64,000 nucleotides of DNA, taken from Brevundimonas sp. M20. GTDB taxonomy: Bacteria > Pseudomonadota > Alphaproteobacteria > Caulobacterales > Caulobacteraceae. The notes beneath the pieces were generated by a model. The model searched no databases. It was not told the origin of the DNA and saw nothing but the letters and a program-made list of their open reading frames with translations. How positions within the stretch are numbered: the first letter of the stretch is position 1; each line of letters begins with the position of its first letter. Where the stretch lies: assembly GCF_006547065.1 (NCBI RefSeq), contig NZ_CP041243.1, positions 1,937,001-2,001,000 of the forward strand, given 5' to 3'. Of this stretch, positions 1 to 64,000 are shown piece by piece. Made by a program: the position numbers and the translations under genes.

Positions 1-38
1 ACATCGCCGAAGCCATCGCCGGGCTGGAGCGCGGCTAG
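1..38 (+). CDS. 3' end of an unidentified gene
   Basis: The first bases read in frame 3 as IAEAIAGLERG followed by TAG at 36-38. This is most likely the C-terminus of a gene that begins before the window. The piece is too short to identify. Confidence 0.4.
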   Translation, partial: IAEAIAGLERG

Positions 39-129
39 ACCTTTCCCTACCCATCTCCGATGGGGAGAAGACTGTTATGTTCAGCGAACGCGAATCCCCC
101 GACGCTCCGGCGCCCTCAAGGAGTTGTCC

Positions 130-540
130 ATGATCCGCCCCATCCTGATCGCCGCTGCCCTGTTCGCCGCTGCCCTGTTCGCCGCTACCCCGGCCCTCGC
201 CCAGGAGCCCGCGCCGCGTCACTACCGACTGGACGTGTCGGTCGTGCGCAACGGCGTCGAGGTCGTGTCGACCCACACCCAGATCATGGAGAACGCCCCG
301 GCCAGCGCATCGGCGACCCTCGGCGACACCACCTATGAGTTCGAGGCCAATCTGTTCACCGTCCAGGGCGACGGCGCCGACGCCCAGATGATGGTCGAGG
401 CCAATCTGGCCCGGAACGAGACCCGGATCGCCGCCCCGCGCCTGACCTTCCTGCGCGGCGAAATGGCCGAAATCGCCATCGGCGACGAGGCGGGTGACAT
501 CCTGAAAATGTCGATCATGCCTGTTCCCGCCGCCGACTGA
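130..540 (+). CDS. small secreted protein of unknown function
   Basis: A 136-aa protein. The ATG at 130 is preferred over the TTG at 124 because AAGGAG at 118-123 then sits six bases upstream. Residues 1-25 form a clear Sec signal peptide (hydrophobic, Ala/Leu-rich, ending TPALAQ), so the mature protein of about 110 residues is probably periplasmic. The rest has the alternating pattern of a beta-rich domain and no cysteines or known catalytic motif that I can see. The signal peptide contains a direct 15-bp duplication encoding AALFA twice. I do not recognise a family. It converges on the AIM24 gene across an inverted repeat. Confidence 0.75.
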   Translation: MIRPILIAAALFAAALFAATPALAQEPAPRHYRLDVSVVRNGVEVVSTHTQIMENAPASASATLGDTTYEFEANLFTVQGDGADAQMMVEANLARNETRIAAPRLTFLRGEMAEIAIGDEAGDILKMSIMPVPAAD

Positions 541-546
541 CCGGCC

Positions 547-583
547 CGCGTCTCCTCCCCATCTGCGATGGCGCGGAGACGCG
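547..583. terminator. inverted repeat between convergent genes
   Basis: CGCGTCTCC (547-555) is complementary to GGAGACGCG (575-583). The stem lies between two convergent stop codons (540 and 593), so a bidirectional transcription end is likely. There is no clear T-run on either side. Confidence 0.4.
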
Positions 584-592
584 TCACCGGCC

Positions 593-1291
593 CTACGACT
601 GCCCCTGCTGCATATAGGTTTCCTCATAGGGCTGGACCACGACCCAGCCCTCGCCCTGGAACTTCATCTGGATGCTCTCGCCCGAGCCCCGGCCGACGAA
701 GGTCTTCAGCGAGATGTCCGTGGCGATCTCCGGCGACAGGCCGCCGGACCAGGCCACCGTCGCGTTCGGATCGGTGAAGATCGGCCCGGTCTCGTGGCTG
801 ACCTTGAGGATCAGCGGGTCATAGTGGCTGGTGATCGCCACGATGCCGCTGCCACTCAGCTTCACATTGAACAGACCGCCGGACATCATCCCGGCCACCC
901 GCTTCATCATGGTGATCTGGTTGCTGACGCCGGTTTCCAGCGCCAGCACGTCGTTTCCGTTGGCGAAGATGGTCTCGTTGTCGAGGCGCAGCAGGGTGAT
1001 CTTCTTGCCGGTGTCGGCCAGATAGACGCGCCCCTGCCCCTCCACCTTCATCAGCACCATGCCCTCGCCACTGACGGCCTTCTTCAGCAGATTGCCGAGG
1101 CCCTGCTCCATCAGGCCCTGACGGGTGAATTTCACCGAGCCGGTGCGGGCCACCATCGCGCCCGCCTTGGCCCAGATCGCGCCGTTCAGCTTCACCTCCA
1201 GCAGATACTGGCTCTCCAGCTCAAAGGCTTCAGGGCTGACGTCCTTCTCCTTGTAGGCGGCGACGAACTCGGCGACGGTCTTGACCGGCAT
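593..1291 (-). CDS. AIM24 family protein
   Basis: A 232-aa protein beginning MPVKTVAEFV. A longer reading from 1366 exists, but its first 25 residues are Arg/Pro-rich and look like noise. GAGG lies about six bases upstream of the chosen ATG. The body is a repeated beta-strand, Gly-rich fold typical of the AIM24/TIGR00266 family: LKKAVSGEGMVLMKVEG, then FVGRGSGESIQMKFQGEGWV near the C-terminus. Bacterial members are widespread but have no settled biochemical role; the mitochondrial homologue affects inner-membrane organisation. There is no signal peptide or membrane segment. It stands alone, downstream of the photolyase gene on the same strand. Confidence 0.75.
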   Translation of the reverse strand: MPVKTVAEFVAAYKEKDVSPEAFELESQYLLEVKLNGAIWAKAGAMVARTGSVKFTRQGLMEQGLGNLLKKAVSGEGMVLMKVEGQGRVYLADTGKKITLLRLDNETIFANGNDVLALETGVSNQITMMKRVAGMMSGGLFNVKLSGSGIVAITSHYDPLILKVSHETGPIFTDPNATVAWSGGLSPEIATDISLKTFVGRGSGESIQMKFQGEGWVVVQPYEETYMQQGQS

Positions 1292-1398
1292 GGGAACCTC
1301 GAAGGGGGGTTTTCGGAAGCCGCGAGGCTGGGCGGGTATCCGTCGCGGCGCAAGCCGTTTGACCACCCGCCCTCGTCTTTTCCACGGACCTGACGTCC

Positions 1399-2982
1399 CT
1401 ATTCCGGGTTGTCCGCGAGCGGCGTCGCCCCCAGCGCCAGCCGCGTCGCCTCCGCCTCGGCCAGCAGGGCCGCGCGTTTGGCTTCGCCGAAACCGTCCAG
1501 CGTCCGGTAGGGCATGGCCAGCCGGATATTGTCGCGCAGCCGCCCCCGGTTCCGCTCAAGGAACCCCCAGTACAGCCGGTTGAAGGGACAGGCGCCGTCG
1601 CCGGACCTGCCCTTCACGTCATAGCGGCAGGCCCCGCAGTAGTCGCTCATCCGGTTGATGTAGGCCCCTGACGCCGCATACGGCTTCGACCCAACGATCC
1701 CCCCGTCGGCGAAGGTCGCCATGCCCCGCGTATTGGGCATCTCCACCCACTCATAGGCGTCGGCGTAGACGGTCATGTACCAGTCATCCACCGCGTCCGG
1801 ATGCACCCCCAGCATCATGGCCAGATTGCCCGTGACCATCAGCCGCTGGATATGGTGGGCATAGGCGTTGTCGCGGCTGGTCGCGACAACGTCGGCCACA
1901 CAGGCCATGTCCGTCTCGCCCGACCAGAAGAACCACGGCAGGGCGCGGTCGGCGTCCAGGAAGTTGCGCCGTCCGTACTCCGGCGACTTCAGCCAGTAGA
2001 CGCCGCGCACGAACTCCCGCCAGCCGAGGATCTGCCGGATGAAGCCCTCGACCGCATTCAGGGGCGCGGCCCCGGCGGCATACACCGCCTCGGCCCGGCG
2101 GCAGACGTCCAGCGGGTCCAGCAGGCCCAGGTTGATCGCGGTCGAGATCAGCCCGTGCCACATCCACGGCTGCCCCTCCGCCATCGCGTCCTGCCAGTCG
2201 CCGAAGCCCGGCAGGATGCGCGTCAGAAAGTCCTCCAGCACCGCCTCGGCGTCCGCGACCGTCACCGGCCAGCCGAACCCCTCCAGCGTCCCGAAATGCG
2301 CCGGGAACAGCCGCTCCACGTCCGCAATGGCCTCGCGCGTCATCGCGGACGGCGGCGTCTTCAGCCGCTCCGGCGGTCGCACGCCCTTGGCCGGCTTACG
2401 GCGGTTCTCCGTGTCATAGTTCCAGCGACCGCCCTCAGGCTCCGCGCCGTGCATCAGCAGCCCGGTCTCGCGCCGCATCTCGCGATAGAAATACTCCATC
2501 CGCAGTTCGCGCTTGTTCGCCGCCCAGCGCCGGAACCGGTCGTGTGAGCAGATGAACCGCCGGTCCTCGCGGACCTCGACCGGCACGCCCGCCGTCGCCG
2601 CGAACGCCTCCAGCGCCCCGGCCAGCCGCACCTCGCCGCATTCGGTCAGCACCACCCGCTCGAAGTCCCCGCCCTCCAGCGCGCGCGCCAGCTCCCCGAC
2701 GATGGAGTGGCTGTTGTCCGGCGCGTCGATCCGCACATAGCGCACGCTCACGCCCCGCCCCTCCAGCCGCGCCGCATGGGCCCGCATGGCGGCGAAGGTC
2801 AGGGCGATCTTCTGCTTGTGGTGCCGCACATAGGTGGCTTCCTCGCGCACCTCGGCCATCAGCACCACGTCCCGGGCGGCGTCCAGATCGGCCAGCCCCG
2901 CCAGCCCGTCCGACAGCTGGTCTCCCAGCACCAGTCTCAGGGTCGCGCCACGCCGGGCCGGGTCGGGGTTCGTCATCGCCAT
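1399..2982 (-). CDS. phrB: PhrB-type [4Fe-4S] (6-4) photolyase / cryptochrome-related protein
   Basis: A 527-aa flavoprotein of the FeS-BCP/CryPro group, which uses light to repair (6-4) photoproducts with FAD, a lumazine antenna and an iron-sulfur cluster. The N-terminal alpha/beta antenna domain starts with [10 protein letters not shown]. The FAD-binding half includes [13 protein letters not shown] and [18 protein letters not shown]. The four cluster cysteines are C361, C449, C452 and C465, each exactly 11 residues after the Agrobacterium PhrB ligands (350, 438, 441, 454). His376-His377 match the catalytic His365-His366 with the same offset. All key residues are present, so I expect an active enzyme. 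An alternative start two codons later (2976) is possible. It is divergent from mutL, a second repair gene. Confidence 0.92.
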
Positions 2983-3068
2983 GCCCTGTCTCTAGGCGCC
3001 TCCGCCCCCGGTCGCCAAGGCCCGCGCCCCTTCTTCCCTTTCCCGGATCAGGCCATACTTGCGAATCC

Positions 3069-4964
3069 ATGCCCATCCGTCGCCTCCCCCCCGAGACCGT
3101 CAATCGCATCGCCGCCGGCGAGGTGGTCGAACGCCCGGCCAGCGCCATCAAGGAGCTGGTCGAGAACGCGCTGGACGCGGGCAGCACCCGTATCGAGATC
3201 CAGGCGGACGGCGGAGGCCTGTCGCGCATCCTCATCGCCGACGACGGTCACGGCATGGCCCCGGACCAGCTGGCCCTGTGCGTCGAGCGCCACGCCACCT
3301 CCAAGCTGGAACCCGACGACGCGGGCGACGTGGACCTGCTGCGCATCCACACCCTGGGCTTCCGGGGCGAGGCCCTGCCCTCCATCGGCTCGGTCGCCCG
3401 CCTGACCATCACCAGCCGCCCCCGTGAAGGCGGCGACGCCCACCAGATCACCGTCGAGGGCGGCGACCAGAAACCTGTCGCCCCCGCCGGCTTCCCCGGC
3501 CCGCACGGCGCCCGCGTCGAGGTCCGCGACCTCTTCTACGCCACCCCCGCCCGGCTGAAGTTCATGAAGTCCGAGCGCTCGGAGGCCATGGCCATCTCGG
3601 AGGAGATCAAACGCCAGGCCATGGCGCATGAGGATGTCGCCTTCACCCTCGATCTCGACGGCAAGACCGTCCTGCGCCTGCCCGCCGAACACCCCGGCGA
3701 CCACGGTCGGTTGAAGCGCCTCGCCGCCCTGCTGGGCCGGGATTTCGAGGCCAACGCCCTGCTGATTGATCAGGAGCGCGACGGCGTCCGGCTGACCGGC
3801 TACGCGGGCCTGCCCACCTACAGCCGGGGCAACGCCGCCCACCAGTATCTGTTCGTCAACGGCCGCCCGGTGAAGGACCGCCTGCTGCAAGGCGCCCTGC
3901 GCGGCGCCTACGCCGACTTCCTCGCCCGCGACCGGCACCCGGCGGCGGTCCTCTTCCTCGACATCGACCCGCTCTATGTCGATGTGAACGTCCACCCGGC
4001 CAAGGCCGAGGTCCGCTTCCGCGATCCCGCCCTCGTGCGCGGCCTGATCGTCGGCGCCCTGCGCCACGCCCTCGCCGCCGCCGGCCACCGCGCCAGCACC
4101 ACAGTCGCCGCCGACGCCCTCTCAGGCTTCCGCGCCCACGAAGGCGTGACCGCGCCGGGTGTGGGGAGTGGGGCATGGGGTGTGGGGTCGGGCGGCGGAA
4201 ACGCCTCCGGCTACAGCGGCTGGCAAGCCTGGGCCGCCCCCGCCACCCAGACCGCCCAGATCCTCCCCGGCCTCAACGACCGCAGCGCCCGCGTCGAGAC
4301 CTTCGACACACCCCACACCCTGCACCCCACGCCCTACACGCCCGGCGCGCCCCACACCCCACACCCCACACCCGACCCCCTCGACTTCCCCCTCGGCGCC
4401 GCCCGCGCCCAGCTGCACGGCACCTATATCGTCGCCCAGACCCGCGACGGGCTGGTCGTGGTCGACCAGCACGCGGCGCACGAGCGGCTGGTCTATGAGC
4501 GGATGAAGTCCCAGATGGCCGAGGGGGCCGTCACCCGTCAGGCCCTGCTGGCGCCCGAGGTGGTCGAGCTGGACCCCGCCGAGGCCGACCGCGTCGCCGC
4601 CCGCGCCGAGGAGCTGGCCGAGCTGGGCCTGATCGTCGAAGCCTTCGGCGGCGGCGCCGTCCTGGTCCGCGAGACCCCCGCCCTGCTGGGCGACACCGAC
4701 GTTCAGGGCCTGATCCGCGACATCGCCGACGACCTCGCCGAACACGGCGCCGCCCTGTCGCTCAAGGAGCGCATGGCCGAAGTCTGCGGCACCATGGCCT
4801 GCCACGGCTCCGTCCGCGCGGGCCGCGTCCTCAGCGCCCCCGAAATGAACGCCCTCCTCCGCCAGATGGAAGCCACCCCACACTCAGGCCAGTGCAACCA
4901 CGGTCGGCCGACCTATGTGGAGCTAAAGCTGGGCGATCTGGAGAAGCTGTTCGGGCGGCGGTGA
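3069..4964 (+). CDS. mutL: DNA mismatch repair protein MutL
   Basis: A 631-aa GHKL ATPase and latent endonuclease linking MutS mismatch recognition to strand removal. N-terminal motifs are present: [13 protein letters not shown] (residues about 28-40), DDGHGM, and [11 protein letters not shown]. The C-terminal domain has [12 protein letters not shown], which fits the endonuclease motif DQHA(x)2E(x)4E, plus [10 protein letters not shown] and [11 protein letters not shown]. This is therefore a nicking-type MutL, unlike that of E. coli. The linker (residues about 363-436) is odd: it is partly encoded by heptanucleotide repeats and reads as Gly/Val/Ser-rich, then His-Thr-Pro-rich sequence, without breaking the frame. 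The photolyase gene is divergent from it, and an AT-rich island follows its stop codon. Confidence 0.95.
4157..4373. repeat. heptanucleotide inverted-repeat element A (inside mutL)
   Basis: The left arm (4157-4191) is five 7-nt units of the type GGGTGTG (variants GGGAGTG, GGGCATG, GGGTCGG). The right arm (4307-4373) holds complementary CACACCC units, three of them perfect at 4353-4373. About 115 bp of ordinary-looking mutL linker sequence lies between. All units keep the 7-nt register, and the reading frame is preserved. Related to elements B to E below. Confidence 0.8.
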
Positions 4965-5048
4965 GACAACGGCGATTTGCCAGTTTCCCGTAAAAGTCAT
5001 ACCCATTGCCTAGAATCACTGAAGCAATGGACTCTACGGAACCGCTAC

Positions 5049-5972
5049 ATGCCCGCCGCTATTGGTTTGAGATTTTACAAGATTTTTGCAAAACGCTTGC
5101 GTGGAAAATACGATGAAATCGCAACCGCTAGCGATCTCTCGGTGACCATACCTGACTATCTGTCCAACTTCGTAGACAGCCATTCCGAAGATGACACGGT
5201 TGCAGACGCTGAGAAGGAGCGTAGCTATTATTTCGTGCCTGCCGAAAATTACGGGATAGGCAGCATCCGAGGTCACGTGCACTACGGAACTTTCGGTTTC
5301 GAAAGCAAAATTAAAAAATACAAATCCAAGGCTGTGGCTTACAAGAGAGCTAGCAGCGACACCGAAGAAATAGCGCTCTATTTTGACATTTGGTGCGTTC
5401 CGAAAGAAGATTTCGCAATTTTGGCGTTACAATCTTTTGGAGGACGATCATGCGTTCATCTTGTTTTACATGACATGCAGATCGAATTTGAGAAAGCCAA
5501 CAAAGATTTTAGGCTTCACGCACACAAACTTATGGGCAACGATTCGCCCATAACCCTGTACGGTGACGCTCCCGTTAAGAAGTTAAAGCTCACTAAGCAC
5601 AATGCACAGAGCGATAGCTTCGGCAGTTACCGCCCCGGAAAGCCACCGCGGCCGGTCGATATTGAGATTTCCTACAAAGCGAAACGCGGCGGAGCGCTCG
5701 GTAGCCTTCGGGACATGGGCGGCGTACTGAACGAAAACGACAAGGGCATTATCGTTTTCGAAGGTGGCGAGTTCGACGAAGTGGTAGCGGAAGTGATGAT
5801 TGGTAATAGGCGTCGCCCCGTCGGCCTAATCGGAGCTAACTCCGAGACAGGTGCCATCGACGTCTCAGAATCCATCACTTACGGGGCCGACGGCCACCCC
5901 ACGCTCGACAGCATAAAAAAACAATCAAATCTAATAATCCAAGATTTCTATAAGCGCTTAAAGAGCATTTAG
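5049..5972 (+). CDS. unknown soluble protein of the AT-rich island (gene 1)
   Basis: A 307-aa protein from the ATG at 5049 (MPAAIGLRFYKIFAKRL). A TTG at 4977 would add 24 poor-looking residues. No signal peptide or membrane segment is visible. The N-terminal half is mixed alpha/beta with Tyr/Phe-rich strands (SYYFVPAENYGIGSIRGHVH). The middle has an apparent conserved core, EEIALYFDIWCVPKEDFAILALQS followed by a Gly-Gly turn, then an amphipathic helix. The C-terminal half has Gly-rich turns and ends KRLKSI. I do not recognise the family. One base separates it from the membrane gene, so the two are probably translated together as a cytosolic plus membrane pair, an arrangement common in anti-phage systems. 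The defence role is inference. Confidence 0.75.
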   Translation: MPAAIGLRFYKIFAKRLRGKYDEIATASDLSVTIPDYLSNFVDSHSEDDTVADAEKERSYYFVPAENYGIGSIRGHVHYGTFGFESKIKKYKSKAVAYKRASSDTEEIALYFDIWCVPKEDFAILALQSFGGRSCVHLVLHDMQIEFEKANKDFRLHAHKLMGNDSPITLYGDAPVKKLKLTKHNAQSDSFGSYRPGKPPRPVDIEISYKAKRGGALGSLRDMGGVLNENDKGIIVFEGGEFDEVVAEVMIGNRRRPVGLIGANSETGAIDVSESITYGADGHPTLDSIKKQSNLIIQDFYKRLKSI

Positions 5973-5973
5973 G

Positions 5974-6501
5974 ATGAAAATAGATATTATTCCGATAATA
6001 AAAGATCACATCGAAACGCTTCGAGACGACCGAAGCGGACGGTACTCATTCAACGATTTCGCGTTGTTTTACGGAGCCCCTTTGGTCGGAGGAGCATCAA
6101 TAGCTTACAGCTCAATAAAATTTGATTCCAACTTTTACAATGTATCAATAACATTTTTTGGAATATTTATAGCATTACTGCTAAATGTTCAGGTTGCTGT
6201 ATTTGGTATATTTCAAAGAAAATGGGAGAAACCTGAAGATGAAAACCTAGCCGAGATACAAAAATCCAAGCTGGAGCAACGCAGAAGTTTATTGGGCGAG
6301 CTAAATTCAAATTTGTCCTACTTAATATTGATCAGCTGCTTTTCTTTAGTTACTTTCTTAGTTTTTTTTGTTTTTCCTTTTCGTGGTTCATTTTCATCAG
6401 TTATTTCGTGCGTGCTATACGGTCACTTTGTTCTGACGCTGATGATGTCAGTAAAGCGAGCGCACACCTTGTTTCAGATGGAGTACGAAGGACATTGCTG
6501 A
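5974..6501 (+). CDS. unknown four-helix membrane protein of the island (gene 2)
   Basis: A 175-aa protein. After a charged N-terminus of about 28 residues there is one weak hydrophobic stretch (about 30-46) and three strong ones (about 55-80, 114-135 and 141-160). A charged cytosolic-type loop at 81-112 (EKPEDENLAEIQKSKLEQRR) resembles a short coiled coil. The C-terminus is short and ends in cysteine. The composition is AT-rich (many TTT, ATA and TTA codons), unlike its neighbours beyond the island. The start lies one base after the stop of gene 1. The family is not recognised. A membrane-effector role next to a soluble sensor is plausible by arrangement only. Confidence 0.75.
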   Translation: MKIDIIPIIKDHIETLRDDRSGRYSFNDFALFYGAPLVGGASIAYSSIKFDSNFYNVSITFFGIFIALLLNVQVAVFGIFQRKWEKPEDENLAEIQKSKLEQRRSLLGELNSNLSYLILISCFSLVTFLVFFVFPFRGSFSSVISCVLYGHFVLTLMMSVKRAHTLFQMEYEGHC

Positions 6502-6520
6502 TCGAGTAAAGCAACATAAT

Positions 6521-6690
6521 ACATTCCATCCTCTTCGCCTGCCTCGGCAACCTCTGTCGCTCGCCGCTCACCGAGGTTGCCCTGCGCGCTAAAGCCACCC
6601 GGCTCCGGCTTGAGCTGATCGTCGAATTCACCGGGAACGGGAACTGCATGCGGGCGAGTTGCCGAATAAGCGGGCCATCGCGGTGACCGC
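6521..6690 (+). pseudogene. decayed N-terminal fragment of a low-molecular-weight tyrosine phosphatase
   Basis: From 6528 the sequence translates as ILFACLGNLCRSPLTEVALR and continues alignably for about 45 codons. The intact phosphatase at 7412 reads ILFVCLGNICRSPLAEGALR, so nucleotide similarity is obvious. The start codon is lost: the bases before the first matching codon no longer spell ATG-CCC-TCC. Similarity fades after about 6650, and the frame ends at TGA 6684-6686. It lies on the same strand as the intact gene, at the distal edge of the AT-rich island. It may be a diverged partial duplicate or a remnant brought in with the island. Confidence 0.75.
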
Positions 6691-6729
6691 GCCCCGTCCC
6701 ACCAGCAGCACGACGACCGCCCCTCCCCC

Positions 6730-7272
6730 TCACACCCCCCGATCCGCCAGCATCGCCAGTTCCTCATAGATCGCGTCACCCGACCGGCTCTCGGCATTCC
6801 GCCAGTTGGTGGCGGTGGCGGGGTTCACCAGCATCCCGTCGGCCGTCAGGACCAGCACATTGGGCAGGCCGGGCAGTTCCGGCAGGCCGAACCGGCGGGC
6901 GATGGCGAGGTTGTGGCCGTCGCCGGTGCGGGGCATGCCGATGTTGACGAACACCAGCTCGTATTTGCGCTCGATCAGGGCGGCGAAGCGTTCGGTCTCC
7001 AGCCAGCCGGCCAGGGTGCGGCTGTCGCTGCACCAGTTGGCGCCCATGACCAGCAGGACCCGCTTGCCGGACGCCCGGGCGCGCTCCAGCGCCGCATCCA
7101 CGTCGCCCATCGCATTGTCGCTGACCAGATAGGCGCGCGCCTGCGGCCGGGGCGCTTCCGGCGGCGTCAACGCGACCGCCGCCACGGGCGCAGCAGGGGC
7201 GACCGGCCCGGAGGTGGTGGCGCAACCGGCCAGAGCGCTCGCGACCACGAGCAACGACACGACAGTTCTCAT
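6730..7272 (-). CDS. thioredoxin-family lipoprotein with single-Cys active site
   Basis: A 180-aa protein starting MRTVVSLLVV. An ATG three codons upstream is also possible. The signal peptide ends in lipobox LAGC, so Cys17 should be lipidated and the protein anchored in the envelope. After a Pro/Ala-rich spacer comes a thioredoxin-like domain with GANWCSDSRTL at the active site. Normal thioredoxins have CxxC; here the second cysteine is serine, so a dithiol reductase cycle is unlikely. An isomerase-like or binding role is possible. The cis-Pro region is seen in LPGLPNVLVL. It is divergent from the phosphatase gene. Confidence 0.8.
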   Translation of the reverse strand: MRTVVSLLVVASALAGCATTSGPVAPAAPVAAVALTPPEAPRPQARAYLVSDNAMGDVDAALERARASGKRVLLVMGANWCSDSRTLAGWLETERFAALIERKYELVFVNIGMPRTGDGHNLAIARRFGLPELPGLPNVLVLTADGMLVNPATATNWRNAESRSGDAIYEELAMLADRGV

Positions 7273-7411
7273 TTTCAGCATCCCCCCGCCGGCCTCATCG
7301 CCCGCGTCCGGCCCGCTTCTCCGACACTTTCGCGACGCGCTCAACAGCGTTCGCCACCGGCCCCGGAACCGTTCAGACTGCGCGGCCCATCCCGCCCCCA
7401 GGTCGCCCCCC

Positions 7412-7873
7412 ATGCCCTCCATCCTCTTCGTCTGCCTCGGCAACATCTGTCGCTCGCCGCTGGCGGAGGGCGCCCTGCGCGCGGAGGCGGCCCGGCTCGG
7501 GTTCGACCTGATCGTGGACTCCGCCGGGACCGGAAACTGGCACGCGGGCGAGGCGCCGGATGAGCGGGCGCAGCGCACCGCGCTGAAGCATGGCGTCGAC
7601 ATCTCGGCCCTGCGCGCGCGGCAGGTGACCAAGGGCGACTTCCGCCGCTTCACCCACATCATCGCGCTGGACCATGAGAACCTGTCCAACCTGCGCAAGC
7701 TGGCCCCGTCAGACTCGACCGCCGAACTCAGCCTGCTGCTGGACCACGTCCCCGGCCGCGAGGGTCAGGCCGTCACCGACCCCTGGTTCGGCGACGAGGC
7801 CGGGTTCGAGGTCACATGGGACGAGGTCGAGGCGGCGGCGCGGGGACTGGCGGCACAGCTTCGGGCGCTCTGA
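7412..7873 (+). CDS. low-molecular-weight protein-tyrosine phosphatase
   Basis: A 153-aa protein, the normal size for the family. The P-loop CLGNICRS at residues 8-15 gives nucleophile Cys8 and Arg14. The general acid Asp123 lies in DPWFG. The short distance from ATG to the P-loop supports the start at 7412. Family members dephosphorylate phosphotyrosine, including bacterial tyrosine kinases, or act in stress signalling; the substrate here is unknown. No tyrosine kinase is adjacent, and the exopolysaccharide genes are 17 kb away. A decayed partial copy lies at 6521-6690. The stop codon is followed by heptanucleotide element B. Confidence 0.9.
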   Translation: MPSILFVCLGNICRSPLAEGALRAEAARLGFDLIVDSAGTGNWHAGEAPDERAQRTALKHGVDISALRARQVTKGDFRRFTHIIALDHENLSNLRKLAPSDSTAELSLLLDHVPGREGQAVTDPWFGDEAGFEVTWDEVEAAARGLAAQLRAL

Positions 7874-7886
7874 GCGTCACTTTTGG

Positions 7887-7995
7887 GGGTGTGGGGTGTC
7901 GGGTGTGGGCATGCCCCGGCGTCCCGCCAATCCCCACTGCCCACTGCCCACTGCCTACTGCCTACCCGACACCCCACACCCCATCCCCTACGCCC
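7887..7995. repeat. heptanucleotide inverted-repeat element B
   Basis: Left arm: GGGTGTG, GGGTGTC, GGGTGTG, then GGCATGC (7887-7914). A short core follows, then right-arm units from 7933: three CCCACTG, CCTACTG, CCTACCC, GACACCC, CACACCC, CATCCCC, TACGCCC, all in 7-nt register. The core GGCATGCCCC-GGCGT-CCGC-ATCCC is shared with element C. The right arm runs over the stop codon (7988-7990) of the kelch gene. It lies between two convergent genes. Confidence 0.85.
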
Positions 7996-9037
7996 CAAAC
8001 CGCTCCACCACTCCCGTCGCCGCGCCGCCGGACACGACCGAGCCCCCGGCGATCGCATAGACCGCCCCGTCCACCGACGCCGCCGCCAGCCCGTGCCGGG
8101 GCGTCTTCATGTCCGGTCCCGCCGTCCACGCATCGCGCGCCGGGTCATAGAGCCAGGTCTCGGCGAACACGCCGCCGCCCCCTCCCCCGCTGTTTCTGGG
8201 GGCGAACCACTCCCCGCCGAACGCCACCAGCTTCCCGCCCGCTTCCGCCATAGCCAGCCCGCCGCCGACCTGATTGTTCTGCGCATGGGAGCGCGGGATC
8301 GGCGCCAAGGTGTCCCAGCGATCCGCCGCCGGGTCATAGCGATCCAGCCGCCCCGTCCCGCCGCCGCTGACCGTGCGTCCTCCAGCCACCCAGATCGCGC
8401 CGTCCAGCACCGCCGCCGCCGCGCTGTTGCGGGCCATCGGGCACGGCCGCGCCGTCTCCCAGCGTCCGTCCACCCGCACCAGATGCCGGTCGGTGTCGGC
8501 CTGCTCGTTCCAGCGGGCGTTGGCCGCGCCCGCCGGCGTCCGCCCGGTGATCAGGTGCAGCCGGTCGCCCACCCCCAGCCCCACCGCCTCGGCCTGCGGC
8601 GTCGGCAGGCCCGGCGCCTCGACCCAGCCGCCGTCCGTCAGCGTCCACGCCGTCGTCGTATTGACCCAGTCCCCGGCCCCGGTCCGCGCATAACCGCCGA
8701 CGATGTTCAGCTTCCCGTCCGCGACCACCACCATCGGGTGATGCCGGGCCTCGGGCAGGCGCGGCAGCTCGCTCCACGCATCCGCCGCCGGATCATAGGC
8801 GGCCACGCGATCCTCGACATGCAGCCCGCCCTGCCGCTGCACCAGACCGCCCGCCGTGACGATCTTCCCGTCCCACACCGCCGCATAGATCTCCTGCACG
8901 ATCCACGGCAGGGACGCGCGGCTGGTCCAGCCGCCCGGAGGCGCGGCCCGCGCGCGAGCCGCCAAGGGGGTTGTCAGGGGAACGAGGCCGAGTGCGGCTC
9001 CGGCGGCGATCAGGGTGCGGCGGTCGGGATGGGTCAT
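7988..9037 (-). CDS. secreted kelch-repeat protein (Tat signal)
   Basis: A 349-aa protein starting MTHPDRRTLI. The N-terminus has a twin-arginine pattern (DRRTLIAAGAALGLV) and then an Ala-rich cleavage region, so export as a folded protein is likely. The body shows six or so kelch-type blades, with repeated GG pairs followed by a spaced Tyr/Trp (VTAGGL, NIVGGYA, WVAGGRT, VAFGGEW, AIAGGSV). This predicts a beta-propeller. Kelch propellers bind ligands or act as sugar-related enzymes; nothing here fixes the substrate. The last codons and stop are written in element B, so the C-terminus may have been reshaped by the repeat. Confidence 0.85.
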   Translation of the reverse strand: MTHPDRRTLIAAGAALGLVPLTTPLAARARAAPPGGWTSRASLPWIVQEIYAAVWDGKIVTAGGLVQRQGGLHVEDRVAAYDPAADAWSELPRLPEARHHPMVVVADGKLNIVGGYARTGAGDWVNTTTAWTLTDGGWVEAPGLPTPQAEAVGLGVGDRLHLITGRTPAGAANARWNEQADTDRHLVRVDGRWETARPCPMARNSAAAAVLDGAIWVAGGRTVSGGGTGRLDRYDPAADRWDTLAPIPRSHAQNNQVGGGLAMAEAGGKLVAFGGEWFAPRNSGGGGGGVFAETWLYDPARDAWTAGPDMKTPRHGLAAASVDGAVYAIAGGSVVSGGAATGVVERFGA

Positions 9038-9120
9038 GGGGTCAGACTGACACGGCTTCGCGCACGTTCGCCACCTTCCCTCTCTTCCGCTCATCCTCGG
9101 GAGGGCGCGCCACGGCGCCT

Positions 9121-9247
9121 GGGTGTGGGGTGTGGGGTGTCGGCATGCCCCACGGCGTTCCGCTCATCCCTACTCCCTACTCCCTACTCCCTACTCCCTA
9201 CTCCCTACTCCCTACTCCCCACACCCCACACCCCACACCCCACACCC
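9121..9247. repeat. heptanucleotide inverted-repeat element C
   Basis: Left arm: GGGTGTG, GGGTGTG, GGGTGTC, GGCATGC (9121-9148). The core is like that of element B. Then come seven perfect TACTCCC units (9171-9219) and four perfect CACACCC units (9220-9247). It lies between the kelch gene and the HTH gene, which are divergent. The perfect tandem tract should be prone to slippage and could vary in length between strains. Confidence 0.9.
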
Positions 9248-9312
9248 TCAAAAATTGCGCGCGTCCGATCCGTACGACCAAATTTGACGTACCGGCGGTT
9301 TATCGTGCGCGA

Positions 9313-9789
9313 ATGACCGACGCTTATCGCATCCGCCCCGTCCGAACCTGGCTTCTCGCGCGCGACGCCTATCTCGGCGGCCTGACCGCCGAAACCGTGT
9401 GCCGCATGTACGATCTGGGCCTGTCCGCCTTCCGGCGCCGCGCCCGCAAATACAGCTGGCGGCGCATGGACAATGTCGGCGACCCCGCCTCCGAACGGGA
9501 CCGCTCCATCTATGACGATGTGGAGGTCGAGGAGCAGATCGAGACCGCCCGCCTGCGCTTTCTCCAGACGCTGGAGCAGGGCAAGGCGCTGGAAGCCCTG
9601 CGCTGGCGCAAGCTCTGGGGGGAGTTGCGGACCGAGTCCGCCGCCTTTGATGCAGCCTTCTTCAGGGACATGACCCCGGAGGAGATCAGCGCCTTTCATG
9701 CCTCACCGCACGAGTACGAGGACGAGGACACCGAAGAAGACGCGGCCCTGCTCAGTGCGCCCCGGCGTGACGTCCATGACGAGGACTGA
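9313..9789 (+). CDS. small HTH protein, terminase-small-subunit-like
   Basis: A 158-aa protein from the ATG at 9313; longer readings run through repeat element C. The N-terminal region (WLLARDAYLGGLTAETVCRM, then a Leu-Ser-Ala-FRRRARKY helix ending YSWRR) looks like a helix-turn-helix of the kind found in phage terminase small subunits and related regulators. The middle is a Glu/Arg-rich helical segment and the C-terminus is strongly acidic (EYEDEDTEED). It is not next to a large terminase or other phage genes, so a stand-alone DNA-binding role is more likely. It converges on rsmD. Confidence 0.6.
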   Translation: MTDAYRIRPVRTWLLARDAYLGGLTAETVCRMYDLGLSAFRRRARKYSWRRMDNVGDPASERDRSIYDDVEVEEQIETARLRFLQTLEQGKALEALRWRKLWGELRTESAAFDAAFFRDMTPEEISAFHASPHEYEDEDTEEDAALLSAPRRDVHDED

Positions 9790-9808
9790 GCCGGGAAATG
9801 TCCACTAA

Positions 9809-9837
9809 AGTGCACTCAAAAAATAATTGAGTGCACT
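9809..9837 (-). terminator. GTGCACTC-arm hairpin at the end of rsmD
   Basis: A perfect stem, GTGCACTCAA (9810-9819) and TTGAGTGCAC (9827-9836), has a 7-nt A/T loop. It abuts the rsmD stop codon. Read on the minus strand it is followed by TTT. A close relative with the same GTGCACTC arms lies at 63201-63239, also directly after a minus-strand stop codon. Confidence 0.65.
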
Positions 9838-10412
9838 CAGCCCCCGGTTGGCAGGGCCCTGAGGAACAGAACCCGCGCCGCGCCGTAGTCGCGGGCGTCC
9901 AGCCGTTCGTAGCCCGGGGTCTCGATCTCCGGCTCGTCCGAGCCGCGCTCGAACACCACGGTGGCGCCGGGCTTCAGCCAGTTGCCTTCCAGCAGCCGGG
10001 CCAGCGTCTGCTCCCCCAGACCCTTGCGGTAGGGCGGGTCGAGGAAGGCGATGTCGAAGGCCTCGCCCGCCGAGCCGGGACGGACGCCCAGATCGGTGGC
10101 GCTGCGGCGGTGCACCCTCGTGCGGCCCATCAGGCCCCAGGCGTCGGCGTTCTCGCGGATGGCGCCGCGCGCCTCGTCCTCGATCTCGACGAACAGGGCG
10201 AAGGCCGCCCCCCGACTGATGGCCTCATAGCCCAGGGCGCCCGAGCCCGCGTACAGGTCGATGACCCGCGCGCCGTCCAGCGGCTCGGCCCAGCCGGCAT
10301 GTTCCAGCACGTTGAAGATGGCCTGACGCGCCCGGTCCGAGGTCGGGCGGGTGTTCTGGCCCTCGGGGGCGGTGATGGCCCGCCCCTTCAGGCTTCCGGC
10401 GACGATCCGCAT
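9837..10412 (-). CDS. rsmD: 16S rRNA (guanine966-N2)-methyltransferase RsmD
   Basis: A 191-aa protein that methylates G966 of 16S rRNA in the 30S subunit using S-adenosylmethionine. It starts MRIVAGSLKGR, as the family does. The SAM-binding motif is VIDLYAGSGALGYEA (about residues 50-64), and the catalytic motif is FLDPPY (about 123-128). Length and motif order are normal. It lies three bases after the rluB stop on the same strand, so the two rRNA-modifying enzymes are probably co-transcribed. Confidence 0.93.
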   Translation of the reverse strand: MRIVAGSLKGRAITAPEGQNTRPTSDRARQAIFNVLEHAGWAEPLDGARVIDLYAGSGALGYEAISRGAAFALFVEIEDEARGAIRENADAWGLMGRTRVHRRSATDLGVRPGSAGEAFDIAFLDPPYRKGLGEQTLARLLEGNWLKPGATVVFERGSDEPEIETPGYERLDARDYGAARVLFLRALPTGG

Positions 10413-10415
10413 GGA

Positions 10416-11930
10416 TCAGCCGCCCGAGCGCGGACCACGCGGACCGCCCCGCCCGGCCCCGCCGGACGGACGCGAGCCGCCGGGGCGAGCCCCGCCGCCC
10501 CCGGCGGGCTTGCCGAAGGTGCGGCCGCCCGAGGGCTTGGCGCCATAGGCAGGCTTGTCCCCGAAGGCCGGCTTGCCGCCGGTCTTGCGGGGGCCGCCCG
10601 CCGGCTTGCGGCGGTCGTCGATGAACTGGTCATCGCGGGGAGTGAAGGCGCGTTTCGGCCGGTCGCCGCCGTCCTCGTCCTTGCGGGCGGGCGCGGTGCG
10701 CTCACGGGGCTTGAAGGTCTTGGTGTGCTCGAACTTCGGCTTGGCCTTGGCCCAGCCGTCCTTTTTCGGGGCCCGACGGCCGGTGTCGCCACCCTCGGTC
10801 GCGGCGGCCTCGGCGGCGCGGACGCGGCTGGGCTTGCGCGACGGGTCCGACAGGGCCGAGCCCGAGGCGCCCTTCACGATCGGCGCCGAGGTGCGGCGGC
10901 CGGGGATCGGCGCGGGGGTGCTGACCGTATTGCCGGTCGGCAGGTTCTCGGGCCGGATGTGCTCTGCCAGCAGCTCACGGATCACCCGCGGACCGACCTC
11001 CTCGACCGAGCCCACCGGCAGGGTGCCCAGCTGGAACGGACCGTAGGCCAGACGGATCAGGCGGTTCACGGTCAGGCCCAGATGCTCCAGCACCTTGCGG
11101 ACTTCCCGGTTCTTGCCCTCGGTGATCGAGACACTGATCCACAGGTTGGCCGACGACTTCTCGCCCTCGGCCTTCTCCCTGGCCTTGTCGAGGGTCGCCT
11201 CGATCGGGCCGTAGCGGACGCCGTCGACGGTGACGCCGTCCTTCAGGCTGTCGAGCTGCAGCTGGGTGACGCGGCCACGGGCGCGGGCGCGGTACTGGCG
11301 GACCAGCTCGGTTTGCGGCAGCTCCAGCGCGCGGCTCAATTCGCCGTCGTTGGTCAGGATCAGCAGGCCCTCGGTGTTCAGGTCGAGGCGGCCGACCGAG
11401 ATCACCCGCGGCAGGCCGCTGGGCAGGGCGTCGAAGACCGTCGGGCGGCCCTGCGGGTCGCCGTGCGACGTCACCAGCCCGGCGGGCTTGTGATAGCGCC
11501 AGACCCGCGTGGCCTGCGCCGCGCCGATGGGCTTGCCGTTCACGGTGATCACGTCGTCGCGGGTCACCAGGGTCGCGGGCGTGTCCAGGATCTTGCCGTT
11601 GACGGCCACCTGGCCCAGGCCGATCAGGCGCTCGACCTCGCGGCGCGAGGCGATGCCCGCCCGGGCCATGGCCTTGGCGATGCGCTCGCTGCGCTTGGGG
11701 GCCTCGTCGGCGGCGGGCTTGCCCCCCGGTTTGGAGCCCGGCTTCGCGCCGAACTTGCCGGCCGGCTTGTCAGCGCGGGGGCCCTTGGCGAAGGGTTTGC
11801 CGCCGCGCGGCGGACCGCGCTCGCTGTCCGCGCTCTCGACGCGTTTGACGTAGGGTTTGCGGGGGCCGTCGCGGTCGCCGTCTTGACGAGGGCGCGGCTT
11901 CTTGTCGTTGTCTCGGGGATGGAAGGCCAT
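10416..11930 (-). CDS. rluB: 23S rRNA pseudouridine synthase, RluB-type, with long basic tails
   Basis: A 504-aa protein starting MAFHPRDNDKK. The S4 RNA-binding domain (about residues 78-125) begins SERIAKAMARAGIASRREVE. The catalytic domain carries GRLDLNTEGLLILTNDG with the nucleophilic Asp. RluB of E. coli makes the pseudouridine at 2605 of 23S rRNA. Both ends are unusual: about 77 Lys/Arg/Gly/Pro-rich residues precede the S4 domain and about 170 residues of basic, Gly/Pro-rich low complexity follow the enzyme. Such tails are common in alphaproteobacterial members and probably bind RNA. Its start overlaps that of the divergent tadA by 12 bases. Confidence 0.9.
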   Translation of the reverse strand: MAFHPRDNDKKPRPRQDGDRDGPRKPYVKRVESADSERGPPRGGKPFAKGPRADKPAGKFGAKPGSKPGGKPAADEAPKRSERIAKAMARAGIASRREVERLIGLGQVAVNGKILDTPATLVTRDDVITVNGKPIGAAQATRVWRYHKPAGLVTSHGDPQGRPTVFDALPSGLPRVISVGRLDLNTEGLLILTNDGELSRALELPQTELVRQYRARARGRVTQLQLDSLKDGVTVDGVRYGPIEATLDKAREKAEGEKSSANLWISVSITEGKNREVRKVLEHLGLTVNRLIRLAYGPFQLGTLPVGSVEEVGPRVIRELLAEHIRPENLPTGNTVSTPAPIPGRRTSAPIVKGASGSALSDPSRKPSRVRAAEAAATEGGDTGRRAPKKDGWAKAKPKFEHTKTFKPRERTAPARKDEDGGDRPKRAFTPRDDQFIDDRRKPAGGPRKTGGKPAFGDKPAYGAKPSGGRTFGKPAGGGGARPGGSRPSGGAGRGGPRGPRSGG

Positions 11931-12404
11931 GATGAGCGGTTCATGCGCATGGCCTTGGCCTGCGCGCAAGCGGCGGCGGACGCCGGAGAGACTCCGGTCG
12001 GCTGTGTGATCGTCGACGAATCGACCGGTCAGGTCGTCGCCGAGGGCATGAACGGCCCCATCGGCGCCCACGATCCGACCGCCCACGCCGAGATCGTCGC
12101 CCTGCGCGCGGCGGCCCGAAAGCTGGGCAATTACAGGCTCACAGGCCTGACGCTGTATGTGACGCTGGAGCCCTGCGCCATGTGCGCCGGGGCCATCAGC
12201 CACGCTCGTATCGGCCGGGTGGTCTGGGGCGCCGACGACGCCAAGGGCGGCGCCGTCGCCCACGGCCCGCGCTTCTTCGACCAGCCGACCTGCCACTGGC
12301 GCCCCGTCGCCGAGGGCGGGGTTCTGGCCGCCGAGGGGGGCGACCTCCTGCGGTCCTTCTTCCGGGCCCGCCGCAAGGGAACGCCCCCCGATACGGCGCG
12401 TTGA
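11919..12404 (+). CDS. tadA: tRNA-specific adenosine deaminase TadA
   Basis: A 161-aa zinc deaminase that converts A34 to inosine in tRNA-Arg(ACG). The zinc and catalytic motifs are HAEIVAL (HAE) and EPCAMCAGAI (PCxxC). The start MEGHDERFMRMALA at 11919 is chosen because the helix before the first motif is then complete; ATG 11943 is an alternative. The start region overlaps the 5' end of rluB on the opposite strand, so both promoters must lie partly inside the opposing gene. The long open frame upstream of 11919 is only the antisense of rluB. Confidence 0.92.
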   Translation: MEGHDERFMRMALACAQAAADAGETPVGCVIVDESTGQVVAEGMNGPIGAHDPTAHAEIVALRAAARKLGNYRLTGLTLYVTLEPCAMCAGAISHARIGRVVWGADDAKGGAVAHGPRFFDQPTCHWRPVAEGGVLAAEGGDLLRSFFRARRKGTPPDTAR

Positions 12405-12439
12405 TCCGCCTGCTCCCGTCACGGCAAGGCTTGTTACGT

Positions 12440-12844
12440 ATGAAGACGCTTCTGGTCCCGGCGCTCGCCGTCCTCTCGCTGGCCGCCTGCGGCCGTCAGC
12501 CGGCCGAGGCCCCGACCGACGGTGATTCGGTCCGTGAGCGCGCCGAGGAAGCCCAGACCGCCCGCCGCCGCACGGGCGCCGAGCTTCAGGACCGCGCCCT
12601 GAACCGGGTCATCCGCGCCGTCTATATCTGCAATGACGGCCAGCGCCTGTCGGTGGACTTCGACAACCCCCGGGAGATGGCCACCGTCCGCAACTCGAAC
12701 GGCGAGGCCGTTGACCTGTTCCAGGAACGTGCCGCCGACGGCATCTGGTATCGCGCCTCGGGCTACGAACTGCGCGGCAAGGGAACCCAGGCGACCTGGA
12801 CCGCGAACAACCTGCCCCCGACCACCTGCCGCGCGGTCGACTAG
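12440..12844 (+). CDS. lipoprotein with MliC-like domain
   Basis: A 134-aa protein. The signal peptide ends in lipobox LAAC, with Cys17 as the probable lipidated residue. After a charged helix (about 25-55) comes a small beta domain with AVYICNDGQRLSVDF, GIWYRASGYELRG and a closing TCRAVD. The Cys pair and the YxC...L.V.F / Y.ASG pattern match the MliC/PliC family of periplasmic C-type lysozyme inhibitors. Function is therefore probably binding of lysozyme or a related ligand, but the match is by eye. It lies 35 bases after tadA and may be co-transcribed. Confidence 0.75.
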   Translation: MKTLLVPALAVLSLAACGRQPAEAPTDGDSVRERAEEAQTARRRTGAELQDRALNRVIRAVYICNDGQRLSVDFDNPREMATVRNSNGEAVDLFQERAADGIWYRASGYELRGKGTQATWTANNLPPTTCRAVD

Positions 12845-12896
12845 GAGAGGGCCGTCGGTCGCCTCTACGCGTCCTGCAGAGCGGCCGGATCGAGCA

Positions 12897-13999
<1,103 letters not shown>

Positions 14000-14003
<4 letters not shown>

Positions 14004-14557
14004 GCCTTGATCTCCATCGCCCCGTGGGCCTCAAGCGCCCGCACTATGGCCTCCACGGCCTCGGCATGGGCGCCGCCGGCCACATCAACCGTCAGGTCCG
14101 CTTCGCCGTAAACAGGATACCGGGCCTCGGCCAGCGTCCGCAGGGTCTCCAACGGGTCCTTGCCTCGCAAAAGCGGTCGGGTGTCGCGCCGTTGCACCCT
14201 CTGGGCGATGACCTCCAGATCGGCCCGCATCCAGACCGTCACCGCATGGGTCTTCATCAGCGCCCGGGTTTCGAGATTCAGCATGGCCCCGCCGCCGGTG
14301 GCCAGCACCAGACGCGGTCCCTCCAGAAGGCGACGCATCACCCGCGCCTCTCCCGCCCGGAACTCGCCCTCGCCCATGCTGGCGAAGATGTCCGAAACGG
14401 TCATGCCCGCCGCCGACTCGATCTCTTCGTCGCCGTCCGCAAAGGACAGGCCCAGCCGCCTGGCCAGCCGGCGCCCGACGGTCGATTTCCCCACCCCCAT
14501 CAGCCCGACCAGCGCTATGGTGCGCTGATGGACGGGAATCGGCTCGAATTCGGTCAT
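14000..14557 (-). CDS. aroK: shikimate kinase
   Basis: A 185-aa P-loop kinase that phosphorylates shikimate with ATP. Walker A is GLMGVGKST; the shikimate-binding acidic motif is [17 protein letters not shown] and the lid arginines around [10 protein letters not shown] complete the set. GAGG about seven bases upstream supports the start MTEFEPIPV. It is the first gene of the aroK-aroB unit and is divergent from xerD across about 120 bases. Confidence 0.94.
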
Positions 14558-14679
14558 CGCGCGCCTCGCGAGAGCGGGCGGCGGTCGGGAGACGGGAAGG
14601 ATGGGCGCAGGCACGTCATGATCGCCTTCACCTCTACACGAACACAGGCGCGGGGCCACGCCATGGCGAAGGCGCCGCG

Positions 14680-15579
14680 ATGAGCAGTCCCCAGATCGAG
14701 GCCTTCCTCGAGATGATGGCTGTGGAGCGGGACGCCTCGCCCCACACCCTGTCCGCCTACGCCCGCGATCTGGCCGACGCCGAGGGTGGCGTGGACGGCG
14801 GGCTGATGCAGGCCGATGAGACGGCGGTGGAGACCTGGTACGCCGGTCTGGCGGCGCGCGGCCTGTCCCCCGCGACCCAGTCCCGACGTCGCGCCGCCGT
14901 GCGTCAGTTCTATCGCTTCGCTCTCGGTGAAGGCTGGCGGCAGGACGACCCGTCGCGCCGGCTCGACGCCCCGAAACAGGGTCGTTCCCTGCCCAACGTC
15001 CTGACCCGCGAGGAGATTGAAGCCCTGCTGGAAGCCGCCGCCGCCCGCGACGGCGCCGCCGGGATTCGCATGGTGGCGCTGGTGGAACTGGCCTACGCCT
15101 CCGGCCTGCGAGTGTCCGAGTTGCTGGCGCTGAAGGTCGAGGCCGTTCGCCGCGATCCCGCCTGGCTGATCGTGCGCGGCAAGGGCGGCAAGGAGCGGCT
15201 GGCTCCGCTGAACGCCTCGGCGCGCGAGGCGGTGAAGGCATGGCTAGAAGCCCGCGAGGCCGCCCGCAAGCCGGAAGCGCCGGACAGTCAGTGGCTGTTC
15301 CCCTCCCCGGTCGGCAAGGCCGCGCTGACGCCCCGCCGCTTCGCCCAGATGCTGGGTCAGGCGGCCATCGACGCCGGGATCGACCCGGCGCGGGTCAGCC
15401 CCCACGTCCTGCGTCACGCGTTCGCCACCCATCTGCTTGAAGGCGGGGCCGACCTGCGCGTCGTCCAGACTCTGCTGGGTCACGCCGACATCGCCACCAC
15501 CCAGATCTACACCCACGTCGCCACGGATCGGCTGGCCAGAATGGTGCAGGAGAAGCACCCTCTGGCGCGGGATGACTGA
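14680..15579 (+). CDS. xerD: tyrosine recombinase XerD
   Basis: A 299-aa site-specific recombinase that with XerC resolves chromosome dimers at dif. The N-terminal SAM-like core-binding domain spans about residues 1-95. Catalytic residues are seen in ASGLRVSELL (Arg), SPHVLRHAFATHLL (His-x-x-Arg), LLGHADI (His) and TTQIYTHV (Tyr). The size and position next to aroK and accA fit the housekeeping enzyme, not a mobile-element integrase. A six-codon reading frame (ATG 14663, MAKAPR) ends in TGA that overlaps the xerD ATG, which may couple initiation. Confidence 0.9.
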   Translation: MSSPQIEAFLEMMAVERDASPHTLSAYARDLADAEGGVDGGLMQADETAVETWYAGLAARGLSPATQSRRRAAVRQFYRFALGEGWRQDDPSRRLDAPKQGRSLPNVLTREEIEALLEAAAARDGAAGIRMVALVELAYASGLRVSELLALKVEAVRRDPAWLIVRGKGGKERLAPLNASAREAVKAWLEAREAARKPEAPDSQWLFPSPVGKAALTPRRFAQMLGQAAIDAGIDPARVSPHVLRHAFATHLLEGGADLRVVQTLLGHADIATTQIYTHVATDRLARMVQEKHPLARDD

Positions 15580-15663
15580 ACTCCGCTTGCTCCCCGGCGT
15601 TGACCTGACTAGGTTCCGCCGCCTTCCGATGCGCCATGTGGCGCGCCAGTTCCGGACGCCTTG

Positions 15664-16614
15664 ATGGCCACGCACTACCTCGAGTTCGAAAAGCCGATCG
15701 CCGAATTGGAGGCGAAGATCGAGGAGCTGTCGCTGCTCGCCTCGACCGCGGGCTCGTTCGACTCCGAGATCGACGGCCTGAAGAAGAAGGCCGATCAGCT
15801 CCGCAAGAAAATCTACAACGGCCTCGATCCGTGGATGAAGACGCAGGTCGCGCGCCACCCGCAGCGTCCGCACTTCGTCGACTATGTCGAGGGTCTGTTC
15901 ACCGACTTTGTCGAGTTGAAGGGCGACCGGCAGTTCGGCGACGATCAGGCGATTCTGGGCGGTCTCGCCAGGCTGCGGGGTCGGGCGGTGGTGATCATGG
16001 GTCACGAGAAGGGTCACGACACCCAGACCCGCCTGACCCACAATTTCGGCATGGCCCGTCCCGAAGGCTACCGCAAGGCGGTGCGCCTGATGGATCTGGC
16101 CGAGCAGTACGGCCTGCCGGTGCTGTCTTTCGTGGACACCGCCGGCGCCTACCCAGGCCTCGGCGCCGAAGAGCGTGGTCAGGCTGAAGCCATCGCCCGC
16201 TCGACCGAGCGCGGCCTGACGCTGGGCGTCCCCTCCATCGCCACCATCACGGGCGAAGGCGGTTCGGGCGGCGCCATCGCCATCGCCGCCGCCAGCCGCG
16301 TGCTGATGCTGGAGCACTCGATCTATTCGGTCATCTCGCCGGAAGGCGCCGCGGGCATCCTCTGGCGCGACGGCAGCCGGGCCCGGGACGCGGCCATGGC
16401 GATGAAGATCACCGGCCCCGATCTGGTCGAGCTGAAGATCGTGGACCGCATCATCGGCGAGCCGCTGGGCGGCGCCCACACCGACCGCGCGGCAGCCATC
16501 GCCGCTGTTGGCGATGTGCTGGTCGAGGAACTGGACGCCATGGCTGGCCTATCGCCCGAGCAACTGCGCAAGGCCCGCGCCGACCGCTTCTACGCCATCG
16601 GCCGCCTGAGCTAG
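15664..16614 (+). CDS. accA: acetyl-CoA carboxylase carboxyltransferase subunit alpha
   Basis: A 316-aa subunit that, with AccD, transfers CO2 from carboxybiotin to acetyl-CoA to make malonyl-CoA for fatty acid synthesis. The N-terminal helical region (HYLEFEKPIAELEAKIEEL) is typical. The crotonase-fold core carries VIMGHEKGHDT, FVDTAGAYPGLGAEERGQ and GEGGSGGAIAIA. Length matches the family. The ATG at 15664 is preferred over an in-frame TTG one codon earlier. It follows xerD by about 85 bases and may have its own promoter. Confidence 0.95.
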   Translation: MATHYLEFEKPIAELEAKIEELSLLASTAGSFDSEIDGLKKKADQLRKKIYNGLDPWMKTQVARHPQRPHFVDYVEGLFTDFVELKGDRQFGDDQAILGGLARLRGRAVVIMGHEKGHDTQTRLTHNFGMARPEGYRKAVRLMDLAEQYGLPVLSFVDTAGAYPGLGAEERGQAEAIARSTERGLTLGVPSIATITGEGGSGGAIAIAAASRVLMLEHSIYSVISPEGAAGILWRDGSRARDAAMAMKITGPDLVELKIVDRIIGEPLGGAHTDRAAAIAAVGDVLVEELDAMAGLSPEQLRKARADRFYAIGRLS

Positions 16615-16705
16615 GTTTACGGCGTTAACGCTCTGAATACCCGCGACTGCGAAGCATTCTGCGCCCGGCGATACGCGAGTCGGGTCGGGGGCGTGTGGAG
16701 TAGCG

Positions 16706-17287
16706 ATGAGTCAGGGGCTGGACGGGCTGCGCGAGAGCGCGGTGATCAATCTCACCGGCGCCGTGACCATGGTCGTGGACGATTCGCCGTTCGGGCTCGA
16801 CATCACCGCCAGCGCCCTGCTCGGCTTCGGCATCAAGACCCGTTACGCTTGCCATAGCGGCATTGAAGCTATGGAAATCCTCAAGGATCACCCTGTTGAT
16901 CTGCTGGTGGTCGATACCGAAATGCCCGAAATGGACGGCTATGCACTGGTGCGCTGGCTGCGCCGGTCCGGGCTGGATCCGAACGCCCTCACCCCCGTCA
17001 TCATGACCGCCAGCCACATCCGCCGATCCCGTGTCGCCGAAGCCCGCGACTGCGGAGCGAATTTCGTGATTACCAAGCCCTTCAGCGCCGCAACCCTGCT
17101 GGAGCGGATCATCTTCGTCGCGCGCGACACCCGCCCCTTCCTGGAGGTCGGCGACTATTTCGGTCCCGACCGCCGCTTCCGCGAGGGCAAGCCGCCGTTG
17201 GAGGAACGGCGAGCCGATGTGCTCCGCCGGATGAAGCTGGACGCCGAACAGGCGGCTGCTCAGACCAATGCCGGGGGGGCCGCATGA
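16706..17287 (+). CDS. single-domain-type response regulator with C-terminal tail
   Basis: A 193-aa protein. The receiver domain (about residues 18-140) has the acidic pair Asp25-Asp26, phospho-acceptor Asp70 in VVDTEMPEMDGY, Thr101 and Lys124 (TKPFS). All catalytic residues are therefore present. After the receiver is about 50 residues containing FGPDRRFREGKPPLEERR and no DNA-binding or enzymatic domain, so it probably acts by protein contact, as CheY-like proteins do. The stop overlaps the start of the next gene (ATGA), indicating a coupled pair. No histidine kinase is adjacent. Confidence 0.88.
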   Translation: MSQGLDGLRESAVINLTGAVTMVVDDSPFGLDITASALLGFGIKTRYACHSGIEAMEILKDHPVDLLVVDTEMPEMDGYALVRWLRRSGLDPNALTPVIMTASHIRRSRVAEARDCGANFVITKPFSAATLLERIIFVARDTRPFLEVGDYFGPDRRFREGKPPLEERRADVLRRMKLDAEQAAAQTNAGGAA

Positions 17288-17760
17288 CTGTCATCACCCA
17301 TTCACGCCGCAAGTCCCGTCTGTCGAAGATCATTGATCAGGCCGGCGGCTTCAGCGTCGGCGCCGCACTGACGCAGGCCCGGGCCAATATGGACGCCCTG
17401 AAACCCCGCAGCGCGGCCGAGGTGGCGGATCGCATCGCCGAACTGGCGGCTCTCGCGCCGACCGACACGGCAGACGTCGCAGAGACCCAGACCGCGCTGG
17501 TTCGGGCCTATCACGTCGCGAACGGCGTGATCGACGCCGCAGGGCCGTTCGGAATGGATGACGTCTGTGCGGTCGCGGTTGGCCTGTGCGACCTGATCGA
17601 CGCGACCACGGCGGAACGCCCGTTCGATTGGCGTGTCGTGCCGATCTACGCCCGGTCGCTGCAACTCCTGCTCGCGCTGCCGGAAGACGCCGACGCCCGT
17701 AAAAAGGTGCGCGAGGGACTTGAGCAGATGGTGGACCGGAAGCTGGCGCAGCCGGGCTGA
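17284..17760 (+). CDS. small helical partner of the response regulator (CheE-like?)
   Basis: A 158-aa protein, predicted mostly helical and with no signal peptide. The start MTVITHSRRKSRLSKIIDQAGG is basic. Then come Ala-rich helices with AYHVANGVIDAAGPFGM and ALVRAYHVANG. Small proteins of similar start and length are annotated CheE in Caulobacterales chemotaxis clusters; that is my tentative comparison and no catalytic motif supports it. It overlaps the receiver gene by four bases, so it is very likely a functional partner. Confidence 0.6.
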   Translation: MTVITHSRRKSRLSKIIDQAGGFSVGAALTQARANMDALKPRSAAEVADRIAELAALAPTDTADVAETQTALVRAYHVANGVIDAAGPFGMDDVCAVAVGLCDLIDATTAERPFDWRVVPIYARSLQLLLALPEDADARKKVREGLEQMVDRKLAQPG

Positions 17761-17781
17761 ACCGGCTCCCGGCCCTGCCCC

Positions 17782-18054
17782 TTATTCGTAGATCGTCAGA
17801 TCGCCCCGACACACGCCGGCGCGCTCCTGAATGACATAGGCGCTGCCCGTGCCGACCATCTGCTGCACAGCCGCCTGGCCATTGAAGCAGGTCCCGATCT
17901 CGTAGCCGACCACCGTCGTGTAGGTCGCATCGCTGAAGTAGGTGTAGTTATAGAACGGCACGTCCAGCATGGCGGCGCTGGGGCCGGCGACGGCCGAGGC
18001 GGCCAGGGCGACAGCGGACATGGCCGCCATCTTGATGGAAACGCGTCTCTTCAT
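17782..18054 (-). CDS. small secreted protein (DUF6289-like)
   Basis: A 90-aa protein. A signal peptide (residues 1 to about 28, ending AGPSAAM) is followed by a mature part of about 60 residues with two cysteines (GTCFNG and GVCRGD) that could form a disulfide. The motif YTYFSDATYTTVVGYEIG resembles DUF6289-type small exported proteins; I offer that as a likely but unverified assignment. The ribosome-binding site GGAGGA is partly inside a hairpin (18063-18090) directly upstream, suggesting regulated translation or an operator. Confidence 0.7.
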   Translation of the reverse strand: MKRRVSIKMAAMSAVALAASAVAGPSAAMLDVPFYNYTYFSDATYTTVVGYEIGTCFNGQAAVQQMVGTGSAYVIQERAGVCRGDLTIYE

Positions 18055-18062
18055 TGCATCCT

Positions 18063-18090
18063 CCAGTGTTCACAACCAAAAGAACACTGG
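18063..18090 (-). promoter_or_regulatory. hairpin touching the Shine-Dalgarno of the small secreted gene
   Basis: On the minus strand CCAGTGTTC and GAACACTGG form a perfect 9-bp stem with a 10-nt loop. The last GG of the stem is the start of GGAGGA, and the ATG follows eight bases after that. The structure could mask ribosome binding, or the palindrome could be a repressor operator. Confidence 0.5.
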
Positions 18091-18112
18091 ACGAGACCTG
18101 CTCAACCTCAAG

Positions 18113-18128
18113 ACACAAAAACTTGTGT
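18113..18128 (-). terminator. short hairpin after the ABC exporter gene
   Basis: ACACAA and TTGTGT flank a 4-nt loop, a few bases after the exporter stop codon (18136-18138) on the minus strand. It is a weak stem, so termination is only a guess. Confidence 0.3.
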
Positions 18129-18135
18129 GGGGAAA

Positions 18136-20040
18136 TCAGGCCTCCAGCCCGGCTTTGACCCGCGCGCCCCGGGTCTGCTTCCGCCAAAGGGCGGCATACT
18201 CGCCGCCCTGACGGGCGACCAACTCGTGGTGCGCGCCCCGTTCCACGATCCGACCGGCCTTCAGCACCAATATCTGGTCCGCATCAGCGATGGTGGACAG
18301 CCGGTGCGCCACCACCAGCGTGGTCCGCCCGGCGCGGGCCTTGCGCAAGGTCTTCTGAATGGCGGTCTCGGTGCGACTGTCCAGCGCGCTGGTGGCCTCG
18401 TCCAGGATCAGGATGCAGGGATCGGCGAGCAGGGCCCGCGCGATGCCGACACGCTGGCGCTCACCGCCGGACAGCTTAAGTCCCCGTTCGCCGACAACGG
18501 TGTTCAGACCGTCCGGCAACTGGCCGATGAATTCCGCCAACTCGGCCGCCTCAGCCGCCGCCCAGATGGCCGCCTCGTCCGCGTCGGGGCGTGCGAAGCC
18601 GATGTTGGCGCGCAGGGTGTCGTTGAACAGGGCCACGTCCTGCGGGACCAGAGCCACCGCCGCGCGCAGGCTCTCCTGCGTCACCGCACGCACATCGACG
18701 CCGTCCACCAGCACCCGCCCCTCCTGTGGGTCAATCAAGCGCAGGGCCAGTTTGACGATCGTGGACTTGCCCGAACCGGACGGCCCGACCAGCGCCGTGG
18801 TCGTGCCCGGGGCGGCGTGGAAACTGACGTTCTCCAGCCCGTTCGCGCGGGCGTCGTGGCGGAAGCCGACGTGCTCGAACGTCAGGGCGGCGCCGTTCAC
18901 CCCGGCGGCGCGATCCAGCGGCGCCGCATCAGCGGCGTCAGCGACCTGCGGCGCCTGACGGGTGACCTTCAACATCTCCTCCATGTCGATGAAGGACTGG
19001 CGAATTTCGCGATAGGCGAAGCCCAGAATGTTCAGTGGCGCATACAGGCTGATCATGATCAGGACGGCGGCGGTGACATCGCCCGGTCCCATGCGGCCGG
19101 CGGCGGCTTCGAACCCCGCCATGATCGCCATGACACCGAGGCCGACATTCATGATCACGGCCTGGATCACGTTCAGAAGGGCGAGCGAGCTGTTCGCCTT
19201 CAAGGCCGCGCGCGTGTAGTCGCCGAGGGCCGCGTCATAGCTCCGCGCGGCGCGCGCTTCGGCGCCGAAGGACTTGACCGTCTCATAGTTCAGCAGGGCG
19301 TCGACCGAGACCCCGGCCGCCTGGGTGTCGGCGGCGTTCATGATCCGGCGGTGCTCGATCCGCCAGTTGGACAGGGCGAAGGTCGAAACGGCGTAGATGG
19401 CCACCACGGCGACCGCCACGGCCCCGAAGCGCCAGTCGTACTTGCCCGCCAGAACACCCGCCGCCAGCACGAGCTCGACGCCGGTGGGCACGAGGTTGAA
19501 GGCGAGAATGCGCAGCAGGAAATCCACGGCCCTCGAGCCGCGATCCATGGTCCGGGACAGGGAACCCGACCGCTTGGTCTGATGAAAGTCCAACGACAGA
19601 CTGAGGGCGTGGCCGAACGTCTCGGTCGCCGCCGTGCGCTGGGCCGCGGATCGAACCGGGGCGAAGACCACGTCCGAAGCATTCGGCGCGACGGCCGACA
19701 GCAACCGGACGATGGCCCACCCCAGCGCAAAGGCCGCGAAGCCGAGACCGACGGCGACCTCCGTCCCCTGCCCCGCCGCCAGATGGTTGACCGCCGCCCC
19801 CAGCACCAGCGGCGCCATAACGCCCAGCCCCTTGCCGGCCAGCGTCATTCCGATGGCGGCGACCAGACGCAGTTTCAGCTGCGGCGCATTGGAGCGGCCG
19901 ACCAGCCGTAGCAGGTCGGCCAGCGCCTGGAGCGTCGGCGGGCCGTCGGTGGGGGTTGTCAGCCCGGCTTGCGCCGCCTTTGCTTCCGATCCCTGCCGTC
20001 GCCCGGCCCCGCGTTCACCTCTCATCGCCATCCCCGCCAT
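18136..20040 (-). CDS. Atm1/ABCB7-type ABC exporter
   Basis: A 634-aa half-transporter: six-helix membrane domain (about residues 55-350) fused to an ATPase domain (about 385-620). Walker A is GPSGSGKST, the signature is LSGGERQR, Walker B is ILILDEATSALD, and the switch His lies in VVAHRLSTIA. The segment LLNYETVKSFGAE between transmembrane helices is typical of Atm1 relatives, which export glutathione or sulfur-containing species linked to Fe-S assembly or heavy-metal tolerance. The substrate here is inferred from that family only. Three possible ATGs lie within the first six codons. It is downstream of the acyl-CoA dehydrogenase on the same strand. Confidence 0.88.
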   Translation of the reverse strand: MAGMAMRGERGAGRRQGSEAKAAQAGLTTPTDGPPTLQALADLLRLVGRSNAPQLKLRLVAAIGMTLAGKGLGVMAPLVLGAAVNHLAAGQGTEVAVGLGFAAFALGWAIVRLLSAVAPNASDVVFAPVRSAAQRTAATETFGHALSLSLDFHQTKRSGSLSRTMDRGSRAVDFLLRILAFNLVPTGVELVLAAGVLAGKYDWRFGAVAVAVVAIYAVSTFALSNWRIEHRRIMNAADTQAAGVSVDALLNYETVKSFGAEARAARSYDAALGDYTRAALKANSSLALLNVIQAVIMNVGLGVMAIMAGFEAAAGRMGPGDVTAAVLIMISLYAPLNILGFAYREIRQSFIDMEEMLKVTRQAPQVADAADAAPLDRAAGVNGAALTFEHVGFRHDARANGLENVSFHAAPGTTTALVGPSGSGKSTIVKLALRLIDPQEGRVLVDGVDVRAVTQESLRAAVALVPQDVALFNDTLRANIGFARPDADEAAIWAAAEAAELAEFIGQLPDGLNTVVGERGLKLSGGERQRVGIARALLADPCILILDEATSALDSRTETAIQKTLRKARAGRTTLVVAHRLSTIADADQILVLKAGRIVERGAHHELVARQGGEYAALWRKQTRGARVKAGLEA

Positions 20041-20042
20041 AT

Positions 20043-20058
20043 GGCCCCGTCAGGGGCC
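20043..20058 (-). terminator. GC-rich hairpin between acyl-CoA dehydrogenase and exporter genes
   Basis: GGCCCC (20043-20048) and GGGGCC (20053-20058) have a GTCA loop. It lies between the dehydrogenase stop and the exporter start on the minus strand. There is no T-run, so attenuation is uncertain. Confidence 0.3.
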
Positions 20059-20076
20059 GGGCGGAAGAGAGAACGC

Positions 20077-21279
20077 TCAGCGACCGCCGTGCTTGGCGTA
20101 TTCCAGCTTGGCGATGGTCCGGTTGTGGACCTCGTCCGGGCCGTCAGCCAGACGCAGGGTGCGGACACCCGCGTACAGCTCGGCCAGCGGGAAGTCGCCC
20201 GACACGCCCGCGCCGCCGAACGCCTGAATGGCGTCATCGATGATCTTCAGGGCCATGCGCGGCGCGGCGACCTTGATCTGGGCGATCTCGGACTTGGCGT
20301 TCTTGGCGCCGGCCTGATCGATCATCCAGGCGGCCTTGAGCACCGACAGGCGGCACATCTCGATGTTGATGCGCGCCTCGGCGACACGCTGCTCCCACAC
20401 CGAGTGCTCGGCGATCTTCTTCTTGAAGGCCGTGCGGCTGAGCAGACGTTCGACCATCAGGTCCAGCGCGCGCTCTGCGGCGCCGATGGTGCGCATGCAG
20501 TGGTGGATGCGGCCCGGCCCGAGACGGCCCTGGGCGATCTCGAAGCCCCTGCCCTCACCTGCGATCAGGTTCGAGACCGGCACCCGGACGTTGTCGAGCA
20601 CGACCTCCGCGTGGCCGATCGGGCGCTCGTCATAGCCGAACACCGACAGCATCCGCTCGACGCGGAAGCCGGGCGTATTGGTGGGCACCAGGATCTGCGA
20701 CTGCTGTTGGTGCGTCGCCGCGCCCGTGTCCGTCTTGCCCATCACGATGGCGATAGCGACATTGGGGTGCGCCATGTTGGTCGACCACCATTTGCGGCCA
20801 TTGATGACGTAATGATCGCCGTCGCGCTCGATGCGGGTTTCGATATTGGTGGCGTCCGAAGAGGCCACCGCGGGCTCGGTCATCAGGAAGGCCGAGCGGA
20901 TGTCGCCGTTCATCAGCGGCTTCAGCCACTGCGCCTGCTGTTCGGCGTTGCCGTACATGTGCAGGACTTCCATGTTGCCGGTGTCCGGGGCGTTGCAGTT
21001 GAACACCTCGGCCGTCCACAGATGACGGCCCATGATCTCGGCCAGCGGGGCGTATTCGAGGTTGGTCAGGCCCGCGCCGTGATCGCCCGGCAGGAACATG
21101 TTCCAGAGGCCCGCTTCCCTGGCCTGGGCCTTCATCTCTTCCATGGCCCTGGGCTGGACGGTGTGATCCGCCTTCACCTCGGCCCAGTATTCCGCCGAGC
21201 GCGGAAGCACCTTCTCATCCATGAAGCGCTGCACGCGCTCCTGCCAGTGCAGTCCCTTGTCGCTGTGACGGAAATCCAT
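20077..21279 (-). CDS. acyl-CoA dehydrogenase family protein (ACAD10/11-like)
   Basis: A 400-aa FAD enzyme of acyl-CoA oxidation. Motifs include SAFLMTEPAVASSDATNI (FAD/substrate region), NGRKWWSTNMAHP, and the C-terminal AFGGAGVSGDFPLAELYAG with RTLRLADGPDEVH. The WWSTN and GPDEVH signatures match the ACAD10/11-like branch, which prefers long or branched substrates in characterised members. Length is normal. It is preceded by a strong terminator after the SCP2 gene, so it probably has its own promoter in 21280-21300 or reads through. Confidence 0.9.
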   Translation of the reverse strand: MDFRHSDKGLHWQERVQRFMDEKVLPRSAEYWAEVKADHTVQPRAMEEMKAQAREAGLWNMFLPGDHGAGLTNLEYAPLAEIMGRHLWTAEVFNCNAPDTGNMEVLHMYGNAEQQAQWLKPLMNGDIRSAFLMTEPAVASSDATNIETRIERDGDHYVINGRKWWSTNMAHPNVAIAIVMGKTDTGAATHQQQSQILVPTNTPGFRVERMLSVFGYDERPIGHAEVVLDNVRVPVSNLIAGEGRGFEIAQGRLGPGRIHHCMRTIGAAERALDLMVERLLSRTAFKKKIAEHSVWEQRVAEARINIEMCRLSVLKAAWMIDQAGAKNAKSEIAQIKVAAPRMALKIIDDAIQAFGGAGVSGDFPLAELYAGVRTLRLADGPDEVHNRTIAKLEYAKHGGR

Positions 21280-21298
21280 GGTCGTCCTCCTCAGGTAC

Positions 21299-21337
21299 GA
21301 AAACGGCGCGGCCCTCTTCCGGGACCGCGCCGCAAAA
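21299..21337 (-). terminator. rho-independent terminator after the SCP2 gene
   Basis: CGGCGCGGTCC and GGCCGCGCCG (as read on the minus strand) form a strong stem (21304-21332), followed by TTTTCG. It lies 27 bases after the SCP2 stop codon. Confidence 0.75.
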
Positions 21338-21358
21338 ATCAGATCGTCGTTTTCAAGC

Positions 21359-21664
21359 TCAGCGCTTCAGCAGCGGGGCCAGCTTCTGGGCGATCATCAT
21401 GTCGCCGGCGATCTTCAGCTTGCCCTGCATGAAGGCCATCATCGGGTCCAGCTTGCCTTCCGACAGGGCCATGAAGTCATCCCAGCTGATCGAAACGGTC
21501 GCGTCGGCCGGCTTGTCTTCGTTGGTCACGGTGTTCGGCGACGAAGCGCCGTCGATGAAGATCTTGCCGACATCGCCCAGGTCGAGCTTCACGGTCTTGC
21601 CCAGACCGGAGTTGTCGCCAACGGCGCCGCGGATGTGTTCGGTGACTTGAGCCAGATCGACCAT
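21359..21664 (-). CDS. SCP2 sterol-binding domain protein
   Basis: A 101-aa protein consisting of one SCP2-like domain. The motifs KPADATVSISWDDFMALSEG and PMMAFMQGKLKIAGDMMIA are characteristic. SCP2 folds hold lipids or fatty acyl-CoA in a hydrophobic tunnel; in bacteria the small versions are uncharacterised lipid-binding proteins. It lies upstream of an acyl-CoA dehydrogenase on the same strand, which agrees with lipid metabolism, but a terminator separates the two. There is no signal peptide. Confidence 0.9.
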   Translation of the reverse strand: MVDLAQVTEHIRGAVGDNSGLGKTVKLDLGDVGKIFIDGASSPNTVTNEDKPADATVSISWDDFMALSEGKLDPMMAFMQGKLKIAGDMMIAQKLAPLLKR

Positions 21665-21768
21665 TTGCGTCTCTCCCTAAGGGACGGTTGAGGCTCCGAC
21701 CTAGACCGCTCGAAGGCGGCTGCCAAGATCACGCCGGGTCAAGTTCCCGCCATCTGCTTGCATGAATG

Positions 21769-22332
21769 TCAGTAGAACGCTGACTCGCGGTCCAGATCCG
21801 CGCCGGGGACGGGGGTTCCGGGGTGAACTGTGGCGGCCCGATCGGCCTGCATCTGATCCAGGCGCTCCTGTCGGGCGCGACGCTCGGCCGCATAATCGGG
21901 CTCCGGCGCATCAAAACCGAAGCGGCCGCCGTCGGATCGGGTGACCTCGACGCGCTCAGGGGCCTCCGACTCGACCACATCACCGCGCCAGGCGACACGG
22001 GACGCCTCGCGCACCGGCGGCAGAGGCTCGACCCAGGGCGTCTCATAGTCAGCGACATGGACCTCGTCCCCGGTCGCCTGCGCGGGAAGCGCGACATGGG
22101 TGTAGCCGTCGACGAGGGCGCCCACGTCCATGGTCTCGCCCGGTTGCACCTCGGGCTCGACCGGCGCCACCACCTCGACCTGCATCTGCTCACCGCCAAG
22201 GACGCCGCCCGCCGAGGCGTCACGCAGGACCGCGAAGGTCAGCCCCCCCACAGCCAAAAGCCCCACCCCCGCGCCGACCATCCAGGGCTGGACACGAAAC
22301 CGGGGCGAAGTGGAAACGGGATCGGGGATCAT
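21769..22332 (-). CDS. single-pass membrane protein of unknown function
   Basis: A 187-aa protein. Residues about 17-38 form one transmembrane helix (MVGAGVGLLAVGGLTFAVL) after a short basic N-terminus. The remainder is acidic and Pro/Val/Glu-rich (EVVAPVEPEVQPGE), probably periplasmic and partly disordered, with a charged helix near the end (YAAERRARQERLDQMQADR). I see no enzymatic motif and do not recognise the family. It follows the bla gene on the same strand by about 90 bases and is separated from the SCP2 gene by about 100. Confidence 0.65.
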   Translation of the reverse strand: MIPDPVSTSPRFRVQPWMVGAGVGLLAVGGLTFAVLRDASAGGVLGGEQMQVEVVAPVEPEVQPGETMDVGALVDGYTHVALPAQATGDEVHVADYETPWVEPLPPVREASRVAWRGDVVESEAPERVEVTRSDGGRFGFDAPEPDYAAERRARQERLDQMQADRAATVHPGTPVPGADLDRESAFY

Positions 22333-22419
22333 GGCGCCACTCCATACAGGCGGGGCAGAAACGATACGAACCGACTTTGGTTCGCGCCGCTCCCGTTTGT
22401 TCTAGTCGCGCCCGCGCCG

Positions 22420-23364
22420 CTACCGCTCCCGCTCCAGTCGGCGGTCCAGCAGCGCCTCATATTTGTCCGCATAGGCCAGGCAGGCTGTCGGGTCGATGAA
22501 TGGGTTAGGCGTCACGCCCTGACGCAGTTGCGCCATCCGCGTATCTCCGTCCGACTGGCCGGGGTGGGCTGTCAGCAGGATGTCGCACGGCATGGCGCGC
22601 AACGACGCAAAGGTCCCGCGGAACCCGTCCAGCAGCGCCCGGTTCGCCGGATCCGAGAACCGGTAGCCGTCCGCCGCGATCGGGTTCAGGCTGGAGCCGA
22701 AGACCACCGCCTTGCAGTCCTCGCCCTCGCATGATCGCCAGCTCCAGCTCATGCTGCCGGGGGTATGACCCGGCGTGGCGCGCGCCGTGATCTCCACATC
22801 CCCGAGCCTCAGAACTTCACCGTCCCGGAGCGCCCGCACCCGCTCGACGCCCGGGAAGGGCTCAAGCCAGGCCGCCTGGGGGTCATCCGCGCCACTGCGT
22901 CCGCGACGCAGGACCTCGGCGGCTTCCGGGCTGGCGACCACGGTCGCACCCGTATCCCGCGCCAGGGCGGCCAGCCCCCCGGCGTGATCATAGTGCGGCT
23001 CGGTGCTGAGGATGTACTTCACGTCCTCGATCCGGAAGCCGAGGCGGCGAATGTTGTCCTCAACCGCGCCCACGGCCTGCGGCAGCGCCCCGTCGATCAG
23101 AACCAGCCCCTCCGACGTCGAGATCACGGCCATGCTCAGGCCCGAGAAGCCCACAAACCACGTATTGCCGTAGACCTTGATCGGCGCCTCCACGCCCAGC
23201 CACTGCCGGGCGTATTCCGGGGCGATGGGCTGCAGCAGCGGATCATGAGCGGGGTCGGGGCGGACCTGCGCCGCAGGCTCCTGATGCTCGGGTTCAGCAT
23301 TGGCGCAGCCCGCCGTCAAAACCACCAGCGCCGCGCCGAACAGGCCAGGGACTCGTCTCATCAC
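22420..23364 (-). CDS. subclass B3 metallo-beta-lactamase with Glu in the first zinc motif
   Basis: A 314-aa protein with signal peptide and possible lipobox LTAGC (Cys20). The metallo-hydrolase fold is clear: GLVLIDGALPQ, then TEPHYDHAGG with Glu122, His124, Asp126 and His127, ATPGHTPGSMSW with His200, and LLTAHPGQ with His267. Canonical B3 enzymes have HxHxDH; here the first His is Glu (ExHxDH), the pattern called B3-E in recent surveys, so zinc site 1 should be altered. Divergent from it lies an AmpR-like regulator, the classical bla-ampR arrangement, which supports a beta-lactam role. It could still be another hydrolase. Confidence 0.82.
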   Translation of the reverse strand: MMRRVPGLFGAALVVLTAGCANAEPEHQEPAAQVRPDPAHDPLLQPIAPEYARQWLGVEAPIKVYGNTWFVGFSGLSMAVISTSEGLVLIDGALPQAVGAVEDNIRRLGFRIEDVKYILSTEPHYDHAGGLAALARDTGATVVASPEAAEVLRRGRSGADDPQAAWLEPFPGVERVRALRDGEVLRLGDVEITARATPGHTPGSMSWSWRSCEGEDCKAVVFGSSLNPIAADGYRFSDPANRALLDGFRGTFASLRAMPCDILLTAHPGQSDGDTRMAQLRQGVTPNPFIDPTACLAYADKYEALLDRRLERER

Positions 23365-23467
23365 TCACTCCGTGGATGGGGGATTGCGGGCGAGGATGAG
23401 CGGCGACAGGCGCCCGCACAAACCATCATATCTGGACAAAGCCATGAACTGATCTCATGCCTTGATC
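23365..23467. promoter_or_regulatory. bla / ampR-like divergent control region
   Basis: These 103 bases separate the divergent beta-lactamase and LysR-type genes. Regulators of this type normally bind here and activate the lactamase gene while limiting their own. The part CATGAACTGATCTCATG (near the regulator start) has mirrored CATG ends and is the best operator candidate that I can see; the exact site is not established. Confidence 0.45.
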
Positions 23468-24367
23468 ATGGATCGCGCCCAACTCCCCCTCAATGCCCTG
23501 CGCGCCTTCGAAGCCGCTGCACGGCATCTGAACTTCACCCGCGCCGCCATCGAACTCTGTGTCAGCCAAGGCGCGGTCAGCCATCAGGTGGCGCAGCTGG
23601 AACGCCGCCTGGGCGTCACCCTGTTCCGTCGCCTGCCCCGCGGTCTGGCCCTGACGGACGAGGGGCAGGCTCTGGTTCCCGTGCTGGCGGACGCCTTCGA
23701 CCGGGTCGGCGCCACGCTGGACCGCTATGCGGGAGGACGGCTGCAGGAGGTGTTGACCGTCGGCGTTGTCGGCGCCTTCGCGGGGGGCTGGCTGCTCCCC
23801 CGACTGGAGGCCTTCAACCGCGAACATCCGCACATCGACCTGCGGGTCATGACCAACAACAACCGCGTCGATCTGGCCGGCGAAGGGCTTGATCTGGCCA
23901 TTCGCTACGGCGACGGCGCCTGGCACGGGACCCATGCCGAACCGATCCTGAGCGCGCCCCTGACACCGCTTTGCGCGCCGGCCGTCGCCGCGCGCCTGAC
24001 CAGTCCCGCCTCCCTGATCGGCGAGACACTCTTGCGCTCCTACCGCGCCGATGAGTGGATCCGATGGTTCGAGGAAGCGGGCGCGCCCTGCCCGCCCCTG
24101 CGCGGTCCGGTCTTCGACAACTCTGTGCTGACGACCGCGACGGCGGCCTCGGGCTTCGGCGTCGCCCTCGCCCCCGCCGCCATGTTCACACGCGATCTGG
24201 CGGCGGAGCGCCTGGTCCGCCCGTTTGAGGCGGAGGTCACTCTCGGCGCCTACTGGCTGACCCGGCTGAACTCCCGCCCGGACAGTGCGGCCATGGCGAC
24301 CTTCCGGCAATGGCTGGGGCGTGAAGCCGGGAGAGAAGCCGGATCGATCCGCCCCGCACGCCGCTGA
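23468..24367 (+). CDS. ampR: LysR-type regulator, AmpR-like
   Basis: A 299-aa transcription factor. The N-terminal winged HTH begins LPLNALRAFEAAARHLNFTR and continues AIELCVSQGAVSHQVAQLE, nearly the AmpR consensus. The C-terminal effector domain has NNNRVDLAGEGLDLAIRYG, as in AmpR/GcvA. AmpR senses peptidoglycan fragments and induces beta-lactamase. The ATG at 23468 is used; a TTG two codons earlier is in frame. Divergence from the B3 lactamase supports the name, but AmpR classically controls class A or C enzymes, so the pairing needs proof. Confidence 0.82.
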   Translation: MDRAQLPLNALRAFEAAARHLNFTRAAIELCVSQGAVSHQVAQLERRLGVTLFRRLPRGLALTDEGQALVPVLADAFDRVGATLDRYAGGRLQEVLTVGVVGAFAGGWLLPRLEAFNREHPHIDLRVMTNNNRVDLAGEGLDLAIRYGDGAWHGTHAEPILSAPLTPLCAPAVAARLTSPASLIGETLLRSYRADEWIRWFEEAGAPCPPLRGPVFDNSVLTTATAASGFGVALAPAAMFTRDLAAERLVRPFEAEVTLGAYWLTRLNSRPDSAAMATFRQWLGREAGREAGSIRPARR

Positions 24368-24451
24368 TCCCGCTGGAGGACGGACGACGAGAGCCGCCGG
24401 GGCGTAGGCCACGCCGGACGGGAGTATGTCGAAATCGATGTGGGAAGGTTC

Positions 24452-24543
24452 TGGCGGAGACGGAGGGATTCGAACCCTCGGTACCCCTTACAGGGTACGA
24501 CGATTTAGCAAACCGTTGCCTTCAGCCACTCGGCCACGTCTCC
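24452..24543 (-). tRNA. tRNA-Ser (anticodon GCU)
   Basis: On the minus strand the acceptor GGAGACG pairs with CGTCTCC, and GCCA is encoded at the 3' end. D-arm GTGGCCGAGTGG and T-arm GGTTCGAATCC are normal. The anticodon loop TTTGCTAAA gives GCU, reading AGC and AGU codons. A long variable arm (TACCCTGTAAGGGGTA) identifies a class II serine tRNA. No integrase or direct repeat is seen next to it. Confidence 0.97.
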
Positions 24544-24662
24544 GGCAGGCGGCGTGCTTAGCCGAGCATTTCGGGCGGCGCAACGGGTGATCGGCGTCAC
24601 GGCGTTAACTGGACGGTCAGTCCGGTTGTGCAAGATGCTCCCGAACTCTTCATCCGGGCCTG

Positions 24663-26225
24663 ATGACCGACGCCGCGAGCCGCCTTTCCAGCCACGACGC
24701 CCCGCCGCGCAACGCCGCTGTTCGGGACGCGGCGAAGCGTGTCGCCAAGCCGGTCAGCGCCAAGTCCGGCGGCGCGGCCCGGCGCGGTCCCTTCCGTCCG
24801 GAAGTCTGGCTGAACGCGCGCCAGCGTCACGCCTCGCGTCTCGCCGCCCACTATTTCCGGGCTTTCGATGTGCTGACGGTGACCGGTCTCACCCTCCTGT
24901 GCGCCTGGGCCGCGGCCTCTGACGCGCTGATCCACGTCGAGGTTTCGCGCGTGGCCCCCTTCGTTCTCGGCGCCCTGACCACCCTGTCGCTGCTGAGGTC
25001 GCTGGGCCGCTACCGATTCTCACGCGGACAGGACACGGCGACCCACATGGCCTCCGTGGCCGGCGTCTGCGCGGTCGGCGCGGTCGTGGCCATCGTCACC
25101 GGCGTTCTGCTTCGCCCCGGCGAGGCCGCCCAGTGGAGCGCCTGGCTGGTCTGGGCCGGCCTGACCTTCGCCGCCCTGATGGCCCTGCACCTGACCTGGT
25201 GCGCCATGGTCGCCCGTTGGCGGGCCTCGGGCGCCCTGACGCCCAATATCGTGCTGGTCGGCGCCACCCGTCACGCCGAGGCCCTTATCCGCGAGGCGTT
25301 GAAGCGTCGCGACCTGAACGTGCTGGGCATCTTCGACGACCGTCTGGCCCGCAGTCCGAACGCCATCGAAGGCGTGCCGGTGCTGGGCACGGCGGACGAC
25401 CTGTTGACCCACAAGATGACGCCCTACGTCGACCGCGTGGTGCTGGCGATTGATCCGCGCGCGGAAGCCCGCGTGCGCGAACTGACCTCACGGCTCGGGG
25501 CCTTGCCGAACGAGGTCACCCTGCTGGTCGAGCCGGACGGCGACCGCGAGACCGCCTCGGCGCTGGACCGCCTGGCCGCCGCGCCGCTGGCGGACATCCA
25601 GGGGGCGACCGACCCGGATCGCCGCGCCTTCAACAAGCGCCTGCAGGATCTGATCATCGCCCTGATCGCCCTGATCGCCCTCGCCCCTGTCATGGGACTG
25701 ATCGCGCTGGCCATCCGTCTGGACAGCCCGGGCCCGATCTTCTTCCGCCAGCGCCGCCACGGCTTCAATCAGGAAGAGATCATCGTGTGGAAGTTCCGGT
25801 CGATGCGTCAGGAGACGGCCGACGCGACCGCCAGCCGTCAGGTCACCCATGACGACGACCGCATCACGCGCATCGGCAAATTCATCCGCAAGACCAGCCT
25901 GGACGAACTGCCTCAACTGCTGAACGTCATCACCGGCGAGATGTCGCTGGTCGGCCCGCGTCCCCACGCCATCGGCATGAAGACCGGCCACGTCGAGAGC
26001 GCGCGCCTGGTCGCCGAATACGCCCACCGCCACCGCATCAAGCCCGGCATGACCGGCTGGGCCGCCGTCAACGGCTCGCGCGGTCCCCTGCACACCGCGC
26101 AGGACGTGCGTCGCCGGGTCCAGCTCGACATCGACTATGTGGAGCGCCAGAGCCTGTGGATGGATCTGTGGATCATGGCCGTGACCGTGCCCGTCCTTCT
26201 GGGCGACCGCGCCGCGGTCCGGTGA
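24663..26225 (+). CDS. hfsE: polyprenyl-phosphate sugar-1-phosphate transferase, HfsE-like
   Basis: A 520-aa membrane protein. After a basic N-terminus (about 65 residues) come transmembrane helices (about 70-180), a nucleotide-binding-like domain (NIVLVGATRHAEALIREALK), another helix (LIIALIALIALAPVMGL) and the bacterial sugar transferase domain with SPGPIFFRQRRHGFN, WKFRSMR, TSLDELPQLLNVI and GEMSLVGPRPHA. Such enzymes load the first sugar on undecaprenyl phosphate. The following flippase and glycosyltransferases match the holdfast hfsEFG order of Caulobacter, so HfsE is the best name. It overlaps hfsF by four bases. Confidence 0.85.
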   Translation: MTDAASRLSSHDAPPRNAAVRDAAKRVAKPVSAKSGGAARRGPFRPEVWLNARQRHASRLAAHYFRAFDVLTVTGLTLLCAWAAASDALIHVEVSRVAPFVLGALTTLSLLRSLGRYRFSRGQDTATHMASVAGVCAVGAVVAIVTGVLLRPGEAAQWSAWLVWAGLTFAALMALHLTWCAMVARWRASGALTPNIVLVGATRHAEALIREALKRRDLNVLGIFDDRLARSPNAIEGVPVLGTADDLLTHKMTPYVDRVVLAIDPRAEARVRELTSRLGALPNEVTLLVEPDGDRETASALDRLAAAPLADIQGATDPDRRAFNKRLQDLIIALIALIALAPVMGLIALAIRLDSPGPIFFRQRRHGFNQEEIIVWKFRSMRQETADATASRQVTHDDDRITRIGKFIRKTSLDELPQLLNVITGEMSLVGPRPHAIGMKTGHVESARLVAEYAHRHRIKPGMTGWAAVNGSRGPLHTAQDVRRRVQLDIDYVERQSLWMDLWIMAVTVPVLLGDRAAVR

Positions 26226-27682
26226 TCGGCCAGATGTTCTGGAAAGGCGTCTGGGGCTACCTGCCCGCCAATATCGTTCAGGGCGTGGTCGGCTTCCTGA
26301 CCATCGTCCTGTTCACCCGCCTGCTCAGCCCCGAGGACTTCGGGCGCTATGCGCTGGCCTTCTCGGTCATGACGCTGGCCCATGTCGCGGTGTTCAGCTG
26401 GCTCGAAGCCTCCATGGCCCGTTTCTGGGCCGCCCAGAGCGGCGCCTCGCTGAACGGCCATTTCGCCAGCCTCTACCGCACCGCCTTCGCGCTCAGCGTC
26501 GTCTTCCTGATCGTCATCGGGATCGGCCTGTGGCTGTGGCCGACGGACCTGCTGTTCAAGATCGCACTCGCCGTGGGTCTGGCCGGCGCACCGGCCCGCT
26601 GCCTGATGAAGCTGGGGCAGGAGCGGTTCCGCGCGGCGGGCGAGGTGCGAAAGGCGGCGGGTTTTGACATGGCGGTGTCCATCGGCGGCCTGCTGATCGG
26701 CGTCGGCTTCGCCCTCGCGGGCGCGGGCGGCGCGGCGCCCCTGCTGGGGCTCGGCCTCGCGCCGCTTCTGGCCCTGCCCTTCGTCCTGCCGGGCGAACTG
26801 AAACAGGCGCGGGACGGCCGGTTCGAGCCCGGGCGGATGCGCAGCTACGCCCTGTACGGCTACCCCATCGCCATGTCGCTGGCCCTGACGGTCGTGCTGT
26901 CGTCCACCGACCGCTTCCTGCTGGCCGCCTTCATGGATGAGGCCGCGGTCGGCGCCTATCACGCGGGATACTCGATCGCGAACCGGACGCTGGACGTGCT
27001 GTTCCTGTGGCTGGGGTCCGCCGGCCAGCCCGCGCTGGTCATGGCGCTGGAGCGCGGGGGCAAGGAGCGGCTGAACATCGCCGCGCGCGAACAACTGTCC
27101 ACCTTCCTGCTGGTCGGCCTGCCCGCCGCCGCCGGGGTGGCGCTGGTCGCCCGCCCGCTGGCCGAGGTGCTGATCGGCGAGAACCTGCGGGTCGCGGCCG
27201 CCTCGATCACCCCGTGGATCGCCCTTTCAGCCCTCCTCTACGGCCTGACGGCCTACTATTTCGGTCAGGCCTTCACCCTCGGTCGCAAGACGAAGAACCT
27301 GCTGGCGGCCATGGCCATTCCGGCTGGCGCCAACGTCATCCTGAACCTGATCCTCGTGCCCCGGTTCGGCGTCATGGGCGCCGCCTGGGCGACCGCGGCC
27401 AGCTTCGGTCTGGGCCTGCTGGCCACCATGGCGCTGGGTCGCCGGGTCCTGCCGCTGCCTGTGCCGTGGGAAAGCCTGATCCGCTGCGGCGTCGCCACAG
27501 CTATCATGGCCGCTATGGTCTCGCTGGTGCCGCCGCTGGGCGGGATCGTGGAGCTCATCCTGGCCGCGGGCGTGGGCGTGATCGTCTATGCCGCCGTCGC
27601 CCTGACCATCAACGCCGCCGGCGTCCGCGACGTGGCCCTGCGCCTGCTGAAGCGCCGTCGAGTGCGGAAGGCCGCCGCATGA
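26222..27682 (+). CDS. hfsF: polysaccharide flippase, HfsF-like (Wzx type)
   Basis: A 486-aa integral membrane protein of the MOP superfamily, with about 12 to 14 hydrophobic segments. It starts with GTG at 26222, overlapping the hfsE stop as GTGA, or ATG 26234 (MFWKGVWGYLPAN). Typical Wzx features are the N-terminal QGVVGFLTIVLFTRLLSPED and the central STDRFLLAAFMDEAAVGAYH. It should flip lipid-linked holdfast repeat units across the inner membrane. The stop overlaps the next gene (ATGA). Confidence 0.85.
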   Translation: MIGQMFWKGVWGYLPANIVQGVVGFLTIVLFTRLLSPEDFGRYALAFSVMTLAHVAVFSWLEASMARFWAAQSGASLNGHFASLYRTAFALSVVFLIVIGIGLWLWPTDLLFKIALAVGLAGAPARCLMKLGQERFRAAGEVRKAAGFDMAVSIGGLLIGVGFALAGAGGAAPLLGLGLAPLLALPFVLPGELKQARDGRFEPGRMRSYALYGYPIAMSLALTVVLSSTDRFLLAAFMDEAAVGAYHAGYSIANRTLDVLFLWLGSAGQPALVMALERGGKERLNIAAREQLSTFLLVGLPAAAGVALVARPLAEVLIGENLRVAAASITPWIALSALLYGLTAYYFGQAFTLGRKTKNLLAAMAIPAGANVILNLILVPRFGVMGAAWATAASFGLGLLATMALGRRVLPLPVPWESLIRCGVATAIMAAMVSLVPPLGGIVELILAAGVGVIVYAAVALTINAAGVRDVALRLLKRRRVRKAAA

Positions 27683-28620
27683 CCACCGCCAGAGCCAAAG
27701 TGACCGACAACACCGCGTGGAAGGCGGCGACGCCCTCCATTTCGGTCCTGATCCCGTTCCTGCGCGACGATCCCTCGGACCTGCTGCGGGCGCTGGATCA
27801 GGAAGCCTTCTCCGTTGACGGCGCGGTCGAGCTTATCGTGCTTGACGACGGCACCGCCGACGCCGATCTGACCGCCCGTCTGGTGGCGCAGGTGAAGGCC
27901 ATGGCCCTGCCGATCCGCCTGATCACCCTGCCCGCCAATGAGGGCCGATCCGTCGGTCGTAACCGGCTGGCCTCGGCGGCGCGCGGCGACAGTCTGCTGT
28001 TCCTCGACAGTGACATGCGCCCCGACCACGGCCGCTTCCTGCGCGACTGGACCGATCTGGTGGCCCGGGACGCCCCCGCTGTCGCCTTCGGCGGCTTCTC
28101 CCTGCTCCAGGCGCCGACGGATGCGAAATTCAGCGTCCATCGCGCCATGGCCGCCAAATCCGAGTGCGTGCCCAGTGCCGAGCGCGCCAAACAGCCCGAG
28201 AAATACGTCTACACCTCCAACCTGCTGCTCCGCCGCGATGTATTCGAGGCCGAGGCCTTCGATCCCGCCTTCACCGGCTGGGGCTGGGAGGATGTTGAAT
28301 GGGCCATGCGGGTCTCACGCCGCTTCCGCGTCGTGCATCTGGACAACGCCGCCACCCACATGGGGCTCGACACCGTCGACGCCCTGGCTCGCAAATATGA
28401 GCAATCGGCCCCGAATTTCGCCCGCATGGCCGAACGCCATCCGGAGATCGTCGCCGCCTACCCCAGCTACAAGGCGGCGAAGCTGCTGAAGCGACTGCCG
28501 GGCCTGCCCCTGGTCCAGCGCACTCTGAAAGGCGCGGCGGGGAACAGCCTGCTGCCGGTCGCGGCCCGCGCCTTCTCCCTGCGCCTGTATCGCGCGGCCC
28601 TGTATGCGGACGCGATCTGA
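27679..28620 (+). CDS. GT2 family glycosyltransferase of the holdfast locus
   Basis: A 313-aa GT-A glycosyltransferase. The nucleotide-sugar region begins SISVLIPFLRDD; the DxD-type metal motif is LLFLDSDMRPDH. The acceptor region GWGWEDVEWAMRVSRRF has the ED(V)E acid typical of GT2. No membrane helix is evident. Overlaps at both ends (ATGA and TGATG) place it in a single operon with hfsE, hfsF and the next transferase. It is probably one of the holdfast transferases HfsJ or HfsL; I cannot tell which from sequence alone. Confidence 0.85.
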   Translation: MTTARAKVTDNTAWKAATPSISVLIPFLRDDPSDLLRALDQEAFSVDGAVELIVLDDGTADADLTARLVAQVKAMALPIRLITLPANEGRSVGRNRLASAARGDSLLFLDSDMRPDHGRFLRDWTDLVARDAPAVAFGGFSLLQAPTDAKFSVHRAMAAKSECVPSAERAKQPEKYVYTSNLLLRRDVFEAEAFDPAFTGWGWEDVEWAMRVSRRFRVVHLDNAATHMGLDTVDALARKYEQSAPNFARMAERHPEIVAAYPSYKAAKLLKRLPGLPLVQRTLKGAAGNSLLPVAARAFSLRLYRAALYADAI

Positions 28621-29564
28621 TGGGCGACGTCGCCGTTATTATCCCGACCCTCAGACGGCCCGAGAGCCTGACCCGGGCTCTTCGTTCGGTCTTCGCGCAG
28701 GAGAACGTCTCCAACCGGGTTTCGGCGGTGATCGTGGTCGACAACGACCCCGCGGCCTCAGCGGGATCAACGGTTGACGAACTTCGGGCGCAAAGCCCCT
28801 GGCCGCTGGTCTATGTCTCCGAGCCCACACCCGGCGTGGCGCGCGCCCGAAACGCCGGGCTGGTCGCGACGGATGCCTCGCTGATCGCCTTTCTGGATGA
28901 TGACGAGGCCGCTTCACCCGGCTGGCTGGCGGCCCTGCTCGCGGCGCAGGTGCAGACGGGCGCCGACGCCGTCTTCGGCCCCATCACCGGACGCGCACCC
29001 GGGGCGCAGGACTGGCTGAAGCCGTATCTTGAACGCTTCTTCGGTCGCGAGGGGCCGGCCGAAACGGGGCTGGTCGATCATCCGTGGGGATGCGGGAACT
29101 CCCTTCTGGTGCGCGCGACCGCCCTGCCCGGTCCGGCGCCGTTCAGCGCCTCGGCGGATCACACCGGAGGCGAGGACGACATTCTGTTCTCGGCGCTGGC
29201 GGCGCGCGGCGGGCGCTTCGGCTGGGCCGCGGATGCATGGGTCGAGGAGTTCGCCCCCGCCCATCGCGCCACCCTGAACTACGCCCTCACCCGCGCCTTC
29301 GCCTACGGTCAGGGCCCCAGTCAGACCGCCGCCGCCGCCCGCGACTGGTCGGGCGTCGTCCGCTGGATGGTCATCGGCGCCGGACAGGCCGTGGTCTGGG
29401 GAGCCGTCTCCGCCGTCCTGACCCTGATCAACAGTCCGAAGCGCGCGCGGATGTATGATCGCACCGCGCGCGGGATCGGCAAGCTGTTCTGGATGCGGGG
29501 CTTCGAGCCCCGCTTCTACGGCGCCGCCGAGGTCGCTCGCCTGAACCGGTCAGGCGGGGCGTGA
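28620..29564 (+). CDS. hfsG: GT2 family glycosyltransferase, HfsG-like
   Basis: A 314-aa transferase beginning MGDVAVIIPTLRRPESLTRA. The metal motif is AFLDDDEAASPGW. HPWGCGNSLLVRATA and GGEDDILFSALAARGG follow, with the catalytic ED pair. A hydrophobic stretch near residues 245-265 (VIGAGQAVVWGAVSAVLTL) could touch the membrane. The family and its place after the flippase fit HfsG, needed to build the holdfast polysaccharide. No deacetylase (HfsH) follows, unlike the Caulobacter order. It ends eight bases before a convergent lipoprotein gene. Confidence 0.8.
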   Translation: MGDVAVIIPTLRRPESLTRALRSVFAQENVSNRVSAVIVVDNDPAASAGSTVDELRAQSPWPLVYVSEPTPGVARARNAGLVATDASLIAFLDDDEAASPGWLAALLAAQVQTGADAVFGPITGRAPGAQDWLKPYLERFFGREGPAETGLVDHPWGCGNSLLVRATALPGPAPFSASADHTGGEDDILFSALAARGGRFGWAADAWVEEFAPAHRATLNYALTRAFAYGQGPSQTAAAARDWSGVVRWMVIGAGQAVVWGAVSAVLTLINSPKRARMYDRTARGIGKLFWMRGFEPRFYGAAEVARLNRSGGA

Positions 29565-29571
29565 TCCACCG

Positions 29572-29844
29572 TCAATAGCCGCGCAGGCCACGGTCGACAG
29601 CCTGGCTCAGCTGGCCGCGCGCCTGGCTGCGCCCACGAGATGCGTCGCGGTCGGCCATGTTGACGGTCACGCCCACACAGCGATACCCGCCTTCAGCCGC
29701 CGAACCACCCTCGACAAGGTCGCCGCCGCGGCGATCGCAGCGCTCCTGAAGTTGGGCGACGGTCGAGCGCTCACCCAAGGTGCCGCAAGCCCCGAGAGCC
29801 AGCAGTCCGGCGGAAGCAGTCACGGCGAAAAGAGTACGACGCAC
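29572..29844 (-). CDS. small lipoprotein of unknown function
   Basis: A 90-aa protein with a GTG start at 29844, decided by AGGGAGG six bases upstream. Signal peptide VRRTLFAVTASAGLLALGAC ends in lipobox LGAC, so Cys20 is probably acylated. The mature part is short and charged, with Cys pair QERCDRRGG and YRCVGV that could form a disulfide, and an Arg/Gln/Gly-rich tail. I do not recognise the family. It is downstream of hfsB on the same strand, so a role in the holdfast locus is possible but only by position. Confidence 0.7.
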   Translation of the reverse strand: MRRTLFAVTASAGLLALGACGTLGERSTVAQLQERCDRRGGDLVEGGSAAEGGYRCVGVTVNMADRDASRGRSQARGQLSQAVDRGLRGY

Positions 29845-29922
29845 GGCGGGCCTCCCTTGAAATGACAGTGTCAGAAGAGGCTCAAACCCGGAACCCGTCA
29901 AGGTCGCTGCTTTCCGGCTGCG

Positions 29923-30624
29923 TCAACCCGTCAAGCGGCGCAGGAAGGCGGGCGCCCTGTAGGTCGAGCGGTTGACCACAACGCCTGCGATTTTCCCGCC
30001 GACGGCCTCGATCTCGTCGCGCAGGATCAGCGGCTCGTTCGCCGAGGTGCTGCCTGCCGCCACGACCAGCACGGTCGCGTCCACGAAGGGGGCCAGGGTG
30101 ATGGCCGTGTCGCTGCGATCCCCGGCCGGGGCGTCGATCACCACCGTATCGGCATGACGACGCAGGGCGTCCCAATAGCGCGCGTCCGCCAGGACCTCGG
30201 CCCGCTGGCCCGAGCGCAGATGCTCGCCCGCGAAACGCGTGCCCCACAACCGTCCGCCGAGGAAGGGCCGCGCCGTGACCAGCCGGGCCGGATGCACCGG
30301 CTTGCCCTCGCGGTCGGTGATGCGCGGGGTGACGGCGAAAAAGATCGAGCCGTCCGGCGTCGCCATGGCCGCCTTGCCCGGGCGACCGAAGCGATCCGGC
30401 TCGGAGGCCATGGCCTCGACCTGCCCCTGCTGCGCCAGATCGGCGTCCACCAGCCAGACGGGGCGGCGTGCGCGGACGGCGGCGAGCCGGGCGTACTCGC
30501 GCGCGACGGTGGACACGCCCTCGCCGCTGTTGGCGGCGGCGATCTGGATCACGCGACCACGATGGCCCGGCGCTGGTCCCAGCGCCGCCCAAAGGGCCGC
30601 CATTTCGGACGTCAGATCGACCAT
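29923..30624 (-). CDS. hfsB: HfsB-like ParA/Wzc-type ATPase-fold protein with degenerate Walker A
   Basis: A 233-aa protein with the fold of the cytoplasmic half of bacterial tyrosine kinases. The Walker A position reads NSGEGVSTVAREYA, with Val where the catalytic Lys (GKS/T) should be. The A' motif is VWLVDADLAQ and Walker B is TVVIDAPA. There is no C-terminal tyrosine cluster. It sits right after hfsA, as in Caulobacter hfsDAB, where HfsB acts with HfsA in polysaccharide export or chain-length control. It is likely a partner of HfsA and not a competent kinase. Confidence 0.82.
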   Translation of the reverse strand: MVDLTSEMAALWAALGPAPGHRGRVIQIAAANSGEGVSTVAREYARLAAVRARRPVWLVDADLAQQGQVEAMASEPDRFGRPGKAAMATPDGSIFFAVTPRITDREGKPVHPARLVTARPFLGGRLWGTRFAGEHLRSGQRAEVLADARYWDALRRHADTVVIDAPAGDRSDTAITLAPFVDATVLVVAAGSTSANEPLILRDEIEAVGGKIAGVVVNRSTYRAPAFLRRLTG

Positions 30625-30678
30625 CGAATCGTTACGCGCCTGTCCTGAACCCGAACGCTAACACGGGGCGGGTCAGGC

Positions 30679-32124
30679 TCATCGTCCCTTCATCGGGGCA
30701 ACGGCGAGAACCGGCATCTCCAGCGTGCGGCCGGTCGACGCCGGCGTCACGAAGCCACGCTGGGTGAACACGCGCAGCAGGCCGACGCACAGGGCGGTGA
30801 AACCGGCGAACAGGAAGACCGCCGCCAGCAGCGGGAGCTTCAGGCTCTTGCCCCGGGTCGGGGCCTCCGCGCGGGCGATGACGGTGACATTGTCGGCGCC
30901 GGCGGCCACCAGGGCGCTGTCGGCTCGGGCCTCGGTCTCCCGCTGCTGAAACTCGCGAACCTTGGCCGTCAGCACCTCGCGGTTGCCCGCCAGCGTCGAA
31001 TTGGTCGATTCCAGCTGGGTCAGATGGGCCTGACGCTGACGCAGGGTGTTGAGCTGACCCTCCAGCACCGCCAGACGGGCCGCCAGGGCATCCCGGTCGG
31101 CGGCGGCGTTGATCCGGGTCGTCTCGATCTCGGTGAAGATGGTGCTGGGGCCTGTGCGGACCTCCTTGGCGCCGACGGTCGTTCCCGTCGCCACATAGGC
31201 CTGAAGCTGGGCGATGCGCTGGTCGATGTCGCGCACCGGCTGGGCGTCCTCGGTATAGCGGGCCAGCAGGTTCTCGCGCTCTGTCCGCAGGGTCAGGATC
31301 TGGTCCTGCGCCGAAATGTTCAGGTCCTGCTGCAACACCACCTCGGACGGCTGCCGCGCCAATTGGGTCTCCAGGGTCCGCAGGCGTTGCGTCGCCTGAT
31401 TCAGCTGCGCCCGGACCGACAGAGTCTCGGCGAAGGTGGTCTGGTAGGTCGCCGCAAGCGTCGCCTTGGAGGTCGCGAAATCGCCGATGTCATTCGACCG
31501 CAGGAAGGCCTCATAGGCGTTATCGGCGGTCGCCAGCTCGTTCTCGAACGCCTCGCGCTGGGCGGTGAAGGCCGGGCTGGCGCGGTCGCGGAAGACGTTG
31601 CGGCGCTGGATCAGGTACTGGTCGACCACGGCGTTCAGGATGCGGGCGGCGCGCTCGGGATCGCCGGCCTCATAGGACACGGAGATGATGGCGCTGGCCG
31701 GAGTCGTGCCGACGCCCAGCCCGGCGTCTAGCGCCTTCAGCGCGGCCAGTTCCTTCTCCGTCGTCGTCCCCTTGGCGTCCGGCCCCAGAATGACGTCGGC
31801 GCCCAGAGCCTGCACAGCGCGGCGCTTCACTTCCAGACTACCGAGGATCTGCGCTTCAGCCTGCGCCACCGCGGACGCTTCCAGCGGCTGGGCCGTCCGG
31901 TCGGTCACGCCCACGCGAGGCTGATACACATACTCCTGCCCTGCGCCCGCGTAGACGCTGGAGGTCGCGGTGTAGGTCTTCTTGAGGGTCAGAACCGCCG
32001 CCGCGCCGATGGCGAACACGGCCAGGAAGATGACGATCATCAGCAACAGCTCGCGGAACAGCAGGCCGACAATGTCAGCGAAGCCGTAGCGCGGCCGGAC
32101 TGTCGTATAGGCCGTCGTGCGCAT
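30679..32124 (-). CDS. hfsA: HfsA-like polysaccharide co-polymerase (Wzz/Wzc N-terminal type)
   Basis: A 481-aa inner-membrane protein. Transmembrane helices lie at about residues 26-48 (LLLMIVIFLAVFAIGAAAV) and about 440-462. The long periplasmic part between is largely coiled coil with many Gln/Glu/Leu heptads (QLNQATQRLRTLETQLARQP; AERDALAARLAVLEGQLN). This is the Wzz/PCP architecture without an attached kinase; hfsB supplies that half as a separate gene. Role: control or coupling of holdfast polysaccharide export with the outer-membrane channel HfsD. It is divergent from hfsD. Confidence 0.88.
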   Translation of the reverse strand: MRTTAYTTVRPRYGFADIVGLLFRELLLMIVIFLAVFAIGAAAVLTLKKTYTATSSVYAGAGQEYVYQPRVGVTDRTAQPLEASAVAQAEAQILGSLEVKRRAVQALGADVILGPDAKGTTTEKELAALKALDAGLGVGTTPASAIISVSYEAGDPERAARILNAVVDQYLIQRRNVFRDRASPAFTAQREAFENELATADNAYEAFLRSNDIGDFATSKATLAATYQTTFAETLSVRAQLNQATQRLRTLETQLARQPSEVVLQQDLNISAQDQILTLRTERENLLARYTEDAQPVRDIDQRIAQLQAYVATGTTVGAKEVRTGPSTIFTEIETTRINAAADRDALAARLAVLEGQLNTLRQRQAHLTQLESTNSTLAGNREVLTAKVREFQQRETEARADSALVAAGADNVTVIARAEAPTRGKSLKLPLLAAVFLFAGFTALCVGLLRVFTQRGFVTPASTGRTLEMPVLAVAPMKGR

Positions 32125-32182
32125 GCGAACGGAGTGATTCCATCAAACGGGACTGTTGAGCCTCAGCCTTCGCCCACCCGCG

Positions 32183-32197
32183 TTAACCATGGGTTAC
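32183..32197. promoter_or_regulatory. CtrA-like motif between hfsA and hfsD
   Basis: TTAACCATGGGTTAC matches the CtrA consensus TTAA-N7-TTAA at seven of eight fixed positions. It lies 51 bases upstream of the hfsD start and 59 upstream of the hfsA start, where it could time both transcripts in the cell cycle. Binding is inferred only. Confidence 0.5.
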
Positions 32198-32247
32198 CCA
32201 TAAGCCCTCACCTTGCCGTCAACGCCGCTTTCGGGAGCGATTCCGCC

Positions 32248-33000
32248 ATGTCCATCGACCGTCGCCTGTTGCTGCTCGGCCTTATCGGCGGCGCCGGCGC
32301 GCTCGCGGCTTGCGGCGGAGCCTCCGGCGCGGCTCCCCTGCCCGGCCAGTCCCGCGCTCCGAACCGGGTGCAGTCAGTCGGCCGCCGCTCGTTCCCGGAG
32401 ATCGGCTTCGCCGACTGGTCGGACGACGAACCGGAATATGTCCTGTACCCCGGCGACGAGATCGAGATCGCCACCCCGACCGCCACCGAGCTGACCCGCA
32501 CCCAGCGGATCGGACCGGACGGGCGGGTCTCCCTGCCTCTGGTCGGCCAGCTCATGGCGGCGGACCGCACTATCGCCGAACTGGAGGCCGACGCCTCCAC
32601 AGCCTACGCCAGCCAGCTGCGTCGTCCGATGGTCGAGGTGACTCTGAAGACCGCCGGACCGATCCGCGTCTGGGTCGGCGGCGAGGTCCGCACCCCGGGC
32701 ATGATCGAGATGAACGGCGATCTGGACGCCTATCAGGCCATTATCCAGGCGGGCGACTTCCTGCCGACGGCCAAACAGGGCGAGGTCGCCCTGATCCGTC
32801 GCGGTCGGGGCGGGGTGCGCATGATGCGCGCCGCCGATCTGCGCCCCCGTCGCGGAGAGGTCATCGCCCTGCGTCGCGGCGACATCCTCTTCGTCCCGCG
32901 CTCAACCCTGGGTGAAGTCGCCAATTTCGTCACCCAGTTCCGCAACGCTCTCCCGGTCGGGTTCACGTATGCGCTGGGCGGGCAGTATCAGAGCTTCTAG
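32248..33000 (+). CDS. hfsD: HfsD-like polysaccharide export outer-membrane lipoprotein (Wza family)
   Basis: A 250-aa lipoprotein starting MSIDRRLLLLGLIGG; GGGAG 8-12 bases upstream supports it. Lipobox LAAC precedes CGGASG. The Poly_export domain (about 70-150) has YVLYPGDEIEI, IGPDGRVSLPLVGQL and ELEADASTAYASQL. A SLBB-like domain follows, with GEVRTPGMIEMNGDLDAYQAI and LRRGDILFVPRS. It should form the outer-membrane channel for holdfast polysaccharide, with HfsA as its inner-membrane partner. Confidence 0.9.
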   Translation: MSIDRRLLLLGLIGGAGALAACGGASGAAPLPGQSRAPNRVQSVGRRSFPEIGFADWSDDEPEYVLYPGDEIEIATPTATELTRTQRIGPDGRVSLPLVGQLMAADRTIAELEADASTAYASQLRRPMVEVTLKTAGPIRVWVGGEVRTPGMIEMNGDLDAYQAIIQAGDFLPTAKQGEVALIRRGRGGVRMMRAADLRPRRGEVIALRRGDILFVPRSTLGEVANFVTQFRNALPVGFTYALGGQYQSF

Positions 33001-33046
33001 GGCTCGACGGACGGCGTCGCCAGAACCCTCAAAAGTTGTGCGCCGA

Positions 33047-33510
33047 AGTGATTAGTGGTTAGTGGCGAGTGGATCGCAGCCGCAACGGTTCGCACTCATG
33101 GCTCAAGGCATCGCCAGCTATCGTGATCTGTCTGTCTGGCGGCAGTCGCTCGACTGGGCTGAGGCGATCTACGAAGCGACGGCTCATTGGCCTCGCGACG
33201 AACGCTTCGGGCTGATCAGTCAGGTCCGGCGCGCCGCCGTCTCGATTGCCTCGAATATCGCTGAAGGTTCAGCCAGACGGAGCACTGGAGAATTCATTCA
33301 GTTTCTGGGCATCGCCAAGGGCTCTCTGGCCGAGGCCGAAACCCAACTGCTGCTGGCGGAGAGGCTGTCCTACCTCTCCAGAGCCGACGCCCGAGCGCTT
33401 TTATTGGCGTCATCGGACATCAACCGTATGCTGGTCGCGCTCTCTACATCACTGAAGAAGCGCGCCGACGGCTGATCCAGCCATCCACTAATCACTATGC
33501 ACTAACCACT
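33047..33510. repeat. heptanucleotide inverted-repeat element D carrying a four-helix-bundle gene
   Basis: Left arm: AGTGATT, AGTGGTT, AGTGGCG, AGTGGAT (33047-33074). Right arm: ATCCACT, AATCACT, ATGCACT, AACCACT (33483-33510), the complement of the same unit in the same 7-nt register. The four-helix-bundle gene (33098-33475) sits exactly between them. Same design as elements A, B, C and E but with a different heptamer sequence. Confidence 0.85.
33098..33475 (+). CDS. four-helix-bundle protein (S23 / 23S rRNA-intervening-sequence type)
   Basis: A 125-aa protein of the S23/IVP family. It opens MAQGIASYRDLSVWRQSLD, then AEAIYEATAHWPRDERFGLI, and has the hallmark QVRRAAVSIASNIAEGSAR and IAKGSLAEAETQLLLAERL. 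This predicts four antiparallel helices, likely pentameric as in family structures. Members occur in rRNA intervening sequences, near diversity-generating retroelements (Avd) and as solitary genes of unknown role. Here there is no reverse transcriptase or rRNA nearby. The gene is framed tightly by heptanucleotide arms, suggesting that gene and repeats moved as one unit. The ATG at 33098 matches the usual start. Confidence 0.88.
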   Translation: MAQGIASYRDLSVWRQSLDWAEAIYEATAHWPRDERFGLISQVRRAAVSIASNIAEGSARRSTGEFIQFLGIAKGSLAEAETQLLLAERLSYLSRADARALLLASSDINRMLVALSTSLKKRADG

Positions 33511-33544
33511 GGTGATCCCGGTGATCAGTCGTAGCGAGCACAGA

Positions 33545-33850
33545 TCAAGCCGCCAGCCGCACCACGCCAGCGTCGATATACCGGCGGGCCGCCTTCTGGG
33601 CTTCCGAGATTTCCTCCCGCTCCATCTCCTGGCTCATCTCGCGGCGATAGACGCGCGCTTCGATGCTGCCCTTCATGGCGGCGAGGTTGAAGATCATGTG
33701 GGCCGACACGCGGTCCATCGGGCAACCGTTCTGGCCCGTGGAGTACATCATGCCCAGACGGAACAGGTCGTCCCCGCTCATGTCCGCGGTCGGCAGCGGC
33801 AGCGCCGCATCCTCGACCATCATTTCTGGCGCCGTTTCTTGCGCGATCAT
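33545..33850 (-). CDS. small Sel1-like repeat protein
   Basis: A 101-aa protein starting MIAQETAPEMM. One clear Sel1-like repeat, LFRLGMMYSTGQNG and then DRVSAHMIFNLAAMKGS, predicts a helix-turn-helix pair for protein binding. A charged helix follows (REMSQEMEREEISEAQKA). No signal peptide is present, so it should be cytosolic. Similar short proteins occur in Caulobacterales but their role is unknown to me. The stop lies about 35 bases beyond the right arm of element D. Confidence 0.7.
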   Translation of the reverse strand: MIAQETAPEMMVEDAALPLPTADMSGDDLFRLGMMYSTGQNGCPMDRVSAHMIFNLAAMKGSIEARVYRREMSQEMEREEISEAQKAARRYIDAGVVRLAA

Positions 33851-33993
33851 CACCGTGTCTCCGGTTCTGAGGCCGTTCTGGCCCCGTCCTGTGACCCGAG
33901 TGAAATACCCGCGGTTTGAACACAGAGTTAACAGCAAGGGGGTCCGAAGGGCTTTTAAGCGAAATCGGACCTACTTTCTGCGCCGCGTAAAGA

Positions 33994-34028
33994 CCTCTGA
34001 AATCTCTCGATAATCCCTGATTCAGAGG
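33994..34028 (-). terminator. inverted repeat downstream of the GST gene
   Basis: CCTCTGAA and TTCAGAGG are separated by 19 bases, about 35 bases after the GST stop codon. On the minus strand the stem is followed by TCTTTAC. The loop is long, so this is a weak terminator candidate. The rest of 33851-34063 shows no other gene. Confidence 0.35.
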
Positions 34029-34063
34029 CCCTAACGAGTCGTCACCGGAACCCTTACACAGGG

Positions 34064-34786
34064 TTACCGCGCGCGCTGGCCGAACAGGAGCTTGCGGGCC
34101 GCCTCCGCATCCTTGCCGGACGCCGCGAGGTTCTTGCGCAGCTCATCGCCCAGCGCCCTGCCCCGCTGCACCGCCGGTCGTTCGCCCACCCGAGCCAGCC
34201 AGGCCTTCAGGTTCGGAAACTCGTCGATGTTCTGCCCCTGCAGTTCCGGCAGGATCCAGGGCCAGGCGGCCATGTCAGCGATGGAGTATTCTCCGGCCAG
34301 ATAGTCCCGGTCCGCCAGCCGTCGGTCCAGCACGCCATACAGACGGTGTGTCTCGTCGGTATAACGGCGAACACCGTAGGCGATCTGGCGTTGGTCGCGG
34401 ATCAGGGCCGGCGCATACTGTCGGAAGTGATGGGTCTGCCCCGCCATCGGCCCAAGGCCGCCCACCTGCCAGAACAGCCATTGGTCCACCTCGGCCTTGC
34501 CGCGCAGATCATGCGGATAGAATTTGCCCGACTTCGCGCCGAGGTATTGCAGGATCGCTCCGGACTCGAAGATCGACAGCGGCAGGCCATCCGGCCCGTC
34601 AGGATCGACAATGGCCGGCATCCGTCCGTTCGGACTGATCCGCTGGAAAGCCGGCTCGAACTGTTCGCCCGCGCCGATGTTCACCGGCTTCAATTCATAG
34701 GGCAGCCCCATCTCCTCCAGCGCGATGGACACCTTCCAGCCATTCGGCGTGGGCCAGTACCAGAGTTCGATCGGGCGGACGGTCAT
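34064..34786 (-). CDS. glutathione S-transferase family protein, YfcG/YghU-like
   Basis: A 240-aa protein. The N-terminal thioredoxin fold (about residues 1-85) has ELWYWPTPNGWKVSIALEE and NGRMPAIVDPDGP, then SIFESGAILQYLG with the glutathione-binding Glu-Ser. The C-terminal helical domain begins QWLFWQVGGLGPMAGQTHHF, a signature of the Nu-class YfcG/YghU branch, which acts as a disulfide-bond reductase with two glutathiones. The active-site Thr/Asn pair is represented by TPNG. The start MTVRPIELWYW at 34786 is chosen; longer readings have no support. Confidence 0.88.
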   Translation of the reverse strand: MTVRPIELWYWPTPNGWKVSIALEEMGLPYELKPVNIGAGEQFEPAFQRISPNGRMPAIVDPDGPDGLPLSIFESGAILQYLGAKSGKFYPHDLRGKAEVDQWLFWQVGGLGPMAGQTHHFRQYAPALIRDQRQIAYGVRRYTDETHRLYGVLDRRLADRDYLAGEYSIADMAAWPWILPELQGQNIDEFPNLKAWLARVGERPAVQRGRALGDELRKNLAASGKDAEAARKLLFGQRAR

Positions 34787-34859
34787 GACGGCTCCTGTGT
34801 CGGTTACGGTCGAGGTGGGCGCCCGGCCTCGCGCGCGCAACGTTGAACCTGACAGGAAT

Positions 34860-34876
34860 GTTCAGAAGCAGTTCAT
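34860..34876 (+). promoter_or_regulatory. direct repeat GTTCAG-N5-GTTCAT upstream of the first RcnB gene
   Basis: Two hexamers in an 11-bp period, the spacing usual for OmpR/PhoB-family sites, lie 63 bases before the start at 34940. The same motif occurs before the second RcnB gene at 35655-35671, also about 61 bases from its start. Confidence 0.55.
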
Positions 34877-34939
34877 GCAGGAAGAACGACCTTCCCTTCA
34901 ACGGACCGGCTCACTGCGGGTCCCGCATGGAGACCGAAG

Positions 34940-35551
34940 ATGAACCGTTTCACCAAGGCCGCGATTGTCGGGCTGGCGCTGGCGACCACCGCCGCTCCGC
35001 TCGCCGCCCAGGCCCAGAACCGCGGCGACCGCCAGGAACGCCGTGACGATCGTCGCGACTATCGCCAGGATCGTCGGGACGACCGTCAGGACTATCGCCG
35101 CGAACGACGCGATGATCGCCGCGACTGGCGTCAGGGCGATTACGACAACCGGCAGGATTATCGTCAGGACCGCCGGGACGACCGGCGCGATTATCGCGCC
35201 GAGCGCCGGGATGATCGTCGCGACTACCGCAGTGACCGGCGTTGGGAGCGCGGCAGCCGCGACTGGTGGCGTGGCCGCAGCGATTTCCGCGACTATCGTG
35301 GCGCCCGCAACGGCTATTGGTACGCGCCCAACTACGGCTACTACCGCGTCGAGCCGCGCTACTACGGCTATCGCTGGCAGCGCGGCGGCTACCTGCCGTC
35401 GGCCTATCGCGGCTACTATGTGCGTGACCCGTATGTGTACAACCTGCGTCCGGCCCCGCGCGGCTATCGCTACGTCCATGCCGGCAATGACATCGTGCTG
35501 ATCGCCATCGCCTCCGGCCTGATCGCCAGCGTGCTGTACGACGTCTTCTAG
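34940..35551 (+). CDS. RcnB family protein with Arg/Asp-rich repeats
   Basis: A 203-aa exported protein. The signal peptide ends AAPLAAQAQ (residues about 1-27). Residues about 28-105 are repeats of [11 protein letters not shown] type, highly charged and probably disordered. The C-terminal domain (about 120-203) has [21 protein letters not shown] and ends [14 protein letters not shown], the RcnB-like pattern. RcnB of E. coli is a periplasmic factor in Ni/Co homeostasis, but most alphaproteobacterial members have unknown function and abundant copies. It is followed by a strong terminator and then by a second member, so the pair is likely a tandem duplication. Confidence 0.82.
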
Positions 35552-35576
35552 ACCCGGAACGCACATCGCCTGAACC

Positions 35577-35608
35577 ACGCCCCGTGGATTCGTCCGCGGG
35601 GCGTTTTT
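35577..35608 (+). terminator. rho-independent terminator after the first RcnB gene
   Basis: ACGCCCC and GGGGCGT form a stem around GTGGATTCGTCCGC (in which GTGGA/TCCGC can also pair) and are followed directly by TTTTT. Confidence 0.85.
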
Positions 35609-35654
35609 CGTGGGCGCTTTCCATTGACCGAAGCTTAATGTGACGACGTCGTTC

Positions 35655-35671
35655 GTTCAGTCACCGTTCAG
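35655..35671 (+). promoter_or_regulatory. direct repeat GTTCAG-N5-GTTCAG upstream of the second RcnB gene
   Basis: A perfect 11-bp-period direct repeat, 61 bases before the start at 35733. It matches the site at 34860-34876, so both genes probably answer to the same regulator. Confidence 0.55.
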
Positions 35672-35732
35672 CATGAGGGCGCGACCGTGGGATCAAGCCG
35701 CCTGACAGGGGCGTGCGGAGAAACGAACGAGA

Positions 35733-36773
35733 ATGAAACGCTCACTTATGGTCGCCGTGACCATCTCGGCCCTGATGGCGCCTTTGGTCGCCCCGGTCGC
35801 CGCCGCGGCCCAGGACACCCCGTTCCGTCGTGGTGGTGATCGCCAATCCGGCGACCACCAACGGACCGCCCCCCAGACCGACTCCGCGCCCGAGCCGCGC
35901 CGCGAACGCCCGGCTCCGCAACCGCGCGAAGACCGCCCGGAACGTCCCGACCGCCCCCGGCAACCGCGTCCGGATCGGCCGCAGCAACCTGACCGGCCGC
36001 AACAACCGCGGCCTGACCGTCCGGATCGGCCTGATCGTCCGCAACAGCCCCGTCCGGATCGGCCGGACCGCCCCGACCGGCCGCAACAACCGCGTCCGGA
36101 TCGCCCCCAACAACCGGATCGTCCCGGCCGTCCAGACCGCCCGCAACAGCCGGGACGTCCTGATACGCCGAACCGCCCGGATCGCCCCGACCGGCCGGAC
36201 CGTGACCGGCCCGGCCAACCGAACCGTCCTGACCGCCCCAACGGCGGATGGGATCGGGATCGTCCCAACGGCGGCCAGAATGGCGGATGGGACCGCGACC
36301 GGGATCGGGATCGTCCCAACAACGGCGGTGGCCGTGACCGGGATCGTGACCGGGATCGTGACCGCCCGAATGGCGGCTGGGATCGGGGTCGTGACCGGGA
36401 TCGCACCCGTGACGACTTCCGCCGCCGATTCAACGGCGACCAGTGGCGCCGTGACTGGAACCGCAACCACGGGCGGGACTGGTGGCGGAGCGACCGTCGC
36501 TGGCGCGACTATCGCGGCGTCCGGATCGGCTTCTATTTCGCGCCGGGCCACGGCTACTACAGCGTGCCCCGCTCGTACTGGAACCAGCGCTGGTATGTCG
36601 GCGACTACCTGCCTTCAATCTTCTGGCGCTATCAGTTGAACGACTGGCGCACCTACGGCCTGGGCTATCCGCCCGAAGGCACGCGCTGGGTGCTGGTCGA
36701 CAACCACATCTACCTGATTGACGAGTACGACGGGTACATCATCGACGTCATCTACGACGCCTGGCGCTGGTAA
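35733..36773 (+). CDS. RcnB family protein with long Pro/Arg/Asp/Gln repeat region
   Basis: A 346-aa exported protein. Signal peptide about residues 1-27 (APVAAAAQ). Residues about 45-225 are imperfect repeats of PDRPQQPRPDRPDR type, then of DRDRDRPNGGWDRD type; the DNA repeats too, so length may vary between strains. The C-terminal domain (about 245-346) has DWWRSDRRWRDYRG, YFAPGHGYYSVPRSYW and VGDYLPSIFWRY, like other RcnB proteins, and ends in WRW. The repeats predict an extended, charged periplasmic segment that could bind wall or metal. It is homologous to the gene before it, with a much longer repeat section. Confidence 0.82.
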   Translation: MKRSLMVAVTISALMAPLVAPVAAAAQDTPFRRGGDRQSGDHQRTAPQTDSAPEPRRERPAPQPREDRPERPDRPRQPRPDRPQQPDRPQQPRPDRPDRPDRPQQPRPDRPDRPDRPQQPRPDRPQQPDRPGRPDRPQQPGRPDTPNRPDRPDRPDRDRPGQPNRPDRPNGGWDRDRPNGGQNGGWDRDRDRDRPNNGGGRDRDRDRDRDRPNGGWDRGRDRDRTRDDFRRRFNGDQWRRDWNRNHGRDWWRSDRRWRDYRGVRIGFYFAPGHGYYSVPRSYWNQRWYVGDYLPSIFWRYQLNDWRTYGLGYPPEGTRWVLVDNHIYLIDEYDGYIIDVIYDAWRW

Positions 36774-36790
36774 GCGTCCGGGCATAGCGG

Positions 36791-36816
36791 CGCCGGCGGC
36801 TCCAGGGCCGCCGGCG
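36791..36816 (+). terminator. GC-rich hairpin after the second RcnB gene
   Basis: CGCCGGCGGC and GCCGCCGGCG form a perfect 10-bp stem with loop TCCAGG, 17 bases after the stop codon. Only TTCG follows, so a weak T-tract. Confidence 0.6.
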
Positions 36817-36829
36817 TTCGCGCGTGGAC

Positions 36830-36925
36830 GGTGATTGGTGATTGTTGCCACCGCTTCACTGACCGCGGAAGGGTGGTGCGGACCGCGCCACCCCATACCG
36901 CCGGCCAATCACCAACCACCAATCA
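36830..36925. repeat. heptanucleotide inverted-repeat element E
   Basis: Left arm: GGTGATT, GGTGATT, GTTGCCA (36830-36850). Right arm: CCAATCA, CCAACCA, CCAATCA (36905-36925). About 54 bases lie between, and include a GGTGG...CCACC-type hairpin. It sits in the intergenic space before ppk1, and its 7-nt register is the same as in elements A to D. Confidence 0.75.
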
Positions 36926-36996
36926 CTCCCCCAGCCCGGACAAACTGTCACGCGCCGACGGTTGCAGCGAACCCCGCGCCGCGTCAGAACCGGTGC

Positions 36997-39222
36997 ATGA
37001 GCGACACGGCGATCAGCGACACCACCACCGGCGAGGAGGTTCCGTCCTCGCGCGCACCGCAGCTTCGTCTTTCGGAAGAGCTGATGGCGTCGCCGTCGCG
37101 GTTCTTCAATCGCGAGACCTCGTGGCTGGCCTTTAACGGCCGCGTGCTTGAGGAAGCCGCCAATCCGGGCCACCCGCTGCTGGAACGCCTGCGCTTCCTG
37201 TCCATCTCGGCCAACAATCTGGATGAGTTCTTCATGACCCGCGTGGCGGGCCTGAAAGGACAGGTGCGCGAACGCGTCCGCGTCGTCTCGCCGGACGGTC
37301 TGACGCCCGCCGAGGCGCTGGAGCAGGTCAATATCGCCGCCGGCGTCCTGATGACGGAGCAACAGAGCCGCTGGCGCGAACTGCGCAAGGAACTCGCCGC
37401 CGCCGGGATCGAGGTCGTCGACGCCGCGAAGATCACCAAGACCGAGCGGGAGCGGCTGGAGCCGGAGTTCCTGAACCAGTTGTTCGCCGTGCTCACGCCG
37501 ATGGCGATCGATCCGGCGCACCCCTTCCCCTTCCTGCCCAACCTGGGCTTCTCGCTCGCGCTGAAGCTGAAGCGCCGCTCGGACCGCCGCACCCTCTATG
37601 CCCTGGTGCCGGTCCCGACCCAGGTGAAGCGCTTCTGGCCCCTGGCCACCGACGGCCGCTCCACGCCCGGCCGCCAACGCTTCGTGACGCTGGAGAGCCT
37701 GCTGATGCTCTTCATCGACCATCTCTTCCCCGGCTGCGACGTGCTGGAGCGCGGCGTCTTCCGCCTGATCCGCGACAGCGACATCGAAATCGAGGAAGAG
37801 GCCGAGGATCTGGTCATGGAGTTCGAGGAGGCGCTTAAACAGCGTCGTCTCGGCTCGGTCGTGCGCATCAAGATCGAGGCGTCCATGCCGGACGACCTGC
37901 GCACCTTCATCACGGACGAACTGAACGCCGCGCCGCAGGACACGGTTCTGATCGACGGCATGCTGGGTCTGGCCCAGGTGTCCGAACTGATCCCCGGCGG
38001 CCATCCGGAGCTGAAGTTCAAGGGTTATGAGCCCCGCTACCCCGAGCGGGTCCGCGACAACGGCGGCGACATCTTCGCCGCCGTCCGCGAGAAGGACATG
38101 CTGATCCACCACCCGTTCGAGAGTTTCGACGTGGTGGTCCAGTTCCTGCGTCAGGCCGCCCGCGACCCGAACGTGCTGGCGATCAAGCAGACCCTGTACC
38201 GGACGTCCAAGGACAGCCCCATCGTCGCCGCCCTGATCGAGGCGGCCGAAAACGGCAAGAACGTCACCGCCCTGGTCGAGATCAAGGCGCGCTTCGATGA
38301 AGAGGCGAACCTGAAATGGGCCCGCACCATGGAGCGCGCCGGAGTCCACGTCGTCTTCGGCTTCGTGGAGTGGAAGACCCACGCAAAGCTCAGCGTCGTC
38401 GTCAGGCGCGAAGGCGACGGCCTGAAGACCTACTGCCACTTCGGCACCGGCAACTATCACCCGGTGACCGCCAAGGTTTACACCGACCTCAGCCTCTTCA
38501 GCAGCGACCCCGTCATGGCGCGCGACGCCTCGCGGGTCTTCAACTACATCACCGGCTACGCCCAGCCGGACGAGCTGGAGGCGCTTGTCGTCTCGCCGCT
38601 CAACATGAAGAAGACGCTGATCGACCTGATCTCGAAGGAGATGTCGGCGGCCGCCATGGGCAAGCCGGCGGCCATCTGGGCCAAGATGAACGCCCTCGTC
38701 GATCCTGAGATCATCGACGCCCTGTACCGCGCCAGCCAGTGGGGCGTGCGCATCGAGCTGGTCATCCGCGGCATCTGCTGCCTGCGCCCCGGCGTCGAGG
38801 GTCTCAGCGAGAACATCCGGGTCAAGTCCATCGTCGGGCGCTTCCTGGAGCACAGCCGCATCGTGGCCTTCGCCAACGGCCGCGATCTGCCCAATGACAA
38901 GGCGAAGCTGTTCATCTCCTCCGCCGACTGGATGCCGCGCAATCTGGATCGCCGGGTCGAGCTGATGACCCCGGTCCGCAACGCCACCGTCCATGATCAG
39001 GTGCTGGACCAGATCATGGTCGCCAACCTGAAAGATGACGCCCAGAGCTGGACCCTGACGCCGGACGGCACATATGTGCGCGTGACGCCGGTCGATCCCG
39101 AACGGCCCTTCTCGGCGCACAAGTATTTCATGACCAACCCCAGCCTCTCGGGCCGTGGCCGCAAGGTGAAGACCCTGCCCGCGCACCTCAGCTACGACCG
39201 CCCCGAGCGGAAGAAGCGTTGA
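36997..39222 (+). CDS. ppk: polyphosphate kinase 1
   Basis: A 741-aa enzyme that builds polyphosphate from ATP. The start [12 protein letters not shown] at 36997 is chosen, since longer readings pass through repeat element E. The N-terminal domain has [19 protein letters not shown] and [19 protein letters not shown]. The catalytic part contains [19 protein letters not shown] with the autophosphorylated His, and [16 protein letters not shown] as second phospholipase-D-like motif. Length and motif order are normal. The stop overlaps the ppx start (TGATG), so synthesis and breakdown of polyphosphate are co-expressed. Confidence 0.95.
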
Positions 39223-40730
39223 TGCCCGAGGCCCTGTTTTCGGCCATCGGCGAACCCCGTGACGTCGCCGCCATCGACATCGGCTCCAACTCGGTGCGTC
39301 TGGTCCTCTACCGGCTCGAAGGCCGGGCGATCTGGACGGTGTTCAACGAAAAGGTGCTGGCCGGTCTCGGTCGCGACCTGTCCGCCACCGGCAAGCTGTC
39401 AGTCGAGGGCGCGGCGCAGGCCCTGATCGCCCTCAAACGCTTCGCCGCCGTCATCGACGGGGTAAAGCCCGCCCACACCTTCGTCGCCGCCACCGCCGCC
39501 GTGCGCGAGTCCTCGGACGGTCAGGCCTTCTGCGACACCGTCGCGGCCGAGACCGGGCTCAGGATCCGCATCCTCTCCGGCGAGGAAGAGGCCCGCTACG
39601 CCGCCCTCGGCGTTCTGGCCGGCATTCCCGACGCGGACGGCGTGGCCGCCGATCTCGGCGGCTCCAGCCTCGAACTGATCCGCCTGGGCGCGGGGCGGGT
39701 GGAGCGCGGGATCACCCTGCCGTTGGGCCCCTTCGCCCTGACCGATCCGCGCGGCTTCGATCCGGACCGTCACCGCGCCGCCATCGCGAAGCGGCTCAAA
39801 CCCGCCGCCGACTTCAGCGCCGACACCCTCTACGCCGTCGGCGGGGCATGGCGGACGCTGGCGCAGGTGCACATGGACGTCAGCGGCTACCCGCTGCATG
39901 TCGTCCACCAGTACCGCCTCACCGCCGACGAGGCCCGCGAGACCGCCCGCCTGATCGCCCGCCAGTCGAAGGCCTCGCTGGAGAAGTGGCCGGGCCTGTC
40001 GAAGAAGCGGGCCGAGACCCTGCCCCACGCCGCCCTCGTGCTGGAGGGACTGATCGACCGGCTGGGCCTGAAGTCCATCGTCCTGTCGGCCTGGGGCGTG
40101 CGCGAGGGCCTGTTGTACGAGGCGCTGGACGCCCAGATCGCCACGGATGATCCGTTGCTGGCCGGCTCCACGGCCCTCGGCGCCCGTCAGGGCATCTCCC
40201 CCACCCTGCCCGGCGCCCTGCGCGGCTGGATCGCGCCCCTGCTGGAATCGGTGAAACCCGCCTTCAGCCCCGAGCGGGACGCCGTGCTCGCCGACGCCGC
40301 CTGCCGTCTGGCCGATCTCGGCGCGCGCCTGCATCCGGACCACCGGGTCGAACTGGCCTTCGATCAGGTCCTGCGCGCGCCCGTCCCGGGCCAGACCCAT
40401 GCCGAGCGCGCCTGGCTGGCCTGTGCGGTCAACGCCCGCTACGGCGGTCCGTCCGCGACGCCGGAGCCCGTCACCGTCGCCCGCCTCCTGACCGAGGAAC
40501 AGCGTCAGAGCGCCCGCGCCGTCGGCCTGGCCATACGCCTCGCCTGCGACATGTCCGGCCGTTCGCCCCAACTGCTGGTCAACGCCCGCGCCACGGTTCA
40601 GGACGGCGCCCTGCTGCTCACCGCATCAGAGGGCTATGCCGACGTCCTGTTGGGCGAACAGACCCGTCGCCGGGGCAAGGCGCTGGCCGAGGTCATGGGC
40701 CTGAAGCTGCAGATCGAGGGGCGGGACTGA
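39222..40730 (+). CDS. ppx: exopolyphosphatase / pppGpp phosphohydrolase (Ppx/GppA)
   Basis: A 502-aa ASKHA-fold phosphatase that removes phosphate from polyphosphate ends. Phosphate-1 motif AAIDIGSNSVRLVLYR, catalytic region LSGEEEARYAALG and phosphate-2 motif AADLGGSSLELIRLG are intact. The C-terminal helical domain (about 310-502) is present. It is directly coupled to ppk1, as in many proteobacteria. Family members may also hydrolyse pppGpp; which activity dominates here is unknown. Confidence 0.92.
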   Translation: MPEALFSAIGEPRDVAAIDIGSNSVRLVLYRLEGRAIWTVFNEKVLAGLGRDLSATGKLSVEGAAQALIALKRFAAVIDGVKPAHTFVAATAAVRESSDGQAFCDTVAAETGLRIRILSGEEEARYAALGVLAGIPDADGVAADLGGSSLELIRLGAGRVERGITLPLGPFALTDPRGFDPDRHRAAIAKRLKPAADFSADTLYAVGGAWRTLAQVHMDVSGYPLHVVHQYRLTADEARETARLIARQSKASLEKWPGLSKKRAETLPHAALVLEGLIDRLGLKSIVLSAWGVREGLLYEALDAQIATDDPLLAGSTALGARQGISPTLPGALRGWIAPLLESVKPAFSPERDAVLADAACRLADLGARLHPDHRVELAFDQVLRAPVPGQTHAERAWLACAVNARYGGPSATPEPVTVARLLTEEQRQSARAVGLAIRLACDMSGRSPQLLVNARATVQDGALLLTASEGYADVLLGEQTRRRGKALAEVMGLKLQIEGRD

Positions 40731-40737
40731 ACCCGCC

Positions 40738-41298
40738 TCAGTCACCCATCCACCAACGCAGCCGCACCGCCTGCGCGGGGGCGTCGCCGACCTTCAGCGA
40801 TCCGGTCAGCACCGCCCCTTCGTCGCCGAGGTTGCGCCGCGCCGTGGCCAACGCGCCCTGATCCAGACGGCCACTGAACATCACCCGCCCCAGTTCCGGC
40901 GAGCGTCCCTCGAACTGAACCTCGCCGTCATTGACCGTATAGCGGGTGGGCAGGACCCGGGCGGTGACGCTGCGCGCCTCACCCAGCTCCGTCTGCGTCA
41001 TCGGACTCGTCACATCATCGAACTGCAGCATGACCGGGGCGAAGGTCGCGCTGCGCTGTCCGGACTCCCAGCTTTCGAACTCCGCGGTCTGGCCGACGAA
41101 CACATGGCTGAAGGACCACCTGCCCGTCCGCGCCGGGTCCATCGGCAGATAATAGCCCGAGACATCGCCGGAGAGGGTGTGGGTGAAGACCGGCGCGGCG
41201 GGCGTGCGCATCCGCGAGTCGCCGCCGTTGTCGCACGACATGAGCATCGCTCCGGTCGCGACGAGGGCGAGGCTGACGATGCGGCGCATGGAAACCAT
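40738..41298 (-). CDS. lipoprotein of unknown function
   Basis: A 186-aa protein (183 if started at the second ATG, 41289). Signal peptide with lipobox LMSC gives a lipidated Cys22. The mature part is beta-rich: HTLSGDVSGYYLPMDPARTG, WSFSHVFVGQTAEFESWE, VMFSGRLDQGALATARRN and a final RLRWWMGD. I see no catalytic motif and do not recognise the family. It converges on ppx with only seven bases between the stops, so the two transcripts overlap or end within each other. Confidence 0.7.
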   Translation of the reverse strand: MVSMRRIVSLALVATGAMLMSCDNGGDSRMRTPAAPVFTHTLSGDVSGYYLPMDPARTGRWSFSHVFVGQTAEFESWESGQRSATFAPVMLQFDDVTSPMTQTELGEARSVTARVLPTRYTVNDGEVQFEGRSPELGRVMFSGRLDQGALATARRNLGDEGAVLTGSLKVGDAPAQAVRLRWWMGD

Positions 41299-41332
41299 CC
41301 GGAGGACTGGAAGTCCTGCCGGTATGCCACCG

Positions 41333-41965
41333 TCAGGGCAGATGCGCGACCACCTTCAGCCAGTGATCAGCCTGACCCATGTCGATCAGTTCGAAGAAGG
41401 GAATGGCCAGCAGGAACACCATGCCGTCGCGCAGGGTCAGCAGGAACAGCGACGGCCGGATCGTCAGTTCCTCGCTGTCGCGCCACAGCCTGAAATCGGG
41501 CAGGAACCGGGGCGTCCGGGCCATGTAGGCGGCGTAGCGCTCACCGAACTCCCGCCCCAGGAAGGCTTCCTCCCGCGCCACGGTCAGACGGAAGATCAGC
41601 AACGCCGCCAGAACGAAACCGATCGCGATGGCCGCGCTGCCGCTCTGGGCTCCCACGCCGAAGGCGCCGAAGAAGCTGAACACATAGAGGGGATTGCGCG
41701 TGAGCGAATAGGGACCGGTATCCACCACGTCGGCCTTCTTTCGCCCGCCGATGTAGAGGGTGCACCAGGCGCGGCCGACGATGGAGAACACGATCGCCGC
41801 CAGCCCTACGGCTTCGACAGTCTCGTGCCAGCGCCCGTCCACCCCGCCGATCGATTGTGTGACGAGAGAAGCCCCGATCAGGGCCAGAAGGGCGAGCAGA
41901 ACCGCGACCTTGCGGATTTTCTGAACAGCGCCGAGGTCGAGCGTGGTCGGGGCGGCAGTCGTCAT
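41333..41965 (-). CDS. isoprenylcysteine carboxyl methyltransferase-like membrane protein
   Basis: A 210-aa membrane protein with about four or five hydrophobic segments. The SAM-binding motif of the ICMT/PEMT superfamily is visible as VVDTGPYSLTRNPLYVFSFF (Gly-Pro-Tyr...Arg-Asn-Pro), and the second as FLGREFGERYAAYMARTPRF. Such proteins methylate lipids, prenyl groups or other small targets, and the bacterial substrates are mostly unknown. The start MTTAAPTT at 41965 fits the family. The gene lies between two envelope genes on the same strand. Confidence 0.85.
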   Translation of the reverse strand: MTTAAPTTLDLGAVQKIRKVAVLLALLALIGASLVTQSIGGVDGRWHETVEAVGLAAIVFSIVGRAWCTLYIGGRKKADVVDTGPYSLTRNPLYVFSFFGAFGVGAQSGSAAIAIGFVLAALLIFRLTVAREEAFLGREFGERYAAYMARTPRFLPDFRLWRDSEELTIRPSLFLLTLRDGMVFLLAIPFFELIDMGQADHWLKVVAHLP

Positions 41966-42047
41966 CGAATTTCTCCGTTGCGCGACGAAACGACCGCGCA
42001 ACGGCGAATTCAAGGCCTATCTTTGCGACCGAAACGCGGTCGCGAAA

Positions 42048-43007
42048 CTATCGGTCCAGCGCGCGATCCAGCGCGTGGAACGAGGCGATCGACAGCGAGG
42101 TCGCGCTGGTGAACACCGACGGGGTGATCCGCTCGAAGTCATCCGACGGACGGTGATAGTCGGGGTGGTAGTTCACGCCCAGATACAGGAACGGGATCTG
42201 CGCGCGATAGAAGGCGGCGTGGTCCGACGCCTCGACCCAGTTGTCCTCACCGGTGTCCTGCGGCGTGTCCTTGCCGAAGGCCAGCGCCACCGCGCCGTCC
42301 GCAGGAATGCCTTCCAGGATCGGACGCAGGTTGGGGTTCTGATAGGTGCCCGTGACCCACAGCTTGCCGTCCGTCTCGGCGCGCGCGGTCATGTCGAAAT
42401 TCAGGTTCATCGTGATCGAGGCCAGCGGCACCGGCGGCGCCTCGACGAAATGCTTGGCGCCCAGCAGGCCCCGCTCCTCACCGTCCAGCGCCACGAAGAT
42501 CACGCTGTGCTCCGGCGCCTGACGCTTCAGCTCGGCGGCCAGCGCCAGCATGGTCGCCACGCCCGAGGCGTTGTCGTCCGCGCCGTTGAAGATCTGGCCG
42601 TCGTTGGTGCCGACGTGGTCGTAGTGGGCGGTCACGACGATGTATTTGTCCGGCACGCGGGTTCCGCGCACCACGCCGATGATGTTCACGCCGTTATAGG
42701 TCTTCGGCCCGGCGCGGGTGCGGCCGGTGGCTTCCCACGGCTGCAGACGTCCCATGATCGGCGCAGGGACGCCCAGCGCCTCGAACCGGCCGACGATGTA
42801 GTTGCGGGCCATCTCGCCCCCGGCCGAGCCAGTATCACGCCCGGCCATCTCGTCCGAGGCCAGGATGCGCACATCCTCCAGCAGCTGCGCCTGGAAGGCC
42901 GGAACCGCCGGTGCGACCGGCGCCGCGGGCTCGGAGGGAGTGACGCAGGCGGCGAGCAGCAGGCTCGCGGCGACGGAGCTCAGGGCCATAAGGCGGATCG
43001 GACGCAT
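42048..43007 (-). CDS. M28 family metallopeptidase lipoprotein
   Basis: A 319-aa zinc aminopeptidase-type protein. Signal peptide with lipobox LAAC (Cys21) predicts anchoring in the envelope. Metal ligands are seen in VTAHYDHVG (His), NGADDNASGVATML (Asp), LDGEERGLLG (Glu pair), NLNFDM (Asp) and ASDHAAFYR (His). These are the full M28 set, so the enzyme should be active on peptides. It ends LSIASFHALDRALDR. It is separate from the methyltransferase gene by about 80 bases on the same strand. Confidence 0.9.
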   Translation of the reverse strand: MRPIRLMALSSVAASLLLAACVTPSEPAAPVAPAVPAFQAQLLEDVRILASDEMAGRDTGSAGGEMARNYIVGRFEALGVPAPIMGRLQPWEATGRTRAGPKTYNGVNIIGVVRGTRVPDKYIVVTAHYDHVGTNDGQIFNGADDNASGVATMLALAAELKRQAPEHSVIFVALDGEERGLLGAKHFVEAPPVPLASITMNLNFDMTARAETDGKLWVTGTYQNPNLRPILEGIPADGAVALAFGKDTPQDTGEDNWVEASDHAAFYRAQIPFLYLGVNYHPDYHRPSDDFERITPSVFTSATSLSIASFHALDRALDR

Positions 43008-43149
43008 GGAATCTCCTCTTTCACCGAAACGCTTAGCAGGCTCGCGCGGTCACGTCAGATTACAGCCTCTTAATGCAGGCTTGAACCATCCCCGGCCCCG
43101 GATGACAGTCGCCTCCAGAAGCGACCTCAAGGCCGCCGGGAGGACCACC

Positions 43150-46145
<2,996 letters not shown>

Positions 46146-46166
46146 GTTCTTTCCGGAGTCCCCCCA

Positions 46167-46589
46167 ATGCGTCCCGCCCTCTTCGCCGCCGTCCTGACGG
46201 CCGCCGCCGCCCTCGCCGCCCCCGCCTTCGCCGGCGACCCCACAGGTCTGTGGCAGACCTCGACCAACGGCGGTCAGGTCCGCATCGTCCGCTGCGGTCA
46301 GGCCCTGTGCGGGACGCTGGTGACCTCGGACACAATCCGCGCCAATCCGAACACCTTGGATGAGCACAACGCGGACCGCGCCCAGCGCAGCCGTCCCCTG
46401 CGCAACCTGCCCATGCTGCGCGGCTTCGTCGGCGGCCCGACCGAGTGGACCGGCGGCAGCGTCTACAACCCCGCCGACGGCCGCACCTATCGCGGGACCA
46501 TCACCCTGCAGGGCGACAACACCCTGCGTCTGCGCGGCTGCGTCGTCGCTCCGCTCTGCCGCACCCAGACCTGGACGCGCATCCAGTAG
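46167..46589 (+). CDS. DUF2147 family secreted protein
   Basis: A 140-aa protein with signal peptide residues about 1-22 (APAFAG). The domain opens DPTGLWQTSTNGGQVRIVRC, then ALCGTLV, with two more cysteines at GCVVAPLC near the end. GGSVYNPADGRTYRGTITLQ completes the DUF2147 signature. Some relatives are known from stress or fluid-handling studies, but the biochemical role is unknown. It is 21 bases after ligA and is followed by a terminator that also serves the convergent aldo/keto reductase gene. Confidence 0.88.
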   Translation: MRPALFAAVLTAAAALAAPAFAGDPTGLWQTSTNGGQVRIVRCGQALCGTLVTSDTIRANPNTLDEHNADRAQRSRPLRNLPMLRGFVGGPTEWTGGSVYNPADGRTYRGTITLQGDNTLRLRGCVVAPLCRTQTWTRIQ

Positions 46590-46599
46590 AACGAAAAGA

Positions 46600-46623
46600 C
46601 CGGGCCGGATCGCTCCGGCCCGG
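46600..46623. terminator. GC-rich bidirectional terminator
   Basis: CCGGGCCGGA and TCCGGCCCGG form a perfect 10-bp stem with a TCGC loop, between the convergent stops at 46589 and 46635. Confidence 0.7.
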
Positions 46624-46634
46624 CCCTGATGGTC

Positions 46635-47624
46635 CTAGCGGTTCAGCGACGACCGCGCCGCCTCGGCGTAGCGGTGCCCCTGCGCGGCGCCCTTGGGGAA
46701 GACCGCCTCGATCCGCGACAGGTCTTCCTGCGTCAGCACGATCTCCGCCGCCGCGATATTGTCCTCCAGCGTCGGGATGCGCCGGGTGCCGGGGATCGGA
46801 ACCAGATGCTCCCCCTGCGCCAGCACCCAGGCCAGCGCCAGTTGGGCGGCGGTCACGCCCTTGTCGGCGGCGATGCCCTTCACGGCCTCCACGAGGTCGA
46901 GGTTCTTCTGGAAATTCTCGCCCATGAAGCGCGGATTGGTGCGGCGGAAGTCGCCCGGCTCCAGATCGTCGACGGACTTGATGTCCCCGGACAGGAAGCC
47001 CCGCCCCAACGGGCTGTAGGGCACGAAGCCGATGCCCAGGTCCTCGCAGGTGGCGAACAGGGCGTCCTCCGGCTCCCGGCTCCACAGCGAATATTCCGTC
47101 TGCAGGGCGGTGATCGGGTGTTCGGCGTGGCCGCGACGCAGGGTCTCCGGCGCGGCTTCGGACAGGCCCAGGAAGCGCACCTTGCCCTCCTTCACCAGCT
47201 CGCCCATCGCGCCGACAGTCTCCTCGATCGGCGTGTTCGGATCGACGCGGTGCAGATAGTAGAGATCGACGTGGTCCATCCCCAGCCGTTGCAGGCTGCC
47301 CTCAATGGCGCGACGCACATTGGCGGGGCTGCCGTCCACCGCCAGCGCGGTGCGGTCCGCGTTCCAGCCGATGCCGAACTTGGTGGCGACAAAGGCCTTG
47401 TCGCGTCGATCCTTCAGCGCCGTCCCGACCTGCACTTCGTTGGTGTGCGGCCCGTACATCTCGGCGGTGTCGAAGAAGGTCAGACCCAGATCGAGCGCGC
47501 GGTGGATCACCGCCGCCGCCTGCGCCTCATCCGAGGGCGTCCCGTAGAAGGACGCCATGCCCATACAGCCCAGGCCGATGGCCGAAACCTCGGGCCCCGA
47601 ACGACCCAGCTTGCGCGTCTTCAT
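46635..47624 (-). CDS. aldo/keto reductase
   Basis: A 329-aa NADPH-dependent TIM-barrel oxidoreductase. The catalytic tetrad is visible: Asp in [10 protein letters not shown] with the Tyr, Lys in FVATKFGIG, and His in VDLYYLHR. The NADPH site includes PIPGTRRIP. The C-terminal sequence is normal. Close relatives reduce aldehydes or ketones and are general detoxification enzymes. The substrate is not indicated by neighbours. Confidence 0.9.
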
Positions 47625-47698
47625 CTGCGCGTCTCCGACAATGTGAGGAAGCCGGCGGGACCATCCGCCGGTCCGTCGGAGATGGGCGCCGGAAGGCC

Positions 47699-48091
47699 TT
47701 ATTTCAAGGCCGAAGTGATGTCTGTCCGCGCGAAGTCATCGCCTTTGAACAACAGCGGCTCGCCGGCCTGTTTAGCGAGGGCATAGGCGAAACAGTCGCC
47801 GAAATTCAGCGACGCCGGATGGTTGCCCTTGCCGAACTCGCGATAGGCGCTGCGCGCAATTTCGGCGTGCTCGCGGGTAACAGCCACGACTTCCACCCTC
47901 GTCAACTCCAGCAATCGGTCGAAAGCCTTGGCTGCAAAGTCATCTTTCGCCTTGCGATCAATGACCATGCCGCTCTCGAAATAGGTCGCCGCAGACATAC
48001 GTGGTGATCCGAACATCAGCCGCTCGAGCAGCGCCGTGCCTTCCGGCTCGCCAAATATAATGGCGATCAGGGCCGAACTGTCGACGATCAC
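47699..48091 (-). CDS. vapC: VapC-type PIN-domain ribonuclease toxin
   Basis: A 130-aa PIN-domain protein. The start is GTG at 48091 and overlaps the antitoxin stop as GTGA. Acidic residues for metal binding are in [12 protein letters not shown] (Asp4), [12 protein letters not shown] (Glu) and [14 protein letters not shown] (Asp), with a final [13 protein letters not shown]. VapC toxins cleave tRNA or rRNA and are held by VapB. The pair is complete and in the normal order. Confidence 0.9.
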
Positions 48092-48342
48092 GCCGGACGT
48101 CCCGTCTCCGGGTCATACAGGAAGCCCGTCGGATCTTCACCGGGCTCAAGCGGCTTCAGGTGCGCCTGCATCTCCCGGATCAGCGCCATGACCTCTTCGG
48201 CGGCCGCCTTGGGCGGCTCGGCCGGTTCACGCGCCAACTGTTCGCGCAGGGCGACGGTGACCGCCGTGGTCAGGGTTTCCCCCCGTCGCGCAGCCAGCTC
48301 GCGCGCCAGTCTATGGGTCTCGGGGTTCTTGATGTTCAGCAT
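48088..48342 (-). CDS. vapB: VapB-type antitoxin (PSK/transcription factor family)
   Basis: An 84-aa protein starting [20 protein letters not shown] and continuing [16 protein letters not shown], the ribbon-helix-helix-like pattern of the VapB/Rv0623 group. The rest is a helical and acidic tail that would wrap around the toxin ([20 protein letters not shown]). It sits first in the operon and overlaps vapC by four bases. VapB usually represses its own promoter, which would lie in 48343-48376 between it and the M24 peptidase gene. Confidence 0.88.
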
Positions 48343-48376
48343 GGTGGAAAGGCTTCTACCACAAACCCCGATATCG

Positions 48377-50188
48377 CTAAAGCGACGCGCAGGCCGCCTC
48401 AAGCCAGGCCTTCGCCTCGCCGTCCATCAGCGGTCCGACCTTGGCCCACACCTCGGCGTGGTAGGCGTCCACATAGGCGCGCTCGTCGGCGGTCAGCAGA
48501 TCGACGTCGATCAGCTTGCGATCCAGCGGAGCCAGCGTCAGTTGCTCGAAGCCATGCATGGGCCGCTCGCCGCCCGGGATCGGCTCCGGCGCCGTCACCA
48601 CCTGCAGGGTCTCGATGCGGATGCCCCAGTGGCCCTCGCGGTAATAGCCCGGCTCGTTCGACAGGATCATGCCGGTCAGCAGCGGCTGGCTGTTCACCGC
48701 CTTGGCGATCCGCTGCGGCCCCTCGTGCACGCCCAGATACGAACCGACGCCGTGACCCGTTCCATGGTCGTAGTCAAAGCCCTGCATCCACATCGGCAGA
48801 CGCGCCAGGGCGTCGATCTGGTGCCCCGTCGTCCCCGCCGGGAAGCGCACCACCGCCATGGCGATGTGGCCCTTCAGGACGAGGGTGAACATGCGGCGCT
48901 GGTCGGCTGTCGGCGCGCCGATGGCCATGGTCCGGGTCACGTCCGTCGTGCCGTCCAGATACTGGCCGCCGCCGTCCACCAGCAGCAGCGAGCCGTTCTC
49001 GATCTTGCGGATCGTGCGCGTCACCGGCTTGTAGTGCGGCAGGGCGCCGTTCGGCCCCGCGCCCGCGATCGTGTCGAAGCTCAAATCCTTCAGCGCGCCG
49101 GTCTCTTCGCGGAAACGCTCCAGCGTCTCGGCCACCTCGCGCTCATCGGGCAAGGTTTGCTGCGCGGTCGTGTCGACCCAGTGCAGGAACCGGCTCAGGG
49201 CCGCGCCGTCGCGGATATGAGCCTGCCGCGAGCCCTCGATCTCGACCGCATTCTTCTGCGCGCGCGGCAGGGTGCAGGGATCCATCCCGCGCACCACGTT
49301 CGCCCCGGTCGCCTCCAGCCGGTCGAAATACCAGGCGGACGATTGCCCCGGATCGACCAGCACCTTCTCCCCCGCCAGAGCGTCCAGCGCGCCGTCCAGC
49401 GCCTCGGGCGCCTCCAGCGTCACCGCGTCGCCCAGCCAGCCGGGCAGTTCGTTGGTCACCTTGCGCGGGTCCATGAACAGCCGCGCCGTGCCGTCGGTCT
49501 TCACAATGGCCTGCGACAGCGGCAGCGGCGTGCGGATCACGTCCCCGCCGCGAATGTTGAACAGCCAGGCGATCGAGGCCGGCGCGGTCAGCACCGTGGC
49601 GTCCGCCCCGGCCTTCGCCACCGCCTCGCCGATGCGCGCGCGCTTCGAGGCGCTGCTCTCACCGGCGTATTTGTCGTCGTGCGGCACGACCGGCGCCATC
49701 GGCTGGGCCGGGCGCTCGTCGCCCCAGGCCTGATCCACCGGATTGACCTCGACCGGCTTCAACGTGGCTCCCGCCTTCGCCGCCGCCTTCTTCAGCACCG
49801 CCAGCGCGTCCGGGCTGTGCAGACGCGGGTCATAGCCGATCACCGCCCCCTTGGGCGCGCGCTCCAGATAGGCGGGCACGCCGCCTTCCACGAGGTCCAG
49901 AATTTCGAACTGCTGCGCATCCACCTGCGCCCGCACCTGCACGGTGTAGCGTCCGTCGGCGAAGACCGCCGCCCGGTCCGTCAGAACAACGCCGGCGCCG
50001 GCCGAACCGGTGAAGCCGCTGACCCAGGCCAGCCGGTCATTGGCGGCGGGCAGGTATTCGTTCTGGTGCTCGTCCTCGTGCGGGACCAGCATCCCGTCCA
50101 GGCCCTGCTCGGCCATCTTCGCCCGCACGCGCGGAAGGTGCTTCGCCCCGAAGGACGGATCGGTGGTTTCGTCATAGGTCTGGCGCAT
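48377..50188 (-). CDS. M24 family aminopeptidase P
   Basis: A 603-aa metallopeptidase. Residues about 1-140 and 160-310 are the two creatinase-like N-terminal domains and the rest is the pita-bread catalytic domain, as in eukaryotic-type three-domain aminopeptidase P. Metal ligands occur in [20 protein letters not shown] (two Asp), [16 protein letters not shown] (His), [12 protein letters not shown] (Glu) and GIRIETL (Glu). It removes N-terminal residues before proline. The gene ends 35 bases before vapB. Confidence 0.92.
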
Positions 50189-50221
50189 GGCGGAGCCATA
50201 GCACCGCCTTGCCGACCGGTT

Positions 50222-50671
50222 CTAGTTCTGAGGCGCCGTCGGACTGACGACAGCGGGCGCGGTCGTGGCCGGCGCAGGAGCCTCGATCACCACCGGTTCA
50301 GCCGCGCGGGCTTCAGCCGCCCGGGCCTCCGCCTCGGCGCGAGCCGCATCGGCGCGGGCGATATCGACACTGGCCTGCGCCCCGGCCACCTGTCCGGCGA
50401 TCACGGCCTGATCCGCCCTCGCCTGCGCGGCGGCGGTTTCCGCCTGGGCGTCCAACAGGGCGTCCTCCGTCACCGGAGCCGATCCGCGCGCGAAAAGGAT
50501 CCAAAGCACGGCGATCAGCACCAGCCCGCCGAGGATGCCCGCCACCCACCAGCCGGTGTTGGACTCCTTCACAACGACGGTTTCGACCGTCTCGGAGACG
50601 GGTCCGCGCGTGATGAAGGTTTCGCGCACGGTCTCAAGGTTGGGATCAAGGTTCGGATCGTCCTGGGTCAC
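50222..50671 (-). CDS. single-pass membrane protein with Ala/Glu coiled region
   Basis: A 149-aa protein. Residues about 41-62 form one transmembrane helix (WWVAGILGGLVLIAVLWILF). The preceding part is acidic and the following part is an Ala/Arg/Glu-rich helix (ARADQAVIAGQVAGAQASVD and later repeats of AEARAAEA), likely a coiled coil, with a Pro/Ala/Thr tail. No family recognised. It lies between the M24 peptidase and prmA genes on the same strand. Confidence 0.65.
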   Translation of the reverse strand: MTQDDPNLDPNLETVRETFITRGPVSETVETVVVKESNTGWWVAGILGGLVLIAVLWILFARGSAPVTEDALLDAQAETAAAQARADQAVIAGQVAGAQASVDIARADAARAEAEARAAEARAAEPVVIEAPAPATTAPAVVSPTAPQN

Positions 50672-50727
50672 GGTGGCGTCCTCCGGCTATGCGACCGGAA
50701 CACGCCCACGCGACGGCTGTTCCGCCG

Positions 50728-51597
50728 TTAACCCACCCGCCGCAGCACCAGCGCGCTCCAGGCATCGCGATGGATCCGGCGCTCCAGCACGAAGCCGCGC
50801 GACAGATAGGCCGCCGTCACCCGGCGTTCCTGAGTCCGTAGCAGACCAGACAGGATGGCCACGCCGCCCAGTTTCAGCGCCTCCTTGATGTCCTGCGACA
50901 GGCTCACCAGCGGCGGCGCCAGGATGTTGGCGAAGACCAGATCATACGGCCCTTGGCTGCGCACCTTGCGGTCGTTCAGCCCGCTGGCGTGCACGAAGCG
51001 CGCGCCGGCCTGATTCAGATGGGCGTTCTCGTTGGCGATCCGCACCGAGGGCGCGTCGATGTCGGTGCCGACGGCGACGCGCGAACCGGTCTTGGCCGCC
51101 GCGATGGCCAGCACGCCCGTGCCGCAGCCGACGTCCAGCACCCGCTCGAAGCTTTCGCGCTTCAGCAGTTCATCGAACGCGATCAGGCAGCCGACCGTCG
51201 TGCCGTGGTGGCCGGTGCCGAAGGCGGCGCCCGCGTCGATCTTCAGGTTCACCCGGTTCGGCGGGACCCGCCCCTGATCGTGGGCGCCATAGACGAAGAA
51301 CCGCCCGGCCTCGACCGGCGGCAGGCCCGACAGCGACATGGCCAGCCAGTCGGCGTCGGCCAGCTTCTCGACGATGACCGTCAGTCCCTCATGGGCCGAC
51401 AGGGTCGCCTCGATGCCTTCGGCCTCCTCATCAGTGGTCGGGAAGGCGTCGATGCGCCACACGCCCTTGTCCTCGTCTTCCTCGAGGATCGAATAGGTCG
51501 CGCCTTCCAGCAGGACGTTCTCGTCCAGCGCCGAGGCTGCGGTTTCTGCAACAGCGCGGGGGCCGCGCGCGATAATCTGAACAGCGGACTCGGACAT
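50728..51597 (-). CDS. prmA: ribosomal protein L11 methyltransferase
   Basis: A 289-aa SAM-dependent enzyme that trimethylates L11. The substrate-recognition part is N-terminal. The SAM motif is [15 protein letters not shown] and the acidic motif [25 protein letters not shown] supplies the catalytic loop. [18 protein letters not shown] precedes the SAM site as usual. Length normal. The gene is divergent from the histone-like gene. Confidence 0.93.
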
Positions 51598-51691
51598 TTC
51601 TCAAACACCGCTATGATTGCGAATCGAGGGACGCGCTGGCGTGCTCTCCATCGCCAGCAAACGCAACACTATCCGAGGGGTCGGGGAATTC

Positions 51692-52276
51692 ATGGCCAAA
51701 GCACCGTCTAAACCGAGTACCGCCGCCAAGCCGAAGGCGGCGACCGCCGCTTCCAAGCCCAAACCGGCTGCAAAGTCGAGCGCCGCGAAGCCGGCCGCCG
51801 CGAAAGTCGCCGCGCCCAAGGCCGCCGCTCCCGCGAAGAAGCCCGCCGCCAAACCGGCCGTGAAGACCGTCGCTCCCGCCAAGGCCGCCGCCCCGAAGAC
51901 CGCCGCCAAGCCGGCTGCGAAGCCCGCCGCCAAGGCCGCGCCGAAGGCTGCTGCGCCCAAGGCCGCCGCCAAGCCTGCCGCCGCGCCGAAAGCCGCCGCG
52001 GCTGCGAAGGCTGTGAAGGCCGCGCCGAAGACGGCTCCGAAGACCGCCGCCAAGCCCGTCGCCGCGAAGAAGCCGGCTGCCGCGCCGAAAGCCGCCGCCG
52101 CTCCCAAGCCCGCCGCCGCTCCGGTCGTCGCCGCTCCGGCTCCGGCGCCCGCGCCGACCCCGGCTCCGGCCGCCGCTGCTCCGGCTGCCGCCGCGCCCGC
52201 CGCGGCCCCGGCGCCCAAGCCCGCCGAAAAGGGCTTCCTGGGCAAGCTGATGGACGCGATCTTCGGCAAGAACTGA
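51692..52276 (+). CDS. histone H1-like Ala/Lys/Pro-rich protein
   Basis: A 194-aa protein of very low complexity: KPAAKPAAK, KAAAPK and APAPAPAP repeats make nearly all of residues 5-175. The C-terminus ends in a distinct short motif, KGFLGKLMDAIFGKN, which may be a functional amphipathic helix. The start MAKAPSKPSTAAK at 51692 follows GGGG. Lys-rich repeats resemble bacterial histone H1-like DNA-binding proteins; the Pro/Ala-rich second half is less basic. A nucleoid or ribosome-associated role is possible. It has its own strong terminator. Confidence 0.7.
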   Translation: MAKAPSKPSTAAKPKAATAASKPKPAAKSSAAKPAAAKVAAPKAAAPAKKPAAKPAVKTVAPAKAAAPKTAAKPAAKPAAKAAPKAAAPKAAAKPAAAPKAAAAAKAVKAAPKTAPKTAAKPVAAKKPAAAPKAAAAPKPAAAPVVAAPAPAPAPTPAPAAAAPAAAAPAAAPAPKPAEKGFLGKLMDAIFGKN

Positions 52277-52291
52277 TCGCGCTGAAATGAA

Positions 52292-52326
52292 GAAGGCCCC
52301 GGAGAGCGATCTCCGGGGCCTTTTTC
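52292..52326. terminator. strong terminator after the histone-like gene
   Basis: AAGGCCCCGGAG and CTCCGGGGCCTT form a perfect 12-bp stem with loop AGCGAT, followed by TTT on the plus strand. The convergent DUF3126 gene ends at 52346 and may share it. Confidence 0.85.
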
Positions 52327-52345
52327 GTGTCCGCTGTCCGGCGGC

Positions 52346-52555
52346 TTATTCCGGCAGGTCTTCCGCCAGGATGGCCATTTCGAACATGAAGCTGCCCGCT
52401 TCGTCCTCGTCCTCGAAGACCACGCCGATGAACTCGTCGCCGACATAGACCTCGGCCGAGTCGGCCGGCTTGCCGCGCGGCTTCACGATGATGCCGCCGG
52501 TGTTGAAGGTGCGCTTCAGGTGCGTCTCGACGCGCTTCATGTCGGCGGCGTTCAT
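52346..52555 (-). CDS. DUF3126 family protein
   Basis: A 69-aa protein. The full sequence pattern, ADMKRVETHLKRTFNTGGI then DEFIGVVFEDEDEAGSFMFE and ending in an acidic tail, matches the alphaproteobacterial DUF3126 family, which is small, cytosolic and uncharacterised. The gene converges on the histone-like gene across a terminator. Confidence 0.85.
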   Translation of the reverse strand: MNAADMKRVETHLKRTFNTGGIIVKPRGKPADSAEVYVGDEFIGVVFEDEDEAGSFMFEMAILAEDLPE

Positions 52556-52633
52556 GGGGGTGTCCTCAGAGTCTTGAAATTTCGCCGGACCCTAGAGAAA
52601 CGGGCGCGGGAGGGAAAGGCCGTATCTCTCCCT

Positions 52634-53092
52634 TTACCGAAACGCCTCCACCACTTCGCCGAACCTGGCTTCCGCCTCCCTCACCTCACGAGTGAAGGCT
52701 GAGACCAGTGGCCAATCCGCTTCCATACGCGCGTAGACCTCGTCGAAGTCCGCCTCTCGATAGAACCGGTAAGCGCCGTCAAAATAACCGAACCAGTCAA
52801 ACGGCTCGCTTCCGTCAGGTCGGAGATCACCTGCGTTCGGCGTCTGGCCCTTTCGCATACGCGACGCGAACCCGGCGAGATCTGCCATCATCATGTAGGC
52901 GTCGATCGAACAATGGATCACACGACGCGCGACACTGTCGCGATCTTCGTGGTCGTCAGGCCAATCCTCGGGGCGCGCCGTGTGCGAGGCGGAGCCGATC
53001 TGCGGGCGGGCGGACTGATAGGCCGTTTCCGCCACTTCGAGAGCTGCGAAGAAGCTGGTGATCTTCGCTTCGATATCCTTGGTCAAATGCAT
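52634..53092 (-). CDS. hypothetical cytosolic protein
   Basis: A 152-aa protein without signal peptide or membrane segment. Helical start MHLTKDIEAKITSFFAALEV, then an acidic stretch (ARPEDWPDDHEDRDSVARR), a second helical stretch with MMMADLAGFASRM and an aromatic segment FDWFGYFDGAYRFYREADFD. No family recognised. It is slightly less G+C-rich in third positions than its neighbours. It is immediately downstream (49 bases) of cysE on the same strand. Confidence 0.6.
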   Translation of the reverse strand: MHLTKDIEAKITSFFAALEVAETAYQSARPQIGSASHTARPEDWPDDHEDRDSVARRVIHCSIDAYMMMADLAGFASRMRKGQTPNAGDLRPDGSEPFDWFGYFDGAYRFYREADFDEVYARMEADWPLVSAFTREVREAEARFGEVVEAFR

Positions 53093-53141
53093 TTACGGGC
53101 TTGCGGCCCGTCAGTTCAGAACGCCAGCGTGAATCGCCGGG

Positions 53142-53963
53142 TCAGATCACGAAATCATACACCACATCGGCCAGGGTATGGTCCATCGTCCGGGCCGGGG
53201 TCGCGCCGGTCGGGCAGTTGACCAGCCGCGCCGGCACGCCCGCCACGGTGCAGCCCGCCGGGACCGGCTTCAGCACCACCGAACCCGAGGCCACCTTGGC
53301 GTAGTCGCCGACGGTGATGTTGCCCAGAACCTTGGCCCCGGCGCCCAGCAGAACACCCTTGCCGATCTTCGGGTGACGATCGCCGCGCTCGGCGCCGGTG
53401 CCGCCCAGGGTCACCCCGTGCAGCATGGAGACCTCGTCGCCCACCACGGCTGTCTCGCCGATGACGATGCCGGTGCCGTGGTCCAGGAACAGGCCCGCGC
53501 CCATCTTCGCCGCCGGATGGATGTCGATCTGGAACAGCTCGGACATCCGGCTCTGCAGATGGAAGGCCAGGGTGTCGCGTCCCTGCATCCACAGCCAGTG
53601 CGCCACCCGGTGCGCCTGCAACGCCTGGAAGCCTTTGAAATACAGGAAGGGCTGCAACAGCGACCGGATCGCCGGATCACGCTCCGACACGGCCTGCAGG
53701 TCGGCCTCGGCGGCGGCGACGATGGTCGGATCGGCTTCGAAGGCGTCGCGGCAGACCTCGCGGATCGACATGGCGCCCAGTTCGGCGTCGCCCATCTTGC
53801 GCGCGATCTGGAAGCTCAGGGCCGAGGCCATGTCGGCGTGCGACAGGATCACCGCATTGACCAGCGAGGCCAGCGAGGGCTCGGCGCGCGCCGCTTCCTC
53901 CGCCGCATTCCGCAACAGGGTCCAGGCATCCGGTTCGGCGGCGACGACTTCGAGCTTGGGCAT
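53142..53963 (-). CDS. cysE: serine O-acetyltransferase
   Basis: A 273-aa enzyme making O-acetylserine for cysteine synthesis. The start MPKLEVVAAEP at 53963 is chosen, since GGAG lies six bases upstream; the longer start at 53975 has no such site. The N-terminal helical domain has SLASLVNAVILSHADMA and the linker QALQAHRVAHWLW. The left-handed beta-helix carries LFLDHGTGIVIGETAVVGD and LHGVTLGGTGAERGDRHP with catalytic His. The C-terminal tail (NCPTGATPARTMDHT) is longer than the inhibitory tail in E. coli. Confidence 0.92.
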   Translation of the reverse strand: MPKLEVVAAEPDAWTLLRNAAEEAARAEPSLASLVNAVILSHADMASALSFQIARKMGDAELGAMSIREVCRDAFEADPTIVAAAEADLQAVSERDPAIRSLLQPFLYFKGFQALQAHRVAHWLWMQGRDTLAFHLQSRMSELFQIDIHPAAKMGAGLFLDHGTGIVIGETAVVGDEVSMLHGVTLGGTGAERGDRHPKIGKGVLLGAGAKVLGNITVGDYAKVASGSVVLKPVPAGCTVAGVPARLVNCPTGATPARTMDHTLADVVYDFVI

Positions 53964-53982
53964 GACGGGCTCCATCAGGCGA

Positions 53983-54633
53983 TCATACGCTGGCCAGCAT
54001 GGCCTCCGCCAGTTCGGGCGGCAGTTCGCCCTCTCGCGCCATATGGTAAGCCCGAAGCACTGTCGCGAGGGTAAACATGTCCCGGATCGACCCGCGCCCG
54101 ATCTCGCGCAGCAGATCGCCGAACGGCACGCGGATCACTCGGATGATCTCCGTCTCGTCCGGCGCCACCGGAACCTTGGTGAAATCCCACGCCAGCCAGG
54201 CCATCGCCCGCTCGTCAGTGATCGAATTCGACATCTCCGCGCGGTAGGCCAGCGTCCACTGCGCCGCGGCCAGCCCGGCCTCCTCCGCCAGTTCGCGCTT
54301 CGCCCCTTCAAGCGGGTCCTCGTCATAGGGCGCGCCGCCCTCGGGCATTTCCCAGGACCAGTTCATCAGGGCGAACCGCTGCTGGCCCACCAGCGTCACC
54401 GTCCCGTCCGCATGCAGCGGCAGCACGCCCACCGACATATTCTGCGGACGCATCACCATATAGTCGGCCTTGTGCCCGGTCGGCGCGGTCGCGTCGTGCC
54501 GGGTCAGCTTCATCCACGGGCTCTCGAAGAAGACGCTGTGGCCCGCGTCCCGCCACGGCGGCGGGCGGTCGCTTCCATCATCCCACAGCGGGGTCGGGCG
54601 GTCCTTGTCGAAGGCGTCACGGGAGTCGTTCAT
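53983..54633 (-). CDS. Nudix hydrolase
   Basis: A 216-aa protein. The Nudix box GGAPYDEDPLEGAKRELAEE-AG-L (residues about 99-121) is complete, with the REL..EE metal residues. The N-terminal extension and the beta segment VTLVGQQRFALMNWSWEMPEG fit ADP-ribose pyrophosphatase-like members. The substrate is a nucleoside diphosphate linked to X, but which one cannot be read from sequence. The gene ends about 20 bases before cysE on the same strand. Confidence 0.88.
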   Translation of the reverse strand: MNDSRDAFDKDRPTPLWDDGSDRPPPWRDAGHSVFFESPWMKLTRHDATAPTGHKADYMVMRPQNMSVGVLPLHADGTVTLVGQQRFALMNWSWEMPEGGAPYDEDPLEGAKRELAEEAGLAAAQWTLAYRAEMSNSITDERAMAWLAWDFTKVPVAPDETEIIRVIRVPFGDLLREIGRGSIRDMFTLATVLRAYHMAREGELPPELAEAMLASV

Positions 54634-54678
54634 CCTCCGGGTATGGCGCCCCGGCGCGTGGACGACTAGCTACACCTC

Positions 54679-55281
54679 ATGACCGATACCGATCTGGGCG
54701 CCCCCCTGCCCCTCCCGACCGCCTCCGCCGAGTTCGCGGATCGGCTTGCCCGCCGCCGTTCGGCCCCGGCGCAGAGCCTCACCGGCCCCGGCCCGTCGCG
54801 CGAGGAGATCGAGCGCATCCTGCTCCTGGGCGCGCGCACGCCGGATCACGGCAAGCTTTTCCCCTGGCGTTTCGTGGTTCTGGGGCCGCGGGCCCGCGTC
54901 GATCTGGCTGAAAAGCTGCTGCCCCTCGCCGACGCCCAGCCCGGCGCCGACAAGGCCCGCAAGGTGCTCAGCAAACTGACCGCACCGCCGCTGACCATCC
55001 TCGTCATCGCCTCCCCGGTCGACAGCCATAAGGTGCCGATCTGGGAACAGCACCTGTCGGCGGGCGCCGTCTGCATGAACCTCGAACATGCCGCCAATGC
55101 GCTCGGCTATTCGGCCAGCTGGATCACCGACTGGTACAGCTATGATGCCGCCGCCAAGGCCCTGCTGGGCGTTCAGGAGGGTGAACTCGTCGCGGGCTTC
55201 ATCCACATCGGCGCCCTGGCCGAAGGTCCGCTGGAGCGTCCCCGCCCCGATCTGACCGCCATCACTGAATGGAAGCTCTAG
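54679..55281 (+). CDS. nitroreductase family protein (YdjA-like)
   Basis: A 200-aa FMN-dependent oxidoreductase. The FMN-binding start is RLARRRSAPAQSLTGPGPSR, followed by LGARTPDHGKLFPWRF. The middle contains LSAGAVCMNLEHAANALG and SASWITDW. The short size and DHGKLFPWR motif match the YdjA branch. It probably reduces nitro or quinone compounds with NAD(P)H. It is divergent from the Nudix gene. Confidence 0.88.
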   Translation: MTDTDLGAPLPLPTASAEFADRLARRRSAPAQSLTGPGPSREEIERILLLGARTPDHGKLFPWRFVVLGPRARVDLAEKLLPLADAQPGADKARKVLSKLTAPPLTILVIASPVDSHKVPIWEQHLSAGAVCMNLEHAANALGYSASWITDWYSYDAAAKALLGVQEGELVAGFIHIGALAEGPLERPRPDLTAITEWKL

Positions 55282-55307
55282 GGCGAAAGCGGACGCTGCT
55301 CCGGCTT

Positions 55308-55412
55308 CTAGGAAAAGACCCCGGCCACCTGCAGGCTCGTCGCCAGGCCGAACAGGATCGTCGTCGCCACCAGGGTGACCACCAGTCCGAACTCGACCAT
55401 GTCCCGCTTCAT
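55308..55412 (-). CDS. possible 34-aa single-helix membrane protein
   Basis: An open frame from ATG 55412 to TAG at 55308 encodes MKRDMVEFGLVVTLVATTIL and continues to VAGVFS. Residues about 7-30 are a good transmembrane helix after a charged start. It fills most of the gap (55282-55448) between the nitroreductase and hutI genes. No clear ribosome-binding site is visible, so expression is uncertain. Confidence 0.4.
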   Translation of the reverse strand: MKRDMVEFGLVVTLVATTILFGLATSLQVAGVFS

Positions 55413-55448
55413 ACGGGAAGGTTGAGGGGATTCGCCTTAACAAACCAC

Positions 55449-56648
55449 CTATGCGCGTCCGCCCGACAGGTAGCGCGCGTGCAGCAGCGGCTTGCCCAGC
55501 CAGTAGCAGAGCTCGGCGGGTCGGCTGATGTCCCAGACGGCCAGATCCGCGGCCTTGCCGACCTCGATGGTCCCCACGTCCGTCAGCCCGAGAGCCTTGG
55601 CCGCCACCCGCGTCGCGCCCGCCAGCGCCTCCTCCGGGGTCAGGCGAAACTGGACACAGGCCAGGTTCAGCGCCGCCGTCATCGAGGCCACTGGCGAGGT
55701 GCCCGGATTGCAGTCCGTCGCCACCGCCATCTCGACCCCATGCCGGCGGAACAGGGCCACGGGCGGCAGGGTCGTCTCGCGCAGCATCAGGAAGGCGCCC
55801 GGCAGGAGCACGGCGACCACGCCCGCCTCGCCCATCGCCTTTACGCCCGGCTCGGCCGTATGCTCGACATGATCCGCCGACAGGGCGTTGTATTTCGCCG
55901 CCAGCGCCGCCCCGCCGCCGTCCGACAGTTGGTCGGCGTGCAGCTTGACCGGCAGACCCAGCGCCTTCGCCTTGTCGAACAGGCGCGACACTTCCTCCGT
56001 CGTGAAGGCGATGGGCTCGCAATAGGCGTCGACCATGTCGACCAGCCCCTCGGCATGGGCCGCGGGCAGAATGTCGTCGATAGCCAGATCGACATAGGCG
56101 CCGCGATCCGCCTTCAGCTCGGGCGGCACGGCATGCAGGCCCAGATAGCTGGTGCGCACCCGCACCCCCGCCTCGCGCCCGATCCGCCGCGCCACGCGCA
56201 GCATGGCCAGTTCGCTGTCGCGGTCCAGGCCGTAGCCGGACTTGATCTCCACCGTGGTGACGCCCGTGGCCTTCAGCCCCTCCAGCCGTGAGAGGGCGCT
56301 CGCATAAAGCTCATCCTCCGACGCCGCCCGCGTGGCCTTCACCGAGGAGACGATGCCGCCTCCGGCGCGCGCGATCTCCTCATAGGTCGCCCCGCCCAGC
56401 CGCTGCTCGAACTCGCCTGACCGGTCGCCGCCGAACACCAGATGGGTATGGCAGTCGATCAGCCCCGGCGTGACCCAGCGCCCATCAAGCCCTTCCACCC
56501 CCTCCGCCGCCGGCGCCTCCGCCCGCGCCCCGACCCACGCGATCTTCCCGTCGCGGATCAGGATGGCGGCGTCCTCGATCGCGCCATAGGCCGCGCCGCC
56601 CTCACGCATCGTCGCCACATGGCAGTCGGTCAGCAGTGTCGTGCTCAT
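55449..56648 (-). CDS. hutI: imidazolonepropionase
   Basis: A 399-aa amidohydrolase that opens imidazolonepropionate to N-formimidoyl-glutamate, third step of histidine breakdown. The metal motif is [32 protein letters not shown] motif appears as [18 protein letters not shown], and [12 protein letters not shown] and [11 protein letters not shown] carry further ligands. [14 protein letters not shown] gives the last Asp. It is last of the minus-strand hut group and overlaps hutC by four bases. Confidence 0.95.
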
Positions 56649-57346
56649 CGGGCCTCCGGGCGCGCGGGAGAGAAACGGGCGACCAGATCATAGGCCTGCC
56701 CCGGGAAGGTCTGCCACGCGCAGGTCACGCCCCGGCCGTCCGCCCAGGTCCGGCGCTCCACCTTCAGACAGGCCTCGCCCGCCGCCAGGTCCAGCCGCAG
56801 GGCCGTCTCCCGGTCCGCCGCCACCGCCGCGATCCGGTGCTCGGCCTCGGTCCACGGCGCCCGCTTCAGCAGCCAGCCGCCCGGCGACACGGTCTCGAAC
56901 GTCTCATCGGCCGCCTCGGGCGTCGCCTCCAGACCGATCAGGCGTCGCTCCAGCGCGAAGGGCGCGCCGTCGGCCCGGTGCAGGCAGGCCACCGCCACCA
57001 CCCGCTCGCCCAGCCAGCGCTCCTCGTCCGTCGCCGCCCGCTCGCCGCGTTCGATCAGTTCATAGCCGTAGGCCATGCCGCGCGCTTCGATCTCGGCGGC
57101 GATGTCGGGGATGTCCAGCACGGCGGAATGCACCGGCGGTCGCGCCACCACCGACCCCGACCGACGCCGTCGCACGATCAGCCCGCGCGCCGACAGGTCG
57201 GTCAGCGCCTTCGACACCGTCATCCGGGCGCAGCCGTACTCGGCCTGAAGCTCCGCCTCCGTCGGCACCCGCGCGCCGGGCGGCCACTCGCCCGACAGGA
57301 TGCGCCGCTCGATGTCCGCGCCGATCCGGCGATGCAGCGAGCTCAT
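56645..57346 (-). CDS. hutC: histidine-utilisation repressor HutC (GntR/UTRA)
   Basis: A 233-aa regulator. The N-terminal winged HTH (about residues 8-75) is GntR-type: [20 protein letters not shown], then [19 protein letters not shown]. The C-terminal UTRA domain (about 95-230) binds the effector, urocanate in the known HutC proteins, and releases DNA. It lies between hutF and hutI with four-base overlaps at both ends, so its level follows the operon. The palindrome at 58738-58751 is the likely operator. Confidence 0.92.
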
Positions 57347-58728
57347 CCGCCCAGCACGGCGTCCAGCGCCCGGCGGTAGCGGGCCTCAATGGCCTCCCGG
57401 CCCACATGGCGGCCGTTCTCGACCACCACCCTGCCCCGCCGCCAGACCGTGCGGATCGCCCGCTTCGGTCCGGCGAAGACCAGACTGTCCAGCAGGGCGT
57501 CATCGGTCCGGCCCGCATAGGCCAGATCGTCCGTCTCCAGCGAGACGAAGTCCGCCGCCTGCCCGACCGCGATCCCGGTCGTGCCGTTGGTCGCCTGCGC
57601 CCCGCCCGCCAGCGCGCGCCGGTACAGCGTCCCGCCGGTCGAGGCTTCCTTGTCCGCCAGCACCGCCCGTCCGCGCCGGGTCAGTCGCTGGCTGTACTCC
57701 AGCGCCCTCAACTCACCCGCCGCGTCGATCAGCACGTTCGAGTCGGTCCCGACCCCGAACGCCCCGCCCTCAGCGAAGAAGTCCACCGCCGGGAAGACGC
57801 CGTCGCCCAGATTGGCCTCCGTCACCGGGCACAGGCCCGCCACGGCGCCGCTCCGCGCCATCCGTGCCGTCTCGTCCGCCGTCAGATGGGTCGCGTGGAT
57901 CAGGCACCAGCGCCGGTCCAGCCCGACATTGTCCAGCAGCCACTGCACCGGCCGCGCGCCCGACCACTCAAGGCAGTCCTGAACTTCCCTGGTCTGCTCC
58001 GCCGCATGGATATGCACCGGTCCGCCATCAGCCATCGGCACGACCGCCGCGATCTCCTCCGGCGTCACCGCCCGCAGGCTGTGCGGCGCCACGCCGACCA
58101 CCGCGTCCGGCAGGCTTGAAGCGATCTTCCGGCTCTCATCCATCAGCTTCGCAAAGCCGTCGATGTCATTGATAAAGCGTCGCTGTCCATGCGCGGGCGG
58201 CGTCCCGCCGAAGCCCGCGTGGGCATAGAAGACCGGCAGCAGGGTCAGGGCGATCCCGGCCTCCTCCGCCGCCGCCGCGATCCGGCCCGCCAGCTCTCCC
58301 CGGTCGGCATAGGCCCGCCCGTCGGGGTCATTGTGCAGATAGTGGAACTCCCCCACCCGGGTGAAGCCGCCCTCCAGCATCTCGGCGAAGGCCAGCGCCG
58401 TGATCGCCTCGATCTCCTCCGGCCCGCCCCGGTCGAGGAAGCGGTACATCAGCGCCCGCCAGGACCAGAAGTCGTCGCCCTCATTCGGCCCGCGCGCCTC
58501 GGTCAGCCCGGCCATGGCCCGCTGAAAGGCATGGCTGTGCACGTTCGACAGCCCCGGCAGCGCCACGCCCAGATCAACCTCGCCCGGCGCCCGGATCGCG
58601 TCGGTCTCCACCGCCGAGACCGCCCCGTCCGCGACGGTGATCCTCACATTCCCGGCCCAGCCCAGCGGCAGCAGGGCGCGGCGGAAGAACAGGCTGTGGG
58701 CGGTTTCCGGCACTGGACAACTCTCCAT
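57343..58728 (-). CDS. hutF: formimidoylglutamate deiminase
   Basis: A 461-aa amidohydrolase that converts N-formimidoyl-glutamate to N-formylglutamate and ammonia. Start MESCPVPETAHS at 58728. Metal ligands are in SNVHSHAFQRAMAGLTEA (HxH), VGVAPHSLRAV, HIHAAEQTREVQDCL and GVGTDSNVLIDAAGEL. FYAHAGFGG occurs as in the family. HutF with HutG gives the five-step pathway. Overlaps hutC by four bases and starts next to the operator. Confidence 0.94.
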   Translation of the reverse strand: MESCPVPETAHSLFFRRALLPLGWAGNVRITVADGAVSAVETDAIRAPGEVDLGVALPGLSNVHSHAFQRAMAGLTEARGPNEGDDFWSWRALMYRFLDRGGPEEIEAITALAFAEMLEGGFTRVGEFHYLHNDPDGRAYADRGELAGRIAAAAEEAGIALTLLPVFYAHAGFGGTPPAHGQRRFINDIDGFAKLMDESRKIASSLPDAVVGVAPHSLRAVTPEEIAAVVPMADGGPVHIHAAEQTREVQDCLEWSGARPVQWLLDNVGLDRRWCLIHATHLTADETARMARSGAVAGLCPVTEANLGDGVFPAVDFFAEGGAFGVGTDSNVLIDAAGELRALEYSQRLTRRGRAVLADKEASTGGTLYRRALAGGAQATNGTTGIAVGQAADFVSLETDDLAYAGRTDDALLDSLVFAGPKRAIRTVWRRGRVVVENGRHVGREAIEARYRRALDAVLGG

Positions 58729-58737
58729 CGACCCGAA

Positions 58738-58751
58738 TATGTCTATACATA
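58738..58751. promoter_or_regulatory. HutC-type operator between hutF and hutG
   Basis: TATGTCTATACATA is a perfect inverted repeat (TATGT, four bases, ACATA) in the 52-base gap between the divergent hutF and hutG starts. HutC sites in other bacteria have TGT-ATA-GACA type palindromes, so this is a strong candidate to control both transcripts together. Confidence 0.75.
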
Positions 58752-58780
58752 ATCGAGACCCTGACAAGACGGAGGCGAGC

Positions 58781-59599
58781 ATGAGCGACTGGCTGACGGT
58801 GACGCCCGGCGACGCCCCGCTGATCGTCGCCTTTCCCCACACCGGCACGGACATTCCGGCGGCCATCGAGGCCCGCATGATCGACCCGTGGCGCGCCCGC
58901 AAGGACGCCGACTGGTGGATCGACCGTCTCTACGCCTTCGCGACCGAACTGGGCGCCACGACGGTCCGCACCGCCATCTCGCGCAGCGTCATCGACGTGA
59001 ACCGCGACCCTTCCGGCCATTCCCTCTATCCGGGCATGACCACCACGGGCCTCTGCCCCACCGAGACCTTCGACGGCGAGCCTCTCTACAAAGCGGGTGA
59101 AGAGCCCGACGCGGTCGAGATCGAGGCCCGCCGCACCGAATTCTTCGATCCGTACCACGCCGCCCTGACCGCCCAGATCGAGCGGCTGTCCGCCAACGGC
59201 CCCGTCGTCCTCTACGACGCCCACTCCATCCGCTCGCACGTTCCGCGCCTGTTCGACGGGCAGCTGCCTCAGTTCAACATCGGCGACAACGGCGGCGTCA
59301 CCTGCGACCCGGCCCTGACCGCCGCCGTTGAGGCCGCCTGCATCGCCTCGGGCGACAGCCACGTCGTCAACGGCCGCTTCAAGGGCGGCTGGACCACGCG
59401 GCACTATGGCCAACCCATCCGGGGAACTCACGCCATCCAGATGGAGCTGGCCTGCCGCGGTTACGTCGACGAGCCCGCCGAAATGACCGCCGCGAGCTGG
59501 CCCACGCCCTTCGACGCGGGCCGCGCCGCCCCGATCACGCGCACCCTGCGCGATGTCCTCACCGCCGCCCGCGATTTCGCGATCAGCCAGCGGGCCTGA
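58781..59599 (+). CDS. hutG: N-formylglutamate deformylase
   Basis: A 272-aa zinc amidohydrolase that releases formate and glutamate, last step of the pathway. GGAG lies just before the ATG at 58781. Motifs: [20 protein letters not shown] (His near the metal), [30 protein letters not shown] (Asn-Arg-Asp-Pro), [19 protein letters not shown] (His) and [14 protein letters not shown]. It is first gene of the plus-strand hut group. Confidence 0.95.
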
Positions 59600-59603
59600 C
59601 CCC

Positions 59604-61274
<1,671 letters not shown>

Positions 61275-61275
61275 G

Positions 61276-61298
61276 CCCTCCCCCTCGAGGGGGGAGGG
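61276..61298. repeat. REP-like palindrome 1 in the hutU-hutH gap
   Basis: CCCTCCCC ... GGGGAGGG around CTCGAGG, followed by a TTGGGTGGGGGT tract. It closely resembles a dispersed palindrome type common in high-GC alphaproteobacteria and may cut or protect the transcript between hutU and hutH. Confidence 0.6.
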
Positions 61299-61398
61299 TT
61301 GGGTGGGGGTGGTCGCACACTCTTTCCCGCTTCCCGCAAAAGGCTCCGTCGCCTCACGCGCCTGAACCTTCAACAGACTGCCAACACCCCATCCCCGG

Positions 61399-61420
61399 CC
61401 CTTCCCCTCGAGGGGAAGGG
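61399..61420. repeat. REP-like palindrome 2 just before hutH
   Basis: A perfect 22-bp palindrome, arms CCCTTCCCCTC and GAGGGGAAGGG. It ends one base before the AGAAGGA ribosome-binding site of hutH, so a stem here could influence hutH translation. The rest of 61275-61432 holds nothing else that I recognise. Confidence 0.6.
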
Positions 61421-61432
61421 AGAAGGATCGAG

Positions 61433-62962
61433 ATGACCCACATCACCATCGGCCAATCCCCGCTCACCCTGCCGCAACTCCGCGCCGTCCTCGAAGGACC
61501 CGTCACGGTCAGCCTGACCGACGCCGCCTGGGCCGATGTCGAAAAGGGCGCCGCCGTTGTCGCCGCCATCCTCGCCGAGGGCCGCACGGTCTATGGGATC
61601 AATACCGGCTTCGGCCTGTTGGCCAACACCAGCATCGCGCCGGAAGACCTTGAAACCCTTCAGAAGAACCTCGTCCTCAGCCACGCCTGCGGCGTCGGCG
61701 CCCCGCTGGACGACAACGTCACCCGCCTGCTGCTGGTGTTGAAGATCGCCAGCCTGTCCAAGGGCGCCTCGGGCGTCCGTCGCGGCACGCTCGAAGCCCT
61801 GATCGCGCTGGTGAATGGTGACGTCCTGCCGTCCATCCCGTCCAAGGGCTCGGTCGGCGCCTCGGGCGATCTGGCCCCGCTGGCGCACATGTCCTGCGTC
61901 CTCATCGGCGTCGGCGAAGCCCGCCACAACGGCGAGGTCCTGTCCGCCGAGGCCGCCCTGGCCCGCGTGGGCCTGACGCCCGTAGTGCTCGGCCCCAAGG
62001 AAGGTCTGGCCCTGCTGAACGGCACCCAGTGCTCGACCGCGCTCGCGCTCGCCGGCCTGTTCGCCGCCGAGGCCGTCTTCGCCGCGGGCATCGCCGCCGG
62101 GGCCCTGTCGGTTGATGCGCTCAAGGGCTCGGACGCCCCCTTCGATCACCGCATCCACGCCCTGCGTGGCCAGCCGGGCCAGATCGACGTCGCCGCCCGC
62201 CTGCGCGCCCTGATCTCCGGCTCAGCCATCCGCGACAGCCACCGCCACGACTGCGCCAAGGTGCAGGACCCCTACTCCCTGCGCTGCCAGCCGCAGGTCA
62301 TGGGCGCCACCCTCGACGTCCTGCGCAACGCCGCCGCCATGCTGGAGCGCGAAGCCAACGCCGTCACCGACAACCCGCTGGTCTTCATCGAGGACGGCGA
62401 CGTGATCTCCGGCGGCAATTTTCACGCCGAGCCGGTCGCCTACGCCGCCGACCAGATCGCCATGGTCCTGTGCGAGATCGGCAATATCTCCGAGCGCCGC
62501 ACCGCCATCCTCGTCGATCCGAAGATGAGCGAACTGCCCGCCTTCCTGGTCAAGGAAAGCGGCCTGAACTCCGGCTTCATGATCGCCCAGGTCACCGCCG
62601 CCGCCCTCGTCGCCGAGAACCGCATGGTCGCCCATCCCTGCGTCATCGACACCGTGCCGACCAGCGCCAATCAGGAAGACCACGTCTCCATGGCCACCCA
62701 CGGCGCCCGCCGCCTGCTCGACATGGCCGAGAACACCGCCACTGTCGTCGGCATTGAACTGCTGGCCGCCGCGCAAGGGCTGGACTTCCACCGTCCCCTG
62801 ACCAGCTCGCCCGATCTGGAGCAGGTCTGGAGCATCGTCCGCGAAGCCGCCGAGCCCTACGCCTCGGACCACTATTTCGCGCCGGACATCGAACGCGCGA
62901 CGGCCACCGTCCGCGCGGGCCGCTACCGGGCGTTCGCGGCGGACCTGCTGCCGTCGGCGTAA
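61433..62962 (+). CDS. hutH: histidine ammonia-lyase
   Basis: A 509-aa enzyme that removes ammonia from L-histidine to give urocanate, the first pathway step. The MIO cofactor triad Ala143-Ser144-Gly145 lies in [30 protein letters not shown] and [18 protein letters not shown] ([15 protein letters not shown]) motifs are present, with DNPLVF and [11 protein letters not shown]. Length is normal. AGAAGGA lies 5-6 bases upstream of the ATG. It is the last of the plus-strand hut genes. No transporter (hutT) is in the window. Confidence 0.96.
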
Positions 62963-62966
62963 TCTC

Positions 62967-62987
62967 CCCTCTCCCATCGGGAGAGGG
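62967..62987. terminator. CCCTCTCCC / GGGAGAGGG hairpin after hutH
   Basis: A perfect 9-bp stem with a 3-nt loop, five bases after the hutH stop. AATTTA follows, so it may end the hut transcript, and it also looks like a REP-type repeat. Confidence 0.55.
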
Positions 62988-63200
62988 AATTTATCCACAC
63001 GACCAAATTCGACGCATCGGCATGTCAGACTGCATCCCGGTCTTTGACATCGCGGTCCGTGACCCTCCGGGTTGAGCATCGGCTGAACGCCCCGCCGCAC
63101 TGGACATTTCGCCGAGCCCCCCGTCGCTCGACTCGCACCTTCGCGCCCGAGGCCCTCATTCAAGGTTGAAACAGACCCTCCACACTCGGCTAGAGGGAAA
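62988..63200. other. intergenic region without a gene, with a DnaA box
   Basis: No convincing reading frame is seen here. It holds TTATCCACA at 62991-62999, an exact DnaA-box consensus, overlapping a segment ACGACCAAATTCGACG (62999-63014) that recurs with one change at 9274-9289. The rest is unremarkable GC-rich sequence. Confidence 0.5.
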
Positions 63201-63239
63201 AAGTGCACTATGTGCACTCCATTTTTTCCGAGTGCACTT
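63201..63239 (-). terminator. GTGCAC-arm hairpin at the end of fni
   Basis: AAGTGCACT (63201-63209) pairs with AGTGCACTT (63231-63239); an inner pairing of GTGCACTC (63212-63219) with GAGTGCAC (63230-63237) is also possible. On the minus strand the stem begins one base after the fni stop and is followed by TTTTT. It shares its arms with the rsmD terminator at 9809-9837. Confidence 0.75.
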
Positions 63240-63240
63240 G

Positions 63241-64000
63241 TCAGTCCTGAAGCGGCGCCCGGGTCAGCGCCGTCAGATTTGCCGAGCCGGTGCAGAAGCA
63301 AACGGTCCTCAGTTGCCGGATCAAGGTCTGGAAATGCGCGATCACGGCCTCGGTCGAGACGGTCGCGGCGGCCAGCACCCCGGCCGCCTGACCAACCATG
63401 TCGGCGCCCAGCCGCAAGGCCCTCGCCGCATCCACCCCGTCACGGATGCCGCCCGAGCCGATGATCAGGGTCCGGGGACAGGCCGCGCGAACCTCGACGA
63501 TGGCCTGCGCGGTTGGAATGCCCCAGTCGGAGAAGGCGGCGGCGTGGGTCTTGTCGGCCTCGCTCTCGGCTCTCTCGCCCTCGACCAGGCCCCAGTTGGA
63601 GCCGCCCGCGCCGGACACATCCAGCCCCGCCACGCCCATTTCGGCCAGCCGCTTCGCCGTCGCCGCCGAGATTCCCGCCCCGGTCTCCTTGACCACCACG
63701 GGGAAGTCCGCCGTCCGCACCAGCGCTTCCAGCGCCGCGCCGACGCCCCACCAGTCGCGGTCGCCCTCGGGCTGACAGGCTTCCTGCAAGGGGTTCAGAT
63801 GCACGATCAGGGCGTCCGCGGCGACCATGTCCACGATCCGCCGGGCCTCGTCCGCCCCCACGCCCCGCGTCAGCTGGGCCGCGCCGATATTGGCCAGGAT
63901 CGGGGTGTCCGGCGCCTTCAGACGCAGGCTCATGTCCAGCCCCGGCGTCGGCGCATCGGACTCCAGCGCCGCCCGCTGCGACCCGACCGCCAGGGCGATG
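63241..64000 (-). CDS. fni: type 2 isopentenyl-diphosphate isomerase (5' end outside window)
   Basis: At least 252 residues are visible, with the N-terminus missing beyond 64000 (full family length about 350). FMN enzyme interconverting isopentenyl and dimethylallyl diphosphate. The visible part begins with [12 protein letters not shown], as in Fni proteins. [43 protein letters not shown] and [20 protein letters not shown] (FMN phosphate site) follow. It ends in LTRAPLQD. The gene converges on hutH. Confidence 0.92.

Follow-up and report, generated by a model that had tools for sequence, protein, structure and literature searches.

Inverted heptamer arrays around S23 four-helix bundle genes: a candidate family of small mobile elements in Brevundimonas sp. 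M20 and other bacteria

The window, a stretch of 64,000 nucleotides from Brevundimonas sp. M20 (contig NZ_CP041243.1, positions 1,937,001 to 2,001,000), holds five loci, A to E, at which arrays of 7-nt units face each other in inverted orientation (Table 1). All five lie where a preliminary description had placed them, as seen both by reading the sequence and with TRF. Element A sits in a gene with a MutL match of 945 bits, and since the mutL linker between its arms is conserved whether or not a species has the arrays, the sequence they enclose belongs to the host and is not cargo. The different payloads first proposed for these loci thus come down to a gene in D and host mutL sequence in A. 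Elements B, C and E have arms and lack the gene; E could not hold it, because only ~60 nt separate its arms. By alignment, a short core ahead of the right array of C is similar to the core of B. Heptamers do differ within the window, where three types occur, but A, B and C have GGGTGTG in common, and the right array is not simply the complement of the left at B and C, whose composite right arms combine outer units of the GGGTGTG type with inner CCCACTG or CCCTACT. Nor is the 7-nt register strict throughout, as A, D and E contain substituted units. Predicted folding energies of the five elements range from -48.6 to -199.1 kcal/mol (calculated without a shuffle control).

Table 1 Arrays, arms and enclosed sequences of elements A to E (window coordinates).
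Feature	Position	Strand	Basis or remark
Element A, left GGGTGTG array	4157..4188	+	inside mutL; read, TRF, strict-rule scan
Element A, mutL linker between arms	4189..4306	+	conserved, 30 mutL loci / 54 genomes
Element A, right CCCCACA array	4307..4373	+	read, TRF, strict-rule scan; heptamer varies by species
Element B, left GGGTGTG array	7886..7909	+	read, TRF, strict-rule scan
Element B, right composite array, whole	7933..8001	+	read, TRF, strict-rule scan
Element B, right arm, inner CCCACTG/CCTACTG	7933-7962	+	
Element B, right arm, outer CCCGACACCCCACA	7964-8001	+	
Element C, left GGGTGTG array	9121..9140	+	read, TRF, strict-rule scan
Element C, right composite: inner CCCTACT, outer CCCCACA units	9167..9248	+	read, TRF, strict-rule scan
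Element D, left arm, AGTGATT/AGTGGTT/AGTGGCG units	33047..33071	+	read, TRF, scores as locus L002
Element D, gene, 23S_rRNA_IVP / four helix bundle (S23)	33098..33475	+	PF05635, TIGR02436, PDB 2gsc
Element D, right arm, complement of left	33485..33510	+	read, TRF, inverted-repeat scoring
Element E, left GGTGATT array	36830..36844	+	read, TRF, strict-rule scan
Element E, right CCAATCA array	36905..36926	+	read, TRF, strict-rule scan

The gene within D encodes a product of 125 aa when counted from its ATG (the open reading frame list gives a longer GTG start at 33062), which belongs to the S23 or four-helix bundle (4HB) family: it matches Pfam PF05635 (8.6e-36), TIGR02436 (3.7e-35) and PDB 2gsc (1.2e-25), and the nearest solved structure is that of XCC0516 of Xanthomonas campestris. 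A tblastn search of a phage collection with this protein gave no match at E ≤ 1e-5. The D arms reach an inverted-repeat score of 12 and period-7 scores of 10 and 6. The preliminary description had overlooked both the tie of the family to this gene and the recurrence of the same design across bacteria, and we found no published report of a link between S23/4HB genes and elements with heptamer arms.

The pairing of the arrays, and not their period, is what exceeds expectation. Under a strict rule, by which two period-7 arrays no more than 700 nt apart must have a common heptamer in inverted orientation, the window yields five pairs at four loci (A twice, B, C and E), against a mean of 0.05 and a maximum of 1 in 40 order-3 Markov replicas; D is missed because its arms are too degenerate, a general weakness of automatic arm calling. 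Unpaired period-7 stretches are not in excess, either in the window (37 vs 32.4 expected) or in a 400-kb sample of the 3.3-Mb M20 genome (24 vs 25.8), whereas the same sample contains seven inverted pairs, one of them the 4HB element L003, against none in each of five replicas. The comparison with a composition-matched model that had been proposed for these arrays therefore comes out above the model for inverted arrays and level with it for single stretches. The G-richer arm is the left one in 40/40 and 46/50 cases, and among the matches listed, AGTGGCG arrays no more than 1 kb apart comprise 14 convergent, no divergent and one same-strand pair. The reversed-unit control for AGTGGCG gave 0 in all 61 genomes; GGGTGTG counts have no valid control of this kind, since reversal of GGGTGTG merely yields one of its own rotations.

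We found inverted arms, by reading, at all five 4HB loci of M20. An inverted-repeat score of at least 12 was reached by 28 of 31 4HB loci (5/5 in M20 and 23/26 in relatives), a cut-off equal to the maximum seen in the controls of the wider set, the relatives having been scored without a control of their own; the three loci below it are all cut by a contig end. Most of these arms are heptamer arrays with differing heptamers, and the period-7 score is at least 9 in one or both arms at 23 of the 31 loci. At three loci (L001 in M20 and the related L046 and L052) the period of the inverted arms is closer to 11 than to 7, and at L005 two heptamers alternate. In a public scan across many phyla, with 77 of 80 loci scorable (three dropped at contig edges), 51/77 score at least 14 and 37/77 at least 16, leaving 26/77 below 14, whereas none of 68 controls reaches 14 (maximum 12); period 7 is best, with a score of at least 9 in an arm, in 55 loci. 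On plasmids, all 11 copies read (of 27 records) have such arms, and one of these copies lies within 23S rRNA. Several 4HB copies stand between operon genes (cas6/cas4, cas10/cmr3, nrdB/nrdA). Arm sequences differ among the elements of one genome (M20) and between phyla, and the heptamer correlates with relatedness of the 4HB protein (Mantel test on 32 elements, r 0.475, p 0.0005, with 3 of 35 left out because the protein was not callable and with the automatic heptamer of L046 taken from a spurious neighbouring stretch). Arrays also occur in genomes in which no 4HB gene was detected, such as AGTGGCG in G019 and G055, and 5/10 GGGTGTG genomes are without a GGGTGTG-type 4HB.

This protein family is known from intervening sequences (IVS) in rRNA. 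In Coxiella, passages of PMC4990558 describe tandem heptamers of variable number ahead of the IVS reading frame, and 23S_rRNA_IVP frames, a domain called functionally uncharacterised in the part of the CPR paper concerned, occur in 16S and 23S inserts of CPR bacteria. The IVS of Coxiella, CPR and others have a PF05635 protein and hairpin ends in common with the present elements. IVS, however, are defined by their place in rRNA, whereas most of the present copies lie elsewhere: D carries the S23/23S_rRNA_IVP protein and stands between protein genes, outside rRNA, and Rfam gave no rRNA match in the 20 loci searched out of the 80 scanned. One Azospirillum copy, L404, does lie in rRNA (LSU match, 1424 bits), and its arms are of the same kind, built of heptamers, so that at least some 23S IVS are S23 elements lodged in rRNA. 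The passages of PMC4990558 on Coxiella call the function and origin of IVS unclear 25 years after their discovery, with transposition among the hypotheses, and do not mention movement with target duplication, the pattern read here at two plasmid sites.

Filled and empty sites document this movement. Trichormus and Scytonema plasmids carrying a 423-nt element and empty Nostoc and Microchaete counterparts, with flanks ~98% identical, reveal a duplication of GTAAT, and filled and empty paralogous Nostoc plasmids one of TTCTA. Aligned over 419 nt, the two elements share 78% identity, and their match stops no more than 5 nt from the element ends, which places one element type at two unrelated plasmid sites. 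The exact 5-bp duplication was read at these two sites, both on cyanobacterial plasmids; at a third, Nostoc L419, the duplicated ends match in 4/5 positions, and a search for precise insert ends was negative at plasmid sites N, C and R, at cas10/cmr3 and at scoA/scoB. Empty orthologous sites also exist at D, thiC and scoA/scoB. Element D is found again at the same site in G074 and is absent from 21 of the 23 loci with both flanks (30 fetched). Orthologous sites are thus empty, partly filled or occupied by other heptamers, and do not carry fixed arrays. Together with the excess of inverted arrays, this supports the original suggestion of a dispersed, possibly mobile, repeat family.

At mutL, where 54 of 56 loci were extracted, the heptamer varies between species (30 mutL loci). 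The right arm stands alone (right score at least 11, left below 7) in 11/54 genomes and the left alone in one; the set with both arms comprises 11 callable genomes and G070 (scores 20 and 7). At thiC, for which we read 30 fetched loci out of 56 genomes with a match, the heptamers of the orthologous insert differ between species, yet the two arms agree in 12/13 callable cases, and in 22/24 when mutL and thiC are combined. Heptamer type was concordant with the 4HB type of the same genome in 21 of 34 rows, against 7.5 expected (P 0.0002, by a permutation that ignores phylogeny and gene exchange), with 13 rows discordant under a generous criterion of at least 6/7 matches. One discordant row is that of G003, whose thiC arms were scored '-' automatically and read AGTGCTAGTGAGC, as in the G003 4HB element. 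GGGTGTG occurs at thiC in exactly 5 of 16 insert-bearing genomes, namely those with a GGGTGTG-type 4HB (p 2e-4; phylogeny not controlled).

We consider it probable that A to E belong to a family of small mobile S23 elements whose arms are acted on in trans by S23. A complete copy, of ~400–500 nt, consists of a G-rich array, mostly of 7-nt units, the S23 gene and the reverse complement of the array, so that either strand can form a long hairpin. Copies insert as a unit, several of them between operon genes, leaving a 5-bp target duplication (exact at the two cyanobacterial plasmid sites), and those that lack the gene, such as B, C and E, we regard as non-autonomous. From the patterns described above we infer any action of S23, as well as any cutting enzyme or rewriting step: the protein would bind the arms or the hairpin with a preference for a heptamer and, with host nucleases and repair, would promote insertion and amplification of elements and arrays in trans. 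Once a lineage has set up a new heptamer, other loci such as mutL and thiC may adopt it, by arm rewriting or by exchange of whole inserts. More tentatively, the elements could form a new pan-bacterial class, with S23 as its sole protein and with ends made of tandem heptamers of nearly any sequence. The protein would then read its own heptamer and impose it in trans on other hairpins throughout the genome, so that end sequences would be swapped genome-wide, and 23S IVS would be the rRNA copies of this class.

The swapping of heptamers at mutL and thiC might instead reflect allelic exchange between species by homologous recombination, with no rewriting. Core similarity tracks heptamer type after flank similarity is allowed for, both at thiC (partial r 0.38, p 0.0025, 14 genomes) and at mutL (partial r 0.215, p 0.008, 19 genomes), and in the tree of the thiC flanks, alleles with the insert are intermingled with those that lack it. 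As same-type inserts have the more similar cores, part of the swapping is whole-insert exchange, and arms-only rewriting at thiC, set against such exchange, is not proven by these sequences. Against exchange as the full account, GGGTGTG occurs jointly at thiC, mutL and scoA/scoB in lineages that stand apart in the mutL/thiC-flank tree (G000/G018, G014 and G065), which would require several unlinked transfers each time; we regard it as possible, if somewhat doubtful.

It is unlikely that the elements are MITE-like passengers moved in trans by an ordinary cellular DDE transposase, with S23 as cargo or helper. Terminal inverted repeats with a duplication of constant length (5 bp at the two exact sites) are what many transposons leave, and our transposase survey was of the Y1 type. 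A DDE transposase, however, requires a conserved end, whereas the ends here differ within one genome and across phyla, and the S23 gene is the recurring partner. The Y1 family (PF01797; search positive in 5/14 control genomes) was found in 1/61 genomes and not in M20, so that a Y1/RAYT mechanism is unsupported there. REPINs, according to PMC3116915, are likewise dispersed hairpins made of inverted short-sequence doublets, each type tied to one protein, and dispersed inverted hairpin pairs are present here as well; the present arms, in contrast, are tandem units of many sequences, and complete copies enclose a gene. In diversity-generating retroelements (DGRs), parts of PMC10053308 and PMC3240598 describe an Avd protein that resembles PF05635 and a target that requires a DNA hairpin with a variable stem sequence. 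Reverse transcriptases (PF00078) were found in 18/61 genomes at E ≤ 1e-3 (14 above the cut-off) and not in the complete M20 genome, where the family search leaves DGR-like reverse transcription unsupported.

Tandem heptamers are also known as cyanobacterial STRR, used in fingerprinting, and as Xanthomonas GGGNATC repeats; passages of PMC4692102 and PMC4679880 treat such arrays as G-quadruplex or regulatory repeats and report 70 and 75 convergent GGGNATC pairs, with arrays on opposite strands, in two Xanthomonas genomes. The terms 'four helix' and 'S23' have no occurrence in either paper. Rather than moving, arrays might have grown by slippage, the second arm copied by template switching within the hairpin and the types arising by drift. 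An earlier survey, cited in a passage of PMC4679880, had found heptanucleotides to be the commonest class among long simple repeats in most genomes, the mutL arrays with the right arm alone would by themselves fit a simple slippage repeat, and paired arms mostly agree in type and vary in length. This account leaves unexplained the S23 gene between the arms, the target duplications and the recurrence of a heptamer at unlinked sites within a genome; paired, convergent arrays enclosing a gene are not simple STRR or SSR. As a replacement for mobility we think it quite improbable, while slippage and template switching are probably part of how the arms stay alike. Least credible is an RNA-level role, in which the hairpins would be RNase III sites or protein-binding regulators of mRNA kept by selection and not by mobility: for Coxiella, passages of PMC4990558 relate that RNase III cuts out the 23S copy and that ligation does not follow, several copies lie between operon genes and predicted energies are low, but patchy presence, target duplications and insertion in coding linkers of mutL and thiC speak against it.

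Should S23 genes prove to be what mobile elements are built around, as our favoured reading of A to E has it, then the 4HB genes in operons, the STRR, the Xanthomonas pairs and the 23S inserts may turn into a single problem open to test. Ends that vary by species and yet are matched to each other would differ from the conserved ends of known transposons.

The five loci with inverted arrays of 7-nt units listed in the preliminary description, A to E, were all found in the window. Under a strict rule there are five inverted period-7 pairs (A twice, B, C and E), where 40 order-3 Markov replicas average 0.05 and never exceed 1; among periods of 4 to 12 none equals 7 in the number of long arrays. 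D escapes this rule; its arms score 12 as an inverted repeat, and 10 and 6 for period 7. The genome-level excess that the description proposed to check was seen for inverted pairs: 400 kb sampled from the home genome contained seven and each of five replicas none, with no excess of unpaired period-7 stretches (24 vs 25.8). Among related genomes, G044, with no S23-type four-helix-bundle (4HB) gene detected, had no inverted pair in 400 kb, and G008, with one such gene, had one (its own replicas 0–1).

The gene between the arms of D encodes 125 residues matching Pfam 23S_rRNA_IVP (8.6e-36) and TIGR02436, 'four helix bundle protein' (3.7e-35); sequence comparison found only 2gsc and 2rld, with five chains each, as related solved structures. 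The home genome has five 4HB loci, one of them (L005/L006) broken, and inverted arms bracket all five. The AGTGCTAGTGAGC... arm type, without a clear 7-nt period, was seen in several genomes, at the 4HB genes of L001, L046 and L052 and in thiC of G003 (L216).

Positions and arms of the home 4HB loci and of other repeat features
Feature	Position	Arms or units
Element A (in mutL)	window 4157-4373	
Element D (L002)	window 33047-33510	heptamer array AGTGATT/AGTGGTT
Degenerate long tandem repeats (TRF)	window 35030-36216	33/42/84 bp
L003 (4HB)		heptamer array AGGGATT
L004 (4HB)		heptamer array GGGTGTG/C
L005 (4HB)		two heptamers alternating, AATTAGG + GCGTAGG
L001 (4HB)		AGTGCTAGTGAGC..., inverted; period closer to 11 than 7
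L399, expanded left arm	L399 500-900	GGTGACA/GGGAACA units over ~300 nt
L415, hairpin, no annotated gene	L415 820-1060	GGGAACT-like

The association of arms and gene extends well beyond this genome. The 4HB gene occurs in 18 of the 41 genus and order genomes, and the inverted-repeat score is at least 12 at 28 of the 31 4HB loci read (home 5/5, relatives 23/26), the remaining three all being shortened by a contig end; in this set, read without a control, at least one arm has a period-7 score of at least 9 at 23 loci. With the D protein as query, the best 80 loci from GTDB representative genomes came, by record title, from Proteobacteria, Bacteroidota, Planctomycetes, Acidobacteria, Fibrobacter, Nitrospirae, CPR and others. 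Among the 77 that could be scored, the inverted-repeat score was at least 16 in 37, at least 14 in 51 and below 14 in 26, while control pairs 1 kb further out reached a maximum of 12 (0/68 above); period 7 was best, with an arm score of at least 9, in 55. A few 4HB elements use 8-nt units (some Acidobacteriaceae, a planctomycete and Kordia; L114, L130, L132, L143, L112). The plasmid copies read (11 from 27 records; ten are cyanobacterial and one is from Azospirillum) all show by eye inverted arms of short tandem units, mostly of 7 nt. The arms have an orientation: the G-richer arm is the left one in 40/40 scored genus and order copies and in 46 of the 50 wide-set copies showing a difference, and the AGTGGCG array pairs less than 1 kb apart, among those listed, comprise 14 convergent, no divergent and one same-strand pair.

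Insertion is clearest on cyanobacterial plasmids. Filled plasmids of Trichormus variabilis and Scytonema and empty ones of Nostoc linckia and Microchaete have flanks about 98% similar, and further plasmid records of the same length are among the matches listed for the empty type. The empty site reads AAAAAGTAATTAAC and the filled site AAAAAGTAAT-element-GTAATTAAC, that is, a 5-bp duplication flanking a 423-nt element; a relative, Nostoc C052 (L408), still has the left arm together with a remnant. Two related plasmids of Nostoc sp. ATCC 53789 carry an element at different places in one gene set. At one site (L420), TTCTA stands on either side of a 413-nt element, and the paralogue has a single TTCTA, otherwise matching but for one G. 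Over 419 nt the L402 and L420 elements share 78% identity, the match ending at most 5 nt from the element ends, and their insertion sites are unrelated. A further Nostoc site (L419) has TAATG/TTATG at its ends, with one mismatch. Target duplications, which the preliminary description had proposed to look for, were exact at the Trichormus/Scytonema and L420 sites; at four further plasmid sites filled and empty forms are clear and the boundaries inexact. L415 carries a hairpin at a plasmid site where relatives have a complete element.

Occupancy is also patchy within the home genus. Across 23 loci with both flanks read, D is present in G000 (home) and G074 and absent in 21, one of which (G048) has a gene-less 34-nt heptamer array at this position; G062 has a D-like copy after D's left flank. 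Among the 29 scoA–scoB loci where both flanks are available, four are filled by a GGGTGTG-type 4HB element, which G006 also has, on a contig that is cut; 11 of the 25 empty loci share an identical 32-nt spacing, among them that of G043, whose flanks are 95 and 92.5% similar. Of the 30 thiC loci read, 16 hold an in-frame insert in which arms enclose a short core, 12 are empty and all of one length, and two have other inserts. The G022 draft (contamination figure 6) has two thiC matches (C52 and C6), of which one contains the array insert and the other a short gap. Another dispersed repeat, by eye of the GGGCTACCGCTCGC...GCTGCTTGAGC type, lies at the same sites in other genus genomes (thiC, L217 and L230; D site, L077 and L079; sco site, L388, L394 and L396). 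The thiC, D and sco sites appear to be hot spots for insertion in general.

Arms are also seen in gene-less form. Loops of roughly 25–85 nt are found in B, C and E and in additional copies from the sampled part of the genome, with a partial core common to B and C, and in A the inter-arm sequence is host mutL, present with or without arrays. Among 54 mutL genes extracted, classed by the score thresholds used, 12 have both arms, 11 only the right, one only the left and 30 neither (co-occurrence, p 4e-5).

The heptamer itself changes between species: the thiC inserts have GGGTGTG (5), AGTGGCG (8), AGGGTCG (1), a GAGGGNC mix (1) or AGTGCTAGTGAGC (1, with a different core), and the two arms agree at 6/7 positions or more, where both are callable, in 12/13 thiC and 10/11 mutL cases. 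In tests that ignore the relatedness of the genomes, heptamer type correlates with 4HB protein relatedness (r 0.475, Mantel p 0.0005) and matches a same-genome 4HB element in 21 of 34 cases (permuted 7.5 ± 2.6, P 0.0002), the other 13 being mismatches; of the 16 genomes that bear a thiC insert, the five whose insert is GGGTGTG are exactly the five that have a 4HB element of this type (p 2e-4), and the GGGTGTG mutL type occurs in 4/5 genomes with such an element vs 0/18 others (p 6e-4). Genome-wide counts of genomes with arrays, which include the arrays of the 4HB elements themselves, agree for GGGTGTG (5/5 with a 4HB element of the type vs 5/56 others, p 4e-5) and AGTGGCG (7/7 vs 20/54, p 0.002). 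Counter to the association, arrays are retained in G019 and G055, where no 4HB gene was detected. Since cores are more similar among inserts of the same heptamer type, the heptamer change is in part whole-insert exchange.

RVT_1 and Y1_Tnp had no match in the complete home genome, so retrohoming by a typical reverse transcriptase and RAYT-type transposition are not in sight there. Filled and empty plasmid pairs with a 5-bp duplication, together with the patchy genus sites, bear out the earlier suggestion of a dispersed, possibly mobile family, and the best-supported reading is that they are small mobile elements, bounded by inverted arrays, that would insert at a 5-bp staggered target. S23 would be the likely arm-binding factor, given its recurrence, the heptamer–protein correlation and the likeness of its family, reported in PMC10053308, to Avd, the accessory protein of diversity-generating retroelements, a system in which the target has a DNA hairpin (PMC3240598).

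Ribosomal RNA genes provide a further setting. Plasmid p2 of Azospirillum lipoferum 4B encodes an unannotated relative of the D protein (42% over residues 5-76) inside one LSU_rRNA_bacteria match (1424 bits), and the two ends of this stretch are AGAGGAC GGATGAC AGAGGAC GGAGGAC and its rough complement. The Coxiella intervening sequence is reported in PMC4990558 to carry three tandem heptamers, of strain-variable number, directly before the S23 ORF. On these two cases, the design is shared by some 23S rRNA intervening sequences at least, and may be common to all of them. A literature search, with subscription papers and bioRxiv mostly outside it, found nothing joining the S23/4HB/IVP gene with heptamer, inverted-repeat or mobile-element features; it brought up S23, intervening sequences and heptanucleotide repeats separately, which falls short of proof of novelty.

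Four-helix-bundle genes annotated in CRISPR-cas operons (L405, L399) are hairpin-armed insertions. The Anabaena sp. 90 copy (L399), between cas6 and cas4, has a hugely expanded left arm, and a near-identical Dolichospermum plasmid (L421) has unrelated sequence and no element there. We rate the elements as small inverted-repeat mobile elements, of which some 23S intervening sequences would be the known instances; their hairpin-armed 4HB insertions in CRISPR-cas operons could mislead guilt-by-association searches.
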